From positions 3,410,001 to 3,474,000 of the forward strand of contig NZ_CP097332.1 in assembly GCF_023516435.1 (NCBI RefSeq): a stretch of DNA of 64,000 nucleotides, given 5' to 3'. This DNA comes from Jatrophihabitans telluris. Its GTDB lineage: Bacteria; Actinomycetota; Actinomycetes; Mycobacteriales; Jatrophihabitantaceae. The notes below the pieces were generated by a model. That model was not told the origin of the DNA and made no database searches. It saw only the letters and a program-made list of their open reading frames with translations. The translations under genes and the position numbers were made by a program. Numbering within the stretch: position 1 is the stretch's first letter; each line of letters opens with the position of its first letter. This document shows positions 1 through 64,000 of the stretch, piece after piece.

Positions 1-691
1 GCCTGAGGTCGGTCCCGTCGGCGGCCACCGAGTAGACGTTGCCGTGGCCCTCGAAATCGCCGAGGAACGCCAGCCGGTCACCGATCCAGACGGGGGCGGT
101 CTTGGGGCCGACGGTGTCGGGCAGCAACTCCGCGAACTCCCCCGAGCCGGTGGCGTCGAGCCACAGCCGCCCCGCGGTGCCGCCGCGGTATCTCTTCCAG
201 TGGGCCGGGTCGCGCAGGTAGCCGGTACCCACCACCACGGCACCGAAGTCTGCTTCGGCCAGCCCGGTGATCGGCCCGTAGGGCAACCGGGCCGGAGCCG
301 GATGTTCCTCGGCGAGGTCGAACGCCCACCCCCAGCTACGACTGCGGAAGGCGTCGAGGCCGGCCGACATGGCCACCAGCCGGCCGTCGCGGGCGAAGCC
401 GTGCAGGGTCGTGCCGGGGTGTCCGAAGTAGCTCAGCTGTCGAGGCACGCCACCCGACAGCGGCATCGTGAAGACCTCGGGCTCGCCGGCCCGCCGGGAC
501 ACCCAGGCCAGGGTCTGGGCGTCGGCGGACAGGCGCGGTCGCAGCACCGGCGACGCGTCGGAGGTCAGCCGTGCCGCCACGCCGCCGTCGGCCGGTGCGA
601 GCCAGACGTCGTCGGCGGCCGCGAACACGAGCTGCTCGCCGACGAGGTGAGGAAAGCGGAGGTATCCGGGAAAACCGATCTCAGCCGTCAT
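1..691 (-). CDS. Tricorn-type protease, N-terminal part (runs off the window)
   Basis: Reading the minus strand from the ATG at 691, the frame stays open to the window edge (about 230 residues), so only the N-terminal part is present. It starts MTAEIGFPGYLRFPHLVGEQ and continues with repeated blade-like segments (VFAAADDVWLAPADGG, RPRLSADAQTLAWVS, GEPEVFTMPLSGG), typical of the first beta-propeller of tricorn protease, a large cytosolic peptidase whose S41-type catalytic part would lie outside the window. The start is supported by a TAAGGT -10 element 8 nt upstream, so the mRNA may be leaderless. Another TolB/PD40-repeat peptidase is possible, but the opening motif is very tricorn-like. Confidence 0.82.
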   Translation of the reverse strand, partial: MTAEIGFPGYLRFPHLVGEQLVFAAADDVWLAPADGGVAARLTSDASPVLRPRLSADAQTLAWVSRRAGEPEVFTMPLSGGVPRQLSYFGHPGTTLHGFARDGRLVAMSAGLDAFRSRSWGWAFDLAEEHPAPARLPYGPITGLAEADFGAVVVGTGYLRDPAHWKRYRGGTAGRLWLDATGSGEFAELLPDTVGPKTAPVWIGDRLAFLGDFEGHGNVYSVAADGTDLR

Positions 692-699
692 GAAGCAAA

Positions 700-705
700 A
701 CCTTA
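700..705 (-). promoter_or_regulatory. -10 element (TAAGGT) of tricorn gene
   Basis: TAAGGT lies 8 nt before the ATG at 691 in an unusually AT-rich patch. Spacing fits a leaderless transcript. No clear -35. Confidence 0.45.
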
Positions 706-742
706 ATAATTTGCCGGGGTCGGCGCAAAGGGTAAAGCCGCG

Positions 743-1249
743 CTACCCGAGCACGGTGAAAGTGCGCGAGACCAGATCGCCGGCCAGGTCCAGGGCCCAC
801 GTGTAGCGGCCTGGCGGCAGCGGCATCGGACCGACATTGACCATGAAGCTCGCATCGATCGGGGTGCCCGGCGTCAGGCCGGGTGGGCGTCCCACTTCGA
901 TCGACGCGGTGAATTCGATCAATTGGTCGAGGGCACCGTCGGGCCCGGGCAGGACGATGGGATGGCCATCGGCATCGATGAGTCGCAGCAGCAGCGGAAG
1001 CGATTCGTTCGCGCGGTCCCACGCCACCTTGATCAGGCCTACAACCGCCTGCGGCGCCGTCGGAGTGCCGGTCACCGACCACCCGGCGCCGAGCATGCTC
1101 ACCTTGCCGCCGTTGGACTGGGCCGCGTCGGCCAGAATCAGCTGGATATCGGCGACGGGCTCGAAAGCCGGATCGTCCGGGCGGACAAACGGCTGATCGG
1201 AGGGCTGATCGGAGGGCTGGTCGGAGGGCTGGTCGGAGGGCTGAACCAT
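743..1249 (-). CDS. Small DUF6941-like hypothetical protein with N-terminal SDQP repeats
   Basis: The product is 168 residues. The body (VADIQLILADAAQSNGGKVS, MLGAGWSVTG, then a beta-rich region ending SRTFTVLG) resembles the family usually annotated DUF6941, of unknown function; I recognise it only by the ADAAQ...GGK...LGAGW pattern. The ATG at 1249, with an AGGATGAGG Shine-Dalgarno-like stretch just upstream, is preferred over an upstream in-frame extension to 1414, which would overlap the divergent LtrA gene. Residues 4-19 are four PSDQ units encoded by a 12-bp tandem repeat. No signal peptide or membrane segment is visible. Confidence 0.7.
   Translation of the reverse strand: MVQPSDQPSDQPSDQPSDQPFVRPDDPAFEPVADIQLILADAAQSNGGKVSMLGAGWSVTGTPTAPQAVVGLIKVAWDRANESLPLLLRLIDADGHPIVLPGPDGALDQLIEFTASIEVGRPPGLTPGTPIDASFMVNVGPMPLPPGRYTWALDLAGDLVSRTFTVLG
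1193..1240 (-). repeat. 12-bp tandem repeat, four units, coding for (PSDQ)4
   Basis: Four exact-length units CCCTCCGAYCAG directly after the start of the DUF6941-like gene; the first two have GAC and the last two GAT. Reading frame is preserved whatever the copy number. Confidence 0.9.
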
Positions 1250-1321
1250 GGCCTCATCCTGCCAGTCCGAGTTGCCTGACGTTGCCGAATCGGCCCTCGT
1301 CCGGCGCTCGGTCTGGATATC

Positions 1322-2614
1322 GTGAACGTCTCCGTCGGGAGCCGTCCCGGCTCGAACACCAAGGACCCCAGAGCCGAGATGCCGAGTTATCTGCGCAGCC
1401 GCGGCGGTGAACATTCCGTCACCAACATCGAGCTGTTCTTCGATCTGGTCTACGTCTTCGCTATCACGCAGATGTCACACCAGCTGCTGCACACGCACGG
1501 CGTCGAGGGCGTGTGCCAGACCGCGATCATGCTCGCGATGATCTGGCTGCTGTGGGTCTACACGACGTGGGTGACCAACTGGCTCGACCCCGACCGCGAT
1601 CCCCTGCGGCTGTTGCTGGTCGGGCTGATGCTGGCCAGCCTGGTGTTGTCGGCAAGCCTTCCGGACGCGTTCGGTCACCGCGGACTGGTCGTCGGTCTCA
1701 CCTACGCGAGCATGCAGATCGTGCGCAGCGCGGTGGCCGTCGCTCTGCTGGCCGCCGCGCCCGAGGACCGCGGACTACGGCTGAACTTCGAGCGAATCCT
1801 GTCCTGGTGCGCGCTGTCCGGTGCGCTGGCCGTGGCCGGCGGCGCGGCTCACGGCCACGGACGCGAGCTGCTCTGGCTGCTGGTCATCGTGGTCGACCTG
1901 ACCGGCGGCGCGGTCGGATTCTGGACCCCGGGCCTCGGCCGCTCCCGAGTGGACGAGTGGACCATCGACGGCGCTCACTTCGCCGAGCGGTGCCAGGCGT
2001 TCGTCCTGATCGCACTGGGTGAATCGCTCGTCGTGGTCGGCGCCGCGTTGTCCGGCTTGAGCTCGCCCGACGGGCCCGAGATCGCGGCCTTCGTGGTGGC
2101 CTTCCTCGGTGCCGCCGCGTTGTGGTGGGTGTACTTCGACCGCAGCGGACCCGCCGGCGCGTGGGTGATCGCACGATCGGCCGATCCGGGCCGACTCGGC
2201 CGGTCGGCCTATCACTTCCTCCACCCGATCATGATCGGCGGAATCATCGTGAGCGCCGCTGCGGACGAGCAGGTGCTCGCCGCGCCCACCGCGCCTGCCC
2301 ACACCGCGACCGCCTGGCTCGTGCTGGGAGGTACCGCGCTGTTCCTGGCCGGGCACGCGGCGTTCACGACGGTGGTGTGGCGGTCGGTTCCCTGGACGCG
2401 GCTGATCGCGATCGTGTGCCTGGCTTTGCTGGCCATCATCGCTACCCGAGTCAGCGGGCTCGCTCTGGCCTCATGCGCACTGGTTGTCCTCATCGCGGTC
2501 TGCGCCGGTGACCGGCTGCTGTTGCGCGACCCGTACGGCACGGCACCAGAAACCCCCGGCACCGGACGGGGCGACCACGGCGAGCACGGCGAGCACGCGC
2601 GCCTAGCCCGCTGA
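1322..2614 (+). CDS. ltrA: Low temperature requirement protein A (LtrA) family membrane protein
   Basis: A polytopic membrane protein of up to 430 residues. The N-terminal signature TNIELFFDLVYVFAITQMSH is diagnostic of the LtrA family (first described in Listeria as needed for growth in the cold; molecular function unknown). About ten hydrophobic helices follow. GTG 1322 is the longest start; ATG 1379 (MPSYLRSRGGEH) is equally plausible and puts the ELFFDL motif at the usual distance from the N terminus. Neither has a strong ribosome-binding site. It is divergent from the DUF6941-like gene and convergent with hglS. Confidence 0.85.
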   Translation: MNVSVGSRPGSNTKDPRAEMPSYLRSRGGEHSVTNIELFFDLVYVFAITQMSHQLLHTHGVEGVCQTAIMLAMIWLLWVYTTWVTNWLDPDRDPLRLLLVGLMLASLVLSASLPDAFGHRGLVVGLTYASMQIVRSAVAVALLAAAPEDRGLRLNFERILSWCALSGALAVAGGAAHGHGRELLWLLVIVVDLTGGAVGFWTPGLGRSRVDEWTIDGAHFAERCQAFVLIALGESLVVVGAALSGLSSPDGPEIAAFVVAFLGAAALWWVYFDRSGPAGAWVIARSADPGRLGRSAYHFLHPIMIGGIIVSAAADEQVLAAPTAPAHTATAWLVLGGTALFLAGHAAFTTVVWRSVPWTRLIAIVCLALLAIIATRVSGLALASCALVVLIAVCAGDRLLLRDPYGTAPETPGTGRGDHGEHGEHARLAR

Positions 2615-2646
2615 GCCCGCACTGACCCAGCCGGCGAGCCGGCCGA

Positions 2647-4188
2647 TCAGGCGCAAGCAGCGTCCAGCTCGGCGAGCGCGGCCTCGGCCGAGGCTCGGCT
2701 TTGCGCCGCGTACAAGTCGTCGGGATTGGCCACCTCAGTGCCGAGGACCTCGCGCAGCCACCCGATGTCCCGCGGTGAGGCCTGCGCGTGCGTGTCGGAG
2801 CTGCCCCCACCGGTCAGGTTCGACTGGAAGATCCCGGCCGCGGACCGGGGCAGGAAGTCCTCGTAGACGATCGGTTCGGCCACCAGCCATCCGGCGGCAA
2901 CGAGCTCGGGCAAGGACTGCGGACGCGGTCCGGGCGGGATCGCCGCCGGGTTGACGGCGAACCGGAACCAGGCCAGGCCCTGATCGAGGAAACCCTGCTC
3001 GTCATGGGGCAATCCGGCGTCGAACAGTTGCGCGGCCACCTCGGTCCGAACCAGGCTGGGATCGGCGCTGAGCCGGGTCGCCACTTCCCGATCGAGCTGA
3101 TCGAGCCGGTCCCGTCCGGCCTCTGTGAGCGCCAGGCCACGGGCCTCGACCTCGCCGAAGCGCACCCGCAACGAGCCCTGCACCACGGTCCCGTCGGCGT
3201 TGCGCAGCAGACGGGATTCGGCCAACGCCCGGAAGGAGGTCTGACGCAGCAGCACCTCCGGCCCGGACCAGGCCGGCGGACCCTGGATCTCGGAGATCAT
3301 CTCGATCCCCCGGGATGACATTCGCCCGTAGAGTTCGTCGATGTCCAGCACCCGCGGGGTCAGGTGATTGATGTGGGTGGAGCTCACGCCGCCGATATCG
3401 GCGGCAACGCTGGAGATCGCCTCCAGACGCCGGTACCAGCGCTCGTCCACCGGATCCTCTGACAACGCGAAACATCCGGTCGCCAGGTCGAGAAACCGCT
3501 GCGCCTCGTCCTCGGCGAGTCCGAGGTCGGCGACCGCCCGCTCGGCCAGTCCCAACAACTCGTCGGAGAAGAGCGTCCTGGCGGCCAGGAAACGTTCGAG
3601 GTCGTCCTGGGTCCGGGCGTCGAAGAATCGCCGATCGTCGGCCGTCAGCACCGAGGTGAACACCCGGAACGGGTTCACCGCGAGCTCGTCGGGATCGATC
3701 GGCCGGAACGCGGTCGACACGACCGGCACCGGGGTCCGGCCGGTGTCACGCAGGTCGTAGAACCCGACCGGATGCATCCCCATGGCCGCGAAGATCCGCC
3801 CGACCTGCCGCAGCTCTTCAGCGGTCCCGACCCGGATCGCACCGTGTCGTTCGGCCGTGACCCGCTCCAGCGACCCCAGCCGGAGCTGCGTCGCGGAGTG
3901 CCGCGTCCGCTCGGCGTTGATCTCCTGGCACACCTCGACCAGCGTCGCGTAGGCCGGCACCTCCTCGGCGTAGAGCAACGACAGCCGGCGGGCGAATTCG
4001 GACCGCAACCTGGTCGGTGACCAACGCTGCGGCTGACCGCCACCGCGTGCTGGGCCCGTCGAAAGGCCCGTCGAAAGGCCCGTCGAAAGGCCCGTCGAAG
4101 GACCCGTCGCGAGCCCGGAGACCGGGGATGGATCGACCTCTGGACGGGATGATCGATGCGCAGCCCGCTGGGCATCGTTGAGGGACAT
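2647..4188 (-). CDS. hglS: 2-oxoadipate dioxygenase/decarboxylase (DUF1338, VOC superfamily)
   Basis: This protein of 513 residues has the features of HglS/YdcJ, the Fe(II) enzyme that converts 2-oxoadipate to D-2-hydroxyglutarate in lysine catabolism. Visible family motifs are RHGAIR (His iron ligand plus substrate-binding Arg in characterised HglS), INHLTPR (second His) and a Glu near RVRFGEVEARGLAL; assigning these by position is from family knowledge. The start at 4188 (MSLNDAQRAAH) follows GGAGCAG on the minus strand. Residues about 25-45 carry a low-complexity STGL repeat from a 12-bp tandem DNA repeat, unlike the conserved core and probably disordered. No other lysine-degradation gene is nearby. 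Confidence 0.85.
   Translation of the reverse strand: MSLNDAQRAAHRSSRPEVDPSPVSGLATGPSTGLSTGLSTGLSTGPARGGGQPQRWSPTRLRSEFARRLSLLYAEEVPAYATLVEVCQEINAERTRHSATQLRLGSLERVTAERHGAIRVGTAEELRQVGRIFAAMGMHPVGFYDLRDTGRTPVPVVSTAFRPIDPDELAVNPFRVFTSVLTADDRRFFDARTQDDLERFLAARTLFSDELLGLAERAVADLGLAEDEAQRFLDLATGCFALSEDPVDERWYRRLEAISSVAADIGGVSSTHINHLTPRVLDIDELYGRMSSRGIEMISEIQGPPAWSGPEVLLRQTSFRALAESRLLRNADGTVVQGSLRVRFGEVEARGLALTEAGRDRLDQLDREVATRLSADPSLVRTEVAAQLFDAGLPHDEQGFLDQGLAWFRFAVNPAAIPPGPRPQSLPELVAAGWLVAEPIVYEDFLPRSAAGIFQSNLTGGGSSDTHAQASPRDIGWLREVLGTEVANPDDLYAAQSRASAEAALAELDAACA
4053..4112 (-). repeat. 12-bp tandem repeat in hglS 5' region
   Basis: Three perfect units GGCCCGTCGAAA on the plus strand, a fourth with one change, then a degenerate fifth. 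It encodes STGL/STGP repeats in the N-terminal extension. Confidence 0.9.
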
Positions 4189-4390
4189 GGAACTGCTCCG
4201 CTTCGTCGCCGTTGACGCGACCCCCCACCCGCGGGGATCCCGGCGAGGGTAGCGAGTCCAGGTGGCCGTCGCGACGCCGCCCCGGCCCGTCTTCGGCGCG
4301 GCGCTCAGGACCGGCGGCACGCGGCCGATGGTTCAAGCGCGCTACTCGACAGGCGGGAGCGGTGACCGATCTGGGTGCGGAGGCGTGAAG

Positions 4391-7300
4391 GTGGCGGGAT
4401 TCGAGGTGCCGGACACCGGCGCAGCGACGCCGCCAACCCGGACCGACGCCGACCCGGTGGTGCCGACGAGCGCGGCGACGTCCCTGGGCTACCTCGACGG
4501 ACTCCTGCGCCACGCCGGTGGCGTCATGTATGTGCGCGACGCCGAGCAGAGTCGTTTCGTGCTGGTCAACCCGGCCTTCGAGGACCTGGTCGGGCTGGCG
4601 GCGTCCGAGATCCTGGGAAAGACCGGCCATGACATCTTTCCCGCCGCAATCGCCGACGAGCACCGGGCCAACGACCTCGAGGTGCTCGCCGACGGCCGTG
4701 CCCGCACGAGTCGCGAGATCGCGACCCAGGCCGACGGCAGCATCCGCGAGTACATCTCCCACAAGTTCGTGCTCACCGACCCGGCGGGACAGGCCTACGC
4801 GATCGGCGGCATCTCCACCGACGTGACCGCGCTCGAGGACGAGCGGCGGGCCCATCAGTCGGCCCGGGACGAAGCCGACGCTCGGTTCGCCGCCGTCTTC
4901 GAGCACGCGCCGATCGGACAGATCTTCTCCGATCCCAGCGGCACGATCACCGAGGTCAACGTGGCACTGGCCACCATGCTCGGCTATGGCGTCCAGGAGA
5001 TGGTCGGCCGTTCGGTCGCCGATTTCGCCAACGCCGATCAGCTCGACGAGATCCGTGCCGCGACCCTGGAGCTACTGGCGGGTACCAGCCTGACGGTCAG
5101 CGCGATCCGCCGTTTCCGGCACCGGGACGGGCACTGCGTCCCGGTCCGGGTCACCAGCGCGCTGCTGCGCGACGCGAGCGGTGCGCCGCGTTGGTGGGTA
5201 TCGCTGGTCGTCGACATCACCGAGGAGGAGTCCGCGCGCACCGAGCTGGACCGGGCACACCGGGCCGCGGTTCGCTCGGCCGAACGGCTGCAGGTGCTGC
5301 ACGCCATCGCCACCGCCGCCAACGAAGCCACCGACATCGAAAGCGCCGCCGCGCACGTGCTGCAGGCAGTGTGCTCACACTTCCGGTGGGCCGCCGGTGT
5401 GCTGCTGCGCTGGCCGGACAACGGCCGTACCGACCATCCCGTCCGGGTCGCCGCCGGCTGGCAGGCCGGCGAGCAGTCCAGCGCGCTACGCCTGGCCGCC
5501 GCCGGACAATGGGCCCTGCACCGCGCCGGCGACATTGCGCCGGGCGGCAACTCGCCGGTGCAGATCCTGCCCGCGATCCCCGAGACCGGCGCACCAGAAG
5601 GCGTCGCCCTTCCCGTCGAGGGCGCCGGATCGGTTCGCTACGCCTGGGTGCTGTTCCCCGACGATCCGCAGAACAGCCGGTCCAACCCTGACCGGGAGGA
5701 TCTCGACTGGGATTCCCTCGAAGTTCTCGGCCTGATCAGCATCGAGACCTCACGCCTGGTCGAGCGCCAGGCCGCGCGGATGCGCCTGGTCGACAGCGAA
5801 GAACGCTTCCGGTCCATCTTCGCCGGCTCACCCCTGCCGATGGCCCTCAGCATCGGCAGCAGCGGCACGTTCGGCGAGGTCAACGACGCGTTGTGCGAGC
5901 TGCTGGGACGGCGGGCCGACGAGCTCATCGGACAGTCGGCAGCACGGTTCACCCACCCCGACGACGTCCCCCTGCTGGACGTCGCCGGGGCCACTGCGCT
6001 CGACGCCGTCGACCGGCGGCATCGCTTCGAGATGCGGATGATCCACGCCAACGGCGCCCCGGTCATCACCGACGTGACGCTCACCTGGGTGACCGGGCGC
6101 GACGGCAAGCTGTTGCTGCTGGCACAGATGGAGAACATCACCGCCCGGCGCCGCGCCGAGGAATCCCTGCGCCGGCAGGCCGATGAGGACTCCCTCACGG
6201 GCCTGGCCAACCGCTCCTACCTCAGCCGAACCCTGCGCAGCCACGCTGGGGACGTGGCGCAGTTCGCCGCACTGTTCATCGATCTCGACGGGTTCAAGTC
6301 GATCAACGACAGCCGGGGTCACGAGGTCGGGGACGAGGTCCTGGTCGAGGTCGCGCAGCGGCTGCGTCGGGCCGTGCGTCCCAGCGACATCGTGGCCCGC
6401 TTCGGTGGCGACGAGTTCGTGACCCTGTGCCGCGGTCCGATCGAGGAGAGCGAGGCACGCCAGATCGCTCGGCGGGTGGAGGAGTCCCTGGCTGCCCCGA
6501 TCGATACTCGCGGGGGCGCGGTGCGGGTCACCGCCAGCGTCGGCATCGCCTGCGGCACCATCCCGCTCGAGGACCCCACCGAGCTACTGCAACGGGCCGA
6601 CGCCGCGATGTATCACGCCAAGCGCCTGGGCAAGGATCGCAGCGAGCTCTACGACAGCCGGTTGCACGCCAACGCCCTCGCCAGCCAGCGCACCGAGGCC
6701 GCCCTGCGGCGGGCCATCGAGGAGAACCGATTCGTCCTGCACTACCAGCCGATCGTGTCGTTGCCTCAGCAGGCGATCGTCGGCTTCGAGGCGTTGGTAC
6801 GGCTGCTCGACGACGACGGCACGTTGATCGCCCCGCAGCACTTCATCCCGGTGGCCGAGGAAAGCGGGCTGATCGTGCCGATGGGAACGTGGGTGCTGCG
6901 TCAGGCCTGCTCCGACATCGCCACGCTGCAACGGGTCAGCGGCATGCGGCTCGCGGTCTCCGTCAACGTCTCCGCCGCCCAGGCCGCCCGGCATGACCTC
7001 GCCGACACCGTCGCCTCGGCCCTGACCGACTCCGGCCTGGACGAACGGTCGCTGTGCATCGAGCTGACCGAGTCAGCCCTGCTGGAGGCGGACGAATCCA
7101 CGCTGGCGCAGCTCAACGACCTGCGGGCTCGGGGGATCCAGATCTCGCTGGACGACTTCGGCACGGGATATTCCTCGCTCACGTACCTGCGCACGTTCCC
7201 GGTGAGCAACATCAAGGTCGATCGGTCCTTCGTGGCCGGTATCGGCGTGCGCCCCGGTGACCTGGCCATCGTCCGCGCGGTGACCGGACTGGCCCGCGAT

Positions 7301-7468
7301 CTCGGCATCGGCTGCGTCGCCGAAGGGATCGAGACCCCTCGGCAACTGGCCGAGGTGATTGCCTTGGGCGCCCAATACGGGCAGGGCTACCTGTTCTCAC
7401 GTCCGGTGCCGGTCACCGACCTTCTCGACCTGCTGGTGCCTCCGTTGCGTACCGCGCTGGGCGCCTGA
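4391..7468 (+). CDS. PAS-PAS-GAF-PAS-GGDEF-EAL cyclic-di-GMP signalling protein
   Basis: A protein of 1025 residues with PAS domains from about residues 34 and 164, a GAF domain from about 299, a third PAS from about 470, GGDEF from about 600 and EAL from about 770. The diguanylate cyclase site is intact (ARFGGDEFV near 672) and has an inhibitory I-site RPSD five residues before GGDEF. The phosphodiesterase half also keeps its motifs (GFEALVR near 800, ELTESALL, DDFGTGYSS near 921). Both activities are therefore possible, with product feedback. No membrane segment is seen, so the protein is likely cytosolic, sensing small ligands or redox. GTG 4391 is chosen because GGAGG lies 7 nt upstream; the frame is open back to 4262. 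Confidence 0.9.
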   Translation: MAGFEVPDTGAATPPTRTDADPVVPTSAATSLGYLDGLLRHAGGVMYVRDAEQSRFVLVNPAFEDLVGLAASEILGKTGHDIFPAAIADEHRANDLEVLADGRARTSREIATQADGSIREYISHKFVLTDPAGQAYAIGGISTDVTALEDERRAHQSARDEADARFAAVFEHAPIGQIFSDPSGTITEVNVALATMLGYGVQEMVGRSVADFANADQLDEIRAATLELLAGTSLTVSAIRRFRHRDGHCVPVRVTSALLRDASGAPRWWVSLVVDITEEESARTELDRAHRAAVRSAERLQVLHAIATAANEATDIESAAAHVLQAVCSHFRWAAGVLLRWPDNGRTDHPVRVAAGWQAGEQSSALRLAAAGQWALHRAGDIAPGGNSPVQILPAIPETGAPEGVALPVEGAGSVRYAWVLFPDDPQNSRSNPDREDLDWDSLEVLGLISIETSRLVERQAARMRLVDSEERFRSIFAGSPLPMALSIGSSGTFGEVNDALCELLGRRADELIGQSAARFTHPDDVPLLDVAGATALDAVDRRHRFEMRMIHANGAPVITDVTLTWVTGRDGKLLLLAQMENITARRRAEESLRRQADEDSLTGLANRSYLSRTLRSHAGDVAQFAALFIDLDGFKSINDSRGHEVGDEVLVEVAQRLRRAVRPSDIVARFGGDEFVTLCRGPIEESEARQIARRVEESLAAPIDTRGGAVRVTASVGIACGTIPLEDPTELLQRADAAMYHAKRLGKDRSELYDSRLHANALASQRTEAALRRAIEENRFVLHYQPIVSLPQQAIVGFEALVRLLDDDGTLIAPQHFIPVAEESGLIVPMGTWVLRQACSDIATLQRVSGMRLAVSVNVSAAQAARHDLADTVASALTDSGLDERSLCIELTESALLEADESTLAQLNDLRARGIQISLDDFGTGYSSLTYLRTFPVSNIKVDRSFVAGIGVRPGDLAIVRAVTGLARDLGIGCVAEGIETPRQLAEVIALGAQYGQGYLFSRPVPVTDLLDLLVPPLRTALGA

Positions 7469-7546
7469 CCCGAGGCTCGTGAGCCCGGTCCGACCCGGGT
7501 CGAAGGCCGGATGGTCGTCGGGTGCGGGCAGTTCATCGGGGATCGC

Positions 7547-7552
7547 TACGGT
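7547..7552 (+). promoter_or_regulatory. -10 element (TACGGT) of Pls-like gene
   Basis: TACGGT ends 6 nt before GTG 7559, the leaderless spacing seen repeatedly in the window; it decides the start of the synthetase gene. Confidence 0.5.
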
Positions 7553-7558
7553 AGCCCG

Positions 7559-10500
7559 GTGACCGACACGCAGTTCCGGCCCCAGCTCAGTCGGGTCGCC
7601 GCCGCGCCGCCACCGCGCACCCTGCTCGATGTCTTCGCCGCCACCGTCGCGGCGCATCCGCACGAAGCGGCCCTGGACGACGGTCGTTCCACGCTCAGCT
7701 ACGCCGAACTGCTGCTCGCCGCCGAGACCCGGGCCGAACAATTGCGGTTGGCCGGCGTCCGCCGCGGGGACCGGGTCGGTGTACGGCTGCCCTCGGGCAC
7801 CCATGACCTCTACATCGCCATTCTCGGCATCCTGGCCGCCGGGGCCGCCTACGTGCCGGTCGATGCCGATGACCCCGAGGACCGCGCCCGGCTGGTGTTC
7901 GGGGAGGCGGGGGTGGTCACCGTGATCGACGGACGGCCGGAGTCTGCCGTTCTCGAGCCGGTTGCGCCGTCGCGGCCGGAACTCGACGACGACGCCTGGA
8001 TCATCTTCACCTCCGGCTCCACGGGTACCCCGAAAGGCGTCGCGGTCAGTCATCGCAGTGCCGCGGCCTTCGTCGACGCCGAGGCACGCCTGTTCCGCCA
8101 GGACGAGCCCCTCGGTCCCGGTGATCGGGTGCTGGCCGGACTCTCGGTCGCCTTCGACGCCTCCTGCGAGGAGATGTGGCTGGCCTGGCGCAACGGCGCC
8201 TGCCTGGTGCCGGCCCCACGCTCCCTCGTGCGCAGCGGGATGGATCTTGGACCCTGGCTGGTCGAGCACGACATCACGGTGGTGTCGACCGTGCCGACGC
8301 TGGCCGGCCTGTGGCCGCCGGACTGCCTGGACGGGGTGCGGTTACTGATCTTCGGGGGCGAGGCCTGCCCGCCGGAACTGGCCGAGCGGCTGGTCGACGA
8401 CGGCCGCGAGGTGTGGAACACCTACGGGCCGACCGAGGCGACGGTGGTGGCCTGCGCCGCACCGCTCAGCGAGGACGGGCCGGTGCGCATCGGCCTTCCC
8501 CTGGACGGCTGGGACCTGGCCGTGGTCGACGGCTCGGGTCGCCCGGTCGGTAGCGGGGAGATCGGCGAGCTGATCATCGGCGGTGTCGGGCTGGCCCGCT
8601 ACCTGGACCCGGTGAAGGACGCCGAGAAATTCGCGCCGTTTCCCTCCCTGGGCTGGGAACGGGCCTACCGCAGCGGAGATCTCGTCCGCTACGACCCGGA
8701 GGGGCTGCTGTTCATCGGACGTGCCGACGAGCAGGTGAAGCTCGGTGGCAGGCGCATCGAACTCGGGGAGGTGGACGCGGCCCTGCAGTCGTTGACCGGG
8801 GTCGTCGCGGCCGCCGCGGCGGTGAGGACCACCAAGGCCGGCAACCAGATTCTCGTCGGTTACCTGGTGACGTCAGCGAGCGGCGATTTCGATCAGCCGA
8901 CGGCCCTGGCGCGCTTGCGCGAGGCGCTGCCCGCAGCCCTCGTCCCGATGCTCGCCGTGGTCGAGACGTTGCCGACCCGCATCTCGGGCAAGGTCGACCG
9001 TAACGCCCTGCCCTGGCCGCTGGCGGCGGCCGGGACCGATGCGGCCAGCCACGGACTGACCGGGACGATCGGGTGGCTGGCTGACCAGTGGAGCGAGGTC
9101 CTGGGCGCCAATGTGCTCGGCGGGGACGACGATTTCTTCGCCCACGGTGGCGGATCCCTGGCCGCCGCCCAGCTCGTGTCCCGGCTGCGCCAGCGCTTCC
9201 CGCACGCCACCGTGGCCAACATCTACGACCACCCGCGGCTGGCCGACCTCGCCGACCTGCTGGACTCCGCTGCACCCGCGGCGGCTACGCAGGAACGTCT
9301 GGTCCGCCCCATGCCCCGGCGGGCACAGGGCGTCCAGCTCGTCATCACCCTGCTGGTCAACACGCTGGCCGGCCTTCGATGGCTGACCTTCCTGGCCGCC
9401 GTCAACAACATCGTGAGCTGGAGCCGATCCTTGAGCTGGGCTCCGACAGTGTCGTGGTGGTGGGTGCTGGCCGGGTTCGTGTTGTTCATCAGCCCGCCGG
9501 GCCGGATGGCGATCGCGATCGTCGGAACGAGAATCCTCCTGGTGGGTCTGCGTCCTGGTCGCCATCCCCGCGGCGGATCGGTCCATCTGCGGATCTGGGC
9601 CGCCGAGCGACTGGCCGAGGCCGTGGATGCCGCCAACCTCGCGGGTGCGCCCTGGATCGCCTACTACGCAAGGGCTCTCGGCGCCTCCATCGGCCCCGGG
9701 GTCACGCTGCACACGCTGCCCCCCATCACCGGGATGCTGACGATCCACCGGGACGCCTCCGTCGAACCCGAGGTCGATCTGGCCGGCTACTGGATCGACG
9801 GGGACGAGGTGATCGTCGGGACGATGGAGATCGGGATCGGCGCCACCATCGGTTCCCGAAGCACCCTCGCGCCCGGAGTCCGCATCGGCCACGGCGCCGA
9901 GATCGCCTCCGGTTCGTGGGTGTTCGGTCAGGTCGGCGACGACGAACGCTGGGCCGGGTCACCGGCGGCTCACGTCGGCCGGGCGCGGCACCGGTGGCCG
10001 GCGCAGGATCCACCGCGAAAGCCGGCGTGGATGCTCGCCTACGGCGCGGCTTCGACGTTGTTCTCCGCGTTGCCGCTGTTGGCCGCCCTTCCGGGCCTGT
10101 GGTGGGCCGCGGCGATCCTCGGACATCCGCCCCGCCTGTCCAGTGCTATCGGCTCGCTGATCCTGGCCGTTCCGGCGGTGACGCTGACCTGGCTGCTCTG
10201 CTACGCGTCGGCGACCGTGGTGATCGTCCGGCTCCTCGGGCTGGGACTGCGCGAGGGCCATCACCCCGTGCGCAGTCGCATCGGCTGGCAGGCGTGGGCG
10301 ACCGAGCGCGTGATGGATTCGGCCCGGTCACTGTTGTTCCCGATCTATTCGAGCCTGTTCACGCCCTTGTGGTTGCGTGCGCTCGGCGCGCATATCGGCA
10401 AAGGGGTCGAGGCCTCGACCGTGCTGCTGCTGCCGAGCATGACCACCGTCGGCGACGGAGCTTTCCTCGCCGACGACACCATGGTCGCCTCCTACGAACT

Positions 10501-11446
10501 CGGTGGCGGCTGGGTTCACATCGCCGCGGCCAAGATCGGCAAGCGCGCGTTCCTCGGCAACTCCGGAATGGCGGCTCCCGGGCGGACCGTCCCGAAGAAC
10601 GCCCTGGTCGCGGTCCTGTCCGCCGCCCCACGCAAGGCGAGCAAGGGATCGTCGTGGCTGGGTAGCCCGCCGGTGCAGTTGCGGCGGGCGGCCAGCGCCG
10701 GCGACGCCAGCCGGACCTTTGCCCCGCCCGCACACCTCAAGCTGGCCCGAGCGGCGGTCGAGCTCTGCCGTATCGTGCCGGTGATGGTCACGGTCGCGCT
10801 GGGTCTCGCTCTGCTGCTGGCCTATGAGGCCCTGGCCGGCGCTTACGGCTGGTGGGTCGCGGCCTTGCTGTCCGGGATCGGCCTGCTCGCCGCGGGCGCG
10901 GTGGCCGGTGCGGTGACGTCCGCGGCGAAATGGCTGCTCGTGGGGCGGACCCGCGCGGTGGAGTATCCGCTGTGGTCGTCCTTCGTCTGGCGAAACGAAG
11001 TGGTCGACACCTTCGTGGAGGTGCTGGCCGCACCGTGGTTCGCCCGCGCGGCGACCGGCACCGTCGTACTGAACGTCTGGCTGCGCTCGCTTGGTTCGAG
11101 GATCGGCCGGGGTGTCTGGCTGGAGACCTACTGGCTACCGGAGGCCGACCTCATCGAGATCGGTGACGGCGCGACCGTGAACCGGGGCTGCGTGCTGCAG
11201 ACGCACCTGTTCCATGATCGGATCCTGCGGATGGACACGGTCATGCTCGGAGCCGGCGCGACAATGGGCCCGCACGGCGTGATCCTGCCCGGGGCCTCGA
11301 TCGGTGCCGGCGGCACGGTGGGTCCGGCGTCGTTGGTGATGCGTGGTGAGGCGGTGCCTGCGTCGACCCGCTGGATCGGCAACCCGATATCGCCGTGGAC
11401 GGCAGAGCATTCGGGCGACGTCCTGACCTCCGGGCCCGTTGCCTGA
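7559..11446 (+). CDS. Pls/PosA-type membrane nonribosomal peptide synthetase
   Basis: A multidomain synthetase of 1295 residues. An adenylation domain occupies about residues 25-505 (IIFTSGSTGTPKG, FDASCEEMW, NTYGPTEAT, YRSGDLVR, GRRIELGEVD) and a carrier domain has GGGSL near 530 as the phosphopantetheine site. Six hydrophobic helices follow, interleaved with three left-handed beta-helix (hexapeptide acyltransferase-like) modules. This is the layout of epsilon-poly-L-lysine synthetase Pls and its PosA relatives, which lack a normal condensation and thioesterase domain and polymerise or link a cationic amino acid at the membrane. The amino acid used cannot be read safely by eye. GTG 7559 is preferred over ATG 7511. 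M1 peptidase and PPTase genes follow. Confidence 0.9.
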   Translation: MTDTQFRPQLSRVAAAPPPRTLLDVFAATVAAHPHEAALDDGRSTLSYAELLLAAETRAEQLRLAGVRRGDRVGVRLPSGTHDLYIAILGILAAGAAYVPVDADDPEDRARLVFGEAGVVTVIDGRPESAVLEPVAPSRPELDDDAWIIFTSGSTGTPKGVAVSHRSAAAFVDAEARLFRQDEPLGPGDRVLAGLSVAFDASCEEMWLAWRNGACLVPAPRSLVRSGMDLGPWLVEHDITVVSTVPTLAGLWPPDCLDGVRLLIFGGEACPPELAERLVDDGREVWNTYGPTEATVVACAAPLSEDGPVRIGLPLDGWDLAVVDGSGRPVGSGEIGELIIGGVGLARYLDPVKDAEKFAPFPSLGWERAYRSGDLVRYDPEGLLFIGRADEQVKLGGRRIELGEVDAALQSLTGVVAAAAAVRTTKAGNQILVGYLVTSASGDFDQPTALARLREALPAALVPMLAVVETLPTRISGKVDRNALPWPLAAAGTDAASHGLTGTIGWLADQWSEVLGANVLGGDDDFFAHGGGSLAAAQLVSRLRQRFPHATVANIYDHPRLADLADLLDSAAPAAATQERLVRPMPRRAQGVQLVITLLVNTLAGLRWLTFLAAVNNIVSWSRSLSWAPTVSWWWVLAGFVLFISPPGRMAIAIVGTRILLVGLRPGRHPRGGSVHLRIWAAERLAEAVDAANLAGAPWIAYYARALGASIGPGVTLHTLPPITGMLTIHRDASVEPEVDLAGYWIDGDEVIVGTMEIGIGATIGSRSTLAPGVRIGHGAEIASGSWVFGQVGDDERWAGSPAAHVGRARHRWPAQDPPRKPAWMLAYGAASTLFSALPLLAALPGLWWAAAILGHPPRLSSAIGSLILAVPAVTLTWLLCYASATVVIVRLLGLGLREGHHPVRSRIGWQAWATERVMDSARSLLFPIYSSLFTPLWLRALGAHIGKGVEASTVLLLPSMTTVGDGAFLADDTMVASYELGGGWVHIAAAKIGKRAFLGNSGMAAPGRTVPKNALVAVLSAAPRKASKGSSWLGSPPVQLRRAASAGDASRTFAPPAHLKLARAAVELCRIVPVMVTVALGLALLLAYEALAGAYGWWVAALLSGIGLLAAGAVAGAVTSAAKWLLVGRTRAVEYPLWSSFVWRNEVVDTFVEVLAAPWFARAATGTVVLNVWLRSLGSRIGRGVWLETYWLPEADLIEIGDGATVNRGCVLQTHLFHDRILRMDTVMLGAGATMGPHGVILPGASIGAGGTVGPASLVMRGEAVPASTRWIGNPISPWTAEHSGDVLTSGPVA

Positions 11447-11462
11447 TGGGTCCGGTCAGCAC

Positions 11463-12800
11463 ATGAAACCGGCCGCGTCCGATCAGCACTACGGTGCGAG
11501 CAGCGCCGACGACCCGTACCTGCCCGAGTCGGGCAACGGTGGTTACCGGGTGACCCGCTACGACCTGGAGCTGAGTTACCGGGTCAGCAGCAATCGTCTG
11601 AGCGGCACGGTGGAGATCTCGGCGGTGGCTACCCAGCAGCTGTCCCGGTTCAGCGTGGACGCCCATGAACTGCGGGTGTCGAAGGTGGTCGTCAACGGTC
11701 GCCGCGCGGCCAAGACAACCCAGCGCGGATCCAAGCTCCACATCTGGCCGGACAGGCCGATCCGGGTCGGTGGCGCGCTGTCCGTCGAGATTCGCTACAC
11801 GGCCAACCCGGCGCCCCGCAGCGGGCCGTGGGGCGAGGTCGGATGGGAGGAACTCACCGACGGCGTGATCGTGGCCGGTCAACCCAACGGCGCGCCGACC
11901 TGGTACCCGTGCAACGACCATCCGAGCGAGAAGGCCAGCTATCGCTTCACCATCACCGCCGATTCGCCGTACACGGTCGTGGCCAACGGTGTGCTTACCG
12001 AACGCCGCACCCATTCCAGCCAGACGACCTGGGTGTACGAACAGGCTCAGCCGATGGCCAGCTACCTCGCAACGGTCCAGATCGGGCAGTACGAAAGGCT
12101 GGCGCTGGCGACGGAAACGGTTCCGGTCACGCTCGTGCTGCCCCCCCGACTCGGTGCGGCGGCTCGGGCCGACTTCGGTGATCAGCCCCGGATGATCGAG
12201 ACGTTCGCGCGATTGTTCGGACCGTACCCGCACCCCGGCTACACCGTCGTCGTGACCGACGACGACTTGGAGATTCCCCTTGAAGCACAGGGCATTTCCA
12301 TCTTCGGCGCCAATCATGTCGACGGTCATGCGGGCAGCGAACGCCTGATCGCGCACGAGTTGGCGCACCAGTGGTTCGGCAACAGCGTGAGCATCCGCAG
12401 CTGGCAGCACATCTGGCTCAACGAGGGATTCGCCTGCTACGCCGAATGGTTGTGGTCGGAGTTCTCCGGCGGCGCCAGTGCGGACAAGCTGGCCCGCCGC
12501 ACCTGGGAGCGACTGGACGATCTCCCGCAGGACCTGACCATCGCGGCCCCCGGGGCCAGGTCCATGTTCGATGACCGGCTCTACAAACGCGGTGCTCTCA
12601 CCCTGCATGCTGTCAGGCTCAGTCTTGGCGACGACGCCTTCTTCGACATGCTCCAGCAGTGGACGGCCGAGCACCGGGACGCGACCGTCACCACCGACGA
12701 GTTCATCCGGCATGTGGCGCGGTTCCGTGACCAGTCGCTGGCGGGCCTGTTCAACGCCTGGCTGTTCGATCGGGACCTGCCGAGCCTGCCCAAGTCCTGA
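11463..12800 (+). CDS. M1 family zinc metallopeptidase (aminopeptidase N-like, short form)
   Basis: This protein of 445 residues has the zinc site HELAHQWFGN followed 18 residues later by the Glu of NEGFACYAE, the gluzincin HExxH-18-E pattern. The N-terminal beta-domain is present but the long C-terminal domain of classic aminopeptidase N is not, as in many actinobacterial short M1 proteins. The usual GAMEN exopeptidase loop is replaced by LEAQGISIF, so substrate choice may differ. It starts 16 nt after the Pls-like gene and is probably co-transcribed, suggesting a role in trimming or degrading the peptide product. No signal peptide is visible. A TTG at 11439 overlapping the upstream gene is a weaker start. 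Confidence 0.88.
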   Translation: MKPAASDQHYGASSADDPYLPESGNGGYRVTRYDLELSYRVSSNRLSGTVEISAVATQQLSRFSVDAHELRVSKVVVNGRRAAKTTQRGSKLHIWPDRPIRVGGALSVEIRYTANPAPRSGPWGEVGWEELTDGVIVAGQPNGAPTWYPCNDHPSEKASYRFTITADSPYTVVANGVLTERRTHSSQTTWVYEQAQPMASYLATVQIGQYERLALATETVPVTLVLPPRLGAAARADFGDQPRMIETFARLFGPYPHPGYTVVVTDDDLEIPLEAQGISIFGANHVDGHAGSERLIAHELAHQWFGNSVSIRSWQHIWLNEGFACYAEWLWSEFSGGASADKLARRTWERLDDLPQDLTIAAPGARSMFDDRLYKRGALTLHAVRLSLGDDAFFDMLQQWTAEHRDATVTTDEFIRHVARFRDQSLAGLFNAWLFDRDLPSLPKS

Positions 12801-13482
12801 ACAACTGCTCGCCGTCGAGCACCCGCAACCGCGGTTGTCGGTCGGTCAACGCGGCCAGGGCTGCGCGATAGCCCGGCGGCGCAGCGAGGTCGATGAGCTG
12901 CACCGGCCCAGGCGAGGGTTCGTGGGCCAGCCACCCGTGCAGAGCGGCCGGTGCGGTGGGAGCCGACACCTGCAGCTGGTCGGGCGGGATCGTCAGCCCC
13001 CAGCCGCTCGCCTTCAGCACCGCCTCCTTGCGCGTCCAGATCACCGCCCGCTGAGCGGCGTCCTCCGCGTGCTCGACCGGCGCCAGCACGACGCCGTCGA
13101 AGCCGTCGAAGCCGGTGCCGCTCACCAGTTCGACGTCCACACCGATCGAGATCGTGTCGGCGTAGCCGAAGAGAACTCGCTCACCGGCGCGACTGAGGCT
13201 GATCCGTGTGCTGGGCTTGCCGGCCACCCGCAGTTGGCCGTGCGCGCCGCCGCACCGCCGGCACTCCGCCAGCAACTGGACCGCCGCCGGATGCTGGCCG
13301 GTGAGCGCAGCCAGCGCCAGCCTCGCCAGCGCACGCCCACTGGCGAAGCGGTCCTGGTCGTGCGGACGGAGGTAGCGCTCGTGTCGGCGACGCTCGTCGG
13401 GCGAAAGCAACAGCCACACGTCCTGGGCGGCGACGAGCGGCGCCCAGAGAATGCTCACCGTCGGTCGCCCTGCCGGATCCAC
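12751..13482 (-). CDS. Sfp-type 4'-phosphopantetheinyl transferase
   Basis: A protein of 243 residues with the two core motifs of Sfp/AcpT-type transferases: GVDVELV (Mg2+-binding Asp and Glu) and WTRKEAVLKASGWGL. It moves 4'-phosphopantetheine from CoA to a carrier-protein serine, and the adjacent Pls-like synthetase is the obvious client. The gene converges on the M1 peptidase gene and their 3' ends overlap by 50 bp. Start GTG/ATG position 13482 leaves a short N-terminal segment before SILWAPL; a slightly later start cannot be excluded. An Sfp-type enzyme beside a Pls-like synthetase makes this a self-contained biosynthetic unit. Confidence 0.9.
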   Translation of the reverse strand: MDPAGRPTVSILWAPLVAAQDVWLLLSPDERRRHERYLRPHDQDRFASGRALARLALAALTGQHPAAVQLLAECRRCGGAHGQLRVAGKPSTRISLSRAGERVLFGYADTISIGVDVELVSGTGFDGFDGVVLAPVEHAEDAAQRAVIWTRKEAVLKASGWGLTIPPDQLQVSAPTAPAALHGWLAHEPSPGPVQLIDLAAPPGYRAALAALTDRQPRLRVLDGEQLFRTWAGSAGPDRTARR

Positions 13483-13517
13483 CCCCGCAGTCTCTCACCT
13501 CGGCGCCGCCCGCTTCG

Positions 13518-13523
13518 TAGGAT
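13518..13523 (+). promoter_or_regulatory. -10 element (TAGGAT) of DUF427 gene
   Basis: TAGGAT is separated by 7 nt from ATG 13531 and there is no Shine-Dalgarno sequence, so the message is probably leaderless. Confidence 0.5.
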
Positions 13524-13530
13524 CAGTGGC

Positions 13531-14313
13531 ATGACCGAGACCTCGTTCGTGCCCGACTACCCCAAGCTGCTGGTGCCCACGAACCACATCGAACCGGTGC
13601 CGAGACGAATCCGGGCCACCGTCGGTGGCCGCACCGTCCTTGACACCACCGGCGCCCGCTACGTCTGGGAGTGGCCGCCGTTCCCTCAGTACTACATCCC
13701 GCTGGCCGACGTGGCGGCTGAGTTTCTCCTCGACGAGAACCATCCGCAACAGCTGTCCCGCGGTACCGCGCACCGGCACGCCCTCAAGGTCGGCGACGAC
13801 GTACGTCCAGGCGCGGCAAGGGTGTATGGCTCCGACGCGCTGGCCGGCCTGGCCGATACCGTGCGGTTCGAGTGGTCGGCTCTGGACGCCTGGTACGAGG
13901 AGGACGAGCAGGTGTTCGTCCATCCGCGGGATCCGTACACGCGGGTCGATGCCGTGCGCTCGACGAGGGCGGTTCGAGTCGAGGTCGAGGGCACCGTGGT
14001 CGCGGAGTCGTCCTCGCCGGTGATGGTCTTCGAGACCGGCCTGCCGACTCGGTACTACCTCAACCGCACCGACGTCGACTTCGGCCACCTGGAACCGACT
14101 CAGACCCAAACCGCCTGTCCCTACAAGGGCACGACGAGTGGGTACTGGTCGGTCCGCACCCGCGCCGGGCTACGTCCCGACCTGGCCTGGGCCTACGACT
14201 TCCCTACTCGGCAACTGCTCCCGATCGCCGGCCTCGTGGCGTTCTACAACGAGAAGGTGGACATCTATCTCGACGACGTCCTGCTCGATCGTCCCCAGAC
14301 GCATTTCAGCTGA
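13531..14313 (+). CDS. Tandem DUF427 domain protein
   Basis: The product is 260 residues with two DUF427 (beta-tent/SSUH2-like) units. The first covers about residues 30-110 and the second about 120-250, where the family motif FETGLPTRYYLNRTDVDFG is followed by CPYKGTTSGYWSV and FYNEKVDIYLD. Function of the family is unknown; it is cytosolic and common in actinobacteria. The start has a leaderless -10 element upstream. The 3' end overlaps the convergent LysR gene by 8 bp. No functional link to the synthetase cluster on its left can be shown beyond proximity. Confidence 0.87.
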   Translation: MTETSFVPDYPKLLVPTNHIEPVPRRIRATVGGRTVLDTTGARYVWEWPPFPQYYIPLADVAAEFLLDENHPQQLSRGTAHRHALKVGDDVRPGAARVYGSDALAGLADTVRFEWSALDAWYEEDEQVFVHPRDPYTRVDAVRSTRAVRVEVEGTVVAESSSPVMVFETGLPTRYYLNRTDVDFGHLEPTQTQTACPYKGTTSGYWSVRTRAGLRPDLAWAYDFPTRQLLPIAGLVAFYNEKVDIYLDDVLLDRPQTHFS

Positions 14314-15220
14314 CCGAGCCCGGCTGGCCGTCGGAAACCGTCGCCGTGCGCAGGATGTGGTCCCGGAAACGTTCGGCCGCCGGAAGCAACCGACGGTCGG
14401 TCGACCACGCGAGACCGACCAACCGGGAGGCGCCGGGGTCCGACACGTGCAGGGCGACCGTGCTGGCCTCCCGGATCGGCTTCGGGTAGTGCGTGGCGGG
14501 CACGATGGCGATCCCCAGGCGAGCCGCGACGAGACCACCGAGGGTGGCCAGATCGTCGCATTCCATGGCGATGCCGGCCTCGAAGCCGGCCTCGCGGCAC
14601 AACTCCAGAGTCGCCTGTCGAAGACCGTGTGGCTGCCGGAGCATTATGAACGGCTCGTTCGAGACCTCGGCCAACGTGACGGTTTCCCGGCCTGACAGCT
14701 CATGCCCGCTCCACACGAGCAGCGCCAGCGGTTCCAGCATGAGCGGTCGCCACGACACCTTCGCCACGCTGTGCCGAAGGGAGGTGATGGCCAGATCCAC
14801 GCCACCGGGAAGAAAATCCGTCGCCACCAGTTCGCCGCGCAGGGCGTGCAGGGCGAAGTGGACACCGGGATGGGCATGCAGGAACGGCCCGACCAACGAC
14901 GGCACGAGTTCGGTCCCCAAGGATGGCTGGAAGGCCAGGGACACCTCACCGCCCTCGGGTGAAACGGACTCGGCCAACGCGGCCAGGCCGTCATCGAGCT
15001 CGTGCAGGGCGCGGTCCACGTACGCCTTGAAACTCGCCCCCGCCCGGGTCATTCGCAGAGTGCGCCCGGAACGGACCAGCAGTGGCACACCCAGCTCGCG
15101 CTCGAGTCGCGCCAGAGCACGCGACACGCCGGACTGGGTTACCGACTCGAGGTCACTGACCTCGGTGACCGTCACGCCGTCGGCGACCTGTTGGAACCAG
15201 CGTAACGACGCCACGTCCAT
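14306..15220 (-). CDS. LysR family transcriptional regulator
   Basis: This 304-residue protein has an N-terminal winged helix-turn-helix (residues about 1-60, VTEVSDLESVTQSGVSRALA) and a C-terminal periplasmic-binding-protein-like effector domain (from about 90). LysR proteins usually act on a divergent gene, and here a small hypothetical gene starts 96 bp away on the other strand. The start is supported by TAGGGT 7 nt upstream (leaderless). The effector is unknown. Confidence 0.9.
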   Translation of the reverse strand: MDVASLRWFQQVADGVTVTEVSDLESVTQSGVSRALARLERELGVPLLVRSGRTLRMTRAGASFKAYVDRALHELDDGLAALAESVSPEGGEVSLAFQPSLGTELVPSLVGPFLHAHPGVHFALHALRGELVATDFLPGGVDLAITSLRHSVAKVSWRPLMLEPLALLVWSGHELSGRETVTLAEVSNEPFIMLRQPHGLRQATLELCREAGFEAGIAMECDDLATLGGLVAARLGIAIVPATHYPKPIREASTVALHVSDPGASRLVGLAWSTDRRLLPAAERFRDHILRTATVSDGQPGSVS

Positions 15221-15227
15221 ATCTATG

Positions 15228-15233
15228 ACCCTA
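15228..15233 (-). promoter_or_regulatory. -10 element (TAGGGT) of LysR gene
   Basis: Located 7 nt before ATG 15220; leaderless arrangement. Confidence 0.5.
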
Positions 15234-15316
15234 AAGCATGAGTCGGTGCCCGCCTAGTCATTGGACGCATGGAAGCGATTCGCCCACCATGGATGAGACA
15301 CCTACTGGAGGTCACG

Positions 15317-15535
15317 ATGAACCCCTCGACGAACGAACGCCCTGCCGTTTCTTCTGTTCTGAACAAGTTGCGTCAGCATCGGGCCACGCGCGCCCGCCGT
15401 GCGGCGCTCGCCCGCGATCTGGCCACCTTCGACACGCCTGCGGCGATCCTGGACTTCGCGGCAATGCTCGATCGATACCCCGACGAGGACACGGCCGAGC
15501 TGCGCGCCACCGTCGCCTGGAACCGGGCGGCCTGA
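15317..15535 (+). CDS. Small basic/acidic hypothetical protein divergent from LysR
   Basis: A protein of 72 residues with an Arg-rich helix (KLRQHRATRARRAALARDLA) followed by an acidic helical C terminus ending ATVAWNRAA. ATG 15317 is chosen because GGAGG (15307-15311) precedes it by 5 nt; the frame extends upstream to 15269 without a ribosome-binding site. Small proteins of this composition are common in actinobacteria and have no known function. Its position opposite lysR makes it a candidate LysR target. Confidence 0.7.
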   Translation: MNPSTNERPAVSSVLNKLRQHRATRARRAALARDLATFDTPAAILDFAAMLDRYPDEDTAELRATVAWNRAA

Positions 15536-15582
15536 TTCTTGCCCCGCGCTGATGGCGGCGACCCAAACGCGATCGCCTGCTC

Positions 15583-16395
15583 TCAGTTCGCGGCCTTGGC
15601 CAGGTTCTTGTCCGGGTCCATCTTGCGGGCGCCGGTCATATAGCTCACCGCGTCGTCCATGCTGTTCGTCTTGGGATCGATGACGCCGAGAGAGCCGCCG
15701 AGCCGCTGAATATGGATGCGGTCGGCCACCTCGAAGACGTTGGGCATGTTGTGACTGATCAGGATGATTCCCAGTCCCTGGTCGCGCAGGTCCTTGACGA
15801 GCTTGAGCACCTGACCGGTTTCCCGCACGCCCAGCGCGGCGGTGGGCTCGTCCAGGATGACGACCTTTCCGCCGAATGCTCCGGCCCGTGCGACAGCGAC
15901 CGCTTGGCGCTGACCACCGGAAAGGGTCTCCACGGCCTGATTGATGTTCTGCAGCGTGCTGATGCCGAGCTTCTTGATCTCGGCGCCGGCCTGGCGTTTC
16001 ATCTCGGCCGAGTCGAGCATCCGCAACCACTGCCCGAGCGGGCCCTTGCGACGGATTTCCCGAGCGAGAAACATGTTGCTGGCGATGTCGAGCGCCGGCG
16101 CGACGGCCAGTGTTTGGTAGACCGTCTCGATACCGACCGCGCGAGCGTCCTTGGTCGTCTTGAACGTGACCGGCTGGCCGTCCACGAGGATCGTGCCGCC
16201 GTCGGGGATCATCGCCCCCGACAGGCATTTGATCAACGTGGACTTGCCCGCTCCGTTGTCGCCGATCACCGCGAGAACTTCGCCCGGGTACAGCTTGAGG
16301 TCAACGCCGGACAGGCCGACCACGCGCCCGAACAGCTTTACCAACCCGCGGGCCTCTAGGACGGGCGTCGGCTGTCCAGTCGGAGTGCTTGTCAT
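15583..16395 (-). CDS. frcA: Sugar ABC transporter ATP-binding protein (FrcA-like)
   Basis: A single ATPase domain of 270 residues with Walker A GDNGAGKST, signature LSGGQRQ and Walker B VVILDEPTAALG, plus the ISHNMPNVFEVADRIHIQRLGG segment typical of FrcA and related carbohydrate-uptake ATPases (CUT2 family). Unlike RbsA or XylG, which have two ATPase domains, it has one and presumably works as a homodimer. It is the third gene of a substrate-binding protein, permease, ATPase operon, 81 bp downstream of the permease. The sugar is inferred as fructose/ribose-like from family resemblance only. Confidence 0.88.
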   Translation of the reverse strand: MTSTPTGQPTPVLEARGLVKLFGRVVGLSGVDLKLYPGEVLAVIGDNGAGKSTLIKCLSGAMIPDGGTILVDGQPVTFKTTKDARAVGIETVYQTLAVAPALDIASNMFLAREIRRKGPLGQWLRMLDSAEMKRQAGAEIKKLGISTLQNINQAVETLSGGQRQAVAVARAGAFGGKVVILDEPTAALGVRETGQVLKLVKDLRDQGLGIILISHNMPNVFEVADRIHIQRLGGSLGVIDPKTNSMDDAVSYMTGARKMDPDKNLAKAAN

Positions 16396-16476
16396 CTCGT
16401 CATGCTCCTAACGGGGTGGTCCACGCGCGGGAGCGGTGGTCGCGGCTTACCGGCACGGGCGAACTCATCGCCGCGC

Positions 16477-17508
16477 TCATGCCTTCACTCGTCGGATCCA
16501 CTGGTCCACCGACACGGCGATGATGACCAGGAAGCCCGTCGCGAGGACCTGGTACTGCGGGTCATACCCCGCCAACGCAAGGCCGTTGTCGAAGACCTGG
16601 ACGATGACCGCGCCGATGAGGCTGCCGACGAGCAGTCCGCGGCCACCGAACAAGCTGGTGCCGCCGATGACCACCGCGGTGATCGATTCCAGGTTGGCGT
16701 TCGCGCCGCTGTTGGGGTCACCGCCCCCGACCCGCCCGATCAGGACCCAGGCTGCAACGGCTATCGCCACTCCGGCGACGATGTAGGCCGACAGGATCAC
16801 CCGCTTGGTCTGGATGCCGGCCAGGCTGGACGCCTCGACGTCATCACCGGTTGCGTACAGGTGCCGTCCCCATGCGGTGTAGCGCAGCGCGAAGGCGACG
16901 ACGATGTAGAGCGCAAGCATCAGCAGGACGCCGTTGGTCACGGTGAAACTACCGATCGAGTGGATGTCACCGGTCTTGAGCAAGAAGGATCCGGGAGCGA
17001 GCTGGATGGTCTGTCCCTGGGCGTAGAGCAACGTCACCGCCGTGAAGATGCCCAACGTGCCCAGCGTGACGATGAACGGGGGCAACTTTATTCGGGTCAC
17101 CAGCAGACCGTTGATCGTGGAGGCGAGAACAGCCACGGCGAGGCCGATCAGCAGGGCCAGCCCGCCGGGAAGGCCGTTGTGGGAAACGAGTTTCGCCATC
17201 ATCAGCGATGACAGCACCATGATCGCGCCGACGGACAAGTCGATCCCGGCGGTCAGGATGATCAGCGTCTGACCCACCGCGAGCGAACCCACGATGGAAA
17301 GCTGTTGCAGAACCAGGGAAAGGTTGGCCGGCCGCATGAACCGGTTGCTCAGGAAACTGAACACGATCAGGGCCAGCACGAGAACGATCGCGGGGCTCAA
17401 GGCCGGCTGCCGGTGCAGCAGCTCATGCACCCGCTGCCCGAGCGTATGGGAGTCTCCTGCGAGGTCCTCGGCGCTGGCAGGCGCACCCTCATCGACGTTG
17501 AGTGTCAT
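16477..17508 (-). CDS. frcC: Sugar ABC transporter permease (FrcC-like, CUT2 family)
   Basis: A 343-residue inner-membrane permease of the ribose/xylose/fructose class with eight to ten hydrophobic helices. Conserved segments are GQTLIILTAGIDLSVGAIM, the central GIFTAVTLLYAQG region and the C-terminal ESITAVVIGGTSLFGGRG. It forms the channel for the sugar delivered by the upstream lipoprotein. A strong hairpin separates it from the binding-protein gene, so its expression may be set lower than that of the binding protein. Confidence 0.9.
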   Translation of the reverse strand: MTLNVDEGAPASAEDLAGDSHTLGQRVHELLHRQPALSPAIVLVLALIVFSFLSNRFMRPANLSLVLQQLSIVGSLAVGQTLIILTAGIDLSVGAIMVLSSLMMAKLVSHNGLPGGLALLIGLAVAVLASTINGLLVTRIKLPPFIVTLGTLGIFTAVTLLYAQGQTIQLAPGSFLLKTGDIHSIGSFTVTNGVLLMLALYIVVAFALRYTAWGRHLYATGDDVEASSLAGIQTKRVILSAYIVAGVAIAVAAWVLIGRVGGGDPNSGANANLESITAVVIGGTSLFGGRGLLVGSLIGAVIVQVFDNGLALAGYDPQYQVLATGFLVIIAVSVDQWIRRVKA

Positions 17509-17574
17509 TGGCTACCTTTCGTGGGCAGTACCGGTAGGTATCCGCCGCTGCGAGAGCAAGGGCGGTTAAGCCTT

Positions 17575-17616
17575 GATCTCGGCGGCGGGCGGCGAGGCCG
17601 CCCGCCGGTCGAGATC
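17575..17616 (-). terminator. Intercistronic hairpin between binding-protein and permease genes
   Basis: GATCTC (17575) pairs with GAGATC (17611-17616), and the GC-rich arms inside pair almost completely around the loop GAG, giving about 18-19 bp with a small internal mismatch. There is no U-run. In an operon this could be an RNA stabiliser for the upstream message or a partial terminator. Confidence 0.6.
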
Positions 17617-17675
17617 ACCTTGAGCACTCTGCTGTGCTGTGAAGGGTATTCCTGATCAAGGCAGGGCGATACGGG

Positions 17676-18797
17676 TCAGCTGCCCCAGCACGCCTGGGCC
17701 GCGGTAGCGGAGGTCTCGCTGGTGACGCCGCCCAGCGGCTTGTCCGTTGCCAAGGCGGTGCCGGTGTTGAAGAAGGACAGGCCCGCAGACGTCGTGGGCT
17801 TCGATCCGCCCGCCGCCAGCTTCGCGATCGCGTCGACACCCAGGCTGGCCATCTTGCCCGGGTACTGCACCGCGTCCGCCGTGAACTCCCCCGTGCCGAG
17901 GAACTTCAAACCGGCGCAGCTTCCGTCGATGGCGAAGATCAGAACGCCGTTCTGCTTGCCCGCTGCCTTGAGCGCGTTGTAGCCGCCCTCGGCCGCCGGC
18001 TCGTTGATCGCGTAGACCACGTTGATGTTGGGATTGGCCGACAGGCAGTTCTCCATGGCGGTGCGGCCACCGTCGATGGCGCCTTGGGTGGGCTGATGAC
18101 AGGCGATCTGGTACTCGCCGCCGGAGTAGCTGCCGCTCGGCGCTTCCTTTCCGTTCTGCGTGGTGCTGTTCGGGTTGATCCCGAGGCCTTCCAGGAACCC
18201 GTGGTCACGCTGGATGTCGACCGAGACCACCTGGTTGTTGAACAGGTCGAGCATCGCGATCACGGCCTTCTTGCCACCGAGGGCCTTGGCCGCGTATTGC
18301 CCGTCGAGCTTGCCGGCAGCCTCGTTGTCAGTGGCGTAGGTGATGTCGGCGGTGGAGGGAGGGTTCGGCGCGGTGTCCAGGGCGATCACGAAGATGCCCG
18401 CCTTCTTGGCCTGGTTCAGGGCGGCGTTGACGGCATCGCCGTTCGTCGTGATCAGAATTCCCTTGTCCCCGCGGGAAATCGCGTTGTCGATGGCGGTGAT
18501 CTGGGACTGGGTGTCACCGTCCTGCTTGCCGGCGGCCACGGTCAGCTTCACGTTGTCCTTGGCTGCCGCGGTCTTGGCGTCCTTCTCCATCGAGACGAAG
18601 TAGGGGTTGGTCAGCGTCTTGAGAATCAGTGAGACGCCGACCGACTTACCGGAAGATCCGCCCGCCGTTCCTCCGGTACCGGAGGTGTTCTTCGATGAGC
18701 TGCAGCCGGCTGCGGCGACAGCGAGGGCGGTGACACCCGCCGCGAGGGCCAGGGCACGCGGTTTGGGAAAACCTCTGTAAGAAAGAATGTTGGGCAT
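17676..18797 (-). CDS. frcB: Sugar ABC transporter substrate-binding lipoprotein (FrcB-like)
   Basis: A lipoprotein of 373 residues. A basic N terminus and hydrophobic stretch end in VAAAGCSSS, with Cys as lipid anchor, followed by a Gly/Ser/Thr linker. The mature part is a type I periplasmic binding protein (VSLILKTLTNPYFVSM, ITTNGDAVNAALNQAKKAG, IFAIDGSCAGLKFL), the class that binds ribose, fructose and similar sugars. It would sit on the outer face of the membrane and feed the FrcC/FrcA-like transporter encoded downstream. It is divergent from a LacI regulator, with operator-like sequences in between. Confidence 0.9.
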   Translation of the reverse strand: MPNILSYRGFPKPRALALAAGVTALAVAAAGCSSSKNTSGTGGTAGGSSGKSVGVSLILKTLTNPYFVSMEKDAKTAAAKDNVKLTVAAGKQDGDTQSQITAIDNAISRGDKGILITTNGDAVNAALNQAKKAGIFVIALDTAPNPPSTADITYATDNEAAGKLDGQYAAKALGGKKAVIAMLDLFNNQVVSVDIQRDHGFLEGLGINPNSTTQNGKEAPSGSYSGGEYQIACHQPTQGAIDGGRTAMENCLSANPNINVVYAINEPAAEGGYNALKAAGKQNGVLIFAIDGSCAGLKFLGTGEFTADAVQYPGKMASLGVDAIAKLAAGGSKPTTSAGLSFFNTGTALATDKPLGGVTSETSATAAQACWGS

Positions 18798-18844
18798 GAA
18801 CTACCTCTCGGGGGAAGTGGAAAGCCTCGGACATTCCAAGACAT

Positions 18845-18860
18845 GTAACAACCCGATTAC
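18845..18860. promoter_or_regulatory. Candidate LacI operator, binding-protein side
   Basis: GTAAC-AACCCG-ATTAC, an imperfect copy of the motif found again at 18949-18964, placed about 48 bp upstream of the binding-protein start. Confidence 0.5.
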
Positions 18861-18904
18861 GCGCTGTTGCGCCGGTTGCGATGGGAGAACGCTAGGCGCC
18901 ATCG

Positions 18905-18924
18905 AAGCCCTTGCGCAAGGGCTT
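18905..18924. promoter_or_regulatory. Perfect 20-bp palindrome with LacI-type TTGCGCAA centre
   Basis: AAGCCCTTGC-GCAAGGGCTT is its own reverse complement. A central CG step within TTGCGCAA is typical of LacI-family operators. It lies midway between the divergent frcB-like and lacI-like genes. Confidence 0.65.
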
Positions 18925-18948
18925 TCGCGGTGTAGATTGTGCCGGGGA

Positions 18949-18964
18949 GTAACAATCTGGTTAC
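18949..18964. promoter_or_regulatory. Candidate LacI operator, regulator side
   Basis: GTAAC-AATCTG-GTTAC has perfect 5-bp inverted arms and ends 17 bp before the regulator start, suitable for autoregulation. Confidence 0.5.
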
Positions 18965-18981
18965 AAGGGGGATCGTGACCC

Positions 18982-19989
18982 GTGACAACAATGCGTGACG
19001 TCGCGATGGCTGCACAGGTTTCGATCTCGACCGTTTCCCACGTTCTGAACGGGACGCGCTTCGTCGACCCCGCCACGGAAACCCGGGTGCGGGCGGTGAT
19101 CGAACAGCTCGGCTATCGGCACAACCATCTGGCGCGCGCGGTCGCTCGCGGGGGACGGTCGCAGTCGATCGGAGTCGGCGTTTCGGCGTGGACGAATCCA
19201 TACTTCGGCGCGGTCGTGTCGGCTATCGACTCCGCCGTGGCCGACTTCGGTTCGACGCTCCTGCTGGGCGAGACCGGCGAGGACGAGGAGCGAGAATACC
19301 GATTGGTGACGAGCCTGCTCGAGCGTCGAGTCGATGGCATCGTGCTCGCCCCGGGGCCGCGATCGGCTGAGCGAACGCTTCCCATGCTCGAGGCGGCCAA
19401 GACTCCGACGGTGCTCCTCGACCGGATCTATCCGGCCGCGAAGCTGGATCAGGTGGGAACCGACAACATCGAACCGACCGCCAGCCTGGTCGATCACCTG
19501 GCCCAAACGCACGGGAAGCTGCGCATTGGCCTGGTCTCCGGACTACCCGGACTGAGCACCACTCATGAGCGGCTGCTCGGCTATCAGACCGGCCTGCAAC
19601 GTAACGGGATCGCTTTCGACCCCACTCTCGTGGGGGACGGCGGATCCTCGGTCGAACAAGGGGAACAGGCCGCCGCGCGAATGCTGGCCACCGAGGATCC
19701 ACCCACTGCGATCATCGCGGGGAACAACGAGATGTCTGTCGGCACGCTGAGGTGGCTGCGGACCAACCGGCTGAGCGTTCCTGATGACGTCGCGTTCTGC
19801 GGGTTCGACGATTTCGACTGGGCCGAACTGATGACATCGCCGATCACGGCCATCGCGCAGGATTGGCCCCGAATCGGACTGCGAGCGGTCAGCCTGCTGC
19901 GGGCGCGCCTGGAGGACACGACCCTGCCGTACAGCATCGACCGGTTGCCGGCGAGCCTGATCATCCGCAATTCCTGCGGCTGCCCGTAG
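18982..19989 (+). CDS. LacI family transcriptional regulator
   Basis: This protein of 335 residues has an N-terminal LacI helix-turn-helix and hinge (MRDVAMAAQVSISTVSHVLN) and a sugar-binding-protein-like core (VSAWTNPYFGAVVSAIDSA, VDGIVLAPGP, AIIAGNNEMSVG, AFCGFDDFDWA). It probably represses the divergent FrcBCA-like operon until the sugar binds. GTG 18982 follows AGGGGGA by about 10 nt; ATG 18991 is an alternative that removes three residues. Operator-like palindromes lie in the 184-bp divergent region. Confidence 0.92.
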   Translation: MTTMRDVAMAAQVSISTVSHVLNGTRFVDPATETRVRAVIEQLGYRHNHLARAVARGGRSQSIGVGVSAWTNPYFGAVVSAIDSAVADFGSTLLLGETGEDEEREYRLVTSLLERRVDGIVLAPGPRSAERTLPMLEAAKTPTVLLDRIYPAAKLDQVGTDNIEPTASLVDHLAQTHGKLRIGLVSGLPGLSTTHERLLGYQTGLQRNGIAFDPTLVGDGGSSVEQGEQAAARMLATEDPPTAIIAGNNEMSVGTLRWLRTNRLSVPDDVAFCGFDDFDWAELMTSPITAIAQDWPRIGLRAVSLLRARLEDTTLPYSIDRLPASLIIRNSCGCP

Positions 19990-20078
19990 TGCGCACCCGA
20001 GCCTGGGCCATCGTCCCGGCGAGAAGGGTTGGACGTCCCCGTTCAGGCGGTTGTGCTTCGTGCGATGACCGCCTAGGT

Positions 20079-20098
20079 TCTCAACCAAGCAGTTGAGA
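20079..20098. promoter_or_regulatory. Candidate ArsR operator
   Basis: TCTCAAC-CAAGCA-GTTGAGA is a perfect 7-bp inverted repeat with a 6-bp centre. It starts on the last base of a TAGGTT -10 element (20074-20079) and lies before the GGGGAGG ribosome-binding site, so binding would block transcription. Confidence 0.65.
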
Positions 20099-20114
20099 TT
20101 CTGGGGAGGCACCG

Positions 20115-20447
20115 ATGACCGACTCGTTGTCGCGGGCATTCGCGGCGCTCGCCGATCCGACCCGACGGGACTTGGTGACGCGACTGTCCGACGGCGACGC
20201 CACGGTCGGGCTGTTGGCGGCGCCGTACCCGGTGAGCGTGCAGGCCATCTCCAAGCATCTGAAGGTGCTGGAGGAGGCCGGTCTGGTGAGCCGCGGCCGG
20301 GAGGGGCACCGCAGCCCGGTACACCTGGAGGCGGAGGTGTTCGACCTGATGACGAAGTGGATCGAGCGGTACCGGGAGCGGGCTGAGGCTCGTTACCTAC
20401 GGCTCGATGCCGTGCTGGCCGAGCTGAGCGAAGGAACCGAGGCATGA
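20115..20447 (+). CDS. ArsR family helix-turn-helix repressor
   Basis: The product is 110 residues with a winged helix from about residues 5-90 (FAALADPTRRDLVTRLSDGD, SVQAISKHLKVLEEAGLVS). It has no cysteine-rich metal site; this sub-group is usually a non-metal regulator paired with an SRPBCC or DinB-like protein. GGGGAGG lies 5 nt before ATG 20115. An inverted repeat overlapping the promoter suggests autoregulation. The stop overlaps the next start by 4 nt (ATGA), so the two genes are translationally coupled. Confidence 0.92.
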   Translation: MTDSLSRAFAALADPTRRDLVTRLSDGDATVGLLAAPYPVSVQAISKHLKVLEEAGLVSRGREGHRSPVHLEAEVFDLMTKWIERYRERAEARYLRLDAVLAELSEGTEA

Positions 20448-21013
20448 CCGTCCCTACGGACCCGGCCGAGCGTCATCGCGTGGTGGCCGCTGCTTTCACG
20501 GCCCGCGTGCGAAACGCCTCCGACTGGGATGCCCCCGCGCCGGTGGCAGGATGGCGCGCCCGCGACGTGGTCGCCCACCTGGTCGAGTGGTTCCCGGACT
20601 TCCTGAAGACAGCGACCGGTCTGACGCTCGATCGCGGCCCGTCTGCGGAGCACGACCCGGTCGCGGCCTGGCAGGTGCACACCGACGCGGTACAGCGACT
20701 GCTCGACGGGCCACAGGCAGGGACAGCCTTTCGTCACCCGATGGTGGGCCAGATGCCGCTGCCGGACGCGGTCGATCGGTTCTACACAACCGACGTTTTC
20801 ATGCACACGTGGGACCTTGCCCGCGCAACCGCGCAGGACGAACGGCTGGACCCGCAGACCTGCGAAGACCTCCTCGCGCAGATGGTTCCCATCGAGGACC
20901 TGATGCGATCCTCGGGCCAGTACGGAGCCCGGGTCACGGTGCCCGACGATGCCGACGCACAGACCCGCCTGCTCGCCTTCATCGGCCGAGACCCGCTACG
21001 CGGCAGGCAATGA
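20444..21013 (+). CDS. TIGR03086-type metal-binding protein (DinB/maleylpyruvate isomerase fold)
   Basis: A protein of 189 residues with the mycothiol-dependent maleylpyruvate isomerase N-terminal fold: helix motif WRARDVVAHLVEW near the start and TTDVFMHTWDLARAT in the second half, whose His residues form the metal site in this family. A thiol-dependent transferase or isomerase role is inferred from relatives; the substrate is unknown. It is coupled to the ArsR gene by a 4-nt overlap and is most likely its regulated partner. Confidence 0.82.
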   Translation: MTVPTDPAERHRVVAAAFTARVRNASDWDAPAPVAGWRARDVVAHLVEWFPDFLKTATGLTLDRGPSAEHDPVAAWQVHTDAVQRLLDGPQAGTAFRHPMVGQMPLPDAVDRFYTTDVFMHTWDLARATAQDERLDPQTCEDLLAQMVPIEDLMRSSGQYGARVTVPDDADAQTRLLAFIGRDPLRGRQ

Positions 21014-21085
21014 CCTCGCGCGTCCCAGCGGCCTCTGCGGTGCCGGGAGGGCCGGCGCACGACCGGGATCGAGTGCGTCGCGTGG

Positions 21086-21925
21086 CTAGGCGTCGTAGGC
21101 GAGTGAGGCCGACAGGGCGCGGTGGGCCTCGATCTGGGATCGGATGGTGGAAAGATTTCGCTCCTCGGCGGCCATCGCATCCGCGCCGGCGACGAAGCGG
21201 AGCGGCAGGTCATCCGAATCCGAGATCTGTACCAGCGCCTGAGCCAGCTTTCTCGGATCGCCCCCCTGCTGCCCGTTCATGCTCTTCCACGCGGTGATCG
21301 TGGTGGCGGTGCGATCGGCGTAGTCATCGATGTCCAGCGCCGGCCAGATTGTGGAGCTGCCTTCGACGAGCAGTTCGGTACGGAAGAACCCGGGTTCCAC
21401 GGCCATCGTCTTGATTCCGAACGGTTCGACGTCGAAACGCAGTGACTCGAGCCAGCCTTCGAGGGCGAATTTCGAGGCGGCGTAGGCGGCGCAGAATTCC
21501 TGACCGATCAGGCCGGCGGTGCTGGTCACCGTGATGACCTGCCCACTTCGTTGCCCACGCATGATCGGCAACACGGCGCGAGTTACGTTGAGTGGGCCGA
21601 AGAAGTTGGTCTCCATCTGAGCCCGAAACTGTTCGGGGCTGATGGTCTCGAAGTAGCCCGCGTAGAAGTTGCCGGCGTTGTTCACGAGCACGTCGATACG
21701 CCCGAACCGATCAAGGGCGGTCTGCGCCGCGTGTTCGGCAGCCGACGGGTCGGTGATGTCAAGGGTGACCGCGAGCAGCTTGTCGTGGGTCCCGACCGCC
21801 TCCTCGACCCGGGCGGCGTCACGCCCGGTGGCCACAACCGCATGTCCCGCGGCAAGCGCCGACTGAGCGATGTCGATCCCGAGGCCTCGACCGGCTCCGG
21901 TGATGAACCACACTGTGCTGATCAC
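21086..21925 (-). CDS. Short-chain dehydrogenase/reductase
   Basis: An SDR of 279 residues: NAD(P)-binding TGAGRGLG near residue 10, NNAG near 86, catalytic Ser in VTSTAG and YAASK as the Tyr/Lys pair. GTG 21925 (VISTVWFITGAGRG) places the cofactor loop at the usual distance and has GAAAGG upstream; the open frame extends to 21982. This sub-group often lies next to an XRE regulator of the type encoded just upstream on the same strand. Substrate unknown. Confidence 0.88.
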   Translation of the reverse strand: MISTVWFITGAGRGLGIDIAQSALAAGHAVVATGRDAARVEEAVGTHDKLLAVTLDITDPSAAEHAAQTALDRFGRIDVLVNNAGNFYAGYFETISPEQFRAQMETNFFGPLNVTRAVLPIMRGQRSGQVITVTSTAGLIGQEFCAAYAASKFALEGWLESLRFDVEPFGIKTMAVEPGFFRTELLVEGSSTIWPALDIDDYADRTATTITAWKSMNGQQGGDPRKLAQALVQISDSDDLPLRFVAGADAMAAEERNLSTIRSQIEAHRALSASLAYDA

Positions 21926-22020
21926 GGTTATGCCTTTCTCATCTCGCTGAGGGCACTTCGGCCAGCTCATGTTCTCGGTCAAGCGCCACCTAGGCTCGGG
22001 TCAGTACTGCTGGGCGCCGA

Positions 22021-22911
22021 TCAGTATCTGGCGAGTTCTCCGGCCAATTTCGCGGTGGCCGCCCACGTCGCGAGCAGCTTCAGGCCGTCGGCGGCGGGAG
22101 TGTTCGGGTCGGCGGTGTAGACGTTGAGGCGCAGCTCGGGCTCGGAGCCAAGCTCTAAGCCTTCGAAGTTCAGATCGAGTTCGCCCACCGCGGGATGCCT
22201 GAGACGCTTACGGCCACTGCGGTGGAATTTGACGTTGTGCGAGGCCCAGTGCTGACGAAACAGCTCGCTCTGTGTCGACAGCTCGCCGACGAGCGTGATC
22301 AGCTCCTTGTCGTACGGGTTGCGGCCGGCCTCGAGGCGCAGCATCGCTGCCGCGTCGGTGGCCATGCGGTCATAGTCGATGAAGAAGTCCCGCGCAGCAG
22401 GGTCCAGATACATGAACCGGGTGGTGTTGGCTGGACGCCTGTTGCTGGCTCCGGCGACGGGCGAGGCCAGGACGGGCGAGTACAGGGCTTGCGCCAGCTG
22501 GTTCATGGCGAGGATGTCGTGACGAGCGTTGCGCACCCAGGCCGGAGCTTCGGTGATCGCGTCGAGCACCTGCTGAATCACCGGCCTGACCGACGTGGGC
22601 GCCGGACGTTGACGCCGGCTGCTCTGAGGCCCAGCCGCATGGGCCAGCGCGAACAGATGCTCACGCTCGGCCTCGTCGAGCTGCAACGCGTCGGCGACTC
22701 CTTCGATCACTGAGTCGGACGCGCCGGCGAGGTTGCCTCGCTCCATGCGGACGTAGTAGTCGATGCTCACGCCTGCAAGCAGCGCGACCTCCTCGCGACG
22801 CAGTCCCTTGACGCGCCGATTGCCGCCGTAGGCGGGCAATCCCGCCTGGTCAGGGGTAATGCGGGCGCGTCGGGAGCTGAGGAATTCGCGCACCTCGACT
22901 CGGTTGTCCAT
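22021..22911 (-). CDS. XRE family regulator with MmyB-like ligand-binding domain
   Basis: This regulator of 296 residues has an N-terminal helix-turn-helix (LRREEVALLAGVSIDYYVRM, residues about 35-55) and a C-terminal MmyB-like domain (from about 110, with FMYLDPAARDFFIDYD and QSELFRQHWASHNVKFHRSG). Such proteins are frequently next to SDR or MFS genes, as here on both sides. TACCGT lies 6 nt before ATG 22911 (leaderless). It likely controls the SDR and/or the divergent exporter. Confidence 0.9.
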   Translation of the reverse strand: MDNRVEVREFLSSRRARITPDQAGLPAYGGNRRVKGLRREEVALLAGVSIDYYVRMERGNLAGASDSVIEGVADALQLDEAEREHLFALAHAAGPQSSRRQRPAPTSVRPVIQQVLDAITEAPAWVRNARHDILAMNQLAQALYSPVLASPVAGASNRRPANTTRFMYLDPAARDFFIDYDRMATDAAAMLRLEAGRNPYDKELITLVGELSTQSELFRQHWASHNVKFHRSGRKRLRHPAVGELDLNFEGLELGSEPELRLNVYTADPNTPAADGLKLLATWAATAKLAGELARY

Positions 22912-22917
22912 GCCACC

Positions 22918-22923
22918 ACGGTA
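22918..22923 (-). promoter_or_regulatory. -10 element (TACCGT) of XRE regulator
   Basis: Six nucleotides before ATG 22911; leaderless arrangement. Confidence 0.5.
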
Positions 22924-22945
22924 GGCGCGTGACCGGGGGCGTGGG

Positions 22946-22962
22946 AGGTACCGCTATTACCT
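22946..22962. promoter_or_regulatory. Candidate XRE operator (AGGTA-N7-TACCT)
   Basis: A perfect 5-bp inverted repeat with 7-bp spacer, 23 bp upstream of the regulator -10 element and 50 bp upstream of the MFS start, in the shared divergent promoter region. Confidence 0.45.
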
Positions 22963-23011
22963 GGAAGACCAGACACTCCCTGGCGCTCTCGCGACCCTCT
23001 TCACTGAATCC

Positions 23012-24490
23012 ATGAGCTCAACGGCACCAGCCCGACTCCACACCCGCGCCGTCCTGGTGATCATCTTGGTCAGCTATTTCATGATCCTGCTGGACAACTC
23101 GATCATCTTCACCGCCCTGCCGAGGATCCATTCGGCGATGCACTACTCCGATACCGGCCTGGCCTGGGTCCAGGACGCCTACACCCTCGTCTTCGGCGGC
23201 CTTTTGCTGCTGGGCGCTCGGGCCGGTGACCTGCTGGGACGTCGGCGCGTGTTCATCGTCGGCCTGGCCGTCTTCGCCGTGGCCTCGCTGCTCGTCGGAC
23301 TGTCTCCGGCGGGCTGGTCGTTGATCGCTGCGAGGGGTTTGCAAGGCATCGGCGCGGCAATCGTCGCACCGTCGTCACTGTCGTTGCTCACGGCCAGCTT
23401 TCCCGCCGGACCCGCGCGCGCCAGAGCAGTTGCTCTCTACGGCGCGACCGCAGGTATCGGCTCCAGCCTCGGCCTTGTCGTCGGTGGAGCGCTTGCGGAC
23501 TGGGTGTCGTGGCGAGCCGGGTTCTTTCTAAACGTCCCGATCGGCATTGCCATGATCGTGCTGGCGCCTCGGTACTTGCCAGAGACAACGACCAAGCGGG
23601 GTCGCTTCGATCTCACCGGCGCAATCTGCGCGACCGTCGGTGTCGGGGCCATCGTCTACGGCATCATCCACGCGGCCGACGCCTCCTGGACGTCCCCGAC
23701 CACGCTGGCATCGCTTGCTGTCGGCCTGGGTCTGGTCGTTGCTCTGGCGCACTTCGAACGTGGCGCTGCGCAGCCGATCATGCCGCTGCGCTTGTTCGTG
23801 AGCCGTGAGCGCGTTGGGGCCTATCTCGGCCGATTCCTCTACCTCGCGGCGATGATCGGATTCTTCTATTTCGGCACGCAGTACCTCCAAGGCGTCCTCG
23901 GGTTCAGCGCGTTCCGGGCCGGCGTTGCCTTCTTCCCGATGACGGTTGTCAACTTCGCCGTCGCCATGGCGATCCCGCGCCTCACCGCCCGGCTCGGCCT
24001 AGGCATCCCCTTGGCCACGGGCGTTGCGGCCACGTTGATCGGCATGTGGTGGCTGGCCCAGGTCGGCGTCACCAGCTCGTACTGGAGCGCGGTGGCGGCC
24101 CCCATGCTGTTCATCGGCGCAGGTCAGGGCCTGGCGTTCGCGCCGATGACCTCGGCAGGAATCTCCGGCGTGGACGCCGACGACGCTGGAGCCGCGTCCG
24201 GTCTCGTCAACACTTTTCATCAGCTAGGAATGGCACTCGGCCTCGGCGTTCTGGTCACTACGTCAGCCAACTCGGGCAGCCACCTCACCTCCGCCGCAGC
24301 AGTCTTGACCGCACGCGTGGACACCGCACTCAGCGCCGGGTCAGTCCTGCTGGCACTGTGTCTGATCGTCACCGTCGCGCTCGTCGTGGTGCCCGGGGTG
24401 TCGGTGCGGCGGCCTGGGCTCACATCCCTCGACAGGACACAGCCCATCCCCACCGACGGACCCGCTCTGGCGACGGCCGCGAACAAGTGA
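23012..24490 (+). CDS. MFS transporter, DHA2 (14-TM) drug/proton antiporter type
   Basis: This 492-residue membrane protein has the DHA2-type first helix (LLDNSIIFTALPRI), motif A (GARAGDLLGRRRVF) and motif C-like glycine-rich helix (GIGSSLGLVVGGALADWVSWR), with about 14 hydrophobic segments. The family expels drugs or other hydrophobic compounds in exchange for protons. It is divergent from the XRE/MmyB-like gene, a likely regulator. ATG 23012 lacks a strong Shine-Dalgarno sequence. The substrate cannot be read from sequence. Confidence 0.88.
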   Translation: MSSTAPARLHTRAVLVIILVSYFMILLDNSIIFTALPRIHSAMHYSDTGLAWVQDAYTLVFGGLLLLGARAGDLLGRRRVFIVGLAVFAVASLLVGLSPAGWSLIAARGLQGIGAAIVAPSSLSLLTASFPAGPARARAVALYGATAGIGSSLGLVVGGALADWVSWRAGFFLNVPIGIAMIVLAPRYLPETTTKRGRFDLTGAICATVGVGAIVYGIIHAADASWTSPTTLASLAVGLGLVVALAHFERGAAQPIMPLRLFVSRERVGAYLGRFLYLAAMIGFFYFGTQYLQGVLGFSAFRAGVAFFPMTVVNFAVAMAIPRLTARLGLGIPLATGVAATLIGMWWLAQVGVTSSYWSAVAAPMLFIGAGQGLAFAPMTSAGISGVDADDAGAASGLVNTFHQLGMALGLGVLVTTSANSGSHLTSAAAVLTARVDTALSAGSVLLALCLIVTVALVVVPGVSVRRPGLTSLDRTQPIPTDGPALATAANK

Positions 24491-24513
24491 CACCTCAACC
24501 AGCAGGAGCAGCG

Positions 24514-24565
24514 AGCGCGTAGAACTCGAGTCCCAACCGCGTCAGACGTTGAAGCGGAACTCGAC
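24514..24565. repeat. Partial duplicate of the ychF 3' end (copy 1)
   Basis: This 52-bp segment matches 24581-24632 with two mismatches (offset 67 bp). The matching segment in copy 2 spans the ychF C-terminal codons for VEFRFNV, the stop codon and downstream sequence. Copy 1 is noncoding. Confidence 0.9.
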
Positions 24566-24580
24566 TAGTCCTCCCGCCAC

Positions 24581-24632
24581 AGCGCGTAGAAGTCGAGTCC
24601 CAGCCGCGTCAGACGTTGAAGCGGAACTCGAC
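24581..24632. repeat. ychF 3' end (copy 2 of the 52-bp direct repeat)
   Basis: The genuine end of ychF; see 24514-24565 for the duplicate. Mismatches are at the 11th and 22nd positions. Confidence 0.9.
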
Positions 24633-25682
24633 GACGTCCCCATCGGCCATGACGTAGTCCTTGCCTTCGATCCGCACCCGGCCCCGCGACTTCGCCTCAG
24701 CCATCGACCCGGCATCGACGAGGTCGGCATAGGAGACCACTTCGGCCTTGATGAACCCGCGTTCGAAGTCGGTGTGGATGACGCCCGCCGCCTGCGGAGC
24801 GGTCGCGCCACGCCGAATCGTCCACGCGCGCGCCTCCTTCGGCCCGGCGGTCAGGTAGGTCTGCAGTCCCAGAGTGTCGAAGCCGAGGTGGGCGAGCTGA
24901 TCGAGACCGGACTCCTCGACGCCCATGGACTGCAGCAGCTCCAACGCCTCCTCCGGTTCGAGCTCGACCAGCTCGGATTCTGTTTTGGCGTCGAGGAAAA
25001 CCGCGTCGGCCGGCGCCACGAGATCGCGCAGCGAGGTGATGAAATCGGCGTTGGCCAGCTCACCCGGGTCGACGTTGAAAACGTAGAGGAACGGCTTGGC
25101 CGTCATGAGATGCAGTTCCCGGAGCGGCTCGGGGTCAAGGCCGGCGGCAAAGACCGTACGACCCTCTTCCAGCACCTTCTGCGCTGCCTCGACCGCAGCC
25201 ACGACGGACACTTTGTCCTTCTGAATACGGGCTTCCTTCTGCAACCGCGGCAGCGCCTTCTCCACGGTGTCGAGGTCGGCCAGGATCAGCTCGGTGTTGA
25301 TCGTTTCGATGTCGTCGGCCGGCGACACCTTTCCGTCGACGTGAACGACATCGGGATCGGTGAAGGCTCGGATCACCTGACAGATCGCGTCGGCTTCGCG
25401 GATGTTGGCCAGGAACTTGTTGCCCAGCCCCTGCCCCTCCGACGCGCCGCGGACGATGCCGGCGATGTCGACGAAGCTCACGGTGGCGGGGACCACCTTC
25501 GCCGAGCTGAAGATCCCGGCCAGCACGGTCAGCCGCGGATCGGGCACCCCGACGACCCCGACGTTGGGCTCGATGGTCGCGAACGGGTAGTTCGCCGCGA
25601 GCACATCGTTGCGGGTCAACGCGTTGAACAGGGTGGACTTGCCGACGTTGGGCAGGCCGACGATGCCGATAGTGAGAGCCAC
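24609..25682 (-). CDS. ychF: Redox-regulated ATPase YchF (Obg-like)
   Basis: A P-loop protein of 357 residues, the normal YchF length. G1 is [13 protein letters not shown]3 DIAGIVRG, and the NKxD motif is replaced by FNVDPGEL, which is why the family prefers ATP. The C-terminal TGS-like domain ends VEFRFNV, the usual end. YchF binds ribosomes and acts in translation and stress control. GTG 25682 (VALTIGIVG) has TAGACT 8 nt upstream; the long open frame to 26003 is an artefact. In M. tuberculosis the orthologue Rv1112 also lies near ispH and xseAB. The 3' end is partly duplicated downstream. Confidence 0.95.
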
Positions 25683-25690
25683 GAGGCGCC

Positions 25691-25696
25691 AGTCTA
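25691..25696 (-). promoter_or_regulatory. -10 element (TAGACT) of ychF
   Basis: Eight nucleotides before GTG 25682; supports the short start. Confidence 0.5.
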
Positions 25697-25777
25697 CTGG
25701 GGTCCCGAGCAGGCGCTGACCGTCCCGCCGCCGTCTGAGCTGGCGGGGCCGCTGCCGTCCGCGCGCGGAATTCCCCC

Positions 25778-25807
25778 TTGACGACGGGCACGATCGAAGC
25801 GCAATAT
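25778..25807 (+). promoter_or_regulatory. Promoter TTGACG-N18-CAATAT of ABC exporter operon
   Basis: The best -35/-10 pair in the window: TTGACG at 25778-25783, 18-bp spacer, CAATAT at 25802-25807, then 7 nt to ATG 25815. Transcription would begin at or next to the start codon. An imperfect inverted repeat (ATTCA...TGAAT, 25807-25823) covers the start region and could bind the downstream TetR. Confidence 0.65.
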
Positions 25808-25814
25808 TCAACAC

Positions 25815-26561
25815 ATGATGAATTATGACCACGCGGTGGTCGTGAGCGGCCTGACCGTGGTTCGCGGTGGGCACATCGTTCTCGACGATCTCGACCTGAC
25901 TATGGCGCCGGGACAGATCACCGGGCTCCTCGGACCGAGCGGTTGCGGGAAGACCACGCTGATTCGTGCGATCGCCGGTGTCCAGATCATCCGGGCCGGC
26001 CACATCGACGTTCTCGGCCGTCCGGCGGGCGTGCCATCACTACGCCGGCGGGTCGCCTACGTCACGCAGGCCAGCTCGGTCTACCCCGACCTCACCGTCA
26101 CCGAGAACCTCCGATACTTCGCCGCGATGGCCGGTGTTGTCCCCAGTGGGATCGGGCGCTACCTCGACCAGGTAGGGCTGCGCGACCAGGCCGACGCCCT
26201 CACCGGGACCCTGTCGGGAGGACAGCGCACTCGGGTCTCCTTGGCCGCGGCCTTGCTGGCCGAACCTGAATTGCTGCTGCTCGACGAGCCGACGGTCGGC
26301 CTGGATCCGGTACTTCGCCGCGACCTGTGGCAGCTCTTCCGCTCGCTGGCCTCAGCGGGACGGACACTGCTGGTGTCCAGTCACGTCATGGACGAGGCGG
26401 GCCGCTGCGACGAGGTGCTGCTGCTCCGACAGGGCCGCCTGATCGCCCAGGACAGCCCACGCCGGCTGCTCGCCCGTACAGGTACCGACGATCTCGAGTC
26501 GGCCTTCCTCGCCCTGGCCGAGGCCACCGACGCCCCTTCCGGCAAGGAGATTCCGGCATGA
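25815..26561 (+). CDS. ABC exporter ATP-binding protein
   Basis: An ATPase of 248 residues with Walker A GPSGCGKTT, signature LSGGQRTRVSL, Walker B LLLLDEPTVGLD and switch His in VSSHVMDEAGRC, the pattern of DrrA/CcmA-type exporters. It powers the ABC-2 permease encoded next (4-nt overlap ATGA). ATG 25815 has a strong promoter immediately upstream, so a leaderless mRNA is likely. Exported substrate unknown; drug, antibiotic or lipid export is typical. Confidence 0.92.
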   Translation: MMNYDHAVVVSGLTVVRGGHIVLDDLDLTMAPGQITGLLGPSGCGKTTLIRAIAGVQIIRAGHIDVLGRPAGVPSLRRRVAYVTQASSVYPDLTVTENLRYFAAMAGVVPSGIGRYLDQVGLRDQADALTGTLSGGQRTRVSLAAALLAEPELLLLDEPTVGLDPVLRRDLWQLFRSLASAGRTLLVSSHVMDEAGRCDEVLLLRQGRLIAQDSPRRLLARTGTDDLESAFLALAEATDAPSGKEIPA

Positions 26562-27298
26562 ACGACACCTTCCGGCGCACCGGGGCCACCGCATCGCGAG
26601 TCCTGCGCCAGCTGGGCCACGACCGCCGCAGCGTCGGCCTGCTCATCGTCGTACCCGCGATATTGCTAGCCCTGTTCAAGTACGTCTACAGCGGCGCGGA
26701 CGTCGTCTTCGAGCGGATCGGCCCGCAGTTACTGGGGATCTTTCCGTTCATCATCATGTTCCTGATCACGTCGGTGACGATGGTGCGCGAGCGAACCTCC
26801 GGCACGCTCGAGCGCCTGCTGACCACTCTCCTGCGGCGCGGTGAACTGATCGCCGGCTACGCACTGGCCTTCGGCCTGGCCGCGGCGATCCAGTCCGCGG
26901 TCACCGTCACGGTGTCCTTGGGACTGCTCGAACTGTCCGTGCGCAGCGTGTGGGTCGTAGTTGTCTTCGCCGTACTCGACGCGGTGCTCGGCACCGCCTT
27001 GGGCCTGCTGTTCTCCGCGTTCGCTACCACCGAGTTCCAGGCCGTCCAATTCATGCCTGCTGTGGTGTTGCCGCAATTGCTGTTGTGCGGACTGCTCAAT
27101 CCGCGCCAGAACATGGCGACCGCGCTGCGATGGCTCTCCGACGTCCTGCCGCTGACCTACGCCACCGACGCCTTCACCCGAGCCGGGACGCAGGTGGGGT
27201 TGAATGGCCCGATGTGGCGGGATCTGGTGGTGCTGCTCGGGTGCCTGGCCGTGGCCCTGGGTCTGGCGTCGCTGACCCTGCGCCGCCGAACGGCGTGA
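26558..27298 (+). CDS. ABC-2 type exporter permease
   Basis: A membrane protein of 246 residues with six hydrophobic helices and the ABC-2 motif TMVRERTSGTLERLLTTLLRR between helices 2 and 3. PRQNMATALRWLSDVLPLTY in the last third is typical of DrrB/YhhJ-like permeases. It overlaps the ATPase gene by 4 nt at its start and the TetR gene by 4 nt at its end, so all three form one translationally coupled operon. Confidence 0.92.
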   Translation: MNDTFRRTGATASRVLRQLGHDRRSVGLLIVVPAILLALFKYVYSGADVVFERIGPQLLGIFPFIIMFLITSVTMVRERTSGTLERLLTTLLRRGELIAGYALAFGLAAAIQSAVTVTVSLGLLELSVRSVWVVVVFAVLDAVLGTALGLLFSAFATTEFQAVQFMPAVVLPQLLLCGLLNPRQNMATALRWLSDVLPLTYATDAFTRAGTQVGLNGPMWRDLVVLLGCLAVALGLASLTLRRRTA

Positions 27299-27942
27299 GC
27301 GACTCAGCCCAGGCTCGCGGGGCCGGCCAGGCTCGCGGGGCTGCCCCGAGCGGCCGTTCGAGAGGACGGCCCCGCAACACCGGATCCGAGGACACGCGCG
27401 ACCACCTCATCAACTCCGCGCGGGTCCTCTTCGCCGCCAACGGATTCAACGGCACGTCCGTCCGGGCGATCGCCGCCCGGGCAGGTGTCGACGCAAGCCT
27501 GATCCGACATTATTTCGGGGACAAGGCCGGCCTGTTGGTCGCCTCGATGGCGTTGCCGGTCAACCCCGTGGACCTGGTGCGTGAAGCGTTCGAGCAGGGG
27601 CCGGCCGGGTTGGGCAGCCGGATCATCAGGACCTTTCTGACCGCGTGGGACCCCCATCGCAGCGTCTTCAGCGCGTTGCTGCGGACGTCCATGGCGACCG
27701 CCGAGCAGGATCCGCCGGTCGTGCAGATGATGCGGGGCGTCGTGCTCACCGGGCTCACCGGCGTGATGACCGGCGAGGACCGCGAACTGCGCGCCGAACT
27801 CGTCGTCGCCCAGATCGTGGGGCTCGCCTCGCTGCGGTACGTGCTGGCGATCACGCCCCTGGCAAACGCCCCGGTCGAGGACGTGGCGGCCCGCTACGGT
27901 CCGGCGCTGCAACGACTCATCACGCCGGCGGCGGAAGAATGA
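27295..27942 (+). CDS. TetR family transcriptional regulator
   Basis: This protein of 215 residues has a TetR DNA-binding domain at about residues 35-80 (INSARVLFAANGFNGTSVRA, VDASLIRHYFGDKAGLL) and a helical effector domain with a TetR C-terminal type 17-like segment. GTG 27295 overlaps the permease stop (GTGA). The N-terminal 25 residues are Ala/Gly/Arg-rich with a duplicated AQARGA element and are probably disordered. Being the last gene of the exporter operon, it likely represses its own operon, relieved by an exported compound. Confidence 0.92.
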   Translation: MSDSAQARGAGQARGAAPSGRSRGRPRNTGSEDTRDHLINSARVLFAANGFNGTSVRAIAARAGVDASLIRHYFGDKAGLLVASMALPVNPVDLVREAFEQGPAGLGSRIIRTFLTAWDPHRSVFSALLRTSMATAEQDPPVVQMMRGVVLTGLTGVMTGEDRELRAELVVAQIVGLASLRYVLAITPLANAPVEDVAARYGPALQRLITPAAEE

Positions 27943-28023
27943 GTGGCGGCTGGCGGCGCCATTGAGCCCTGCGGGCGGCGCCACTGAGCCCGGCCTCGCG
28001 CCGGTCCCGGAAATGTCAGAGGC

Positions 28024-29142
28024 GTGAGTCATCCTCGTTTCATGGTTTCCGTCGCACTCCTCTGTCTGGTTGTCGGGCTCGCCGCCGGCGCTCTCATCGG
28101 GCATCTCTACACCCGGGGGCGCGCGGCCTTGTCGGCCTTGGCTCGCGCCCAGGTGGACGCGGCGCGCGGCGGGTCGGCTCATGACCTGGCCCAACGACAA
28201 CACGCGATCGCCGCGATGGTCGGACCGCTGCAGAGCAGCCTCGACGCCGTGCAGGCTCAGCTGCGGCTGTCCGAACGCGATCGGTTGAGCGCCCAGGCCG
28301 CTCTGGACGAACATCTGGCGGCCATGCGGGTGACGACGGAAGGCCTGCGTACCGAGACGAGCCAGCTGGTGACCGCGCTGCGTGCGCCGCAGGTCCGCGG
28401 CCGGTGGGGTGAGCTGCAGCTGGAACGTGCGGTCGAGGCTGCCGGCATGGTCGAACACGTCGACTACCGCACGCAGGTGACCGTCGCCGGCCCCGACGGC
28501 ACTGTCCGGCCGGATCTGGTCGTGACACTCGTCGGCGGGCGCGAGATCGTCATCGACGCCAAGGTGGCTTTCTCCGGATATCTCGAAGCGATGGAGGCCA
28601 CGACCGAGGCGCGCCGCACCGACCGGCTTCGCGCGCACGCACGGCAGCTGCGTGCCCACGTTGACGGCCTGGCCGACAAGACGTACTGGGACGCTTTCGA
28701 GTCGACCCCGGAGTTCGTGGTCTGCTTCGTGCCGGCTGAGGCATTCCTCGACGCCGCTCTCAGGCAGGACCCGACCCTCTTGGAGCACGCGCTGGCGCGC
28801 AACGTCGTCATCGCGACGCCGAGCACCCTGGTGGCGTTACTACGCACCATCGGCTACAGCTGGCGGCAGGAGGCGCTGGCGCGCAACACCGCCGAGGTGA
28901 GCAAGCTCGGCCGGGAGCTGCACCAACGGCTGTCCACGATGAGCGGCCACCTCGACAAGGTGGGCCGCTCGCTGTCCTCGGCGGTGACCGCGTTCAACTC
29001 CACAGTTGGCGCCTTCGAGAGCCGGGTTCTGGTCACCGCTCGCCGATTCGACGATCTGTCCGTCGTCGATTCCAGCGCCCATGGTGGCCTGCCGGCACCT
29101 GAGCAGATACTGGCAACCACCCGGGCTGTCAGCTCGGAGTAG
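28024..29142 (+). CDS. rmuC: RmuC family DNA recombination protein
   Basis: A protein of 372 residues: an N-terminal membrane helix (VALLCLVVGLAAGALIGHL), a coiled-coil region (about 40-115), then the RmuC nuclease-like domain (GRWGELQLERAVEAAGMVEH, ...VIDAKVAFSGYLEAM..., FVPAEAFLDAAL). The Asp and Lys in IDAKV fit a PD-(D/E)xK site. RmuC limits rearrangements at inverted repeats in E. coli. Start is GTG 28024. It is followed by the DUF6542 gene. Confidence 0.92.
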   Translation: MSHPRFMVSVALLCLVVGLAAGALIGHLYTRGRAALSALARAQVDAARGGSAHDLAQRQHAIAAMVGPLQSSLDAVQAQLRLSERDRLSAQAALDEHLAAMRVTTEGLRTETSQLVTALRAPQVRGRWGELQLERAVEAAGMVEHVDYRTQVTVAGPDGTVRPDLVVTLVGGREIVIDAKVAFSGYLEAMEATTEARRTDRLRAHARQLRAHVDGLADKTYWDAFESTPEFVVCFVPAEAFLDAALRQDPTLLEHALARNVVIATPSTLVALLRTIGYSWRQEALARNTAEVSKLGRELHQRLSTMSGHLDKVGRSLSSAVTAFNSTVGAFESRVLVTARRFDDLSVVDSSAHGGLPAPEQILATTRAVSSE

Positions 29143-29155
29143 CAGGCGCGGCGGG

Positions 29156-29161
29156 TACCGT
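29156..29161 (+). promoter_or_regulatory. -10 element (TACCGT) 6 nt before a mini-ORF
   Basis: TACCGT precedes GTG 29168 by 6 nt, the leaderless spacing, but that GTG opens an 8-codon ORF rather than the annotated gene. Confidence 0.5.
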
Positions 29162-29167
29162 ACGACC

Positions 29168-29194
29168 GTGCCCCCCGAGAACGGAGCCGCCTAG
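29168..29194 (+). CDS. Putative 8-codon leaderless leader ORF
   Basis: GTG CCC CCC GAG AAC GGA GCC GCC TAG encodes MPPENGAA. The stop abuts GTG 29195 of the DUF6542 gene with no gap and in the same frame. Either a translated leader peptide coupled to the downstream gene, or the old N terminus of that gene cut by a nonsense change. Confidence 0.35.
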   Translation: MPPENGAA

Positions 29195-29833
29195 GTGTCC
29201 GGAACGTCCAGTGCGTCGGAATACGACAAGTACGCGCGTTACCGCTCGTCGGCTACCCCGCGAAACGGTGACTGGTCCGAGCCGACCGTCGCCCAGCGCC
29301 GCGCCGCGCCGGGCACCGGCTACGACAGCGTCCACCCACAGACCGGTCATCCGGCCAGGCCGGAATCGGAGCCTTCGCCAGACCGCGCCGGTCGCCTCGG
29401 CGATCCGCGCCGCGAAGGCCAGCAAGGCAAGCAAGGCCAGCAGGGCGGCGGACCGGGTCGATCGACCGATCGCGGGGTACCCGGCTGGGCGGCGGTCCTC
29501 GTCCTCATCGTCATCGCCGGCATCGGCGGCCTCATTGACCAGATCAGCGGCGCGTCCATTCAAGGGGCCTTCAACTGGGCCCTGATCGTCGCCTCGTTGA
29601 TCGCGATCCTCATCGTGCGCCGGGGTCAGATGTTCCCCGTCGTGATCGCTCCCCCGCTCGTGTACTTCATCGCCTCCGCGGCCAAGCTCTACATCAGTTC
29701 GAACGGTCTCAAGAGCCGTGGCGCGCTGATCGACGCCGCCTCTAACTGGCTGGTTTACGGCTTCCCGGCCATCGCTGCCGCCACTGCGATCGTGCTGCTC
29801 ATCGCCGGGATACGAATGCTCGCCCGACGCTGA
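29195..29833 (+). CDS. DUF6542 membrane protein
   Basis: The product has 212 residues: a polar, Gln/Gly-rich, disordered first half (about 1-95) and then four hydrophobic helices (VPGWAAVLVLIVIAGIGGLI, FNWALIVASLIAILIVRRGQ, PVVIAPPLVYFIASAAKLYI, WLVYGFPAIAAATAIVLLIA), the arrangement of DUF6542. Function unknown. The orthologous position in M. tuberculosis (Rv1111c) is also next to ispH. GTG 29195 directly follows the stop of an in-frame mini-ORF. Confidence 0.85.
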   Translation: MSGTSSASEYDKYARYRSSATPRNGDWSEPTVAQRRAAPGTGYDSVHPQTGHPARPESEPSPDRAGRLGDPRREGQQGKQGQQGGGPGRSTDRGVPGWAAVLVLIVIAGIGGLIDQISGASIQGAFNWALIVASLIAILIVRRGQMFPVVIAPPLVYFIASAAKLYISSNGLKSRGALIDAASNWLVYGFPAIAAATAIVLLIAGIRMLARR

Positions 29834-29843
29834 GCGAGAAGGA

Positions 29844-30842
29844 TCAGGCCTTCGCCGACAAGCGCAGATCCCGACGCAACTCCTGCGGCAACGCGAAGGT
29901 CAGGCGTTCCTCGGTGTGATTGACCTCCTGCAGGTCGCCGTATCCCCGCTCGGCCAGCCAGCTAGCCACCTCGGACACCAGGACCTCAGGAACCGAGGCC
30001 CCGGAGGACAGCCCGACCGTGCCGACGCCGGTGAGCCACTCCTCGTCGATCGCCGCAGCGTTGTCGACGAGGTAGGCGGCGCGTGCGCCGGCGGTCCTGG
30101 CCACCTCGACCATCCGGACCGAGTTCGACGAGTTCGCCGAGCCCACCACCAGGAAGAGGTCCACCTGCGCGGCGATCGCCTTGACGGCGGCCTGCCGATT
30201 CTGGGTGGCGTAGCAGATGTCGTCGCTGGGCGGCGACTGCAGGTTCGGGTACCGCTGCCGCAACGCCTCCACCGTCTGCATCGTCTCGTCGACTGACAAC
30301 GTGGTCTGGGACAGCCAGACGACCTTGTCCGGATCGCGCACCTGGACCTTCGCGGCGTCGGCCGGTCCGTCCACGAGCTTGATGTGATCAGGCGCCTCAC
30401 CGGTCGTCCCGACCACCTCCTCGTGGCCCTCATGACCGATCAGCACGATGTCGTAATCCTCTGCGGCGAAACGCCGAGCTTCGTTGTGAACCTTGGTCAC
30501 GAGCGGACAGGTGGCATCGATGGCCTTGAGGTTGCGGGCCGCGGCTTCAGCGTGCACCTCAGGGGCGACTCCGTGCGCGGAGAACACCACGATCGATCCC
30601 ATCGGCACCTCGTCGGTTTCCTCGACGAAGACCGCGCCGCGCGCCTCCAGCGACCGCACGACGTGCAGGTTGTGCACGATCTGCTTGCGGACGTAGACCG
30701 GCGCACCGTAGTGATCCAGAGCATGCTCGACGGTCTGAACGGCCCGGTCGACGCCCGCGCAATACCCGCGCGGTTTGGCCAGCAGCACCCGCTTGATGGG
30801 CTCCGTCCGGCCGGTCACGTCCGTGGCAGTGGTGTCAGACAT
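29844..30842 (-). CDS. ispH: 4-hydroxy-3-methylbut-2-enyl diphosphate reductase
   Basis: A reductase of 332 residues, the last step of the MEP pathway to IPP and DMAPP. Three conserved cysteines that bind the Fe-S cluster are visible in [24 protein letters not shown] and [11 protein letters not shown], together with the catalytic Glu region [10 protein letters not shown] and [15 protein letters not shown] 30842 has TACGAT 6 nt upstream (leaderless), so the longer frame to 30884 is rejected. It converges on the DUF6542 gene with a 10-bp gap. Confidence 0.96.
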
Positions 30843-30848
30843 GAGCCC

Positions 30849-30854
30849 ATCGTA
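30849..30854 (-). promoter_or_regulatory. -10 element (TACGAT) of ispH
   Basis: Six nucleotides before ATG 30842; decides the start. Confidence 0.5.
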
Positions 30855-30910
30855 CGTATCCGGACCGGCCCGACCTCGCGTCACGCCCTCCCGTGCGGCA
30901 GGCTGTGGAC

Positions 30911-31762
30911 ATGCCCGACGTCCCGATGCCCCTCAAAGTCGCCCTCGGCCTCGCGGCCACCGCCGCCGACGAGCTACGCAAGCTGCCCGAGACGCTGCCC
31001 GCGGCGGTGAGCGGCGTACCGATGGTCGCCGTGTCGACCGCGATGCAGGCGTCGATGAAAGTCCAGCAGCGCCTCGCCGTTCTCGCTGCCAAGGGTGAGG
31101 AGGTCCTGCACCAATTGCGCGGAACCTCCGACGAACCGCCGTCATGGGCGACCTTCGACGAGGACGGCACCGGCGCGGCGGTTGCGTCATCGGCTGCATC
31201 GAATGACTCCGCGAGCGCGCCGTTGCGAGCGGCCTTCGACACGATCGACTACGAGAACATCGGTTATGCCGAGGCCGACGAGGAGGAAGGCCGATGGGGC
31301 GCGGTCGGCAGCTCCGCGGTGCCTGTCGAGGACGCCCCGGCCGATAAGGCTCCCGCGGCGAAGGCGCCAGCGGTAAAAAGGGCCGCGGCCAAGAAGCCGA
31401 CGGTCAGCACCCCGGCCGCCAAAACCCCGGCCGCCAAAATTCCCGCCGCCAAAATTCCCGCCGCCAAGACCCCGGCGGCCAAAACCCCGGCGGCCAAGGC
31501 CCCGGCGGCGAGTGCTCCAGCGGCGAAGAAGGCAGCAAAACGTCCGGCGCTGAAGACCGTGACTCCGAAGACGGCGGCTGCGAAGAAGGTGGCTGCAAAG
31601 GTGGGCGCTAAAACAGCAGCCGTGAAGAAGGCCGCGCCCCGCAAGACGTCCGGATCGTCCCCGGCCCCTCGCGCTCTCACCCACCGGCTCGCCGACGAAC
31701 TTGCTGAAGATCTCGTCGCGGACTTGGCCCGGGCCAGCGAGGAGCCGAACGACCAGCGGTGA
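30911..31762 (+). CDS. Lipid droplet-associated-type protein with Lys/Ala/Pro-rich tail
   Basis: This protein of 283 residues has a conserved helical N terminus ([39 protein letters not shown]) matching the actinobacterial family annotated lipid droplet-associated protein (M. tuberculosis Rv1109c occupies the same place between ispH and xseA). Residues about 140-265 are a histone-H1-like tail with many [10 protein letters not shown] units; the basic charge suggests binding to DNA, RNA or membranes. The stop overlaps xseA by 4 nt (GTGA). Function not established. Confidence 0.8.
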
Positions 31763-32973
31763 GCAAGCTCGAATCGTCCCCGGAATCGCCGCTACCGCTG
31801 CGTCGGATCAGCCAGGCACTGGCCGAATGGATCGGCCGGCTGGGCGAAGTCTGGGTCGAGGGTCAGGTCGCTCAGTTCACACAGCGACCCGGCGTCGCGA
31901 CCTACTTCCTGACCTTGCGCGACAGCGACGCCAACATCTCGATGCAGGTCACCTGCAACCGCACCGTGCTCACCGAACCGTTGCGCGAGGGCGCGCGGGT
32001 CGTGTTGCGAGCCCGCCCCGATTTCTACGCCGAGCGCGGCAGTTTGAGTCTGCGGGCCACCGAGATCCGTCAGGTCGGAATCGGCGAATTGCTCGCCCGA
32101 ATCGAACGGCTGCGCCAGCTGCTGGCCTCCGAAGGGCTGTTCGCCGCCGAACGCAAGCGGCGTCTGCCCTTCCTCCCGCAGACCATCGGCCTGATCACCG
32201 GCCGGGCCAGCGCCGCCGAGAAGGACGTGGTGGAAAACGTTCGGCGCCGCTTACCCGGGGCGCGGTTCGAGATCGAAAACGCCGCCACTCAAGGAACGAA
32301 CGCGGTGAACGAGGTGATTGATGCGCTCAAGCGGCTCGATGCCCGTCCCGACGTCCAGGTGATCGTGATCGCGCGCGGCGGCGGCAGTGTCGAGGATCTG
32401 CTGCCGTTCTCCAACGAAGCGCTGCTGCGGGCGGTCGTCGCCTGCCGCACCCCGGTCGTGTCGGCGATCGGTCATGAGGCCGATCAGCCGTTGCTGGACC
32501 TGGTCGCCGACCTCGCCGCGTCTACGCCGACCGACGCGGCCAAGCGCATCGTGCCCGATCTGGCCGAGGAGGACGGGCGAATCCACGAGGCGCGGCACCG
32601 GCTCCGGCAGGCCATCCACCGTCGGCTGGATCATGAGAATCAGCTGATCGCCGGCCTGCCCGAACGTCTGCACCGCGCCGTACGCGGTCAGATCACCACC
32701 GGTGCGCAGGAAATCGAGCGGGCTCGCGGCCGCATCCGCAGTCGTCTTGACACCCAGCTGCAGCTCGCCCACGCCGAGACGGCTCAGCTTTTGGCTCGGG
32801 TCATCAGCCTGTCACCTCAGGCCGTGCTCGACCGCGGCTACGCGGTGGTGTGGGACTCGGAGGGCGCGCTGGTCCGTGATGCCGCAGACACCTTCGACGG
32901 GGAGCCGCTGCGGGTCCGGGTGGCCGACGGCGAGTTCAGTGTCGTCGTCGGGGCCGACCCGGAGGCTGGCTAG
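31759..32973 (+). CDS. xseA: Exodeoxyribonuclease VII large subunit
   Basis: The subunit has 404 residues: an N-terminal OB-fold (LGEVWVEGQVAQFTQRPGVA, YFLTLRDSDANISMQV) and the catalytic core (IGLITGRASAAEKDVVENVR, VIVIARGGGSVEDLLPFSNE, VSAIGHEADQPLLDLVADLA), then a long coiled coil and a C-terminal strand domain (LDRGYAVVWDSEG). Exo VII degrades single-stranded DNA to oligonucleotides. It is translationally coupled to the upstream gene and followed by xseB after 10 nt. Confidence 0.96.
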   Translation: MSKLESSPESPLPLRRISQALAEWIGRLGEVWVEGQVAQFTQRPGVATYFLTLRDSDANISMQVTCNRTVLTEPLREGARVVLRARPDFYAERGSLSLRATEIRQVGIGELLARIERLRQLLASEGLFAAERKRRLPFLPQTIGLITGRASAAEKDVVENVRRRLPGARFEIENAATQGTNAVNEVIDALKRLDARPDVQVIVIARGGGSVEDLLPFSNEALLRAVVACRTPVVSAIGHEADQPLLDLVADLAASTPTDAAKRIVPDLAEEDGRIHEARHRLRQAIHRRLDHENQLIAGLPERLHRAVRGQITTGAQEIERARGRIRSRLDTQLQLAHAETAQLLARVISLSPQAVLDRGYAVVWDSEGALVRDAADTFDGEPLRVRVADGEFSVVVGADPEAG

Positions 32974-32976
32974 AGT
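32971..32976 (+). promoter_or_regulatory. -10 element (TAGAGT) overlapping the xseA stop codon
   Basis: The TAG is the xseA stop and also the first three bases of a TAGAGT -10 placed 7 nt before GTG 32984 of xseB, suggesting an internal leaderless promoter. Confidence 0.4.
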
Positions 32977-32983
32977 GGCGGCG

Positions 32984-33211
32984 GTGAGTACGCAGCCTGA
33001 GGATTCCGTCGACGATATGAGCTACGAGCAGGCGCGCGCCGAGTTGCGAGAGATCGTGGCGAAGCTGGAGTCGGGCGGCCAACCGCTGGAGGAGTCGTTG
33101 TTGCTGTGGCAGCGTGGCGAGCAGTTGGCCACCGTCTGCCAGCGTTGGCTGGACGGAGCGCGCACCCGCCTGGAGGCGGCGATCGCCACCTCTGACGCTC
33201 CCGACGACTAG
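32984..33211 (+). CDS. xseB: Exodeoxyribonuclease VII small subunit
   Basis: A small subunit of 75 residues with the XseB core MSYEQARAELREIVAKLESG, ESLLLWQRGEQLATVCQRWL and a short acidic tail. It forms helical hairpins that bind the XseA coiled coil. GTG 32984 gives the normal length. The stop is followed after 10 bp by the first of the dispersed tandem repeat arrays. Confidence 0.95.
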   Translation: MSTQPEDSVDDMSYEQARAELREIVAKLESGGQPLEESLLLWQRGEQLATVCQRWLDGARTRLEAAIATSDAPDD

Positions 33212-33221
33212 GCCGATCGTG

Positions 33222-33318
33222 GACGCAACGAGGGCAACCTCAACGCTCAGGTGACGCAACGAGGGCAACCTCAACGCTCAGGTGACGCAACGAGGGCAAC
33301 CTCAACGCTCAGGTGACG
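33222..33318. repeat. Repeat array A: three 31-bp units of the dispersed GCAACGAGG family
   Basis: The 21-bp core (GCAACGAGGGCAACC then TCAACG) occurs at 33225, 33256 and 33287, each followed by the same 10-bp spacer CTCAGGTGAC. The array lies between convergent xseB and the DUF4245 gene, and the last unit contains the DUF4245 stop codon (33309-33311). Confidence 0.95.
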
Positions 33319-33869
33319 GAGCCGGCGAGTTGAACCAGCTCGGGCTGCGGGGCGGAACCGGTCACGATCACCGTCACCTTGCCCATCACCGCTCGCAACA
33401 GCTGCCGTCCGTCCTGCCGGGTGAAGTTCTGCCAGGCCGAGCTGCGGCCTGACTGTCCGGGGACCGCCACGCTCGGTGGCGTGGACACGGTCAGCGGCCC
33501 GTACTGCGCGGCGACCACGTCAGCGGCGTCGTTGCCCTGCAGTAACTCGGCGTACTTGTCCGAGGGCGAGACCCAGCCGATGTGGAAGCTGGCCCCCACC
33601 GAGTTCGCCGGGGGGACGAACTGGGTCGAGGTCGGCCGCCAGCGGGTTGGCAGCCCCTTCGGAGGCAGGACCGCGAACCCGGCCTGCGTGTCTGCGGAGG
33701 TGATGGCGGCGTTGACGTCGACCACCCGCACTCCGTCGCTGTGACTGCCGTGGGGCCAGGTCACCAGCACCAGAAACCCGACGAGCGCCACGAGCGGAAA
33801 CAGGGACCTCCCCAGGTTGGCGGGGGTACGCAGGCGCTGGCGTTCAGCCGAGGTCAACGGGCGGGTCAC
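33309..33869 (-). CDS. DUF4245 membrane-anchored protein
   Basis: This protein of 186 residues has one N-terminal membrane helix (LFPLVALVGFLVLVTW) and an extracytoplasmic domain with the DUF4245 pattern (PKGLPTRWRPTSTQF, FHIGWVSPSDKYAELLQGN, TRQDGRQLLRAVMG). Function unknown. M. tuberculosis Rv1100, next to glpX, is the same family. GTG 33869 is chosen for a normal N terminus. The last codons and stop fall in repeat array A. Confidence 0.88.
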   Translation of the reverse strand: MTRPLTSAERQRLRTPANLGRSLFPLVALVGFLVLVTWPHGSHSDGVRVVDVNAAITSADTQAGFAVLPPKGLPTRWRPTSTQFVPPANSVGASFHIGWVSPSDKYAELLQGNDAADVVAAQYGPLTVSTPPSVAVPGQSGRSSAWQNFTRQDGRQLLRAVMGKVTVIVTGSAPQPELVQLAGSVT

Positions 33870-33883
33870 CCGTCCATGGTGAC

Positions 33884-34867
33884 CTATTCGGCGATCGCGG
33901 TGGCAGGTGCCTCCGGTCTCAGGCCCTTCTCGCCACTGCCCTGAGTGGAATCCCCGGCCCTTCCGGTCGGCGCCAGATAGAGCACGGCGATGGCCACCAT
34001 CATCAGGGCACCGCCGAGCCAGCCCGTCCAGACAAGCCGTTCTCCGATCAACGCCACGGCCAGCACGGTCGCGGCCAGCGGTTCCAGCAACGTCAGGACC
34101 GAGGCCACCTCCGACGGCGTGGTCCGCAAACCGTGGAAGAACAGACCGTAGGCCAGCGCCGTGGCCACCACTCCCATGTAGGCCAGCGAGGCCACCGTGC
34201 CGGCGTCTGCCGTGAAGGCCAGGCCGGTGAGCACGGCGAACGGTGTGAGCACGAGCGCGCCGACGACACTGGCTACCGTCGTGAGCGCCAGGGGGCCGGC
34301 GACGGAATGCAATCGCTGGCTGACCAGGGTGGAGCCGGCGTAGCCCAAGCCAGAGCCGACCGACTCGACGATCCCCAGCCAGGGCGTTGCGTGGGCTGGG
34401 CCATGACCCGAAGACGTCAGCGAGATCAGGGCCAGGCCCAACAGAGCCAGAGCCAGCACCACGAGGGACCGCGCACCCGGACTGTGTCGCCGGCGCAGCG
34501 ACTGCCACGCCGTGATGCTGACCGGGGCGACACCGAGGCTGACCAGCGTCGACACACTCACCCCGACATTGCCGATCGCGGCGAAGTACAGCGCCTGGTA
34601 CAGGCCCAGCAGCGCTCCGGAAACCAGCAGCGCGAGGCGTTGTCCGGCCGAGGCGCGGCGCCACGCTCGCAGGCTGGGGCGCCCCGCCACGAGCAGGAGA
34701 ACGGCCGAGGAGAAGACGAGGCGGTACCACCCGATGGAGATGGCCGACAGGTGGCTGTGGTCGGCGACCTTGCGGACGAGAAAGCCGTTGGTGCCCCAGA
34801 GGACGGCTCCGAGGCTTACTGCGATCAGCCCTTCACGGGCCCGAAGACGATCGATGGTTGATGACAT
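33884..34867 (-). CDS. EamA family (DMT superfamily) transporter
   Basis: A membrane protein of 327 residues with ten hydrophobic helices in two EamA repeats (LGAVLWGTNGFLVRKVADHS in the first; LAYMGVVATALAYGLFFHGL with SVLTLLEPLAATVLAVALIG in the second). Such proteins export metabolites or amino acids. ATG 34867 (MSSTIDRLRAREG) is preferred over a 35-residue extension. The DUF4245 gene follows 14 bp downstream on the same strand. Confidence 0.9.
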   Translation of the reverse strand: MSSTIDRLRAREGLIAVSLGAVLWGTNGFLVRKVADHSHLSAISIGWYRLVFSSAVLLLVAGRPSLRAWRRASAGQRLALLVSGALLGLYQALYFAAIGNVGVSVSTLVSLGVAPVSITAWQSLRRRHSPGARSLVVLALALLGLALISLTSSGHGPAHATPWLGIVESVGSGLGYAGSTLVSQRLHSVAGPLALTTVASVVGALVLTPFAVLTGLAFTADAGTVASLAYMGVVATALAYGLFFHGLRTTPSEVASVLTLLEPLAATVLAVALIGERLVWTGWLGGALMMVAIAVLYLAPTGRAGDSTQGSGEKGLRPEAPATAIAE

Positions 34868-35236
34868 GCTCACGCGCTTTCGTGCTGGAACCGACGGTGG
34901 AGGCGAAAGCCGGGGCAGCATCGATCGCGAGCCGTCCCCTCGATCGAACGCGATCTGGGCAACGGCGTTCAAGGCCGACTGCGGGTGCCCCGGATCAGCT
35001 GACCGGGGGCGGCAGCACGGTGCCGGTGCGCGAGGACATGGCGCGCACTCTATCGTCCGGTCGAGACCTCACGCGCGTGAGTTTCGCGGTGGAGGCGGCA
35101 TTCTCCAACGAAAGGACCGCCGCCCGGACCGCCGAGACCGCCGAGACCGCCGAGACCGCCCACATCGCCAGGACGACGACGGTGATCATCGTCGCGATCC
35201 AGGGCGTGCCGAACCGCTCAAAGATCGCTGCTTGCG
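34868..35236. other. Intergenic region, about 370 bp, with no convincing gene
   Basis: Holds a short 9-bp tandem repeat (GCCGAGACC, about 35128-35157). A minus-strand frame at 34995-35189 would encode 64 residues beginning MITVVVLAMWAVSAVSAVSA, one membrane helix, 47 bp downstream of the lipoprotein stop, but it has no ribosome-binding site and includes the DNA repeat, so I do not call it. Confidence 0.5.
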
Positions 35237-35944
35237 CTACCGGACGATCACCACGACCGGGTCGCTGACGATCTCGCCACCGTCCGGCACGCCCGGCGCG
35301 GAAGAGGTCTGGCCGGCACCCGGGCCGCCCGTCGCGCTCCCCGCGGCAGCGCCGGCGGCCGCAGAATCAGCACCCGCGGGGCCCGGAGCAGTCGCCATGT
35401 CCGAGGGCAGGACGGTGTAGCGCAGCGACACCACCAGCTCGTACTGGCCGGCGGGCAGGCGGCTTCGCTTTCCAGCCGCGGGACATCCGGACAGCAACAC
35501 AGTTTCGGGCAGCCAGCCGATTCGCTGGCTGTGGCCGGCGCGCAACGGAATCAACGCCGCCAGCTCCGGCCGGGGGCTGTCGTCCCGGCCGACGACGTGG
35601 CCATCGCGGATCAGCAGCACGTCGGTGCTGGAGGGTCCGCTCACCAAGGCTCCGCCCGTGGTGCTGCTGGACAGCGTCGCCGAGATGGCCATCGCAGTGC
35701 CCGCTGCGCCCGAGCCGGGCGTGGACGCGGTCAGCGTGAGGGTCGCCGAGGACCGGCCGGATGACCTGGGGACGTCGCCGCACGTGGTCAGACCGGCTGC
35801 GCCGGAGCCCCGGTTCGGCACGGGCGCCGAGCCACATCCGCAGGCCAGCAACGCGACGAGCACCGGCGCGGCCCACCGCTTCCGCGATGGCCATGGATTC
35901 CAGGTCGGGCGCACAACAGGTGGACGCGACGGGCGGCGCCACAC
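35237..35944 (-). CDS. Putative lipoprotein of unknown function
   Basis: The product is 235 residues. After a basic N terminus, VALLACGCG is a lipobox with Cys at about 35, so the mature protein is probably lipid-anchored outside the membrane. The mature part is Gly/Ala/Ser-rich with a beta-sandwich-like pattern (SSATLTLTASTPGSG, TDVLLIRDGHVVGRDDS, LPAGQYELVVSLRYTV) and a low-complexity Ala/Gly tail. I do not recognise a family. Three TGCGACTT octamers lie directly upstream of GTG 35944. Confidence 0.7.
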   Translation of the reverse strand: MWRRPSRPPVVRPTWNPWPSRKRWAAPVLVALLACGCGSAPVPNRGSGAAGLTTCGDVPRSSGRSSATLTLTASTPGSGAAGTAMAISATLSSSTTGGALVSGPSSTDVLLIRDGHVVGRDDSPRPELAALIPLRAGHSQRIGWLPETVLLSGCPAAGKRSRLPAGQYELVVSLRYTVLPSDMATAPGPAGADSAAAGAAAGSATGGPGAGQTSSAPGVPDGGEIVSDPVVVIVR

Positions 35945-35946
35945 GT

Positions 35947-35984
35947 TGCGACTTCTTACAACTCGCTGCGACTTGTTGCGACTT
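35947..35984. promoter_or_regulatory. Three TGCGACTT octamers spaced 20 and 10 bp
   Basis: Octamers begin at 35947, 35967 and 35977, so they lie on one face of the helix, 3-40 bp upstream of the lipoprotein start. Candidate binding site of an unknown regulator. Confidence 0.4.
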
Positions 35985-36182
35985 GTTGGGACCCAGCCGA
36001 TCCTTATGAAGTGAATGTGATCCGGGCCACAATTTCGAGAAATGCCGACATGCGTCGCCTCAAGCTCCGTCTTTGGCCCTTAACCGTCCAGTAGACAGGG
36101 TGAACGGATGCCGACCCGTGGCCGAAACCCTTTACAGCAGCAGGGCAATCGGGAGCGAAGCGTCGTCGAAACCCGAGGCGGC

Positions 36183-36188
36183 TAGGGT
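36183..36188 (+). promoter_or_regulatory. -10 element (TAGGGT) upstream of glpX
   Basis: Placed 34 nt before the ATG, leaving a short leader that carries the GAAGGGA ribosome-binding site. Confidence 0.35.
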
Positions 36189-36222
36189 TTGCTTCAGCAG
36201 CCGCCGCGACGAAGGGACCACC

Positions 36223-37272
36223 ATGACCGAGTCCGACGCACCCGACAGCGCAGGCCAGGTTCCGCCGGAGCTGGCTGTATCGCGAGAAGCGCCGGACCGC
36301 AACCTCGCCCTCGAACTCGTGCGCGTGACGGAAGCCGCGGCCATGGCCGCCGCTCGATGGGTCGGTCGGGGTGAGAAGAACGACGGCGACGGGGCGGCCG
36401 TCGACGCGATGCGAACCCTCATCGGCACCGTCTCGATGCGGGGCGTCGTGGTGATCGGCGAAGGCGAGAAGGACCAGGCGCCGATGCTGTTCAACGGCGA
36501 ACACGTCGGCAACGGCACCGGCCCCGAATGCGACGTCGCGGTCGACCCGATCGACGGAACCACGCTGATGGCCAAGGGAATGCCCAACGCGATCGCGGTG
36601 ATCGCGGTCGCCGAGCGCGGTTCCATGTTCGACCCGTCGGCGGTGTTCTACATGGAGAAGATCGCGACCGGCCCCGAGGCGGCCAACGTCATCGACATCA
36701 ACGCCCCGGTTGCCACCAACATCGCTCGCGTGGCCAAGGCGAAGGGCGGACGTCCCTCCGATGTCACCGTCGTGGTGCTTGACCGACCCCGCCACGCGGA
36801 CCTTGTGCGCGCGGTCCGCGACGCCGGAGCGCGCATCAAATTCATCTCCGACGGCGACGTGGCCGGCGCGATCATGGCCGCTCGGCCCGGCACCGGGGTC
36901 GACCTGCTCCTCGGTATCGGCGGCACCCCGGAGGGGATCATCGCCGCAGCGGCGATCGCCTGCATGGGCGGCTCCATCCAGGCCAAGCTGTGGCCACGAG
37001 ACGAGTCCGAGCAAACCAAGGCCCTCGACGCCGGTCACGACCTGGATCGGGTGCTGCACACCAGCGACCTCGTCCGCGGCGAAGACGTGTTCTTCTGCGC
37101 TACCGGCATCACCGACGGCGAGCTCGTGCGAGGAGTCCGCTACGACCGCGGCGCCGTGGCGACGTCCTCGATCGTGATGCGCTCGAAGTCGGGGACGATT
37201 CGGCAAGTCGATTCGTTGCACCAGCTGTCGAAGTTGCGCGCTTATTCTTCGATCGACTTCGATCGCAACTGA
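36223..37272 (+). CDS. glpX: Class II fructose-1,6-bisphosphatase
   Basis: A phosphatase of 349 residues of the GlpX family, the only gluconeogenic FBPase in M. tuberculosis (Rv1099c). The metal and phosphate site is visible as [29 protein letters not shown] and DGDVAGAI, and [19 protein letters not shown] is the family signature. ATG 36223 has AAGGGA 6 nt upstream. It is followed by a YbjQ-like gene and fumC on the same strand. Confidence 0.96.
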
Positions 37273-37306
37273 TCGGCACCGCCGTCCCGACCCGCAGGAG
37301 AACGAA

Positions 37307-37861
37307 ATGCTCTGTGTCACGTCAAACGACATCCCCGGCTGGGAGATCCAGCGCGTCTGCGGCGAGGTCTTCGGGGTGACCGTCCGCTCCCGCAACATCG
37401 GCTCCCAGCTCGGCGCCGGATTCAAGTCCTTGGTCGGCGGCGAGCTGCAGGGAATGACCAAGCAGGTCATCGAGTCACGCAACGAAGCGATGGGCCGGCT
37501 GTTCGCCGAGGCGCAGGCCCGCGGTGGCAACGCCCTGGTGGCTATGCGCTTCGACACCACAGAACTCGGCGGCAACTGGAGCGAGATCTGCGCCTACGGG
37601 ACCGCGGTCGTGGCCATTCCGGTCACCGAGGAAGCCAAGCAGACGGCCATCCAGCTCGGGTACGGCCGTCCCGCCCACAATGCCGCGCCCGCGAGCCCGC
37701 AGTCGTCCGAACCCGCCGTCGGGGGCGCGCCGGGGGCGTATCCGGCTCAGCCCGGCGGTTACCCCGGTCAGCCCCAGGGATACCCGGGCCAGCCGCAGGG
37801 CTTGCCCACCCAGTCGCAGGGCCAGCCCGCCGAGCCGCAGGGGTACTCGCCGCAGTCGTAA
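37307..37861 (+). CDS. YbjQ/DUF74 family protein with Pro/Gln-rich tail
   Basis: This protein of 184 residues has an N-terminal YbjQ-like domain (about 1-110: [55 protein letters not shown]), a pentameric fold with uncertain function, sometimes called heavy-metal binding. Residues about 130-184 are YPGQPQG-type repeats, unusual for the family and probably disordered. ATG 37307 follows a GGAG sequence. It lies 34 bp after glpX and may share its transcript. Confidence 0.85.
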
Positions 37862-38019
37862 CGGCGTCCGGACGTGCCGTAAGGATCGCCACAGGATGGG
37901 GTTCTCCACGGTGGGTGCTGGCTAGGCTGGCTGTTTGCCGGGCTGCCGCCTGGGTCGAAATGCAAACGCACGCCGAACAGCCGAGCCGCCGCTCGCTGAT
38001 CAAGGAGAGCTTGAAAATC

Positions 38020-39438
38020 ATGTCGGTTGACCAGTCAGCGTTCCGGGTCGAGAAGGACTCGATGGGTGAGGTCCGGGTGCCGGCCGCCGCCAAGTGGCGC
38101 GCCCAGACCCAGCGCGCCGTGGAGAACTTCCCGATCTCGGGGCAACCGATCGAGCGCGAGTTGATCGCGGGTTTGGCGCTGATTAAGGGCGCCGGCGCCC
38201 GGGTGCGCGCTCAGCGCGGCCTGCTCGATCCGGGGAAGGCCGAGGCCATCGCTGCCGCGGCGGTCGAGGTCGCTCGCGGCGAGTGGGACGAGCAGTTCCC
38301 GATCGACGTCTTCCAGACCGGCTCGGGCACGTCCTCGAACATGAACACCAACGAGGTGCTCGCCTCGTTGGCAGCCGACCGGCTCTCCGCCGCGGCCGGC
38401 GAAGCGGTCTCGGTTCATCCAAACGACGACGTCAACGACCCGCTGTCGTCCAACGACCAGTTCCCCTCGGCCATTCACGTCGCGGCGACCAAGGCCGTGG
38501 TCGTGGACCTGGTCCCCGCCCTGCAACACCTGGCCGCGGCGCTGGAGGCCAAGTCGTCCGAATTCGCTACCGTCGTCAAGTCGGGCCGTACGCACCTGAT
38601 GGACGCGACCCCGGTGACCCTCGGCCAGGAGTTCTCCGGTTATGCCGCGGCGGTGCGCTACGGCGTGGAACGACTGCAGAGCACCCTGCCGCGCGTGGCC
38701 GAACTACCGCTGGGCGGCACGGCGGTCGGCACCGGAATCAACGCCCCGGCCGGTTTCGCCGGTGAGGTCATCGCGCTCATCGCCGCGGAGACCGGCCTGC
38801 CCTTCACCGAGGCTCGCGACCACTTCGAGGCGCAGGGGGCGCGCGACGGGCTCGTCGAGTTGTCCGGTGCGCTGCGCACGATCGCCGTCAGTCTGAACAA
38901 GATCGCCAACGACATTCGGTGGATGGGTTCGGGCCCCCGCACCGGCCTCACCGAACTGTTCCTGCCCGATCTCCAGCCGGGATCGTCGATCATGCCGGGC
39001 AAGGTCAATCCGGTGCTGTGCGAGGCGGTCTGCCAGGTCGTGGCGCAGGTCATCGGCAACGATGCCGCCGTGGCGTGGGGTGGCGCGGCGGGCAACTTCG
39101 AGCTCAACGTGATGCTGCCGGTGATCGCGCGCAACGTCCTGGAATCGGTCCGCCTGATCGGCAACGTGTCCCGCGTGTTCGCCGACCGGTGCGTGTCCGG
39201 TTTGCAAGCCAACGTCGAACGGTGCCGTGAGTACGCCGAGTCCTCGCCCTCCATCGTGACCCCGCTGAATCACTACGTGGGATACGACGAGGCGGCCAAG
39301 ATCGCCAAGCAGGCCCTGGCCGAGCGCAAGACGATCCGGCAGGTCGTGATCGAGCGTGGCCACGTCGAGTCCGGCGCGATCACCGAGGACAAGCTGGACG
39401 AGGTCCTCGACGTGCTGTCAATGACCCACCCCCGTTGA
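38020..39438 (+). CDS. fumC: Class II fumarate hydratase
   Basis: A TCA-cycle enzyme of 472 residues that interconverts fumarate and malate. Motifs: [31 protein letters not shown] and the superfamily signature [12 protein letters not shown] with the catalytic serine. ATG 38020 has AAGGAG about 10 nt upstream; the open frame upstream to 37915 is not needed. The last codons, Arg then the TGA stop, are bases of the first unit of repeat array B, so the repeat defines the C terminus. Confidence 0.96.
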
Positions 39439-39515
39439 GGTTGCCCTTGTTGCCGGCCGGCGGCCGTTGAGGTTGCCCTCGTTGCCGGCCGACGGCCGTT
39501 GAGGTTGCCCTCGTG
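39433..39515. repeat. Repeat array B: three units, 32-bp period, inverted relative to A
   Basis: Cores start at 39433, 39465 and 39497 (minus-strand reading GCAAC-RAGGG-CAACC-TCAACG); the third is truncated. Spacers are CGGCCGGCGGC and CGGCCGACGGC. Located between convergent fumC and the PhoH-like gene; the first unit contains the fumC stop. Confidence 0.95.
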
Positions 39516-39524
39516 GCTCAGGAC

Positions 39525-40943
39525 TCAGCCCAGGCCGACGTCCTCGAGCATTTCGGTGACGAGAGCGGCGATCGGCGAACGCTCCGAGCGGGTCAACGTG
39601 ACGTGGGCGAACAGCGGGTGACCCCGCAGCGCCTCGATCACGGCAGCGACACCGTCGTGCCGGCCGACGCGCAGATTGTCCCGCTGGGCGACGTCATGGG
39701 TGAGCACGACCCGCGAACCCTGGCCGATGCGCGAGAGCACCGTCAGCAGCACGTTTCGCTCCAAGGACTGGGCCTCGTCCACGATGACGAAAGCATCGTG
39801 CAGGGACCGTCCCCGGATGTGGGTCAGGGGCAGGACTTCGACCATCCCGCGGTCCATGATCTCGTCCATCACGTCCGCGCTCACCAACGCGCCCAGCGTG
39901 TCGAAAACCGCCTGCGCCCAAGGGGCCATCTTCTCGTTCTCGCTGCCCGGCAGGTAACCGAGTTCCTGACCACCGACGGCATACAGCGGGCGGAAGACGA
40001 CTACCTTCTTGTGCGCCCGCCGTTCCATGACTGCTTCCAGGCCGGCACACAGCGCCAGCGCGGACTTGCCGGTGCCGGCCCGTCCGCCCAGGGAGACGAT
40101 GCCGATCTCGGGGTCCAGCAACAGGTCCAGGGCGATCCGCTGTTCGGCCGACCGGCCATGCAAGCCGAAGGCCTCCCGGTCACCGCGGACGAGCTTCATT
40201 TGCTTGTCCGCCGTCACCCGAGCCAGTGCCGATCCACGCGGGGAGTGCAGGACGAGACCGGTATGGCAGGGCAGTTCAGCACTCGTCCGAAGCTCGTCGT
40301 GCTGAGCCAGATCGACTTCGTGACCGTCGTAGAGAGCATCGATCTGGTCGGCGGTCACGTCCAGTTCGGCCAGGCCCGTCCACCCGGAATCGACCGCCGG
40401 ATGGACCCGGTACTCGTCGGCGTCGAGGCCGACCGAGGCCGCTTTCACCCGCAGCGGCATGTCCTTGGTGACCAAGGTGACGTCGCGGCCCTCGTTCTTC
40501 AGGTTGAGGGCCACGGCCAGGATCCGCGAGTCGTTGGTCTCGACACGGAATCCGGTCGGCAGCGAGGACAGGTCGGAGTGGTTCAGCTCAACGTGCAAGG
40601 TGCCGCCGTCGTCCCCGATCGGGACGGGCGCATCCAGGCGTCCGTGTTTGATGCGGAGCTCATCGAGGGTTCGCAAGGTCTGGCGGGCGAACCAGCCGAG
40701 CTCGGGGTGGTGGCGTTTGCCTTCCAGCTCCCCGATGACCACCAGCGGCAGGACGACCTGGTGCTCACCGAACCGCGCCAGGGCACCTGGGTCCGACAGC
40801 AGGACCGACGTATCGAGCACGAACGTCTTCATGTGGTCTTGATCGGCGGCAGTCGCGGAAATGTGATTGCTCGCGGGAAGCTGATCCTTCAGGTCAGCAG
40901 AGGCGGGTACTGAGCTGGGGTGGGCAGATGTCTCGGAACGCAC
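39525..40943 (-). CDS. phoH2: PIN-PhoH fusion protein (PhoH2-like RNA helicase/RNase)
   Basis: A protein of 472 residues: an N-terminal PIN domain (about 38-160, [34 protein letters not shown]) and a C-terminal PhoH P-loop ATPase ([33 protein letters not shown]). In mycobacteria PhoH2 unwinds and cuts RNA. GTG 40943 is chosen because AAGGAG lies 6 nt upstream, giving a 37-residue extension before the PIN domain; ATG 40832 is possible. I see no clear upstream antitoxin gene like mycobacterial phoAT. Confidence 0.93.
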
Positions 40944-40983
40944 TCGAGGCTCCTTGGACGTTCACGGTAGGCACAGACCTCAT

Positions 40984-40998
40984 CACCCACCGTGGGTG
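40984..40998. promoter_or_regulatory. 15-bp inverted repeat upstream of phoH2
   Basis: CACCCAC, one central base, GTGGGTG: perfect 7-bp arms, 41 bp before the phoH2 start. Possible operator. Confidence 0.35.
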
Positions 40999-41252
40999 GG
41001 CGCGGCACCGACGTCCACCTGCATTGAGGGTTCCGGTCGCTCCCAGAAGCTGGGGGCGATGCCGGCCCCCTCGCTGGTCATTACCAAAGTCAGGGACCTC
41101 CCGGGCGGCTCGGGGTTTCCCGGTCCACCTGTCGTCACGGTACGTCCGCTCGTGATCCAGTACGAACGCCACGCCGACATTCTCAGTTTCCAACAGATGA
41201 ACATCAGTCGCACCGGTCCCATGCGGGCCTGGCGCTCTCGGCGCTCGGCCGG

Positions 41253-41347
41253 CGTTGAGGTTGCCCTCGTTGCGGGGTCGGCCCCGTTGAGGTTGCCCTC
41301 GTTGCGGGGTCGGCCCCGTTGAGGTTGCCCTCGTTGCGGGGTCGGGC
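41253..41347. repeat. Repeat array C: three units, 32-bp period
   Basis: Cores at 41253, 41285 and 41317 in the same orientation as array B, spacer GGGGTCGGCCC after each. The array begins 7 bp beyond the stop of the minus-strand nuclease gene. Confidence 0.95.
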
Positions 41348-41353
41348 AGTGTT

Positions 41354-42412
41354 TCACCATAAGAATCGGCGCCCATCCTGACTGATCACCGAGGTTCCCG
41401 ACCGCGGGCGGCGCGCAGAAGCTTCGGTGCGCCAGCGGCGCTCCACCAGCAGACGCGCCGCCTCGACGCCACCGCCCCGCATCAGATCGCGCGTCACGCG
41501 AACGGTGGTGAAGCCGAGCCGTTCGAGTTTCCCGATCCGGCGCAGATCCGCACGTGGACGGTCACCGCGTTCGTGCCACTCGCCGTCATATTCTCCGACG
41601 AGGCCCGACACCGGATCGAGCAGGTCCACCCGCGCAACGAAATTCCCAAAACTGTCGAATATCGAGGGGTTTACGAGTGGTTGTCGCAAACCCGCATCGA
41701 GCCAGTGCAGCCGGAAAGCACTTTCCATCGGCGATTCCGCAAACGCCGTCAGCAGTGGAGCAAGCGCACGTACCCGACGAATTCCCGGCCAGCGTTTGCG
41801 TTTGCTCGCGTAACTCGTCAGCTCGTCCGGGCTGCTGACACCGAATCGCACACACGCGTCTGCGAGCTGCAGTGCCTGGACCCGCCCTCGGCTGAGGCGG
41901 AGTACATCGAATAGCGTCCGCGTGCCTGTAGACACCGACAGGCCGCCAATTTGGACGACGTCAGAATCGAGCAGCTGAGAGTAGCTGCGCAGGATTCCCT
42001 CTCTTTGCCGACACTTGGTCCTCGGATTGATCGCCACGGGCAACAACTCGTCCTCCTCCCAACGGCCATCGACAAATGTCGTGGGTACACCGTGGAGGAG
42101 CGCGGCCGACCATCCGATGACGACTGCGCGCGGCCCGGACACGGCGCAGCCGGCAGCGATCCGAACAAATGCGTCTGCGCAGTCCGGTTCCCCGACCAGC
42201 GATCGGCTCGCGCGGATCCCGCCAGGTCGCGGCATCGACCTCACTTCGGCAGGAGGGCAACCCGCGGCGAGCAATCTGGAACGGGTCGTGACGCCGGCGG
42301 AGAGGATCTTGGCGGTGGGGTCGTCGTGGTTGATCACAGCCGCAGCGTCCCGCGGAGCGAGCCAGCTGCGAGGGGCGATCGTGATTCTGTGGATGACGAG
42401 GTTTTTATCCAC
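41354..42412 (-). CDS. DUF559/Vsr-like endonuclease domain protein with AbiEi-like N terminus
   Basis: The product is about 352 residues. The N-terminal half (GVTTRSRLLAAGCPPAEVRS, VIGWSAALLHGVPT) resembles the winged-helix region of AbiEi/type IV antitoxin-like proteins. The C-terminal half has a PD-(D/E)xK nuclease pattern: ESAFRLHWLDAGL, FVARVDLLDP, GEYDGEWHERGDRPRADLRR, LGFTTVRVTRD. Such proteins are abundant in actinobacteria and their role is unknown. Repeat arrays flank it on both sides (C after the stop, D at the 5' end). GTG 42412 is used; a TTG at 42436 would place the start inside the repeat. Confidence 0.72.
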   Translation of the reverse strand: MDKNLVIHRITIAPRSWLAPRDAAAVINHDDPTAKILSAGVTTRSRLLAAGCPPAEVRSMPRPGGIRASRSLVGEPDCADAFVRIAAGCAVSGPRAVVIGWSAALLHGVPTTFVDGRWEEDELLPVAINPRTKCRQREGILRSYSQLLDSDVVQIGGLSVSTGTRTLFDVLRLSRGRVQALQLADACVRFGVSSPDELTSYASKRKRWPGIRRVRALAPLLTAFAESPMESAFRLHWLDAGLRQPLVNPSIFDSFGNFVARVDLLDPVSGLVGEYDGEWHERGDRPRADLRRIGKLERLGFTTVRVTRDLMRGGGVEAARLLVERRWRTEASARRPRSGTSVISQDGRRFLW

Positions 42413-42414
42413 AG
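42387..42414. promoter_or_regulatory. 8-bp inverted repeat containing a perfect DnaA-box sequence
   Basis: CTGTGGAT and ATCCACAG are separated by 12 bp. TTATCCACA (42405-42413) equals the consensus DnaA box. It covers the nuclease start and abuts array D. A single box does not make an origin. Confidence 0.4.
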
Positions 42415-42417
42415 CCC

Positions 42418-42598
42418 GCAACAAGGGCAACCTCAACGAGCCGAAGCCCGCAACAAGGGCAACCTCAACGAACCACAGCCCGCAACAAGGGCAACCTCAA
42501 CGAACCACAGCCCGCAACAAGGGCAACCTCAACGAACCACAGCCCGCAACAAGGGCAACCTCAACGAGCCGAAGCCCGCAACAAGGGCAACCTCAACG
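42418..42598. repeat. Repeat array D: six units, exact 32-bp period
   Basis: Cores at 42418, 42450, 42482, 42514, 42546 and 42578, all the A-variant (GCAACAAGGG...). Spacers are AGCCGAAGCCC, AACCACAGCCC (three times), AGCCGAAGCCC. It lies between the nuclease and isoprenyl synthase genes. Confidence 0.96.
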
Positions 42599-42615
42599 AG
42601 AGCGGGGGGCAGCGG

Positions 42616-43383
42616 TCAGGCGCCGAAACGGCGCTGGCGCTCGGAGAAATCGCGCAGGGCCCGAAGAAAGTCGACCTTGCGGAAATCGGGCCACAGGGCA
42701 TCGCAGAAGTAGAACTCCGAATGCGCCGACTGCCACAGCAGGAAGCCGGACAGGCGCTGCTCCCCCGACGTCCGGATCACGAGGTCGGGATCGGGCTGGC
42801 CCTTGGTGTACAGGTGGTCGGCGATGTGCTCGACGTCGATGCTCTCGGCCAGCTCCTCGATGGACGTGCCGGCCTGGGCCTGCTCCTGCAGCAGCGACCG
42901 GACAGCGTCGGCGATCTCGCGGCGGCCGCCGTAGCCCACGGCCAGATTCACCGTCAGCCCGGTCTTGTCGGCCGAGCGTTCCTCCGCGGCCTTCAACACG
43001 CCGGCGGTATCAGCCGGCAGCAGATCCAGCGCACCGACGACGTTCACCCGCCACCGGCGATCGTCGGCCGACAGCTGGCCGGCGACGTTCTCGATGATCT
43101 TCAGCAACGGCACGAGCTCGGCCGGGTCCCGAGTGAGGTTGTCCGTCGAGAGCAGCCACAGCGTGACGTGCTCGACGCCCACCTCGGCGCACCACTCGAG
43201 CAGCTGATCGATCAGCTCAGCGCCGGCGGCATGCCCGTCGTTGACGTCGGACAGGCCGGCCGCCCGGGCCCAGCGTCGGTTGCCGTCCAACATCACCGCG
43301 ACGTGGCGCGGGACCGCAGCGCCGTTCAGACTCTGGCGCAGCCGCCGCTCGTACACGGAGTAGATGGCGCTGCGCAGGTCCAC
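42616..43383 (-). CDS. Cis-prenyltransferase (short-chain Z-isoprenyl diphosphate synthase type)
   Basis: A UppS-family enzyme of 255 residues: [20 protein letters not shown] holds the catalytic Asp, followed by [37 protein letters not shown] and the C-terminal [20 protein letters not shown]. It condenses IPP onto an allylic diphosphate, supplying polyprenyl carriers. M. tuberculosis Rv1086 (Z-farnesyl synthase) sits in the same region; chain length here cannot be read. GTG 43383 has TAACCT 8 nt upstream. It is divergent from accD. Confidence 0.92.
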
Positions 43384-43391
43384 GACAGGAA

Positions 43392-43397
43392 AGGTTA
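43392..43397 (-). promoter_or_regulatory. -10 element (TAACCT) of the isoprenyl synthase gene
   Basis: Eight nucleotides before GTG 43383. Confidence 0.4.
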
Positions 43398-43482
43398 GTC
43401 CTTGACGGCGCCTGTATGGCGGTTTTACCGGCCGAAGACGCGAAATGGCTCACTTCCACCCGCTGGTCGGCGGGGCCGGAAC

Positions 43483-43488
43483 TAGGGT
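43483..43488 (+). promoter_or_regulatory. -10 element (TAGGGT) of accD
   Basis: Eight nucleotides before ATG 43497; selects this start over the upstream frame. Confidence 0.5.
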
Positions 43489-43496
43489 CAGCCGAC

Positions 43497-45098
<1,602 letters not shown>

Positions 45099-45144
45099 CA
45101 CTCGGGCCACCCCGCCCACGTCCGCAGAATCGACTGAAAGCCTT

Positions 45145-45375
45145 ATGGAACAAGACGAAAAGCCGATCGAACCTCCGGTACTCCGCATCGTGCGCGGCAA
45201 TCCCAGTCCCGAGGACGTGGCTGCCGTGACGGTCGTGCTGTCGCTGCTCAGCGCCTCGGGTTCCGCTCCCGCTACGACGCCGTCGCGGAGTGGGGGCTGG
45301 GCTGATCCCCGCTGGCGGGTACGGGCTCCCTTGACGGCCTCGCCCGGCGCGTGGCAAGCCTCCGCCCGGTACTGA
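45145..45375 (+). CDS. accE: Acyl-CoA carboxylase epsilon subunit
   Basis: The product is 76 residues. PPVLRIVRGNPSPEDVAAVT followed by a Trp near WADPRWR is the AccE signature; epsilon subunits stabilise actinobacterial alpha-beta carboxylase complexes. ATG 45145 has a CTGAAAG sequence upstream. The 3' part overlaps the convergent mannosyltransferase gene by 104 bp, large for two real genes; both reading frames carry recognisable family sequence, though the overlapping tails themselves are poorly conserved. Confidence 0.85.
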   Translation: MEQDEKPIEPPVLRIVRGNPSPEDVAAVTVVLSLLSASGSAPATTPSRSGGWADPRWRVRAPLTASPGAWQASARY

Positions 45376-46711
45376 AAACGGCCAGCCACACCAGGGCGAT
45401 CCCGTAGGAGTAGTACTTCACGACCTCGGGGTTCCAGTGCGGGAACTCCGCCGACATGTACTGCAGACCCGGAGCAAAGGCCGTCCACAACCATTCGATC
45501 CGCCCCGACATCGCGATCAGCGCGATCAAGGTCAGGGCGTACCACCCGTAGTGCGGGGTGGCCACCAGCAGCAGCAGACCCGTCGCGTTGACCGCGGTTT
45601 CCTCCGGCCGCCTCGGGTCGGCTCGCCACCACAACCAGGTCAGTCCGACGACGCCGGCGAGCAGCGCCACCTTCGTGGCCGCACTACCTCCGACCAGCCA
45701 GGTGGCGATGAAGTAGCGCTGTCCACTGGCATAGCTCTCCGTGCTCAGATACGTCGGCAGGTAGCCCAGGACCTTCGGGCCCACGGCCAGCACGTGGGGA
45801 AGGTAGCTCAGCGCCACGACGCCCGTGGCCGCGGCCGCGGCTGTGACCAGACGCCGCGGACGACGCCCGACGGCGACCATCAGCACTCCCGGGTACAGCT
45901 TGGTGGCGAACGCCGCTCCGATGGCCAGCCCGGCCGGCAGCGGACGGCCCTCGCGTAGGGACCACATCGCGAGCACCGCCAGCAGCGCGGCCAGCCAGTC
46001 GATGTGGGCGTTGTTGGTCGCCTCGATCGCGACGAGCGGGCTCAGCGCCCACGCTGCCACCGGCCAAAGCGGTGAGCCGCGTCGGTTCGCGCTGCGGATC
46101 AGCAGCAGCGTGGTTGCCAGTACACCGAGGCCGGCGGCGAGTTGCAGCGGCAGATGGTGTCCGTGACCACCGAAGGACAGCACGCGCACCAGAGCGAACG
46201 AGGCCTCGGCGACCGGCGGATAGATCGTGCGAACCAGAGGGCGGTTGATGACCGAGCAGCCGCCAGGCACGACATTGTGACGGCAGGGGTCTGCCGCTGG
46301 GAACAGGAAGTCCTCCCGCAGCCGGGACAACGCCTGATCCGCCGGTGCGTACCGGTACGGATCGATGCCGGACAGCTGCACCTTGCCGTCCCAGGCGTAG
46401 CGGTAGTCGTCGTCGCTGGAGACGGGGTTGCCCGCCAACGCGGCCAGTTGCAGCACGGCGCAGCCGCCGATCAGCAACGCGGTGAGGGCCCGCCGGGACA
46501 ACCTCGTCCGCAGTCGCCACAGCATCGCCAGCAGGACGAGCGAGCACCCGAACAACGGCCCCAGCAAGGTCAGCACGGGACGGAAGTGGTGGACCCGGTT
46601 GGTCAACGCCAGGACGCCGAGCACCTCGATGGCGACGAGGACGGCTACCGCAGTGACCGCGCTCCGCCCACGTCGACCCAGTTCGGGTCGGCTCCGGTGC
46701 GCTCGGTCCAT
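45272..46711 (-). CDS. GT87/DUF2029-type polyprenol-phosphate-mannose mannosyltransferase
   Basis: This membrane protein of 479 residues has about 11 hydrophobic helices. The first extracytoplasmic loop has NPVSSDDDYRYAWDGKVQLS, an acidic pair like the catalytic site of GT-C enzymes, and IDPYRYAPAD; further on are TNNAHIDWLAALLAVLA and FATKLYPGVLM. GT87 enzymes use polyprenyl-phosphate mannose to extend cell-envelope mannans. ATG 46711 (MDRAHRSRPELG) is the preferred start. The C-terminal 35 residues overlap accE and are low-complexity. Confidence 0.85.
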   Translation of the reverse strand: MDRAHRSRPELGRRGRSAVTAVAVLVAIEVLGVLALTNRVHHFRPVLTLLGPLFGCSLVLLAMLWRLRTRLSRRALTALLIGGCAVLQLAALAGNPVSSDDDYRYAWDGKVQLSGIDPYRYAPADQALSRLREDFLFPAADPCRHNVVPGGCSVINRPLVRTIYPPVAEASFALVRVLSFGGHGHHLPLQLAAGLGVLATTLLLIRSANRRGSPLWPVAAWALSPLVAIEATNNAHIDWLAALLAVLAMWSLREGRPLPAGLAIGAAFATKLYPGVLMVAVGRRPRRLVTAAAAATGVVALSYLPHVLAVGPKVLGYLPTYLSTESYASGQRYFIATWLVGGSAATKVALLAGVVGLTWLWWRADPRRPEETAVNATGLLLLVATPHYGWYALTLIALIAMSGRIEWLWTAFAPGLQYMSAEFPHWNPEVVKYYSYGIALVWLAVFSTGRRLATRRARPSREPVPASGDQPSPHSATAS

Positions 46712-46822
46712 GAGACCACTCTGGCAGGACGAACCCGGCGATGCGACCCGGGCCGCCGCGCCGCGGTCGGAGTTCCTTGCCCTGTAAGGGTCCTGGACCC
46801 TGTTTGACCGCACACTGTGGGT

Positions 46823-48055
46823 ATGCGCTCGCCCATCACGCCGTTGCGCGACCGGCTGCGCGGTCAGGCGCACGATCAGGCGCACGGTCGTTTGCGCCAG
46901 CTGTTGCAACGGCCACCGCGGGGCTGGCCGTCCTTCTCCTCACCGCTGCGCAGCACGGCGGTCACCGCTCGTCTCGGCCGTGTCCTCGGGATCGCGTTCG
47001 TGGTGTGTTTCGCCACCGGGCTGCTCAGCCACTACCAGTACCACCCCTGGACCTGGCTACCCATCCCCGGAGCCCCGGTGTGGGGCTACCGCCTGACCCA
47101 GGGCGTGCACGTCATCACCGGCATCGCCTGCATTCCGCTGATCCTGGTGAAACTCTGGTCGGTCTTCCACCAGCTGTTCCAGTGGCCGCCGGTGCGAGGC
47201 CTGGTTCATGCCGCCGAGCGCGGGTCGGTGGCGATTCTGGTGGCCAGCTCGGTACTGCAATTGATCACCGGCCTGTTCAACGTCCTGCAGTTCTATCCCT
47301 GGCCCTGGGACTTCGTGAAGGTGCACTACTGGTTGTCGTGGGTCATCATCGGATCGCTGTTGCTGCACGTCGCGGTCCAGCTGCCCAAGATCCGCGAGGG
47401 CCTGTCCACCCCGGTGTCGCGGAGCAACCCGGGTCGGCAACGGACGGTCCTCGGCACGTCCAAGCCGGGCGGCCTGACCCGGCGCGGAGTGTTGATCTCG
47501 GCCGCGGGCGGTGTCGGCCTCGTCGTGGCGACCACCGTCGGGCAGGTGGTACCCGGGCTGAGCCGGTTCGCCCTCCTGGCGCCGCGGCGACCTGATCGCG
47601 CGCCGGACGAGAAGCTACCGGTGAACAAGACTGCCCGCAGCGCCGGCGTCGTGTCTCCCGCACAATCGCCGGACTATCACCTGACCGTGGACGGAGCGCG
47701 CAACTTCGAACTGTCCCTGGCTGAGTTGGAAGCCCTGGTGACGGAGGAGACAACGTTGCCGATCGCCTGTGTCGAGGGCTGGAGCAAGTCCGCACACTGG
47801 CGCGGGCCTCGGCTGCTTTCCCTCATCGAGCGCGCCGGTGGTTCGCGGGCTTCGCACGTCACGGTCCACTCGCTGCAGAAGGGCGGCTACAACTCGTCCA
47901 CCCTCACCGGCAGCCAGCTGGAATCCGCCTTGCTCGCCACCCACCTCAACGGTGAACGGCTGTCGCTGGACCACGGTTACCCGCTGCGGCTCATCGCGGC
48001 CGACCGGTCCGGCGTACTGCAGACGAAGTGGCTGACCCGGATCGAGGTGCGCTGA
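46823..48055 (+). CDS. Cytochrome b561-like membrane domain fused to sulfite oxidase-type molybdopterin domain
   Basis: A fusion of 410 residues. The N-terminal part has four to five hydrophobic helices with His residues positioned as heme ligands (ATGLLSHYQYHPWTW, LTQGVHVITGIACIP, VKVHYWLSWVIIGSLLLHVA). A twin-Arg-like segment LTRRGVLISAAGGVGL leads to the extracytoplasmic molybdopterin domain, where CVEGWSKSAHWRGPRL carries the Cys that binds Mo. It may reduce or oxidise a small periplasmic substrate, with electrons passing through the b-type domain. A small membrane protein gene follows with a 1-nt overlap (TGATG). Confidence 0.85.
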   Translation: MRSPITPLRDRLRGQAHDQAHGRLRQLLQRPPRGWPSFSSPLRSTAVTARLGRVLGIAFVVCFATGLLSHYQYHPWTWLPIPGAPVWGYRLTQGVHVITGIACIPLILVKLWSVFHQLFQWPPVRGLVHAAERGSVAILVASSVLQLITGLFNVLQFYPWPWDFVKVHYWLSWVIIGSLLLHVAVQLPKIREGLSTPVSRSNPGRQRTVLGTSKPGGLTRRGVLISAAGGVGLVVATTVGQVVPGLSRFALLAPRRPDRAPDEKLPVNKTARSAGVVSPAQSPDYHLTVDGARNFELSLAELEALVTEETTLPIACVEGWSKSAHWRGPRLLSLIERAGGSRASHVTVHSLQKGGYNSSTLTGSQLESALLATHLNGERLSLDHGYPLRLIAADRSGVLQTKWLTRIEVR

Positions 48056-48522
48056 TGTCCTCGCCCAACACTCATGCGCGTGATCGCATTTACCGTTACG
48101 TACTCGGTGTCATCGGCGTCGCGGCCATCGCCTACGGAGCCCTGCGGATTCTGCAGCAGGCCCGCTACACCCATCCGCCGAAACTCGCTGAGTGGCTGGT
48201 CGGCTCGTTGCTGGTGCACGATCTCGTCATCGCGCCCGTAGTACTCGGCGTCGGAGCGCTGCTCGCCCGAGTGGTGCCCGGTCGGCCACGGGCCTATCTG
48301 GAGGGCGCTCTGATCGCAGGAGGCCTGGTCAGCGCCGTCGGCGTGGTGCTGATCTATCGGCAGCACAAGTACGGCAGTACCACCCTGGCTCTGTTGCAGC
48401 AGAACTACAAGACGAATCTCGCCATCCTGCTCGGCCTGGTGGCTCTGGTGACTCTGACCGCCTACGCCATCGACGTGCTGCGTTCGAAGCGGACGAAGTC
48501 CCTGCCGCCGGCCGACCAGTAG
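48055..48522 (+). CDS. Small membrane protein coupled to the oxidoreductase
   Basis: The product has 155 residues with four predicted helices (YVLGVIGVAAIAYGALRILQ, LLVHDLVIAPVVLGVGALLA, LEGALIAGGLVSAVGVVLIY, LAILLGLVALVTLTAYAIDV). No family recognised by name. Its ATG shares a base with the stop of the oxidoreductase gene, so the two are likely made together and may form a complex. The 3' end overlaps the convergent methyltransferase gene by 61 bp. Confidence 0.8.
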   Translation: MSSPNTHARDRIYRYVLGVIGVAAIAYGALRILQQARYTHPPKLAEWLVGSLLVHDLVIAPVVLGVGALLARVVPGRPRAYLEGALIAGGLVSAVGVVLIYRQHKYGSTTLALLQQNYKTNLAILLGLVALVTLTAYAIDVLRSKRTKSLPPADQ

Positions 48523-49112
48523 TCGACGGCGTCGAGCCCGGCGGTGGTGGCCCGGTCGACGAGCACATCCACCGACACCCTCGCCCAACCGAACTCCGGG
48601 CCCACCGGCCGGCCGGCTTCGGCGAAGCGAACCACGAGCACTTCATCGGTGCCCGGCTCTGCGGTGCTGGCCTCGACGATCACGCTGCCCTGCAAGGCCA
48701 TCAGCCGTCGCACGCGGCCGAGCAGACCGGTGACATCGCCGCCGATCCCGATGTTGCCGTCCAGCAGGAGGACTGTCGGCCACCGACCCTCGCCGGGAAC
48801 CCGTTCGAAGACATCACGGCTCAGGGCGGTCGCTCCACGTCCCTGCGTGAGTTCCACCGCCGCCTCGGCAATGTCCACTCCGAGCGCGGCATGACCCGCT
48901 GCGGCAAGGGCGTACACGATTCGACCCGGGCCGCAGCCGACATCCAGAGTCGGTCCCAGACACCGGTCGAGCACCGTCTGATCAGCATCATCGGCCTCAG
49001 CCAGGTAACGCTGGATAGCCAGCGGAAGAACCCGACCGTGGCCATCGATGAATCCCAGCGGACGCGATCCGGCCAGCGCCCCCTCGTACGGCGCAAGGGC
49101 GCCCGCCCTCAC
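48462..49112 (-). CDS. Class I SAM-dependent methyltransferase
   Basis: The product is 216 residues with the SAM-binding motif LDVGCGPGRIVYALAAAGHA, then GVDIAEAAVEL, and post-motif WPTVLLLDGNIGIGGDVTGL. The N terminus FIDGHGRVLPLAIQRYLAEA fits the sub-group found next to TIGR04282 glycosyltransferases. GTG 49112 overlaps the upstream stop by 4 nt (GTGA), so the three genes GT2, TIGR04282-GT and methyltransferase are translationally coupled. Substrate unknown, perhaps a glycolipid or carrier. Confidence 0.85.
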   Translation of the reverse strand: MRAGALAPYEGALAGSRPLGFIDGHGRVLPLAIQRYLAEADDADQTVLDRCLGPTLDVGCGPGRIVYALAAAGHAALGVDIAEAAVELTQGRGATALSRDVFERVPGEGRWPTVLLLDGNIGIGGDVTGLLGRVRRLMALQGSVIVEASTAEPGTDEVLVVRFAEAGRPVGPEFGWARVSVDVLVDRATTAGLDAVDYWSAGGRDFVRFERSTSMA

Positions 49113-49891
49113 TGGGCGGCACCGGTCTGGGCGGCACCGGTCGAGCTGCCGGCCAACGCGCGCCAGCGGCGAGCGAAGCGGGTATGCGGATGACCCAGTG
49201 CGATCGCCCGTGCATCCGCGGGCTCGTCCACGTCGCGTAGCACCGGCAGCCGTTGAACGCGCAGGCCCGCCTGACGCAGCCGACACAACTGCTCGGCACC
49301 GGTGTCCGGTCGCGACATCGGTACGCCCGCGATGACCGAGCGGGCCACGCTCGCATCGGCGAAGGCGATGGCCCAGAAGCCACCGTCCTCGGCCAGGCCC
49401 AGCGCGCAATCGTGGTTTCGCAGGTCGAGTCGATCCAGCTCACCGGACAGCTGCGGGGTATCCATCCCCACCAGGACCACGCGCCCCGGGGCGACGTGGC
49501 GGGTGGAACCGTAGGGCCCGGCGTTCCAGCCGGCGGCGATCGCGTCGAAGCCGGCGGACAACCGCTCATCGAGATCGCCCTGCGATTGCTGGAGGATCTG
49601 CCAACCGGTGGGGATCCACTCGCCGGGATCGCCGTCGAGCAGCAGCACCCGGCGCGGCGCCAGACCATCAACCGCGGCCAAAGTGTCGTTCAGCGCCTCG
49701 CCCGCCAGCTCAGCAGCCTCGTGCGGACTGAACTCACCGATGAGGCGGGTTTTCACCTTGCCCGGCAACGGTTGTTTGGCGATGACGACAACCGTGTCGG
49801 CCACCGGTGTCCGCTGAACGACCGCGGGACCGGCGCCGATGACGGCTGCGGTCATCGAGCCGGTCATCGAGCCGGTCATCGAGCCGGTCAT
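49109..49891 (-). CDS. TIGR04282/DUF2064-type glycosyltransferase (nucleotidyltransferase fold)
   Basis: This protein of 260 residues has a GT-A-like core: VVVIAKQPLPGKVKTRLIGE near 35, RVLLLDGDPGEW, VLVGMDTPQLSGELDRLDL and GLAEDGGFWAIAFADA, the DUF2064 pattern. Relatives are annotated as arsenosugar-type glycosyltransferases or CofC-like enzymes. The N terminus is MTGS three times then MTAAV, from a 12-bp DNA repeat, so there are four in-frame ATG starts; the first overlaps the GT2 stop (ATGA). Confidence 0.82.
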   Translation of the reverse strand: MTGSMTGSMTGSMTAAVIGAGPAVVQRTPVADTVVVIAKQPLPGKVKTRLIGEFSPHEAAELAGEALNDTLAAVDGLAPRRVLLLDGDPGEWIPTGWQILQQSQGDLDERLSAGFDAIAAGWNAGPYGSTRHVAPGRVVLVGMDTPQLSGELDRLDLRNHDCALGLAEDGGFWAIAFADASVARSVIAGVPMSRPDTGAEQLCRLRQAGLRVQRLPVLRDVDEPADARAIALGHPHTRFARRWRALAGSSTGAAQTGAAQ

Positions 49892-49898
49892 CGAGCCA
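49851..49898 (-). repeat. 12-bp tandem repeat spanning a gene junction and four start codons
   Basis: Four units GTCATCGAGCCG (plus strand; the last with one change). On the minus strand each carries ATG and TGA, so the repeat ends the GT2 gene and opens the next one. Confidence 0.92.
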
Positions 49899-50535
49899 TC
49901 ACCGCGGACATGTCCTTGACCGCCTGCAGGGTGCCGCGAACCGTGCCGGTCACCTTGGAGCGTCCCGTCCGCGGGGCGTAGTGGACGTCGACGGAGTCGA
50001 TCCGCCAGCCGGCACGGGCGGCCAGCAGCACGGTCTCCAAAGGGTAGCCACTGCGCCGATCGCGTTGTCCGAGCTCGAGCAGGTCCTCCCGTCGAGCTAC
50101 CCGCAGCGGTCCGAGGTCGCGAATGCGCACGCCGGTCAGAGACCGGACCCGATGCGCCAGCACCCGGTTGGCCACCCGGGCATGGACCGGCCAGGCCGAA
50201 AGGGTCGTCGTCCGGCGGGCCCCGAGGACGAGGTCGTAACGGCCTTCGATGATCGGCGCGGCCAGGCGCGGGACATCGGCGGGGTCCAGCGATCCGTCGC
50301 AGTCACAGAAGGCCACATACTCAGCGGTGGCCGCCGACAAACCGGCGTGGCAGGCCGCACCGTAACCGCGCTGCGCACAGCTCACGACGCTCGCGCCGAG
50401 CCGGGCGGCCAGCTCCGCGCTACCGTCGGCGCTGCCGTTGTCGACGACGATGGGCCGGACGCCGGCCGGCACCCGCTCCAGCACGCCGGGCAGCGCGGCC
50501 GCCTCGTCCAGACAAGGCAGAACCAAGTCGATCAT
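49888..50535 (-). CDS. Family 2 glycosyltransferase (DPM1/DolP-like)
   Basis: The product is 215 residues: MIDLVLPCLDEAAALPGVLE, VVDNGSADGSAELAARLGAS, CDCDGSLDPADVPRLAAPI (DxD-like site) and LGPLRVARREDLLELG. Such enzymes make polyprenyl-phosphate sugars, which could feed the GT87 enzyme encoded nearby. ATG 50535 is chosen over 50568 because TACCGT lies 7 nt upstream and the protein then begins like its family. The stop lies in the 12-bp repeat. Confidence 0.88.
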   Translation of the reverse strand: MIDLVLPCLDEAAALPGVLERVPAGVRPIVVDNGSADGSAELAARLGASVVSCAQRGYGAACHAGLSAATAEYVAFCDCDGSLDPADVPRLAAPIIEGRYDLVLGARRTTTLSAWPVHARVANRVLAHRVRSLTGVRIRDLGPLRVARREDLLELGQRDRRSGYPLETVLLAARAGWRIDSVDVHYAPRTGRSKVTGTVRGTLQAVKDMSAVMAR

Positions 50536-50542
50536 GCCCTTG

Positions 50543-50548
50543 ACGGTA
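50543..50548 (-). promoter_or_regulatory. -10 element (TACCGT) of GT2 gene
   Basis: Seven nucleotides before ATG 50535; leaderless arrangement. Confidence 0.5.
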
Positions 50549-50625
50549 GTCAGCGGAGGGTCCGACAACCCTTACAGAGCTGGGAACTCGGGCTCCGCGA
50601 CGGCTGGTATCACCAACGCGAAGCC

Positions 50626-50631
50626 TAGACT
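50626..50631 (+). promoter_or_regulatory. -10 element (TAGACT) of response regulator
   Basis: Six nucleotides before GTG 50638. Confidence 0.5.
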
Positions 50632-50637
50632 CCAGGG

Positions 50638-51345
50638 GTGGCCGCTGTGCTCGTCGTCGAGGACGACCCAACCGTGTCCGAGGTCGTGCTGTCCTACCTG
50701 GAACGCGCAGGTCACACCGCCCACGGCTGCAGCGACGGCACCCGCGCCGCGGAACTGCTCAGCGGCCCGGATGCAGGTGCCATCGACCTGGTCGTGCTCG
50801 ACCTGATGCTTCCGGGGCTGGACGGGCTCGAGGTGTGCCGCCGGCTGCGCCGCAGTCACCCGGACCTTCCCGTGATCATGCTGACCGCGCTCGGCGAGGA
50901 GGACGACCGGATCGCCGGCCTGGAGGTTGGCGCCGACGACTACGTGACCAAGCCGTTCTCCCCGCGAGAACTCGTCCTGCGGGTGGACTCGGTGTTGCGG
51001 CGCAGCGCACCGGCTGCGGCTTCCGACCCTGCCCCCGCCATCCTCAGCATCGACGACCTCGTGGTCGACACCGCCGCACACCGGGTGACGAAGAAGGGCG
51101 TGGAGCTCAATCTGACCGTCCGAGAGCTTGAACTGCTCGCGTTCCTGATGCGCAACGCCGGTACCGCCTTCACCCGTAGCCAGCTGATGGAAGCGGTCTG
51201 GGGATGGACCTTCGGCGATCAGTCGACGGTCACCGTGCACGTGCGGCGGGTCCGGGAGAAGATCGAGAACGACCCGCAGAAGCCGACGTTGATCCAAACC
51301 GTGTGGGGAGTCGGCTACCGGATGGACGCACCGGACGCGGCATGA
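50638..51345 (+). CDS. OmpR/PhoB-type response regulator
   Basis: A regulator of 235 residues: receiver domain with acidic pair VVEDD, phosphoacceptor Asp in LVVLDLMLPGLDG and Lys in YVTKPFSPREL; C-terminal winged helix with TVRELELLAFLMRNAGTAFT, VHVRRVREKI and TVWGVGYRM. It overlaps the kinase gene by 4 nt (ATGA). GTG 50638 has a leaderless -10. The target genes cannot be identified; the divergent glycosyltransferase operon is a candidate. Confidence 0.95.
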   Translation: MAAVLVVEDDPTVSEVVLSYLERAGHTAHGCSDGTRAAELLSGPDAGAIDLVVLDLMLPGLDGLEVCRRLRRSHPDLPVIMLTALGEEDDRIAGLEVGADDYVTKPFSPRELVLRVDSVLRRSAPAAASDPAPAILSIDDLVVDTAAHRVTKKGVELNLTVRELELLAFLMRNAGTAFTRSQLMEAVWGWTFGDQSTVTVHVRRVREKIENDPQKPTLIQTVWGVGYRMDAPDAA

Positions 51346-52496
51346 GCACACACCACGATCTCGACATCCTGCTCACGGCGTTGCTGTGGGCTCTGGGGGG
51401 CGCCGCCGTCGCCTGGATCCTGACCTGGCCGTTACGGCGCCGCTCCCAACGGGGTGAGCTGATCTCGGTCTCCGTGGTGGCTACCGGGGCTTCGGTCGCC
51501 GCCGTCATCGGAAACACCCGCGCGATGTTCCTGTCGATGGACGACGAGTACGCCACCATCACGGTTTCGCTCGTCGCGGGCGTCCTCGCCGCCATGGTGG
51601 CCAGCATGTCGGCACGCCGCTTCGCCCGGGACAAGCGCAGTGTCCAAGCCGCGGTAGAGGCGATTCGGGAAGGACGATTGCCCACCGGTGGCGGCCGAAA
51701 GCTCAGTGGTGAGCTGCAGACGTTGCGCGAGCAGCTGGACTCCACCGCCCGTACCCTCACCGAATCCCGTGAGCGCGAGCAGGCCCTGGAAGCCTCCCGG
51801 CGCGAGTTGGTCGCCTGGGTCTCTCATGACCTGCGGACTCCGCTGGCCGGCCTGCGGGCGATGGCCGAGGCGCTCGAAGACGGCGTGGCGAGCTCGCCCG
51901 AGCGGTACCACAAGCAGATCCGGATCGAGGTCGACCGGCTGTCGGGGATGGTCGACGACCTCTTGGAGATTTCCCGGCTGCAATCGCGGGCGCCGCGTGC
52001 CCGCACCGATCGGGTCAACCTGGAGGACCTGATCTCTGACGTGGTCGCTGCGGTGGAGCCGGTAGCCACGCTGCAGGGTGTGAAGCTGCGAGGTCGGACG
52101 TCCACGCTCGCCGAAGTGATCGGTAGCTCCGCGGAGCTGAACCGCGCGCTCACGAATCTGCTCGTCAATGCCATCAGGCACACCGGCCCCGACGGCACGG
52201 TGGAGATATCGCTGCGTTCACCGAACGAATCCGGCGCGACTCCGGCGTTGGCGCAGGTGGCCGAACTCATCGTGCGGGACCAGTGTGGCGGCATTCCCGA
52301 GCATGATCTGGACAAGGTGTTCGAGGTCGGCTTCCGGGGCGAGCCCGCTCGCACGCCGCATTCCGGCCTGGGCGCGGGCGCCGGACTCGGGCTGGCCATC
52401 ACCCGCGGCATCGTGGCCGCACACGACGGCAGCGTTCAGGTCTGCAACACCGAGGGCGGCTGCGCGTTCACCGTCCGCCTGCCCCTGGCTGCCTGA
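51342..52496 (+). CDS. Sensor histidine kinase
   Basis: The kinase is 384 residues. Three N-terminal helices (about 8-110) with almost no extracytoplasmic domain suggest sensing in or near the membrane. A HAMP-like linker and coiled coil (115-175) are followed by the H-box WVSHDLRTPLAGLR, N-box NRALTNLLVNAIRHT, G1 VRDQCGGIP and G2 GAGAGLGLAITRG. It should phosphorylate the coupled response regulator. A long palindrome of the dispersed repeat family begins 6 bp after the stop. Confidence 0.94.
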   Translation: MSTHHDLDILLTALLWALGGAAVAWILTWPLRRRSQRGELISVSVVATGASVAAVIGNTRAMFLSMDDEYATITVSLVAGVLAAMVASMSARRFARDKRSVQAAVEAIREGRLPTGGGRKLSGELQTLREQLDSTARTLTESREREQALEASRRELVAWVSHDLRTPLAGLRAMAEALEDGVASSPERYHKQIRIEVDRLSGMVDDLLEISRLQSRAPRARTDRVNLEDLISDVVAAVEPVATLQGVKLRGRTSTLAEVIGSSAELNRALTNLLVNAIRHTGPDGTVEISLRSPNESGATPALAQVAELIVRDQCGGIPEHDLDKVFEVGFRGEPARTPHSGLGAGAGLGLAITRGIVAAHDGSVQVCNTEGGCAFTVRLPLAA

Positions 52497-52502
52497 CCTC
52501 CT

Positions 52503-52546
52503 CGTTGAGGTTGCCCTCGTTGCGTGCAACGAGGGCAACCTCAACG
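52503..52546. terminator. Long palindrome after the kinase gene
   Basis: Perfect 21-bp stem with a 2-nt loop, made of two facing repeat cores, between convergent kinase and epimerase genes. No U-run; may end or protect transcripts from both sides. Confidence 0.5.
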
Positions 52547-52642
52547 TCCCACCACGCGCAACGAGGGCAACCTCAACGTCCCACCACGCGCAACAAGGGC
52601 AACCTCAACGTCCCACCACGCGCAACAAGGGCAACCTCAACG
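52503..52642. repeat. Repeat array E: one inverted plus four direct units, 32-bp period
   Basis: An inverted core (52503-52523) and a direct core (52526-52546) are perfect reverse complements around GT, giving a 44-bp palindrome. Further direct cores start at 52558, 52590 and 52622 with spacer TCCCACCACGC. The last core contains the stop of the minus-strand epimerase gene (52637-52639). Confidence 0.96.
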
Positions 52643-53668
52643 GGAGTGGGCCAACTCGGCCATGCCGGCGTCGAAGTCCTCCGCCGGATACCAGCCCAGC
52701 TCGGCCCGGGCCCGCGAGGAGTCGGCGGTGATGTGCCGGACGTCGCCGAGCCGGTACTCCCCGGTCACCACCGGTGCCGCGCCAGCGAGGGCGACCGCCA
52801 GCGCGGTGGCCATCTCCCCCACCGTCCGGGGCGTCCCCGAACCCACGTTGTACGCCCGCGTACCCGCGACCCCGGCCTCAGCCGCCGCCACGGTGGCCGA
52901 GGCGATGTCCCGCACGTGGACGAAGTCCCGCCGCTGGCCACCGTCCTCGAACACCCGCGGGGCCTGGCCCCGCCGCAGCGCCGAGGTGAAGATCGCGGCC
53001 ACCCCGGCGTACGGGGTGTCGGACGGCATGCCCGGGCCGTACACGTTGTGATAGCGCAGGGCCGCCACCGATCCACCGGTGGAACGGGCCCAATTACGCG
53101 CGTAGAGCTCCTGCGCGAACTTGCTGCTGGCGTAGGCGTTGCGAGGATCGATCGGCGCGTCCTCATCCACGAGTTGGGCGCCGAGAGTCCGACCGCACTC
53201 CGGGCACGGCGGGTCGAACTGCCCGCGCCGCAGCGCCGATTCCTCCCGCACTCCAGGCGCCACGGGCCCGTGCTCCGCGCAGTGCCCCAGGCCTTCTCCG
53301 TACACAACCATCGAACTGGCCAGAACCAGCCGGCCGACTCCGGTCGTGGCCATCGCCGCCAGCAGACTCGCTGTTCCGGCATCGTTGGACGAGGCGTAGT
53401 CGGGCAGGTCCTGCACGTCGACCCCCAAACCGACCTTGGCCGCCAGGTGGATCACGGCCTCCACGCCCGACAGCGCAGGCAGTACCGCGGGGCGGTCCCG
53501 CACATCGGCCACAACGAGTTCGACCCCCGGCGGCGGCGCCCACGCCAAGCCGTGATGGACGTCCTCGCGCAGCGAATCCAGTACCCGTACGTCATGGCCG
53601 CGCGCAAGGGCGCGGGCAAGCACGTGACGGCCGATGAAACCGGCTCCCCCGGTCAGCAACAGACGCAT
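52637..53668 (-). CDS. NAD-dependent epimerase/dehydratase with CPxC insertion
   Basis: This protein of 343 residues is of the extended SDR family: cofactor loop TGGAGFIGRHV, catalytic YASSK, YHNVYGPGMP, FVHVRDIASATV. It likely works on a nucleotide sugar (UDP-glucose epimerase-like). An insertion around 145-165 contains CPECGRTLGAQ, a half zinc-ribbon unusual for the family. The C terminus, Ser-Arg-stop, is encoded by a repeat core of array E. Its start overlaps the MTA phosphorylase stop (TGATG). Confidence 0.9.
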   Translation of the reverse strand: MRLLLTGGAGFIGRHVLARALARGHDVRVLDSLREDVHHGLAWAPPPGVELVVADVRDRPAVLPALSGVEAVIHLAAKVGLGVDVQDLPDYASSNDAGTASLLAAMATTGVGRLVLASSMVVYGEGLGHCAEHGPVAPGVREESALRRGQFDPPCPECGRTLGAQLVDEDAPIDPRNAYASSKFAQELYARNWARSTGGSVAALRYHNVYGPGMPSDTPYAGVAAIFTSALRRGQAPRVFEDGGQRRDFVHVRDIASATVAAAEAGVAGTRAYNVGSGTPRTVGEMATALAVALAGAAPVVTGEYRLGDVRHITADSSRARAELGWYPAEDFDAGMAELAHSR

Positions 53669-54483
53669 CAGGGCAGCTCGAACGGCGGCGGGGTGTTCCC
53701 GTAGACCTCGCCGTACAACTCGTTGCCAGTGAGCGCCGGCAACTGCGACAGCGTCGCCACCAACAGCTCACGAAGCCTGGGCAGGTTCGTCGCGAACTGT
53801 TCGAGCACCTCGGCGTGGGTGACCCCACCGCCGACCTCGACGCCGGCATCATGATCGGTGACCAGGCACAGGCCGGTGAACTCCAGGGCCAGCTCCCGTG
53901 CCAGGGCCGCTTCGGGCATGCCGGTCATGCCGATGATCGACGCGCCGCGGCGCTGATAGTCCAATGATTCGGCACGGGTGGAGAAGCGCGGGCCGTTGAT
54001 GACGATCAAGGTTCCCCCGTCGACGACCTCGATTCCGGCCGCCGCCGAGCCCCGCAGTGCCGCCGCACGGCCGGCCACCGAGTACGGGTCGGAGAAGGAG
54101 ACATGGGCCACCCCGCTGTCGGAGTCGTTGTAGGTGTGGCCGCGCCCATAGGTGCGATCGATGATCTGATCGGGCACCACGATGGTGCCCGGCCCGAGTT
54201 CGGGCTTCAGCGATCCGACGGCCGAGGCCGAGACGATCTGGCGCACGCCCAGCGAGCGCAGCGCCCACAGGTTGGCGCGGTACGGCACCCGATGCGGCGG
54301 AAAGCGGTGATCGGCGCCGTGCCGAGGCAGGAACGCGATCTGCCGCTCCCCCAGCCGTCCGACCGTGATCTCGCCGCTCGGATCACCCCACGGGGTGCGC
54401 ACCGTGACCGCGGCGGCGTCGCTGAGCAAGGAGTAGAAACCGGATCCGCCGATGACACCGATCTCGGCCTGAATGTTCGTCAC
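53668..54483 (-). CDS. mtnP: S-methyl-5'-thioadenosine phosphorylase (MtnP/PNP family)
   Basis: A phosphorylase of 271 residues: IGVIGGSGFYSLL, RHGADHRFPPHRVPYRANLW, ASAVGSLKPELGPGTIVVPD, TLIVINGPRFSTRAES and IIGMTGMPEAALARELA. It splits methylthioadenosine for methionine salvage; related enzymes use 6-oxopurine nucleosides. GTG 54483 (MTNIQAEIGVIGG) has TAGATT 6 nt upstream. It is coupled to the epimerase gene. Confidence 0.93.
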   Translation of the reverse strand: MTNIQAEIGVIGGSGFYSLLSDAAAVTVRTPWGDPSGEITVGRLGERQIAFLPRHGADHRFPPHRVPYRANLWALRSLGVRQIVSASAVGSLKPELGPGTIVVPDQIIDRTYGRGHTYNDSDSGVAHVSFSDPYSVAGRAAALRGSAAAGIEVVDGGTLIVINGPRFSTRAESLDYQRRGASIIGMTGMPEAALARELALEFTGLCLVTDHDAGVEVGGGVTHAEVLEQFATNLPRLRELLVATLSQLPALTGNELYGEVYGNTPPPFELP

Positions 54484-54489
54484 CGGTCA

Positions 54490-54495
54490 AATCTA
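54490..54495 (-). promoter_or_regulatory. -10 element (TAGATT) of mtnP
   Basis: Six nucleotides before GTG 54483; leaderless arrangement. Confidence 0.5.
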
Positions 54496-54508
54496 GCGGC
54501 CTCACCAA

Positions 54509-54528
54509 TTACTAGGACGTCATAGTAA
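54509..54528. promoter_or_regulatory. 20-bp palindromic operator at the acyl-CoA dehydrogenase promoter
   Basis: TTACTA-G-GACGTC-A-TAGTAA is palindromic at 18 of 20 positions. TAAACT (54526-54531), a likely -10, overlaps its right end. It lies 69 bp before the acyl-CoA dehydrogenase start. Confidence 0.6.
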
Positions 54529-54596
54529 ACTCAGGACGCGTCGGCCCACCCCGCCGGCCGACCGTCAGAGCCCCGGTAGCACCGGCAGGAGATCCC

Positions 54597-55745
54597 ATGC
54601 TGCGCAAGCATTACGACGACGACCAGCTCGCCTTCGGCGAAGCCAGCCACACCTTCATCGCAAAACAGATCCACCCCGACTACCTGGCGTGGGAGCAAGC
54701 CGGCATCGCGCCCCGGGAACTGTTCACCGCGGCCGGCGCGCAGGGCCTGCTCGGCCTGCAGATCCCCGAGGAGTACGGCGGCGGCGGCACCCAGGACTTC
54801 CGTTTCAACCAGATCCTGGACGAGGAGCTGATGCTCGGCGGCGTCGGAGCGGCCGGGCTCGGCCTCAGCCTGCACAACGACATCTGCCTGCCGTACTTCC
54901 TCCACTACTGCACAGCCGAGCAGAAGCGTCGCTGGCTGCCCGGGATCGCCAGCGGCGAGCTGATCACCGCCGTCGCCATGACCGAGCCCGGAGCCGGGTC
55001 CGACCTGGCGGGTATCCGCAGCAGCGCGGTGGCCGACGGGACGGATCTGATCGTCAACGGTTCCAAGACCTTCATCACCAACGGGATCAACGCCGACCTG
55101 GTCATCGTGGCCGTCCGCACCTCGGCCGACAAGCACCGCGGTCTCACCCTGGTCGTGCTCGAACGCGGCATGCCCGGCTTCGAGCGGGGCCGCAACCTGG
55201 ACAAGCTCGGCCTGCACTCGCAGGACACCGCTGAGCTGTCGTTCACCGACGTTCGGGTGCCAGCCGAGAACATTCTCGGCGAGATCGGGACCGGCTTTGC
55301 CTCGCTGGTCGCCAACCTCCCACAGGAGCGGCTGTCGATCGCCGTCGCCGGCGTTGCCGGTGCCCGCGCGGCGTTGAACTGGACCGTCGACTACGTCCGC
55401 GAGCGCAAAGCCTTCTCGGCCTCGATCGGCTCGCTGCAGAACACTCGCTTCCGCCTGGCCGAGATCGCCACCGAGGTCGACGTGGCCCAGGCCTACGTCG
55501 ACCGCTGCGTCATCGCACTGAACGAGGACGACCTGAGCGTGCAGGACGCCGCCAAGGCCAAGTGGTGGTGCACCGAGCTGCAGGGCCGAACCGTCGACAC
55601 CTGCCTGCAGTTGCACGGCGGCTACGGCTACATGCTGGAATACCCGATCGCACGCGCCTTCGCCGACGCTCGGGTCACCCGGATCTACGGCGGCGCGACC
55701 GAGATCATGAAAGAGATCATCGGGCGATCCCTCAAGCTCAACTGA
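54597..55745 (+). CDS. Acyl-CoA dehydrogenase
   Basis: A FAD enzyme of 382 residues: ITAVAMTEPGAGSDLAGI (FAD/substrate), NGSKTFITNGINADL, QLHGGYGYMLEYPIARAFAD and the final ARVTRIYGGATEIMKEII carrying the usual Glu-containing motif. It performs the first step of a beta-oxidation-type pathway; chain-length preference unknown. ATG 54597 (MLRKHYDDDQ). It is divergent from mtnP, with a strong palindrome over the promoter, so regulated by fatty acid or CoA-ester supply. Confidence 0.93.
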   Translation: MLRKHYDDDQLAFGEASHTFIAKQIHPDYLAWEQAGIAPRELFTAAGAQGLLGLQIPEEYGGGGTQDFRFNQILDEELMLGGVGAAGLGLSLHNDICLPYFLHYCTAEQKRRWLPGIASGELITAVAMTEPGAGSDLAGIRSSAVADGTDLIVNGSKTFITNGINADLVIVAVRTSADKHRGLTLVVLERGMPGFERGRNLDKLGLHSQDTAELSFTDVRVPAENILGEIGTGFASLVANLPQERLSIAVAGVAGARAALNWTVDYVRERKAFSASIGSLQNTRFRLAEIATEVDVAQAYVDRCVIALNEDDLSVQDAAKAKWWCTELQGRTVDTCLQLHGGYGYMLEYPIARAFADARVTRIYGGATEIMKEIIGRSLKLN

Positions 55746-55752
55746 GCCCGCC

Positions 55753-55768
55753 CGCGCCGTGTGGCGCG
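55753..55768 (+). terminator. Hairpin after acyl-CoA dehydrogenase gene
   Basis: CGCGCC-GTGT-GGCGCG, 6-bp stem and tetraloop, 7 bp after the stop; no U-run. Confidence 0.35.
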
Positions 55769-55780
55769 CGATGGCTGTTC

Positions 55781-55786
55781 TAGAGT
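55781..55786 (+). promoter_or_regulatory. -10 element (TAGAGT) of maf
   Basis: Six nucleotides before ATG 55793. Confidence 0.5.
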
Positions 55787-55792
55787 CGGCCA

Positions 55793-56443
55793 ATGCGTTT
55801 CGTCCTCGCCTCGGCCTCCCCGGCACGCCTGGCCACGCTGCGAGCCGCCGGGGTCGACCCCGAGGTCATCGTCTCGGGCGTCGATGAGGACGCCGTCACC
55901 GCACCTTCCCCGGCCGAGCTGGTGCAGGCGTTGGCCCTGCTCAAGGCCACGGCCGTCGCGAACGCGCTGATCGAGACGGTGGCCGCACCGACCCTGGTCC
56001 TCGGCTGCGACTCGATGCTCGAGTTTCGTGGCCACGCGTTGGGCAAGCCGGCAAGCGTCGCGGAGGCGCGCCAGCGCTGGCACGACCTGCGTGGGCGGTC
56101 TGCGGTCTTGCACACCGGGCACGCCCTGTTCGCGCTGACCGAAGCACCAGGGGGCCGATTCGCCTCGCCGGAAAAGGCCAAAGTCGCCGTGGCCAGCACC
56201 GAGGTCCGGTTCGGCCGACCCACCGACGACGAGATCGAGGACTACCTGGCCACGGGCGAACCGTTGAACGTGGCGGGCGCCTTCACCATCGACGGCCTAG
56301 GTGGCTGGTTCGTCGAAGCAATCACCGGTGACCATCACAACGTCGTCGGTCTGTCCTTACCCTTGCTGCGGGCGATGATCCGGGAACTCGGCTACGCCCT
56401 GTCGGACCTGCCGCGAAACGGCCGCGGGCCGGCCACATCCTGA
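55793..56443 (+). CDS. maf: Maf family nucleoside triphosphate pyrophosphatase
   Basis: A protein of 216 residues: [19 protein letters not shown] at the N terminus, [20 protein letters not shown] in the middle and [20 protein letters not shown] toward the end, the three Maf motifs. Maf enzymes hydrolyse noncanonical or pyrimidine nucleotides and affect septation. In M. tuberculosis maf (Rv3282) directly follows accD5-accE5; here a 10-kb block intervenes. The last eight codons and the stop are part of a terminator hairpin. Confidence 0.94.
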
Positions 56444-56468
56444 GTCGGATGTGGCCGGCCCGCGGCCG
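56419..56468. terminator. Perfect 22-bp hairpin; loop contains the maf stop codon
   Basis: Left arm 56419-56440 lies inside maf, loop TGAGTC (56441-56446) starts with the stop TGA, right arm 56447-56468 ends 9 bp before the stop of the convergent lipoprotein gene. Arms are perfectly complementary. Likely bidirectional terminator or RNA end-stabiliser. Confidence 0.75.
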
Positions 56469-56477
56469 GAACGAGAA

Positions 56478-57137
56478 TTACTTGGTGTTGACGGTGATCT
56501 TGGCGATTCCGACCAGCAGGCCGCCCTTGACGGCGGTGGTCTTGAAGGTCGAGTTCAGCAGGTCGGCAGCAACCTGCGAGACCTGGACCTGAGTGCCTTC
56601 CAGGATCGCGGTGTTGCCCGAGGTCTGCAGCGGCTTGAGGGTGTTTCCGTTCAGCCCGAAGAGCAGCGCGTGGGTGGCGGCACTCTTGCCGTTGACGGCG
56701 ACGTCACCGTAGAGCTTGGACGCGCCGGGGTCGATGTCGAAGTTGGTGAGCGACACCTTCGTCGCGCCACCGGTCAACGAGAAGCCGGAGCCGTCGTGCT
56801 TGATGTCGCCTACGACGTAGGGCGAAACCGATCCGGGCTTGAAGTACTTGACGTTGCCACCGGTGATCGGGAAGACCAGCGAGCCGTTGGTGAGCTTCGC
56901 GGTGCCGATGACGCCGGGGGTGAGCTTGAGGGTGCCGAGCGCCGCGACGAAGTTGCTGTCCAGTGCAACCGCGGTGGACTGGCCACTCAGCGCCGGAATG
57001 TCGGCCAGCGGCGCGGCCGCTGAGGTCGAGGACGCGGCGGGGGTGCTGGAGGACTTGTTGCTGCTGCAGGCCGCCGCGCCCAGCGCCACGGTGGCGATGG
57101 CGGTGGCGGTGATGACGCCTCGGGCAATTCGGTTCAT
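56478..57137 (-). CDS. Putative lipoprotein of unknown function
   Basis: The product is 219 residues. Signal helix MNRIARGVITATAIATVALG is followed by lipobox AAACSS, then a Ser/Ala linker. The mature domain is beta-rich with Gly/Thr turns (LTPGVIGTAKLTNGSLVFPI, YVVGDIKHDGSGFSLTGG, LTNFDIDPGASKLYGDVAVN). I do not recognise the family; the pattern is like a repeated-strand cell-surface domain. ATG 57137 has AAGGAG upstream. Confidence 0.78.
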   Translation of the reverse strand: MNRIARGVITATAIATVALGAAACSSNKSSSTPAASSTSAAAPLADIPALSGQSTAVALDSNFVAALGTLKLTPGVIGTAKLTNGSLVFPITGGNVKYFKPGSVSPYVVGDIKHDGSGFSLTGGATKVSLTNFDIDPGASKLYGDVAVNGKSAATHALLFGLNGNTLKPLQTSGNTAILEGTQVQVSQVAADLLNSTFKTTAVKGGLLVGIAKITVNTK

Positions 57138-57234
57138 CGGGAATCTCCTTCGATTTTGGCCTTGCTTTCGAAGGGGATTCGCCACCACGGCCAGGGCGGA
57201 TTGGCTCAGTGGGTCACCATTGGTGTGTTCAGGC

Positions 57235-58236
57235 TCACCGGCGCCCGCGCGGCCGGAGCGTCACCGGCGGGATCGGAGGCGCCGGCAACCGATCGCCCTC
57301 GTAGGCGACGTCGCCGAAGCGTTGCCCGGCCATCCAGGCGGTTCGCGCGGCGAGGATCTCGTCGTGGCTGCGGCCGACGAAGTTCCACCACATCACCAGC
57401 TCCTCGTCGAACGGCTCGCCGCCGAGCAGCAGCAGACGTGCGCCGGCATTACTGTGCACCGCCAGTTCAGAGCGCCCCGTCCCGAGGTAGGCCATGTCCC
57501 CGGACCACAATTGCTCGGTCCCGTCGGACCAATCGCCGCTCAGGACGAGCAGCGCATGCTCCCAGTCCGGCCGCAGCTGCACCATCGCCTCGACGCCGGC
57601 GGCCACCTCAAGTTCCGCGCCGACCAGCGGAGTCAGGGCGGTCGCCGGGGACGTGACCTCGCCCAGCGAACCCATCAGCAGTCGGGCCCGCACTCCGTCG
57701 CCGCGCCATTCCGGCAGCTGCTCGTGGTGTTCGAAGAAGGGAGACGCGTCCCGGTCGGCGTCGGGCAGCGCGATCCAGAGCTGCACGCCGTGGAGCTGGT
57801 CCCCATGCCCGGTCGGAGAGTTCTCGGCGTGGGCGATGCCGTGCCCGGCGCTCATCAGGTTCAGCTGCCCGGGCCGGATGATCTGGTCGCTGCCAAGACT
57901 GTCGCGGTGCCGGACGTCACCGGCCAGCAGCCACGTCACGGTCTGCAAGCCGCTGTGCGGATGGGGGGCGATCTGCATCCCCGCCTCGCCACGGACGTCG
58001 TCCGGGCCGAACAGGTCCAGGAAGCACCAGGCACCGACCGTCCTCCGACCGCGGGTGGGCAGGTAGCGCTGCACCATCGCCGCAGACCCTGGGCCGGCCG
58101 GATTTCCGTCCACGGCGATCGTTCTGGGCGTGAGCACGACCGGCCGCGGGTCAAGCCGCTCGAAGACCGGGCCGTTCAGACCGACGCGGGCGGGCAGGTC
58201 GACCTCGGCGGGCGTCCCGACCTCCAAGTTGCTCAC
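57235..58236 (-). CDS. Pirin family protein
   Basis: A bicupin of 333 residues. The N-terminal cupin has the metal ligands of pirin: APHPHSGLQTVTWLL (two His) and SAGHGIAHAE (His and Glu). Pirins include quercetinase-like dioxygenases and transcription cofactors. The second cupin ends with VMWWNFVGRSHDEI, the pirin C-terminal motif. No close operon partner. Confidence 0.93.
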   Translation of the reverse strand: MSNLEVGTPAEVDLPARVGLNGPVFERLDPRPVVLTPRTIAVDGNPAGPGSAAMVQRYLPTRGRRTVGAWCFLDLFGPDDVRGEAGMQIAPHPHSGLQTVTWLLAGDVRHRDSLGSDQIIRPGQLNLMSAGHGIAHAENSPTGHGDQLHGVQLWIALPDADRDASPFFEHHEQLPEWRGDGVRARLLMGSLGEVTSPATALTPLVGAELEVAAGVEAMVQLRPDWEHALLVLSGDWSDGTEQLWSGDMAYLGTGRSELAVHSNAGARLLLLGGEPFDEELVMWWNFVGRSHDEILAARTAWMAGQRFGDVAYEGDRLPAPPIPPVTLRPRGRR

Positions 58237-58286
58237 GCAACCAGTTTGCCGCAGTGGCGGCGGCCCGGCCAGCGAGGAACCGGCGT

Positions 58287-59984
58287 TCAGCCGCCGGCGG
58301 GGACGTTGGGTGTCGTCGTGGCCGCGCTGGTCCCGGTGGCAGTGGTGGCCGGCGTGGTGGTCGCCGAGGTCGGCGTCCCGCCCTGCGGGACGATGGCCGA
58401 ACTGCTCGGTGTCGTGCTCACGCTGGCGCTGGTCGCAGCGGTGGTCGTCGGAGGTGCGCTGGTGGTCGGCGAGGACGAGGTGGGTGCCGAGGACGACGTC
58501 GGGGCCGACGAGGAGGACTTCGTGGTCGACGGGGGCGTCGAGGACGCCGAGTGGGGCGCCGAGGACGTCGCGGTCAATGAGGACGCCGACGACGACGGGG
58601 CTGCCGAGGAACTCGAACTGGACGAGCTGGTGGACGAGCCCGGCGAGGGGTGGGACGTGTTGTGCGACAGCCAGAAGAATCCGCCGCCGAGAAGAAGGAG
58701 CAGCGCGACGATCACCGCCGTGATGATTCCGGCCCGGCTGCCCGAGCCACGCGGCTCGTCGTCCTCGTACCGCCCGAGCGGCACACCGGCATCACCCGGG
58801 GTTGCGGGCCCACCGGTGCCGACCTCGCCGCCGCCAGGTACGGCGCCGAAGAACTGCGTGTGCTGATCGGCCAGCTCAGCCCCGAGAGCGGTTGCGCCCA
58901 GAGCGGCACCGGCCGCGGCCACCGATCCCGCGACGAACGGGTCGAAGACAGCCGGCATGACGCCGGACGTGGGGCTCAGAGCAGCTGCGACCTGGGCCGC
59001 GCTGGGCCGCTGATCCGGCTCCATCGCAGTCATCGCCGTCAACAGCTCCGGCCAGGGCTGCGGCAGGCCGGCCGGAATCTCCGGGGATCGGTGCAGCCGA
59101 GCGACCATAGCCTCCATCGGGGTGCCCTCGTAGGACTTGCGGCCGGTCAGGGACTCGATCAGGACCAGACCCAGCGCGTACAGGTCGGCCGGTGGCCCGA
59201 CGGCACTTCCGCGGGCCTGTTCGGGGGCGAGGTAAGTGGCGGTCCCGACGGTGAAGTCGACACTGGTCATCGGCTCGGCCTCCAGCAGCCGCACGATGCC
59301 GAAGTCGGACAGTCGCGCCCGGAACTCCGCCCCCTCCCGCAACTGGGGGCCCAGTCCGTGATCACTGCCGAGCAGAATGTTGGCCGGTTTGACGTCGCGG
59401 TGCACCATGCCACGGGCGTGGACGTAGTCCAGCGCCGCGGCGATCTGAGCACCGATGCTGCGCACGACGGGCTCAGGCAACGGTCCGCCGGAGGAAAGCT
59501 CCGCCGACAGGGATGGACCGTCGACCAGCTCCATGACCAGGTAGGCCGAACCGGACTGGCCCGTGATCGAACCGTCGTAGAGCGTGATCAGGTTCGGATG
59601 GTTGAGCTGGGCCAGCACCTGCAGCTCGACCTCCTGGCGCTGCTGGCCACCGAGCGTGTTGTTGCCGCCGTCCAGCTGCGAGCGGAACACCTTGATCGCG
59701 ACATCGCGACCGAGCAGTTCGTCACGGGCCCGGAAGACCTCGGCCATCGCTCCGGATCCGATCGGCGTCTGCACCCGGTAACGGTCGCCGATCAGCCAGC
59801 CACCGGGCTGCGGTGGGGCCGGGAAGCGGCCGGTGGGTGGCTCGGAAATCGCCTGGCTCCTCTGCGCGCTCGACTCTGGTCGACTCGTGGTCGACTCAAG
59901 GCTAGCGGCCGACGTGGCGTCCTGCTGACCGGCGCCCCGCGACCGACGGCGCGCCGCCCGGCCTCGCCTGGGGCGGCCGTTCAC
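58287..59984 (-). CDS. Serine/threonine protein kinase with membrane anchor and Ser/Thr-rich outer domain
   Basis: A PknB-type kinase of 565 residues: disordered N terminus (1-60), kinase domain about 65-330 (IGSGAMAEVFRARDELLG, VAIKVF, YVHARGMVHRDVKPANILL, LSDFGIVRLL, TYLAPEQARGSAVGPPADLY), a membrane helix (GIITAVIVALLLLLGGGFFW, about 415-435) and a 120-residue Ser/Thr/Pro-rich tail outside with no PASTA domain. All catalytic residues are present. It starts 19 bp after the carboxylase gene on the same strand and may be co-transcribed. Sites phosphorylated unknown. Confidence 0.93.
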   Translation of the reverse strand: MNGRPRRGRAARRRSRGAGQQDATSAASLESTTSRPESSAQRSQAISEPPTGRFPAPPQPGGWLIGDRYRVQTPIGSGAMAEVFRARDELLGRDVAIKVFRSQLDGGNNTLGGQQRQEVELQVLAQLNHPNLITLYDGSITGQSGSAYLVMELVDGPSLSAELSSGGPLPEPVVRSIGAQIAAALDYVHARGMVHRDVKPANILLGSDHGLGPQLREGAEFRARLSDFGIVRLLEAEPMTSVDFTVGTATYLAPEQARGSAVGPPADLYALGLVLIESLTGRKSYEGTPMEAMVARLHRSPEIPAGLPQPWPELLTAMTAMEPDQRPSAAQVAAALSPTSGVMPAVFDPFVAGSVAAAGAALGATALGAELADQHTQFFGAVPGGGEVGTGGPATPGDAGVPLGRYEDDEPRGSGSRAGIITAVIVALLLLLGGGFFWLSHNTSHPSPGSSTSSSSSSSSAAPSSSASSLTATSSAPHSASSTPPSTTKSSSSAPTSSSAPTSSSPTTSAPPTTTAATSASVSTTPSSSAIVPQGGTPTSATTTPATTATGTSAATTTPNVPAGG

Positions 59985-60003
59985 CGCCGGCGGATCACGG
60001 CCC

Positions 60004-61527
60004 TCAGACCGGGGGGACCCCGTGGCGTTTGTCAGCCAGGGGACGGCTCTTGCCGCTCAGGGCCGCAAGACGAGCAACCAATTCGGCCCGCAGTTCATCC
60101 GGCGCGATGATCGCGTCGATCACCAGGTCGGAGGCCAAGCGCAACAGATCCACGTCGGCCTCGTACTCGGACCGCCGTTCGCTGACGAACCGGGCCCGCT
60201 CCTCGGTGTCGGCGATCTCGGCGATCTTGTTCGCGTAGACGGCGTTCACGGCCGCCTCGGGACCCATCACCGCGACCCGTGCCGTCGGCAGCGCGATGCA
60301 GGCGTCGGGCATGAAGCCGGGGCCGTCCATCGCGTACAGCCCGGCGCCGTAGGCCTTGCGCACCAGCACCGACAGCTGCGGGACGTTCGCCTCGGCGACG
60401 GCGGTGATCATCTTCGCGCCGTGCCGGATGATGCCCTGACGCTCGACCTCGGACCCGATCATGAAGCCCGGCACATCGGCCAGATAGATCAAGGGGAGAT
60501 TGAAGGCGTCGCAGAGCCAGATGAAGCGAGCCGCCTTGTCCGCGGAATCGGAGAACAGGACACCGCCCCTGACCGCCGAGTTGTTGGCCACGATCCCGAC
60601 CGGCCGACCGTCCAACCGCCCGAGGCCGACCACCAGTTCGGCGGCGAACTCGGGCTTGATCTCGAAGAAGGAGTCTTGGTCGATCACGCCGTCGATGACC
60701 GTGTGAATGTCGAACGGAACCGATTCGGCGGCGGGGACCGTGGTGTCGTCCAACTCCTGGGCCGGCGCCTCGCCGGCGTACTCGTGCGCCGGCGCGTGCC
60801 AGTTCTGTGGGAAGTAGGAGAAGTACAGCTTGGCCTGCTCGATGGCGTCGAGGTCGTCGGTGGCGAGGTTGTCACCGCAGCCGGAGACCGTGGCGTGCAT
60901 GCGCGCGCCGCCCATCTCCGCCAGGGTTACCTTCTCCCCCACCACCATCTCGGCCATGCGTGGCGAACCCAGGTACATCGAGGCGTTCGCCTCGACCATG
61001 ATCACGATGTCGGTGAAGGCGGGGATGTAGGCGCCGCCGGCGGCAGACGGCCCGAACAGGCAGCAGATCTGGGGAACCTTGCCCGACAGCGCCACCTGGT
61101 TGTGAAAGATCCGTCCCGCACCGCGACGTCCGGGGAACAGGTCGACCTGGTCGGTGATCCGGGCCCCGGCGGAGTCGATGAACCAGAAGATCGGCAACTC
61201 CTGAGCCAGCGCCCGCTCGGTTACCCGGATGATCTTCTCGACCGTCCTGGCCCCCCACGAACCCGCCTTGACGGTCGGGTCGTTGGCAACCACGAGCGCC
61301 GGCCGGCCGTCGACCAGCCCCTGGCCGGTGACCACGCCGTCGGCGGGCAGCGACGAGGCCAGCGCGTTAGCCAGTTGAGCGTCCTCGACGAAGCTGCCCT
61401 CGTCGAACAGCAGGGCGATCCGGTCGCGCACATAGAGCTTTCCGGCCGCGGCAAGTTTGGCCGCCGCCGCAGTCGACGGGGCCAGCGTCCCCTTGCGAGC
61501 AGCCGCGATCTTCGCTGCGTCCGACAT
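60004..61527 (-). CDS. Acyl-CoA carboxylase beta subunit (MccB/AccD-like)
   Basis: A carboxyltransferase of 507 residues: GKLYVRDRIALLFDEGSFVE, FIDSAGARITDQVDLFPGR, LFGPSAAGGAYIPAFTDIVI, GGARMHATVSGCGDNLATDD, LADVPGFMIGSEVERQGIIR and AYGAGLYAMDGPGFMPDACI. It resembles carboxylases paired with acyl-CoA dehydrogenases in branched-chain (leucine-type) degradation, as here with the gene upstream on the same strand. The biotin-bearing alpha subunit is not adjacent. ATG 61527 is preceded by a duplicated segment. Confidence 0.9.
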   Translation of the reverse strand: MSDAAKIAAARKGTLAPSTAAAAKLAAAGKLYVRDRIALLFDEGSFVEDAQLANALASSLPADGVVTGQGLVDGRPALVVANDPTVKAGSWGARTVEKIIRVTERALAQELPIFWFIDSAGARITDQVDLFPGRRGAGRIFHNQVALSGKVPQICCLFGPSAAGGAYIPAFTDIVIMVEANASMYLGSPRMAEMVVGEKVTLAEMGGARMHATVSGCGDNLATDDLDAIEQAKLYFSYFPQNWHAPAHEYAGEAPAQELDDTTVPAAESVPFDIHTVIDGVIDQDSFFEIKPEFAAELVVGLGRLDGRPVGIVANNSAVRGGVLFSDSADKAARFIWLCDAFNLPLIYLADVPGFMIGSEVERQGIIRHGAKMITAVAEANVPQLSVLVRKAYGAGLYAMDGPGFMPDACIALPTARVAVMGPEAAVNAVYANKIAEIADTEERARFVSERRSEYEADVDLLRLASDLVIDAIIAPDELRAELVARLAALSGKSRPLADKRHGVPPV

Positions 61528-61565
61528 GATCGAAACCTACGCCCTTCCGCTTTCCCGCACGCTGA

Positions 61566-61608
61566 GGTCCTCCCTCGCTGACGCTCGGTCGATCCTCACT
61601 CGACTGGC
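61566..61608. repeat. 43-bp direct repeat, copy 1 (duplicate of acyl-CoA dehydrogenase 3' end)
   Basis: Identical over 43 bp to 61623-61665, offset 57 bp. Copy 1 is noncoding, between the acyl-CoA dehydrogenase and carboxylase genes. Confidence 0.92.
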
Positions 61609-61622
61609 CGTCATCTCGCTCC

Positions 61623-61665
61623 GGTCCTCCCTCGCTGACGCTCGGTCGATCCTCACTCGACTGGC
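61623..61665. repeat. 43-bp direct repeat, copy 2 (includes acyl-CoA dehydrogenase stop)
   Basis: Contains the last codons (Pro-Val-Glu) and stop (61653-61655) of the upstream gene. Confidence 0.92.
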
Positions 61666-62843
61666 AGTCCGAGGTTGCGAGCGATAACCATCCGCTGGAC
61701 CTCGGACGTGCCCTCGCCGACCTCGAGGATCTTGGCGTCGCGATAGAACCGGGCCACGGGGTACTCCTCGATGAAGCCGTAGCCCCCGAACACCTGAGTC
61801 GCCACCCGGGTGGCGGTGACGGCCGCCTCGGTGGAGTACAGCTTGGCGATGGCGGCGGCCTGGCTGACCTCCGAGCGCGGGCGGCCGGCGTCCTTGAGCC
61901 ACGCAGCCTTGTACGTCAGGCCCCGCGCCGCCTCGACGGCGACGGCGAGATCGGAGATCGCGAAGGCCACCGCCTGGCGAGCACCGATCGGCTTGCCGAA
62001 GGTGCTGCGCTGCTTGGCGTAGCTCAGACACTCCTCCAGGCAGGCCTGCGCCAGACCGACCGCGAGTGCGGATATCGCGATCCGGCCGTCGTCGAGAATG
62101 GACAAGAACTGGCGGAACCCGGCGCCGCGTCCGCCCAGCAGGTTCGACTCGGGCACCCGACAGTCGGAGAACACCAGGCCGTGGGTATCGGAAGCGTGCC
62201 AACCCAGCTTGTCGTAGGGCGGCTGAACCTCGAATCCAGGGGTTCCCGACGCAACGATGATGGCTGAGATCTCCGGACGGCCGGACGATTCGGACACCAC
62301 ACCGGTGCGGGCGGTCACGGTCACGCATGACGTGATCGGCGTGCCGGAGTTCGTGATGAACGCCTTGGCGCCGTTGATCGTCCACTCTCCGTCGGCGAGC
62401 TCGGCGCGGGTGCGGGTGGCCCCGGCGTCGGAGCCGGCTTCGGGCTCGGTCAAGCCGAACGCCGCCAGCGCGCGCCCGGCCACGAGATCCGGGAGGTACG
62501 TCTGCTTCTGCTGCGCGTCACCGAAGCTCAGGATCGGGTTGATGCCCAGACCGACACCGGCTGACAGTGTGATGCCCACAGACTGGTCGACGCGCCCCAA
62601 TTCCTCGATCGCCAGGCACAGCGCGGAGAAATCGCCACCATCGGGAAGGCTGCCCCGACTGCCGCCGTATTCAGGATCGACGACCAGGCCGAACAGCCCC
62701 AACTCACCCATCTTCGGGATCAGGTGGACGGGAAAGTGATGCTTGCGGTCCCATTCGGCGGCGTGCGGGCGAACCTCGGCCTCAGCGAATTCGCGAACGA
62801 CCTTGCGGAAGACCTCGTGGTCGGCCGACAGCTCGAAGGACAT
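61653..62843 (-). CDS. Acyl-CoA dehydrogenase (isovaleryl/branched-chain type likely)
   Basis: A FAD enzyme of 396 residues: AAFGLTEPEAGSDAGATRTR, TINGAKAFITNSGTPI, AISALAVGLAQACLEECLSY, QVFGGYGFIEEYPVARFYRD, ILEVGEGTSEVQRMVIARNL. Together with the downstream carboxyltransferase and the divergent MerR gene it fits an isovaleryl- or similar branched acyl-CoA route (inference from neighbours). ATG 62843 has GAGGAG upstream. Its promoter holds a MerR-type operator in a long spacer. Confidence 0.92.
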   Translation of the reverse strand: MSFELSADHEVFRKVVREFAEAEVRPHAAEWDRKHHFPVHLIPKMGELGLFGLVVDPEYGGSRGSLPDGGDFSALCLAIEELGRVDQSVGITLSAGVGLGINPILSFGDAQQKQTYLPDLVAGRALAAFGLTEPEAGSDAGATRTRAELADGEWTINGAKAFITNSGTPITSCVTVTARTGVVSESSGRPEISAIIVASGTPGFEVQPPYDKLGWHASDTHGLVFSDCRVPESNLLGGRGAGFRQFLSILDDGRIAISALAVGLAQACLEECLSYAKQRSTFGKPIGARQAVAFAISDLAVAVEAARGLTYKAAWLKDAGRPRSEVSQAAAIAKLYSTEAAVTATRVATQVFGGYGFIEEYPVARFYRDAKILEVGEGTSEVQRMVIARNLGLPVE

Positions 62844-62887
62844 GGTGAGCTCCTCTATCCACGGCTCGGCCGACGGGTGGGAGCCGA

Positions 62888-62919
62888 ACCCTACAGGTTG
62901 ACGTTTACGTCAACGTCAG
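62888..62919 (-). promoter_or_regulatory. MerR-type promoter: CTGACG-N20-TAGGGT with operator in spacer
   Basis: -35 CTGACG (62919-62914), 20-bp spacer, -10 TAGGGT (62893-62888). The spacer contains almost all of the inverted repeat at 62897-62914. Long spacers holding the operator are the hallmark of MerR-activated promoters. Confidence 0.65.
62897..62914. promoter_or_regulatory. 18-bp inverted repeat, MerR (LiuR-like) operator
   Basis: GTTGACG-TTTA-CGTCAAC, perfect 7-bp arms, between the acyl-CoA dehydrogenase and MerR genes. Confidence 0.7.
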
Positions 62920-62961
62920 TCGACTATAGCTGGTATGCCCAGCGCTGCCCATACCTACGGA

Positions 62962-62967
62962 TACGGT
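62962..62967 (+). promoter_or_regulatory. -10 element (TACGGT) of merR-like gene
   Basis: Six nucleotides before GTG 62974; supports that start. Confidence 0.45.
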
Positions 62968-62973
62968 TCTTCG

Positions 62974-63381
62974 GTGACCTCCCCCGGTGCGGAACCGACC
63001 ATCGACCGGCGCTGGAGTGTCGGCGAGCTGGCCGACGAGCTCGGCATCACCACCCGGACCCTGCGCTTCTACGAGTCCGAAGGTCTCATCGCCCCGGACC
63101 GATCCGGTTCGGCCCGCAGCTACGACCACCGCGACCACGCACGGATGCGGCTGATCCTGCGCGGAAAGCGATTCGGCATGTCGTTGGCCGAGATCCGGGA
63201 GATCGTCGACATGTACAACGGTGCGGCCTCGTCCGAACGGCGCCAGCTGCGCACCCTGCTGACCCGGCTGGACGAGATCTCCGAGGACCTCACCGAGCGG
63301 CGCCGCGACCTGGATCGCACGCTGAGCGAGGTCCGCGAGGTTGCCGACCAGTGCCGCACACGCCTGGCTGAACTGGACTGA
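62974..63381 (+). CDS. MerR family regulator (LiuR-like)
   Basis: A regulator of 135 residues: winged helix-turn-helix WSVGELADELGITTRTLRFY and YDHRDHARMRLILRGKRFGM, then a long dimerisation helix (SERRQLRTLLTRLDEISEDL, LDRTLSEVREVADQC). It lacks a cysteine metal site, so a CoA-ester or similar signal is likely. It probably activates or represses the divergent acyl-CoA dehydrogenase-carboxylase genes, as LiuR does for leucine degradation in proteobacteria. GTG 62974 is preferred; ATG 62935 adds 13 residues. Confidence 0.9.
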   Translation: MTSPGAEPTIDRRWSVGELADELGITTRTLRFYESEGLIAPDRSGSARSYDHRDHARMRLILRGKRFGMSLAEIREIVDMYNGAASSERRQLRTLLTRLDEISEDLTERRRDLDRTLSEVREVADQCRTRLAELD

Positions 63382-63515
63382 CGTACCGGGGCGGAAACTT
63401 CCCATTCAGCCCCCGCGTGGCTCTTTGACAGGGAATTCATACCTTCAGTACCGTCTGCGCTACTGCGCCGGGTTCTACGGTGCCCCACCCCGCACCGCGC
63501 CCCAGGAGTAGCTTC

Positions 63516-64000
63516 ATGCGTCGTGTTCTGCGCACTCTGACCTCGACCCTGCTCGGACTGGGTCTGGTCGTGGCCTGCCTCTTCTTCACCCAGCCGGCTC
63601 AGGCCCTCGCGCCGCCGGTCACGCTGACGGGCTCGGCGCCCACCACGGCCACCGGACCGGGCACGGTCGGCCTCACCTACCTGCTGAGGACCACCCACCC
63701 CCTGACCGGCGTCGCGTTCGGCACCCACCAGGATGCGGCGCTACCCGCACTCGCCGCGACGGTCACCGTCAACGGCACGGCGGTCGACCCGGCCACGGTG
63801 ACCAGCACCGCCGGCGACCTGTCCTTCGCGCTCGGCACGGCCGGTGCCCTGCCTGCGGGCACGTACCGGATCGTCTTCCGGGCCACCGTGTCTGCCACGG
63901 CGGCCCTCACGTCCTCCAGCGCCACGGTGGGCTACACCGATTCCGCCGATCCCGGCGCCGCGCCGGTCACCGCCGGGCCGGTCGCGATCTCGGTCAACGA
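63516..64000 (+). CDS. Secreted protein with Ig-like domain, N-terminal part (runs off the window)
   Basis: The frame is open to the edge (161 codons). MRRVLRTLTSTLLGLGLVVA begins a clear Sec signal peptide with likely cleavage after PAQALA. The mature part is Thr/Ala/Val-rich and strand-like (TLTGSAPTTATGPGTVGLTY, GTYRIVFRATVSATAAL), probably an Ig-like or DUF11-type surface domain. ATG 63516 has AGGAG 7 nt upstream. Function unknown. Confidence 0.8.
   Translation, partial: MRRVLRTLTSTLLGLGLVVACLFFTQPAQALAPPVTLTGSAPTTATGPGTVGLTYLLRTTHPLTGVAFGTHQDAALPALAATVTVNGTAVDPATVTSTAGDLSFALGTAGALPAGTYRIVFRATVSATAALTSSSATVGYTDSADPGAAPVTAGPVAISVN

Follow-up and report, generated by a model that had tools for sequence, protein, structure and literature searches.

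The spread and growth of short extragenic repeats are incompletely understood. Tandem intergenic repeats occur in actinobacteria as VNTR/MIRU minisatellites, and sequence is linked to replication direction in polar signals such as KOPS and Ter. The kind closest to the repeats described here is REP/BIME. In PMC3733652, REP units are short, extragenic and present in hundreds, form head-to-head dimers and sit between convergent or unidirectional genes (some within genes), with conv-REPs mostly less than 20 bp from gene 3' ends; each unit is an imperfect palindrome, its stem measuring 5-13 bp in GTAG REPs and 8-9 bp in CGTC REPs, and the latter also occur without a dedicated transposase. PMC4679880 describes TAACTGA direct repeats in Beggiatoaceae, where a 7-bp unit forms many intergenic direct-repeat sets in one lineage.

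Here we describe, in Jatrophihabitans telluris, a lineage-specific repeat family that by extrapolation comprises about 110 arrays, almost all intergenic, with a unit length that is nearly constant over 87 sites. Among the matches listed in open PMC literature the family is undescribed. It makes the growth step of an extragenic repeat visible, since many arrays hold a copy of their own flank.

Repeat loci in the window and across the genome

The window, that is, the whole 64-kb stretch of DNA that was analysed, contains five repeat loci (Table 1). All 20 copies of the core GCAACRAGGGCAACC claimed in the preliminary description were located there, 19 of them exact, over the full 21-mer as well, and one with a single mismatch; shuffled sequence gave a mean of 0.27 copies and at most three. 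The claimed periods, 31 bp at 33.2 kb and 32 bp at the remaining four loci, likewise hold, and as neither is a multiple of 3, a coding explanation of the window repeats is ruled out. Both orientations occur, the 52.5-kb locus combining one reverse with four forward units, and linkers are almost invariant inside each locus, unlike from locus to locus.

Table 1. Repeat arrays and the associated palindrome in the window
Feature	Position	Strand	Description
Array 1	33225..33317	+	three cores, period 31, linker CTCAGGTGAC
Array 2	39433..39517	-	three cores, period 32
Array 3	41253..41337	-	three cores, period 32
Array 4	42418..42598	+	six cores, period 32, all A-form (lagging-sense)
Array 5, reverse unit	52503..52523	-	head-to-head partner across 2-bp centre GT
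Array 5, four forward units	52526..52642	+	period 32, linker TCCCACCACGC
44-bp palindrome (centre excepted)	52503..52546	.	formed by head-to-head cores of array 5

Array 1 fills the gap between a gene ending at 33211, xseB-like on our own reading, and a convergent gene (33309-33869). Array 2 fills the convergent gap between a fumarase gene (37960-39438), whose stop codon is supplied by a core, and a gene that we take to be PhoH-like (39525-40832); at this site two congeners have no array and instead carry an unrelated inverted repeat, the alignment being judged by eye. Array 3 forms the left edge of a segment of about 1.5 kb that is missing from three congeners, the core 3' end of array 4 points at the 3' end of a prenyltransferase gene (42616-43383), and the last core of array 5 provides the stop codon of a predicted gene (52637-53668). 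The palindrome of array 5 folds as RNA at -38.2 kcal/mol (z -10).

No core lies elsewhere in the window, yet the window is not special, as the family is contig-wide. A genome-wide search bore out the proposal of a dispersed family, with 560 copies of the 21-mer at three or fewer mismatches in the 4.19-Mb contig and 328 exact 15-mers of the core; restriction to the five loci, or a place in conserved coding sequence, either of which would speak against dispersal, was looked for and neither was found. Sixty evenly spaced 20-kb stretches held 32 arrays in 1.2 Mb, which extrapolates to about 112 per genome, and 20 further stretches held nine in 0.384 Mb, extrapolating to about 98. Altogether 87 arrays were read (78 plus a hold-out set of nine), by extrapolation about three quarters of the family.

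Among 397 genomes drawn from the order, tandem cores were found in J. telluris only. In 373 kb of sequence from two congeners, surveyed for k-mers and tandem repeats, no equivalent high-copy family came to light, and most array gaps are too diverged in congeners for an empty site to show. Single 29- and 32-bp tandem repeats were present in the surveyed congener sequence.

An origin from phages or plasmids was rejected, viral, phage and plasmid matches being all coding or absent. The viral-contig scan gave three matches, each to the same coding sequence (QQGQPQQGQP) in contigs rich in AT (GC 0.37-0.38), the match in L069 lying inside a 723-aa ORF that resembles a portal gene; phage records searched for the core gave no match, and the two plasmid records with hits (73% and 70% identity) have them beneath annotated coding genes.

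Architecture, growth in place and position at gene ends

Arrays contain 2-13 motif copies, and single cores were seen neither among the 78 arrays nor among the nine hold-out arrays. The 21-bp core exists as first described, but the conserved unit is nearer 24 bp, because C-S-M precedes the core: the consensus starts with CSMGCAAC and ends with TCAACG. The motif, C-S-M-GCAACRAGGGCAACSTCAACG, is spaced by three helical turns, with core spacings of 31-33 bp in 288 of 289 intervals and an intervening linker of 10-12 bp that is repeated within an array (similarity 87% within arrays vs. 39% between arrays). Core variants are mixed within single arrays. Strand switches are all head-to-head ('-+'; 42 of 42 in the 78 arrays, 44 of 44 in all 87), and 36 of the 78 arrays have none. 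Most head-to-head centres fall into two length classes one helical turn apart, 2 bp in 26 of 42 and 12-14 bp in 11, the other five having other lengths.

When we required a match at 9 of 11 bases, flanks rebuilt the linker in 17 of 36 testable blocks, as against 1.7% of shuffled pairings, while 19 had no such match; in array 4, 10 of 11 bases agree between flank ATCCACAGCCC and linker AACCACAGCCC. Roughly half of the testable blocks therefore have a linker copied from neighbouring DNA, so that a unit of about 32 bp was copied in tandem and in place, and to this extent the suggested local amplification with locus-specific linkers is borne out.

The description of the repeats as intergenic was nearly right: two of 78 arrays lie inside predicted genes, and some gene ends overlap a core, a predicted gene extending 6 bases into it, with the core TGA as its stop, in 18 of 120 blocks. 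Arrays are preferentially sited at gene 3' ends, with the core 3' end preferring the stop-codon side. Convergent gaps hold 38 of the 78 arrays, and the core 3' side faces a gene 3' end in 87 of 120 blocks, 74 of them within 24 bp. As 82 of 120 blocks do so with the 5' side too, support for the orientation rule comes from codirectional gaps, where 111 units have the preferred orientation vs. 47 (30%) the opposite one (by array, 21 vs. seven, with one tie). The presence of arrays does not go with shorter codirectional gaps (residual median 122 vs. 46 bp, p 0.10), whereas it does with shorter convergent ones.

Such placement raises the possibility, which we regard as real though rather improbable, that these are selfish, REP/MITE-like, non-autonomous mobile repeats without host function, tolerated at gene ends where insertion does least harm. 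Only nine of the 78 arrays occupy divergent (promoter) gaps, though these make up about 30% of intergenic bases, the family is present in one sampled genome of the order, and head-to-head pairs and closeness to stop codons recall REPs as portrayed in PMC3733652. However, a mobile unit would not bring linkers copied from each site, singletons are lacking, and constraint on the core inside locally made arrays (see below) is unexpected for dead copies. A search of the whole genome with the Y1 (RAYT) transposase profile PF01797, which detected five of 14 controls, gave no match.

Genes beside 11 arrays (nine in divergent gaps, two intragenic) were inspected by eye for a candidate regulator; two neighbours seem to us to resemble DNA-binding regulators, one TetR-like (L073) and one a helix-turn-helix protein (L094). 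Separately, about 2.4 kb from an array lies the sole RVT_1 match, a retron-type reverse transcriptase (G000, 534608-535258), at whose locus three core-like matches occur at three mismatches, a number reached in 11 of 200 shuffles.

Conservation and folding of the core

Variation within arrays is 4-7 times lower in the core than in the linker. Adjacent units diverge at 2.8% per site over the core, or 1.6% if positions 1, 6 and 15 are set aside, compared with 11.2% at linker positions 1-8. Since similarity was a condition of detection, these figures somewhat overstate how well the core is conserved. The core (18 positions) is intact in 89% of 111 sense and 74% of 47 antisense units, and in 87% of 52 divergent-gap and 82% of 193 convergent-gap units. 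As it is also conserved in units that are not sense to a transcript, a DNA-binding site is favoured; the lower conservation of antisense units (p 0.02) leaves room for an RNA role. The early suggestion of a DNA-level role is supported, the core being kept whatever the direction of transcription and most centres falling into two classes one turn apart.

The hairpin argument needs amending. On the core strand the A form does, as said, break the mini-hairpin at its final pair. On the opposite strand a G.U pair is kept, and of the 158 codirectional-gap units 111 have that opposite strand as their sense strand. A conserved hairpin is more tellingly opposed by the C15-to-G variant, through which 55 of 409 units lose an intact stem. 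Of the 4-bp contiguous stem on the core strand, the outer pair can be formed by 54% of the 409 units and pair 8-15 by 86%, and wobble pairs can be added on the other strand. Single cores fold at -2.4 to -6.2 kcal/mol, of which the G form on the core strand folds better than shuffles (-6.2 kcal/mol, z -3.2) and the remaining three not clearly so. Linker hairpins were rejected (mean z 0.09 over 85 blocks). Rfam gave no matches at gathering score in the 64-kb window and none in two further stretches (L300 and L077).

It is unlikely, in our estimation, that the family is an RNA element, with 3'-UTR arrays acting as terminators or RNA stabilisers and head-to-head palindromes as strong hairpins. Placement and orientation relative to stop codons and the better-kept sense units would fit, as would the inverted repeat of a congener pair at one array site and the 17 two-strand arrays in convergent gaps, which fold at a median of -30.7 kcal/mol vs. 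-17.8 in 90 array-free gaps. Yet folding of the 12 one-strand arrays situated in convergent gaps does not surpass that of shuffles (median -16.0 vs. -17.4), although one of them, at 39.4 kb in the window, reaches -27.0; position 15 breaks the core hairpin, antisense and divergent-gap units are still conserved, and the centre lengths skip 3-11 bp.

Replication strand, proposed mechanism and comparison with known systems

The unconstrained positions carry a replication-strand signature that ends at or near the array edge. Unexpectedly, these free positions (linker 1-8 and R6) track replication direction and switch at dnaA and the terminus; R6 follows the replication strand and does not simply alternate between G and A as had been supposed. 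Linker GC skew is +0.40 in 48 leading-sense and -0.13 in 45 lagging-sense blocks (p 5e-10, in a strand test devised after the data were seen), and pairs from the same array agree with this rule in 12 of 15 cases, with one tie. In contrast, array-free gaps show a skew of 0.014-0.024 and the 3' flanks of arrays have no strand bias. A grid scan over possible origins and termini has as its maximum a plateau containing dnaA and the skew-defined terminus, reached by none of 5000 strand permutations. G and A subfamilies were rejected as the cause, the skew following the replication strand within both types. The hold-out set of nine arrays agreed only in part (linker skew, one-sided p 0.036 with 2 vs. 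7 blocks; R6 blocks, p 0.15, leading-sense R6 being G in three and A in four), and in-array minority changes lack an asymmetry of the kind that would build the signature (C>T vs. G>A, p 1.0; C>G vs. G>C, p 0.08).

Constrained and free positions separate cleanly, the free ones being polarised in the array and not in the adjoining 3' flank. We put at about even the chances that these are arrays of a constrained DNA motif, grown in place and sited at gene ends, that serve as a putative protein site and are copied in a fork-coupled manner. The motif would be the site of a sequence-specific DNA-binding protein packing cooperatively on one DNA face, which may act at the ends of transcription units as a polar roadblock, boundary or nucleoid organiser, as proposed for REP/BIME. 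Copying of units may be coupled to the replication fork, with slippage or a switch of template confined to one template strand; the 32-bp ruler, the strand signature and the lack of singletons would then have a common explanation. More tentatively, and with the odds against it, the family might be fork-driven throughout: a protein-bound or folded motif would make the fork re-copy a fixed stretch of about 32 nt on one template strand, arrays would arise and turn over in place, and unconstrained bases would record replication direction. If this is true, about a thousand linker bases would suffice to point to origin and terminus. That ordinary minisatellites share a core via gene conversion, the strand signature being plain mutational bias, agrees with the tandem structure, in-array homogenisation and mixed core variants, but is very improbable given a near-constant period despite unrelated linkers and a bias missing from 3' flanks and array-free gaps.

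Compared with REP, BIME and REPIN sequences, the family is likewise high-copy, short, extragenic, near gene 3' ends and often head-to-head. In contrast, its core stem is 4 bp where the stem reported in PMC3733652 is longer, it is never single in the stretches read, and it has head-to-tail units, locus-specific linkers and the replication-strand signature; a GTAG/CGTC end tag, looked for in the consensus, is absent, CGTC occurring only inside the C15-to-G variant. Like MITEs, the repeats are short and have an inverted arrangement, with the 44-bp palindrome in many arrays, but 36 of 78 lack a strand switch, and the matches between flank and linker are those expected if a 32-bp unit was copied in tandem. 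On casual inspection neither a target duplication nor a parent transposon was noticed. As first noted, the structure is not that of CRISPR, the 10-12 bp spacers being repeated within an array instead of unique. Unlike VNTR/MIRU loci, all loci here share one core while the rest of the unit is local. KOPS and Ter differ in that copies of our motif are equal on both strands (213 leading-sense vs. 215 lagging-sense units typed A or G at R6), with only the free positions polarised. The TAACTGA repeats, as presented in PMC4679880, similarly form many intergenic sets in one lineage, but the unit here is about 32 bp. The arrays open the relation of fork passage to repeat growth and strand-biased change to direct testing, and provide a ready bait for the putative DNA-binding protein.

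Extent of the repeat family and anatomy of its arrays

With at most two mismatches allowed, GCAACRAGGGCAACC has 20 matches in the window, against a mean of 0.27 in shuffled sequence, and 19 of the 20 copies match the full 21-mer without a mismatch. The five loci of the preliminary description (arrays 1-5, at 33.2, 39.4, 41.25, 42.4 and 52.5 kb) were all reproduced, down to their coordinates, their linkers (the short DNA between cores) and their repeat periods of 31 bp at the first locus and 32 bp at the rest. That description made its dispersed-element view depend on there being loci beyond these five, and the single contig (4,193,897 bp, of which the window occupies 3,410,001-3,474,000) contains the 21-mer 560 times when up to three mismatches are tolerated, as well as 328 exact 15-mers (170 forward and 158 reverse). 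The region at about 1.4-2.8 Mb is array-poor, having 3 of the 32 even-sample arrays in a third of the stretches.

The exact 15-mer is present in 8 of 61 genomes (J. telluris counted), the other seven carrying one each. At up to three mismatches the eight congeners in a genus search of nine genomes show 0-4 matches each, 1.53 Mb from named relatives, in 80 loci, gave four matches, all one sequence, and 0.58 Mb of congener loci gave none. Adjacent core pairs were found, among 397 genomes drawn from the order, in J. telluris alone (330 pairs). A loosened head-to-head form had no match in a scan of GTDB contigs, from which this genome's own records were possibly left out.

Array anatomy was examined in 60 evenly spaced 20-kb stretches, 38 targeted stretches (mostly from match lists) and the window, which replaced the overlapping stretch L058. 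These contain 78 arrays with 409 units, at 2-13 units per array; single-core clusters were absent both from these and from the nine arrays of a hold-out set of 20 stretches read later. Linkers (n = 289) measure 11 bp in 258 cases, 10 bp in 23, 12 bp in seven and 21 bp in one. The 21-bp linker (spacing 42 bp) belongs to an array in coding frame in stretch L009 (see table), where the spacings of 33, 33 and 42 bp are all multiples of three. A second in-gene array, of two units, lies near position 1622 of stretch L093. A further, minor repeated word occurs in stretches L009-L028; it is made up of overlapping 14-mers around AAGTTCGGGCCGCA and has 8-9 copies at 4-5 places over 400 kb.

All 42 strand switches run reverse-then-forward, i.e. 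head-to-head, as do both in the hold-out. Their centres measure 2 bp in 26 cases and 12-14 bp in 11 (13 and 14 bp in the hold-out), two classes about one helical turn apart with none in between; centres of 1, 33, 35, 55 and 64 bp occur once each. Since those near 33-35 and 64 bp could be decayed units, it is the 12-14 bp class that carries the phasing argument. By position-specific composition the motif takes in three more bases 5' of the core, first C, then C or G (S), then A or C (M), and at 2-bp centres its leading C is the end of the partner core.

Features of the window and of other stretches of the genome
Feature	Position	Description
Array in L009	19293-19421 of the stretch	inside coding sequence; reads as repeated ATRATST, frame kept
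Segment at 41.1-42.6 kb	window 41131-42605	one gene (41354-42142), no Pfam match; array at either end
Epimerase-family gene	window 52637-53668	adjoins array 5
12-bp tandem repeat	window 49849-49897	perfect, 4.1 copies, CGGTCATCGAGC
15-bp repeat	window 31385-31529	within predicted gene 30893-31762
Retron-type reverse transcriptase	L300:1279-2586	RVT_1 match at G000:C1:534608-535258 (own genome, contig C1)

Growth in place and the replication-strand signature

Linker identity is 87% within arrays versus 39% between consensus linkers of different blocks. For the 36 blocks with 11-bp linkers and genomic sequence to either side, the linker was compared with the start of the 3' flank joined to the end of the 5' flank. 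At least 9 positions agree in 17 of these blocks, compared with 1.7% of shuffled pairings; the remaining 19 stay below nine. Thus, local copying is established for about half of the blocks, and it is to these that the earlier proposal of local amplification with locus-specific linkers applies. In one array (L099, 2916226) the first bases of the linker duplicate the final codon and the stop codon of the adjoining gene. Unit length is nearly constant, and the breakpoint relative to the core is variable.

The gene dnaA lies at 170.9 kb; the turning points of the cumulative GC skew at third positions fall near 0.15 and 2.1-2.2 Mb. In a replication-strand test designed after the data had been seen, 168 of 207 leading-sense units have G at core position 6, and 138 of 196 lagging-sense units have A there (per block 40 G, 13 A and 6 ties versus 17 G, 40 A and 3 ties; p 1.7e-6). 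Linker GC skew is +0.40 in 48 leading-sense blocks versus -0.13 in 45 lagging-sense blocks (p 5e-10), similarly in G-type and A-type blocks, and the difference recurs when blocks of one and the same array are compared (12 of 15, one tie; p 0.003). By eye it is restricted to linker positions 1-8 and does not extend to positions 9-11, which belong to the motif. No such strand difference is seen in the 3' flank (0.45 vs 0.41, p 0.56) or in array-free gaps (leading-strand skew 0.014-0.024), and the 5' flank has at most a trace (0.01 vs -0.18, p 0.08). A scan of 131 blocks on a 50-kb grid placed the listed maxima at an origin of 0.2-0.25 Mb and a terminus of 2.1-2.3 Mb; the dnaA/skew boundaries score equally, the rotation control peaks at a 0-100 kb shift, and none of 5000 strand permutations reached the maximum.

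Tests fixed in advance were applied to the hold-out, whose nine arrays include one already met as an earlier match. They agree for linker skew (+0.27 in two blocks versus -0.10 in seven, one-sided p 0.036) and for lagging-sense position 6 (23 A, 2 G, 2 T); leading-sense units did not favour G (3 G, 4 A). For position 6 in both senses together, the per-block test gave p 0.15. Unit copying may be linked to the replication fork. One may also consider simple ongoing deamination as the source of the strand signature, but minority changes inside arrays have no strand asymmetry, which counts against it. The birth of an array, slow turnover and selection are all candidate sources of the signature.

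Position relative to genes and constraint on the core

Gap classes from a home-made gene caller place 38 of the 78 arrays in convergent gaps, 29 in codirectional gaps, nine in divergent gaps and two inside genes; convergent gaps hold 14% and divergent gaps 30% of the sampled intergenic bases, the arrays' own bases included. A gene 3' end is faced by the core's 3' side in 87 of 120 blocks and by its 5' side in 82 of 120, both scoring high because in convergent gaps both sides face gene 3' ends. In 74 of those 87 blocks the gene ends at most 24 bp away, and in 18 within the core. In codirectional gaps the core 3' end points toward the upstream gene's stop in 111 units and the opposite way in 47 (by array majority 21 versus 7, one tie). 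In convergent gaps with arrays, the median length not taken up by the array is 9 bp (from 12 gaps in 59 stretches plus the window), or 16 bp when all 38 are counted, as against 42 bp for 169 array-free gaps (p 0.002); no such shortening is seen in codirectional gaps with arrays (122 vs 46 bp, p 0.10).

Per-site divergence between adjacent units is 2.8% in the core, or 1.6% once positions 1, 6 and 15 are set aside, versus 11.2% at linker positions 1-8, a contrast somewhat inflated because detection required core similarity. In codirectional gaps, 89% of sense (n = 111) and 74% of antisense units (n = 47) are perfect at these 18 positions (p 0.02 for the comparison of mismatches); the share is 87% in divergent gaps (n = 52) and 82% in convergent gaps (n = 193). 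The core is thus conserved whatever the transcription, which favours its being a DNA recognition motif, judging from sequence; arrays would then be bound by a cooperative DNA-binding protein. The preliminary description likewise preferred a DNA-level role to an RNA stem. The hairpin is indeed not conserved, pair 7-14 being broken in 57 of 409 units, but the G-form core strand by itself folds at -6.2 kcal/mol (z -3.2), which counts against this.

Window loci in congeners and known systems

No array was found at any of seven matching congener positions (1-3 congeners each), nor any core in those loci. At 39.4 kb, where the J. telluris fumarase gene takes its stop from the TGA of the core, two congeners carry an inverted repeat at the site of array 2 (seen by eye); the protein at 39525-40832 has its best-matching named relative in a Jatrophihabitans MAG (86% identity). 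The segment at 41.1-42.6 kb is absent from three congeners, in which the aligned flanks lie about 90-120 bp apart, and two congeners lack the epimerase-family gene in the corresponding interval; neither locus is therefore a clean empty site.

The sole RVT_1 match in the genome, classed by PADLOC as RT_other / RT_outgroup, is a reverse transcriptase of the retron type. The array at 532,147 lies about 2.4 kb from it, and the locus of the reverse transcriptase contains core-like matches at roughly the number expected by chance. Compared with REP elements, as far as the portions of PMC3733652 consulted describe them, the family differs in tag, stem and linkers, and from GTAG REPs also in the transposase, and for these reasons we do not file it as REP, although it resembles these elements in copy number, head-to-head pairing, closeness to gene 3' ends and placement in convergent gaps (PMC3733652).
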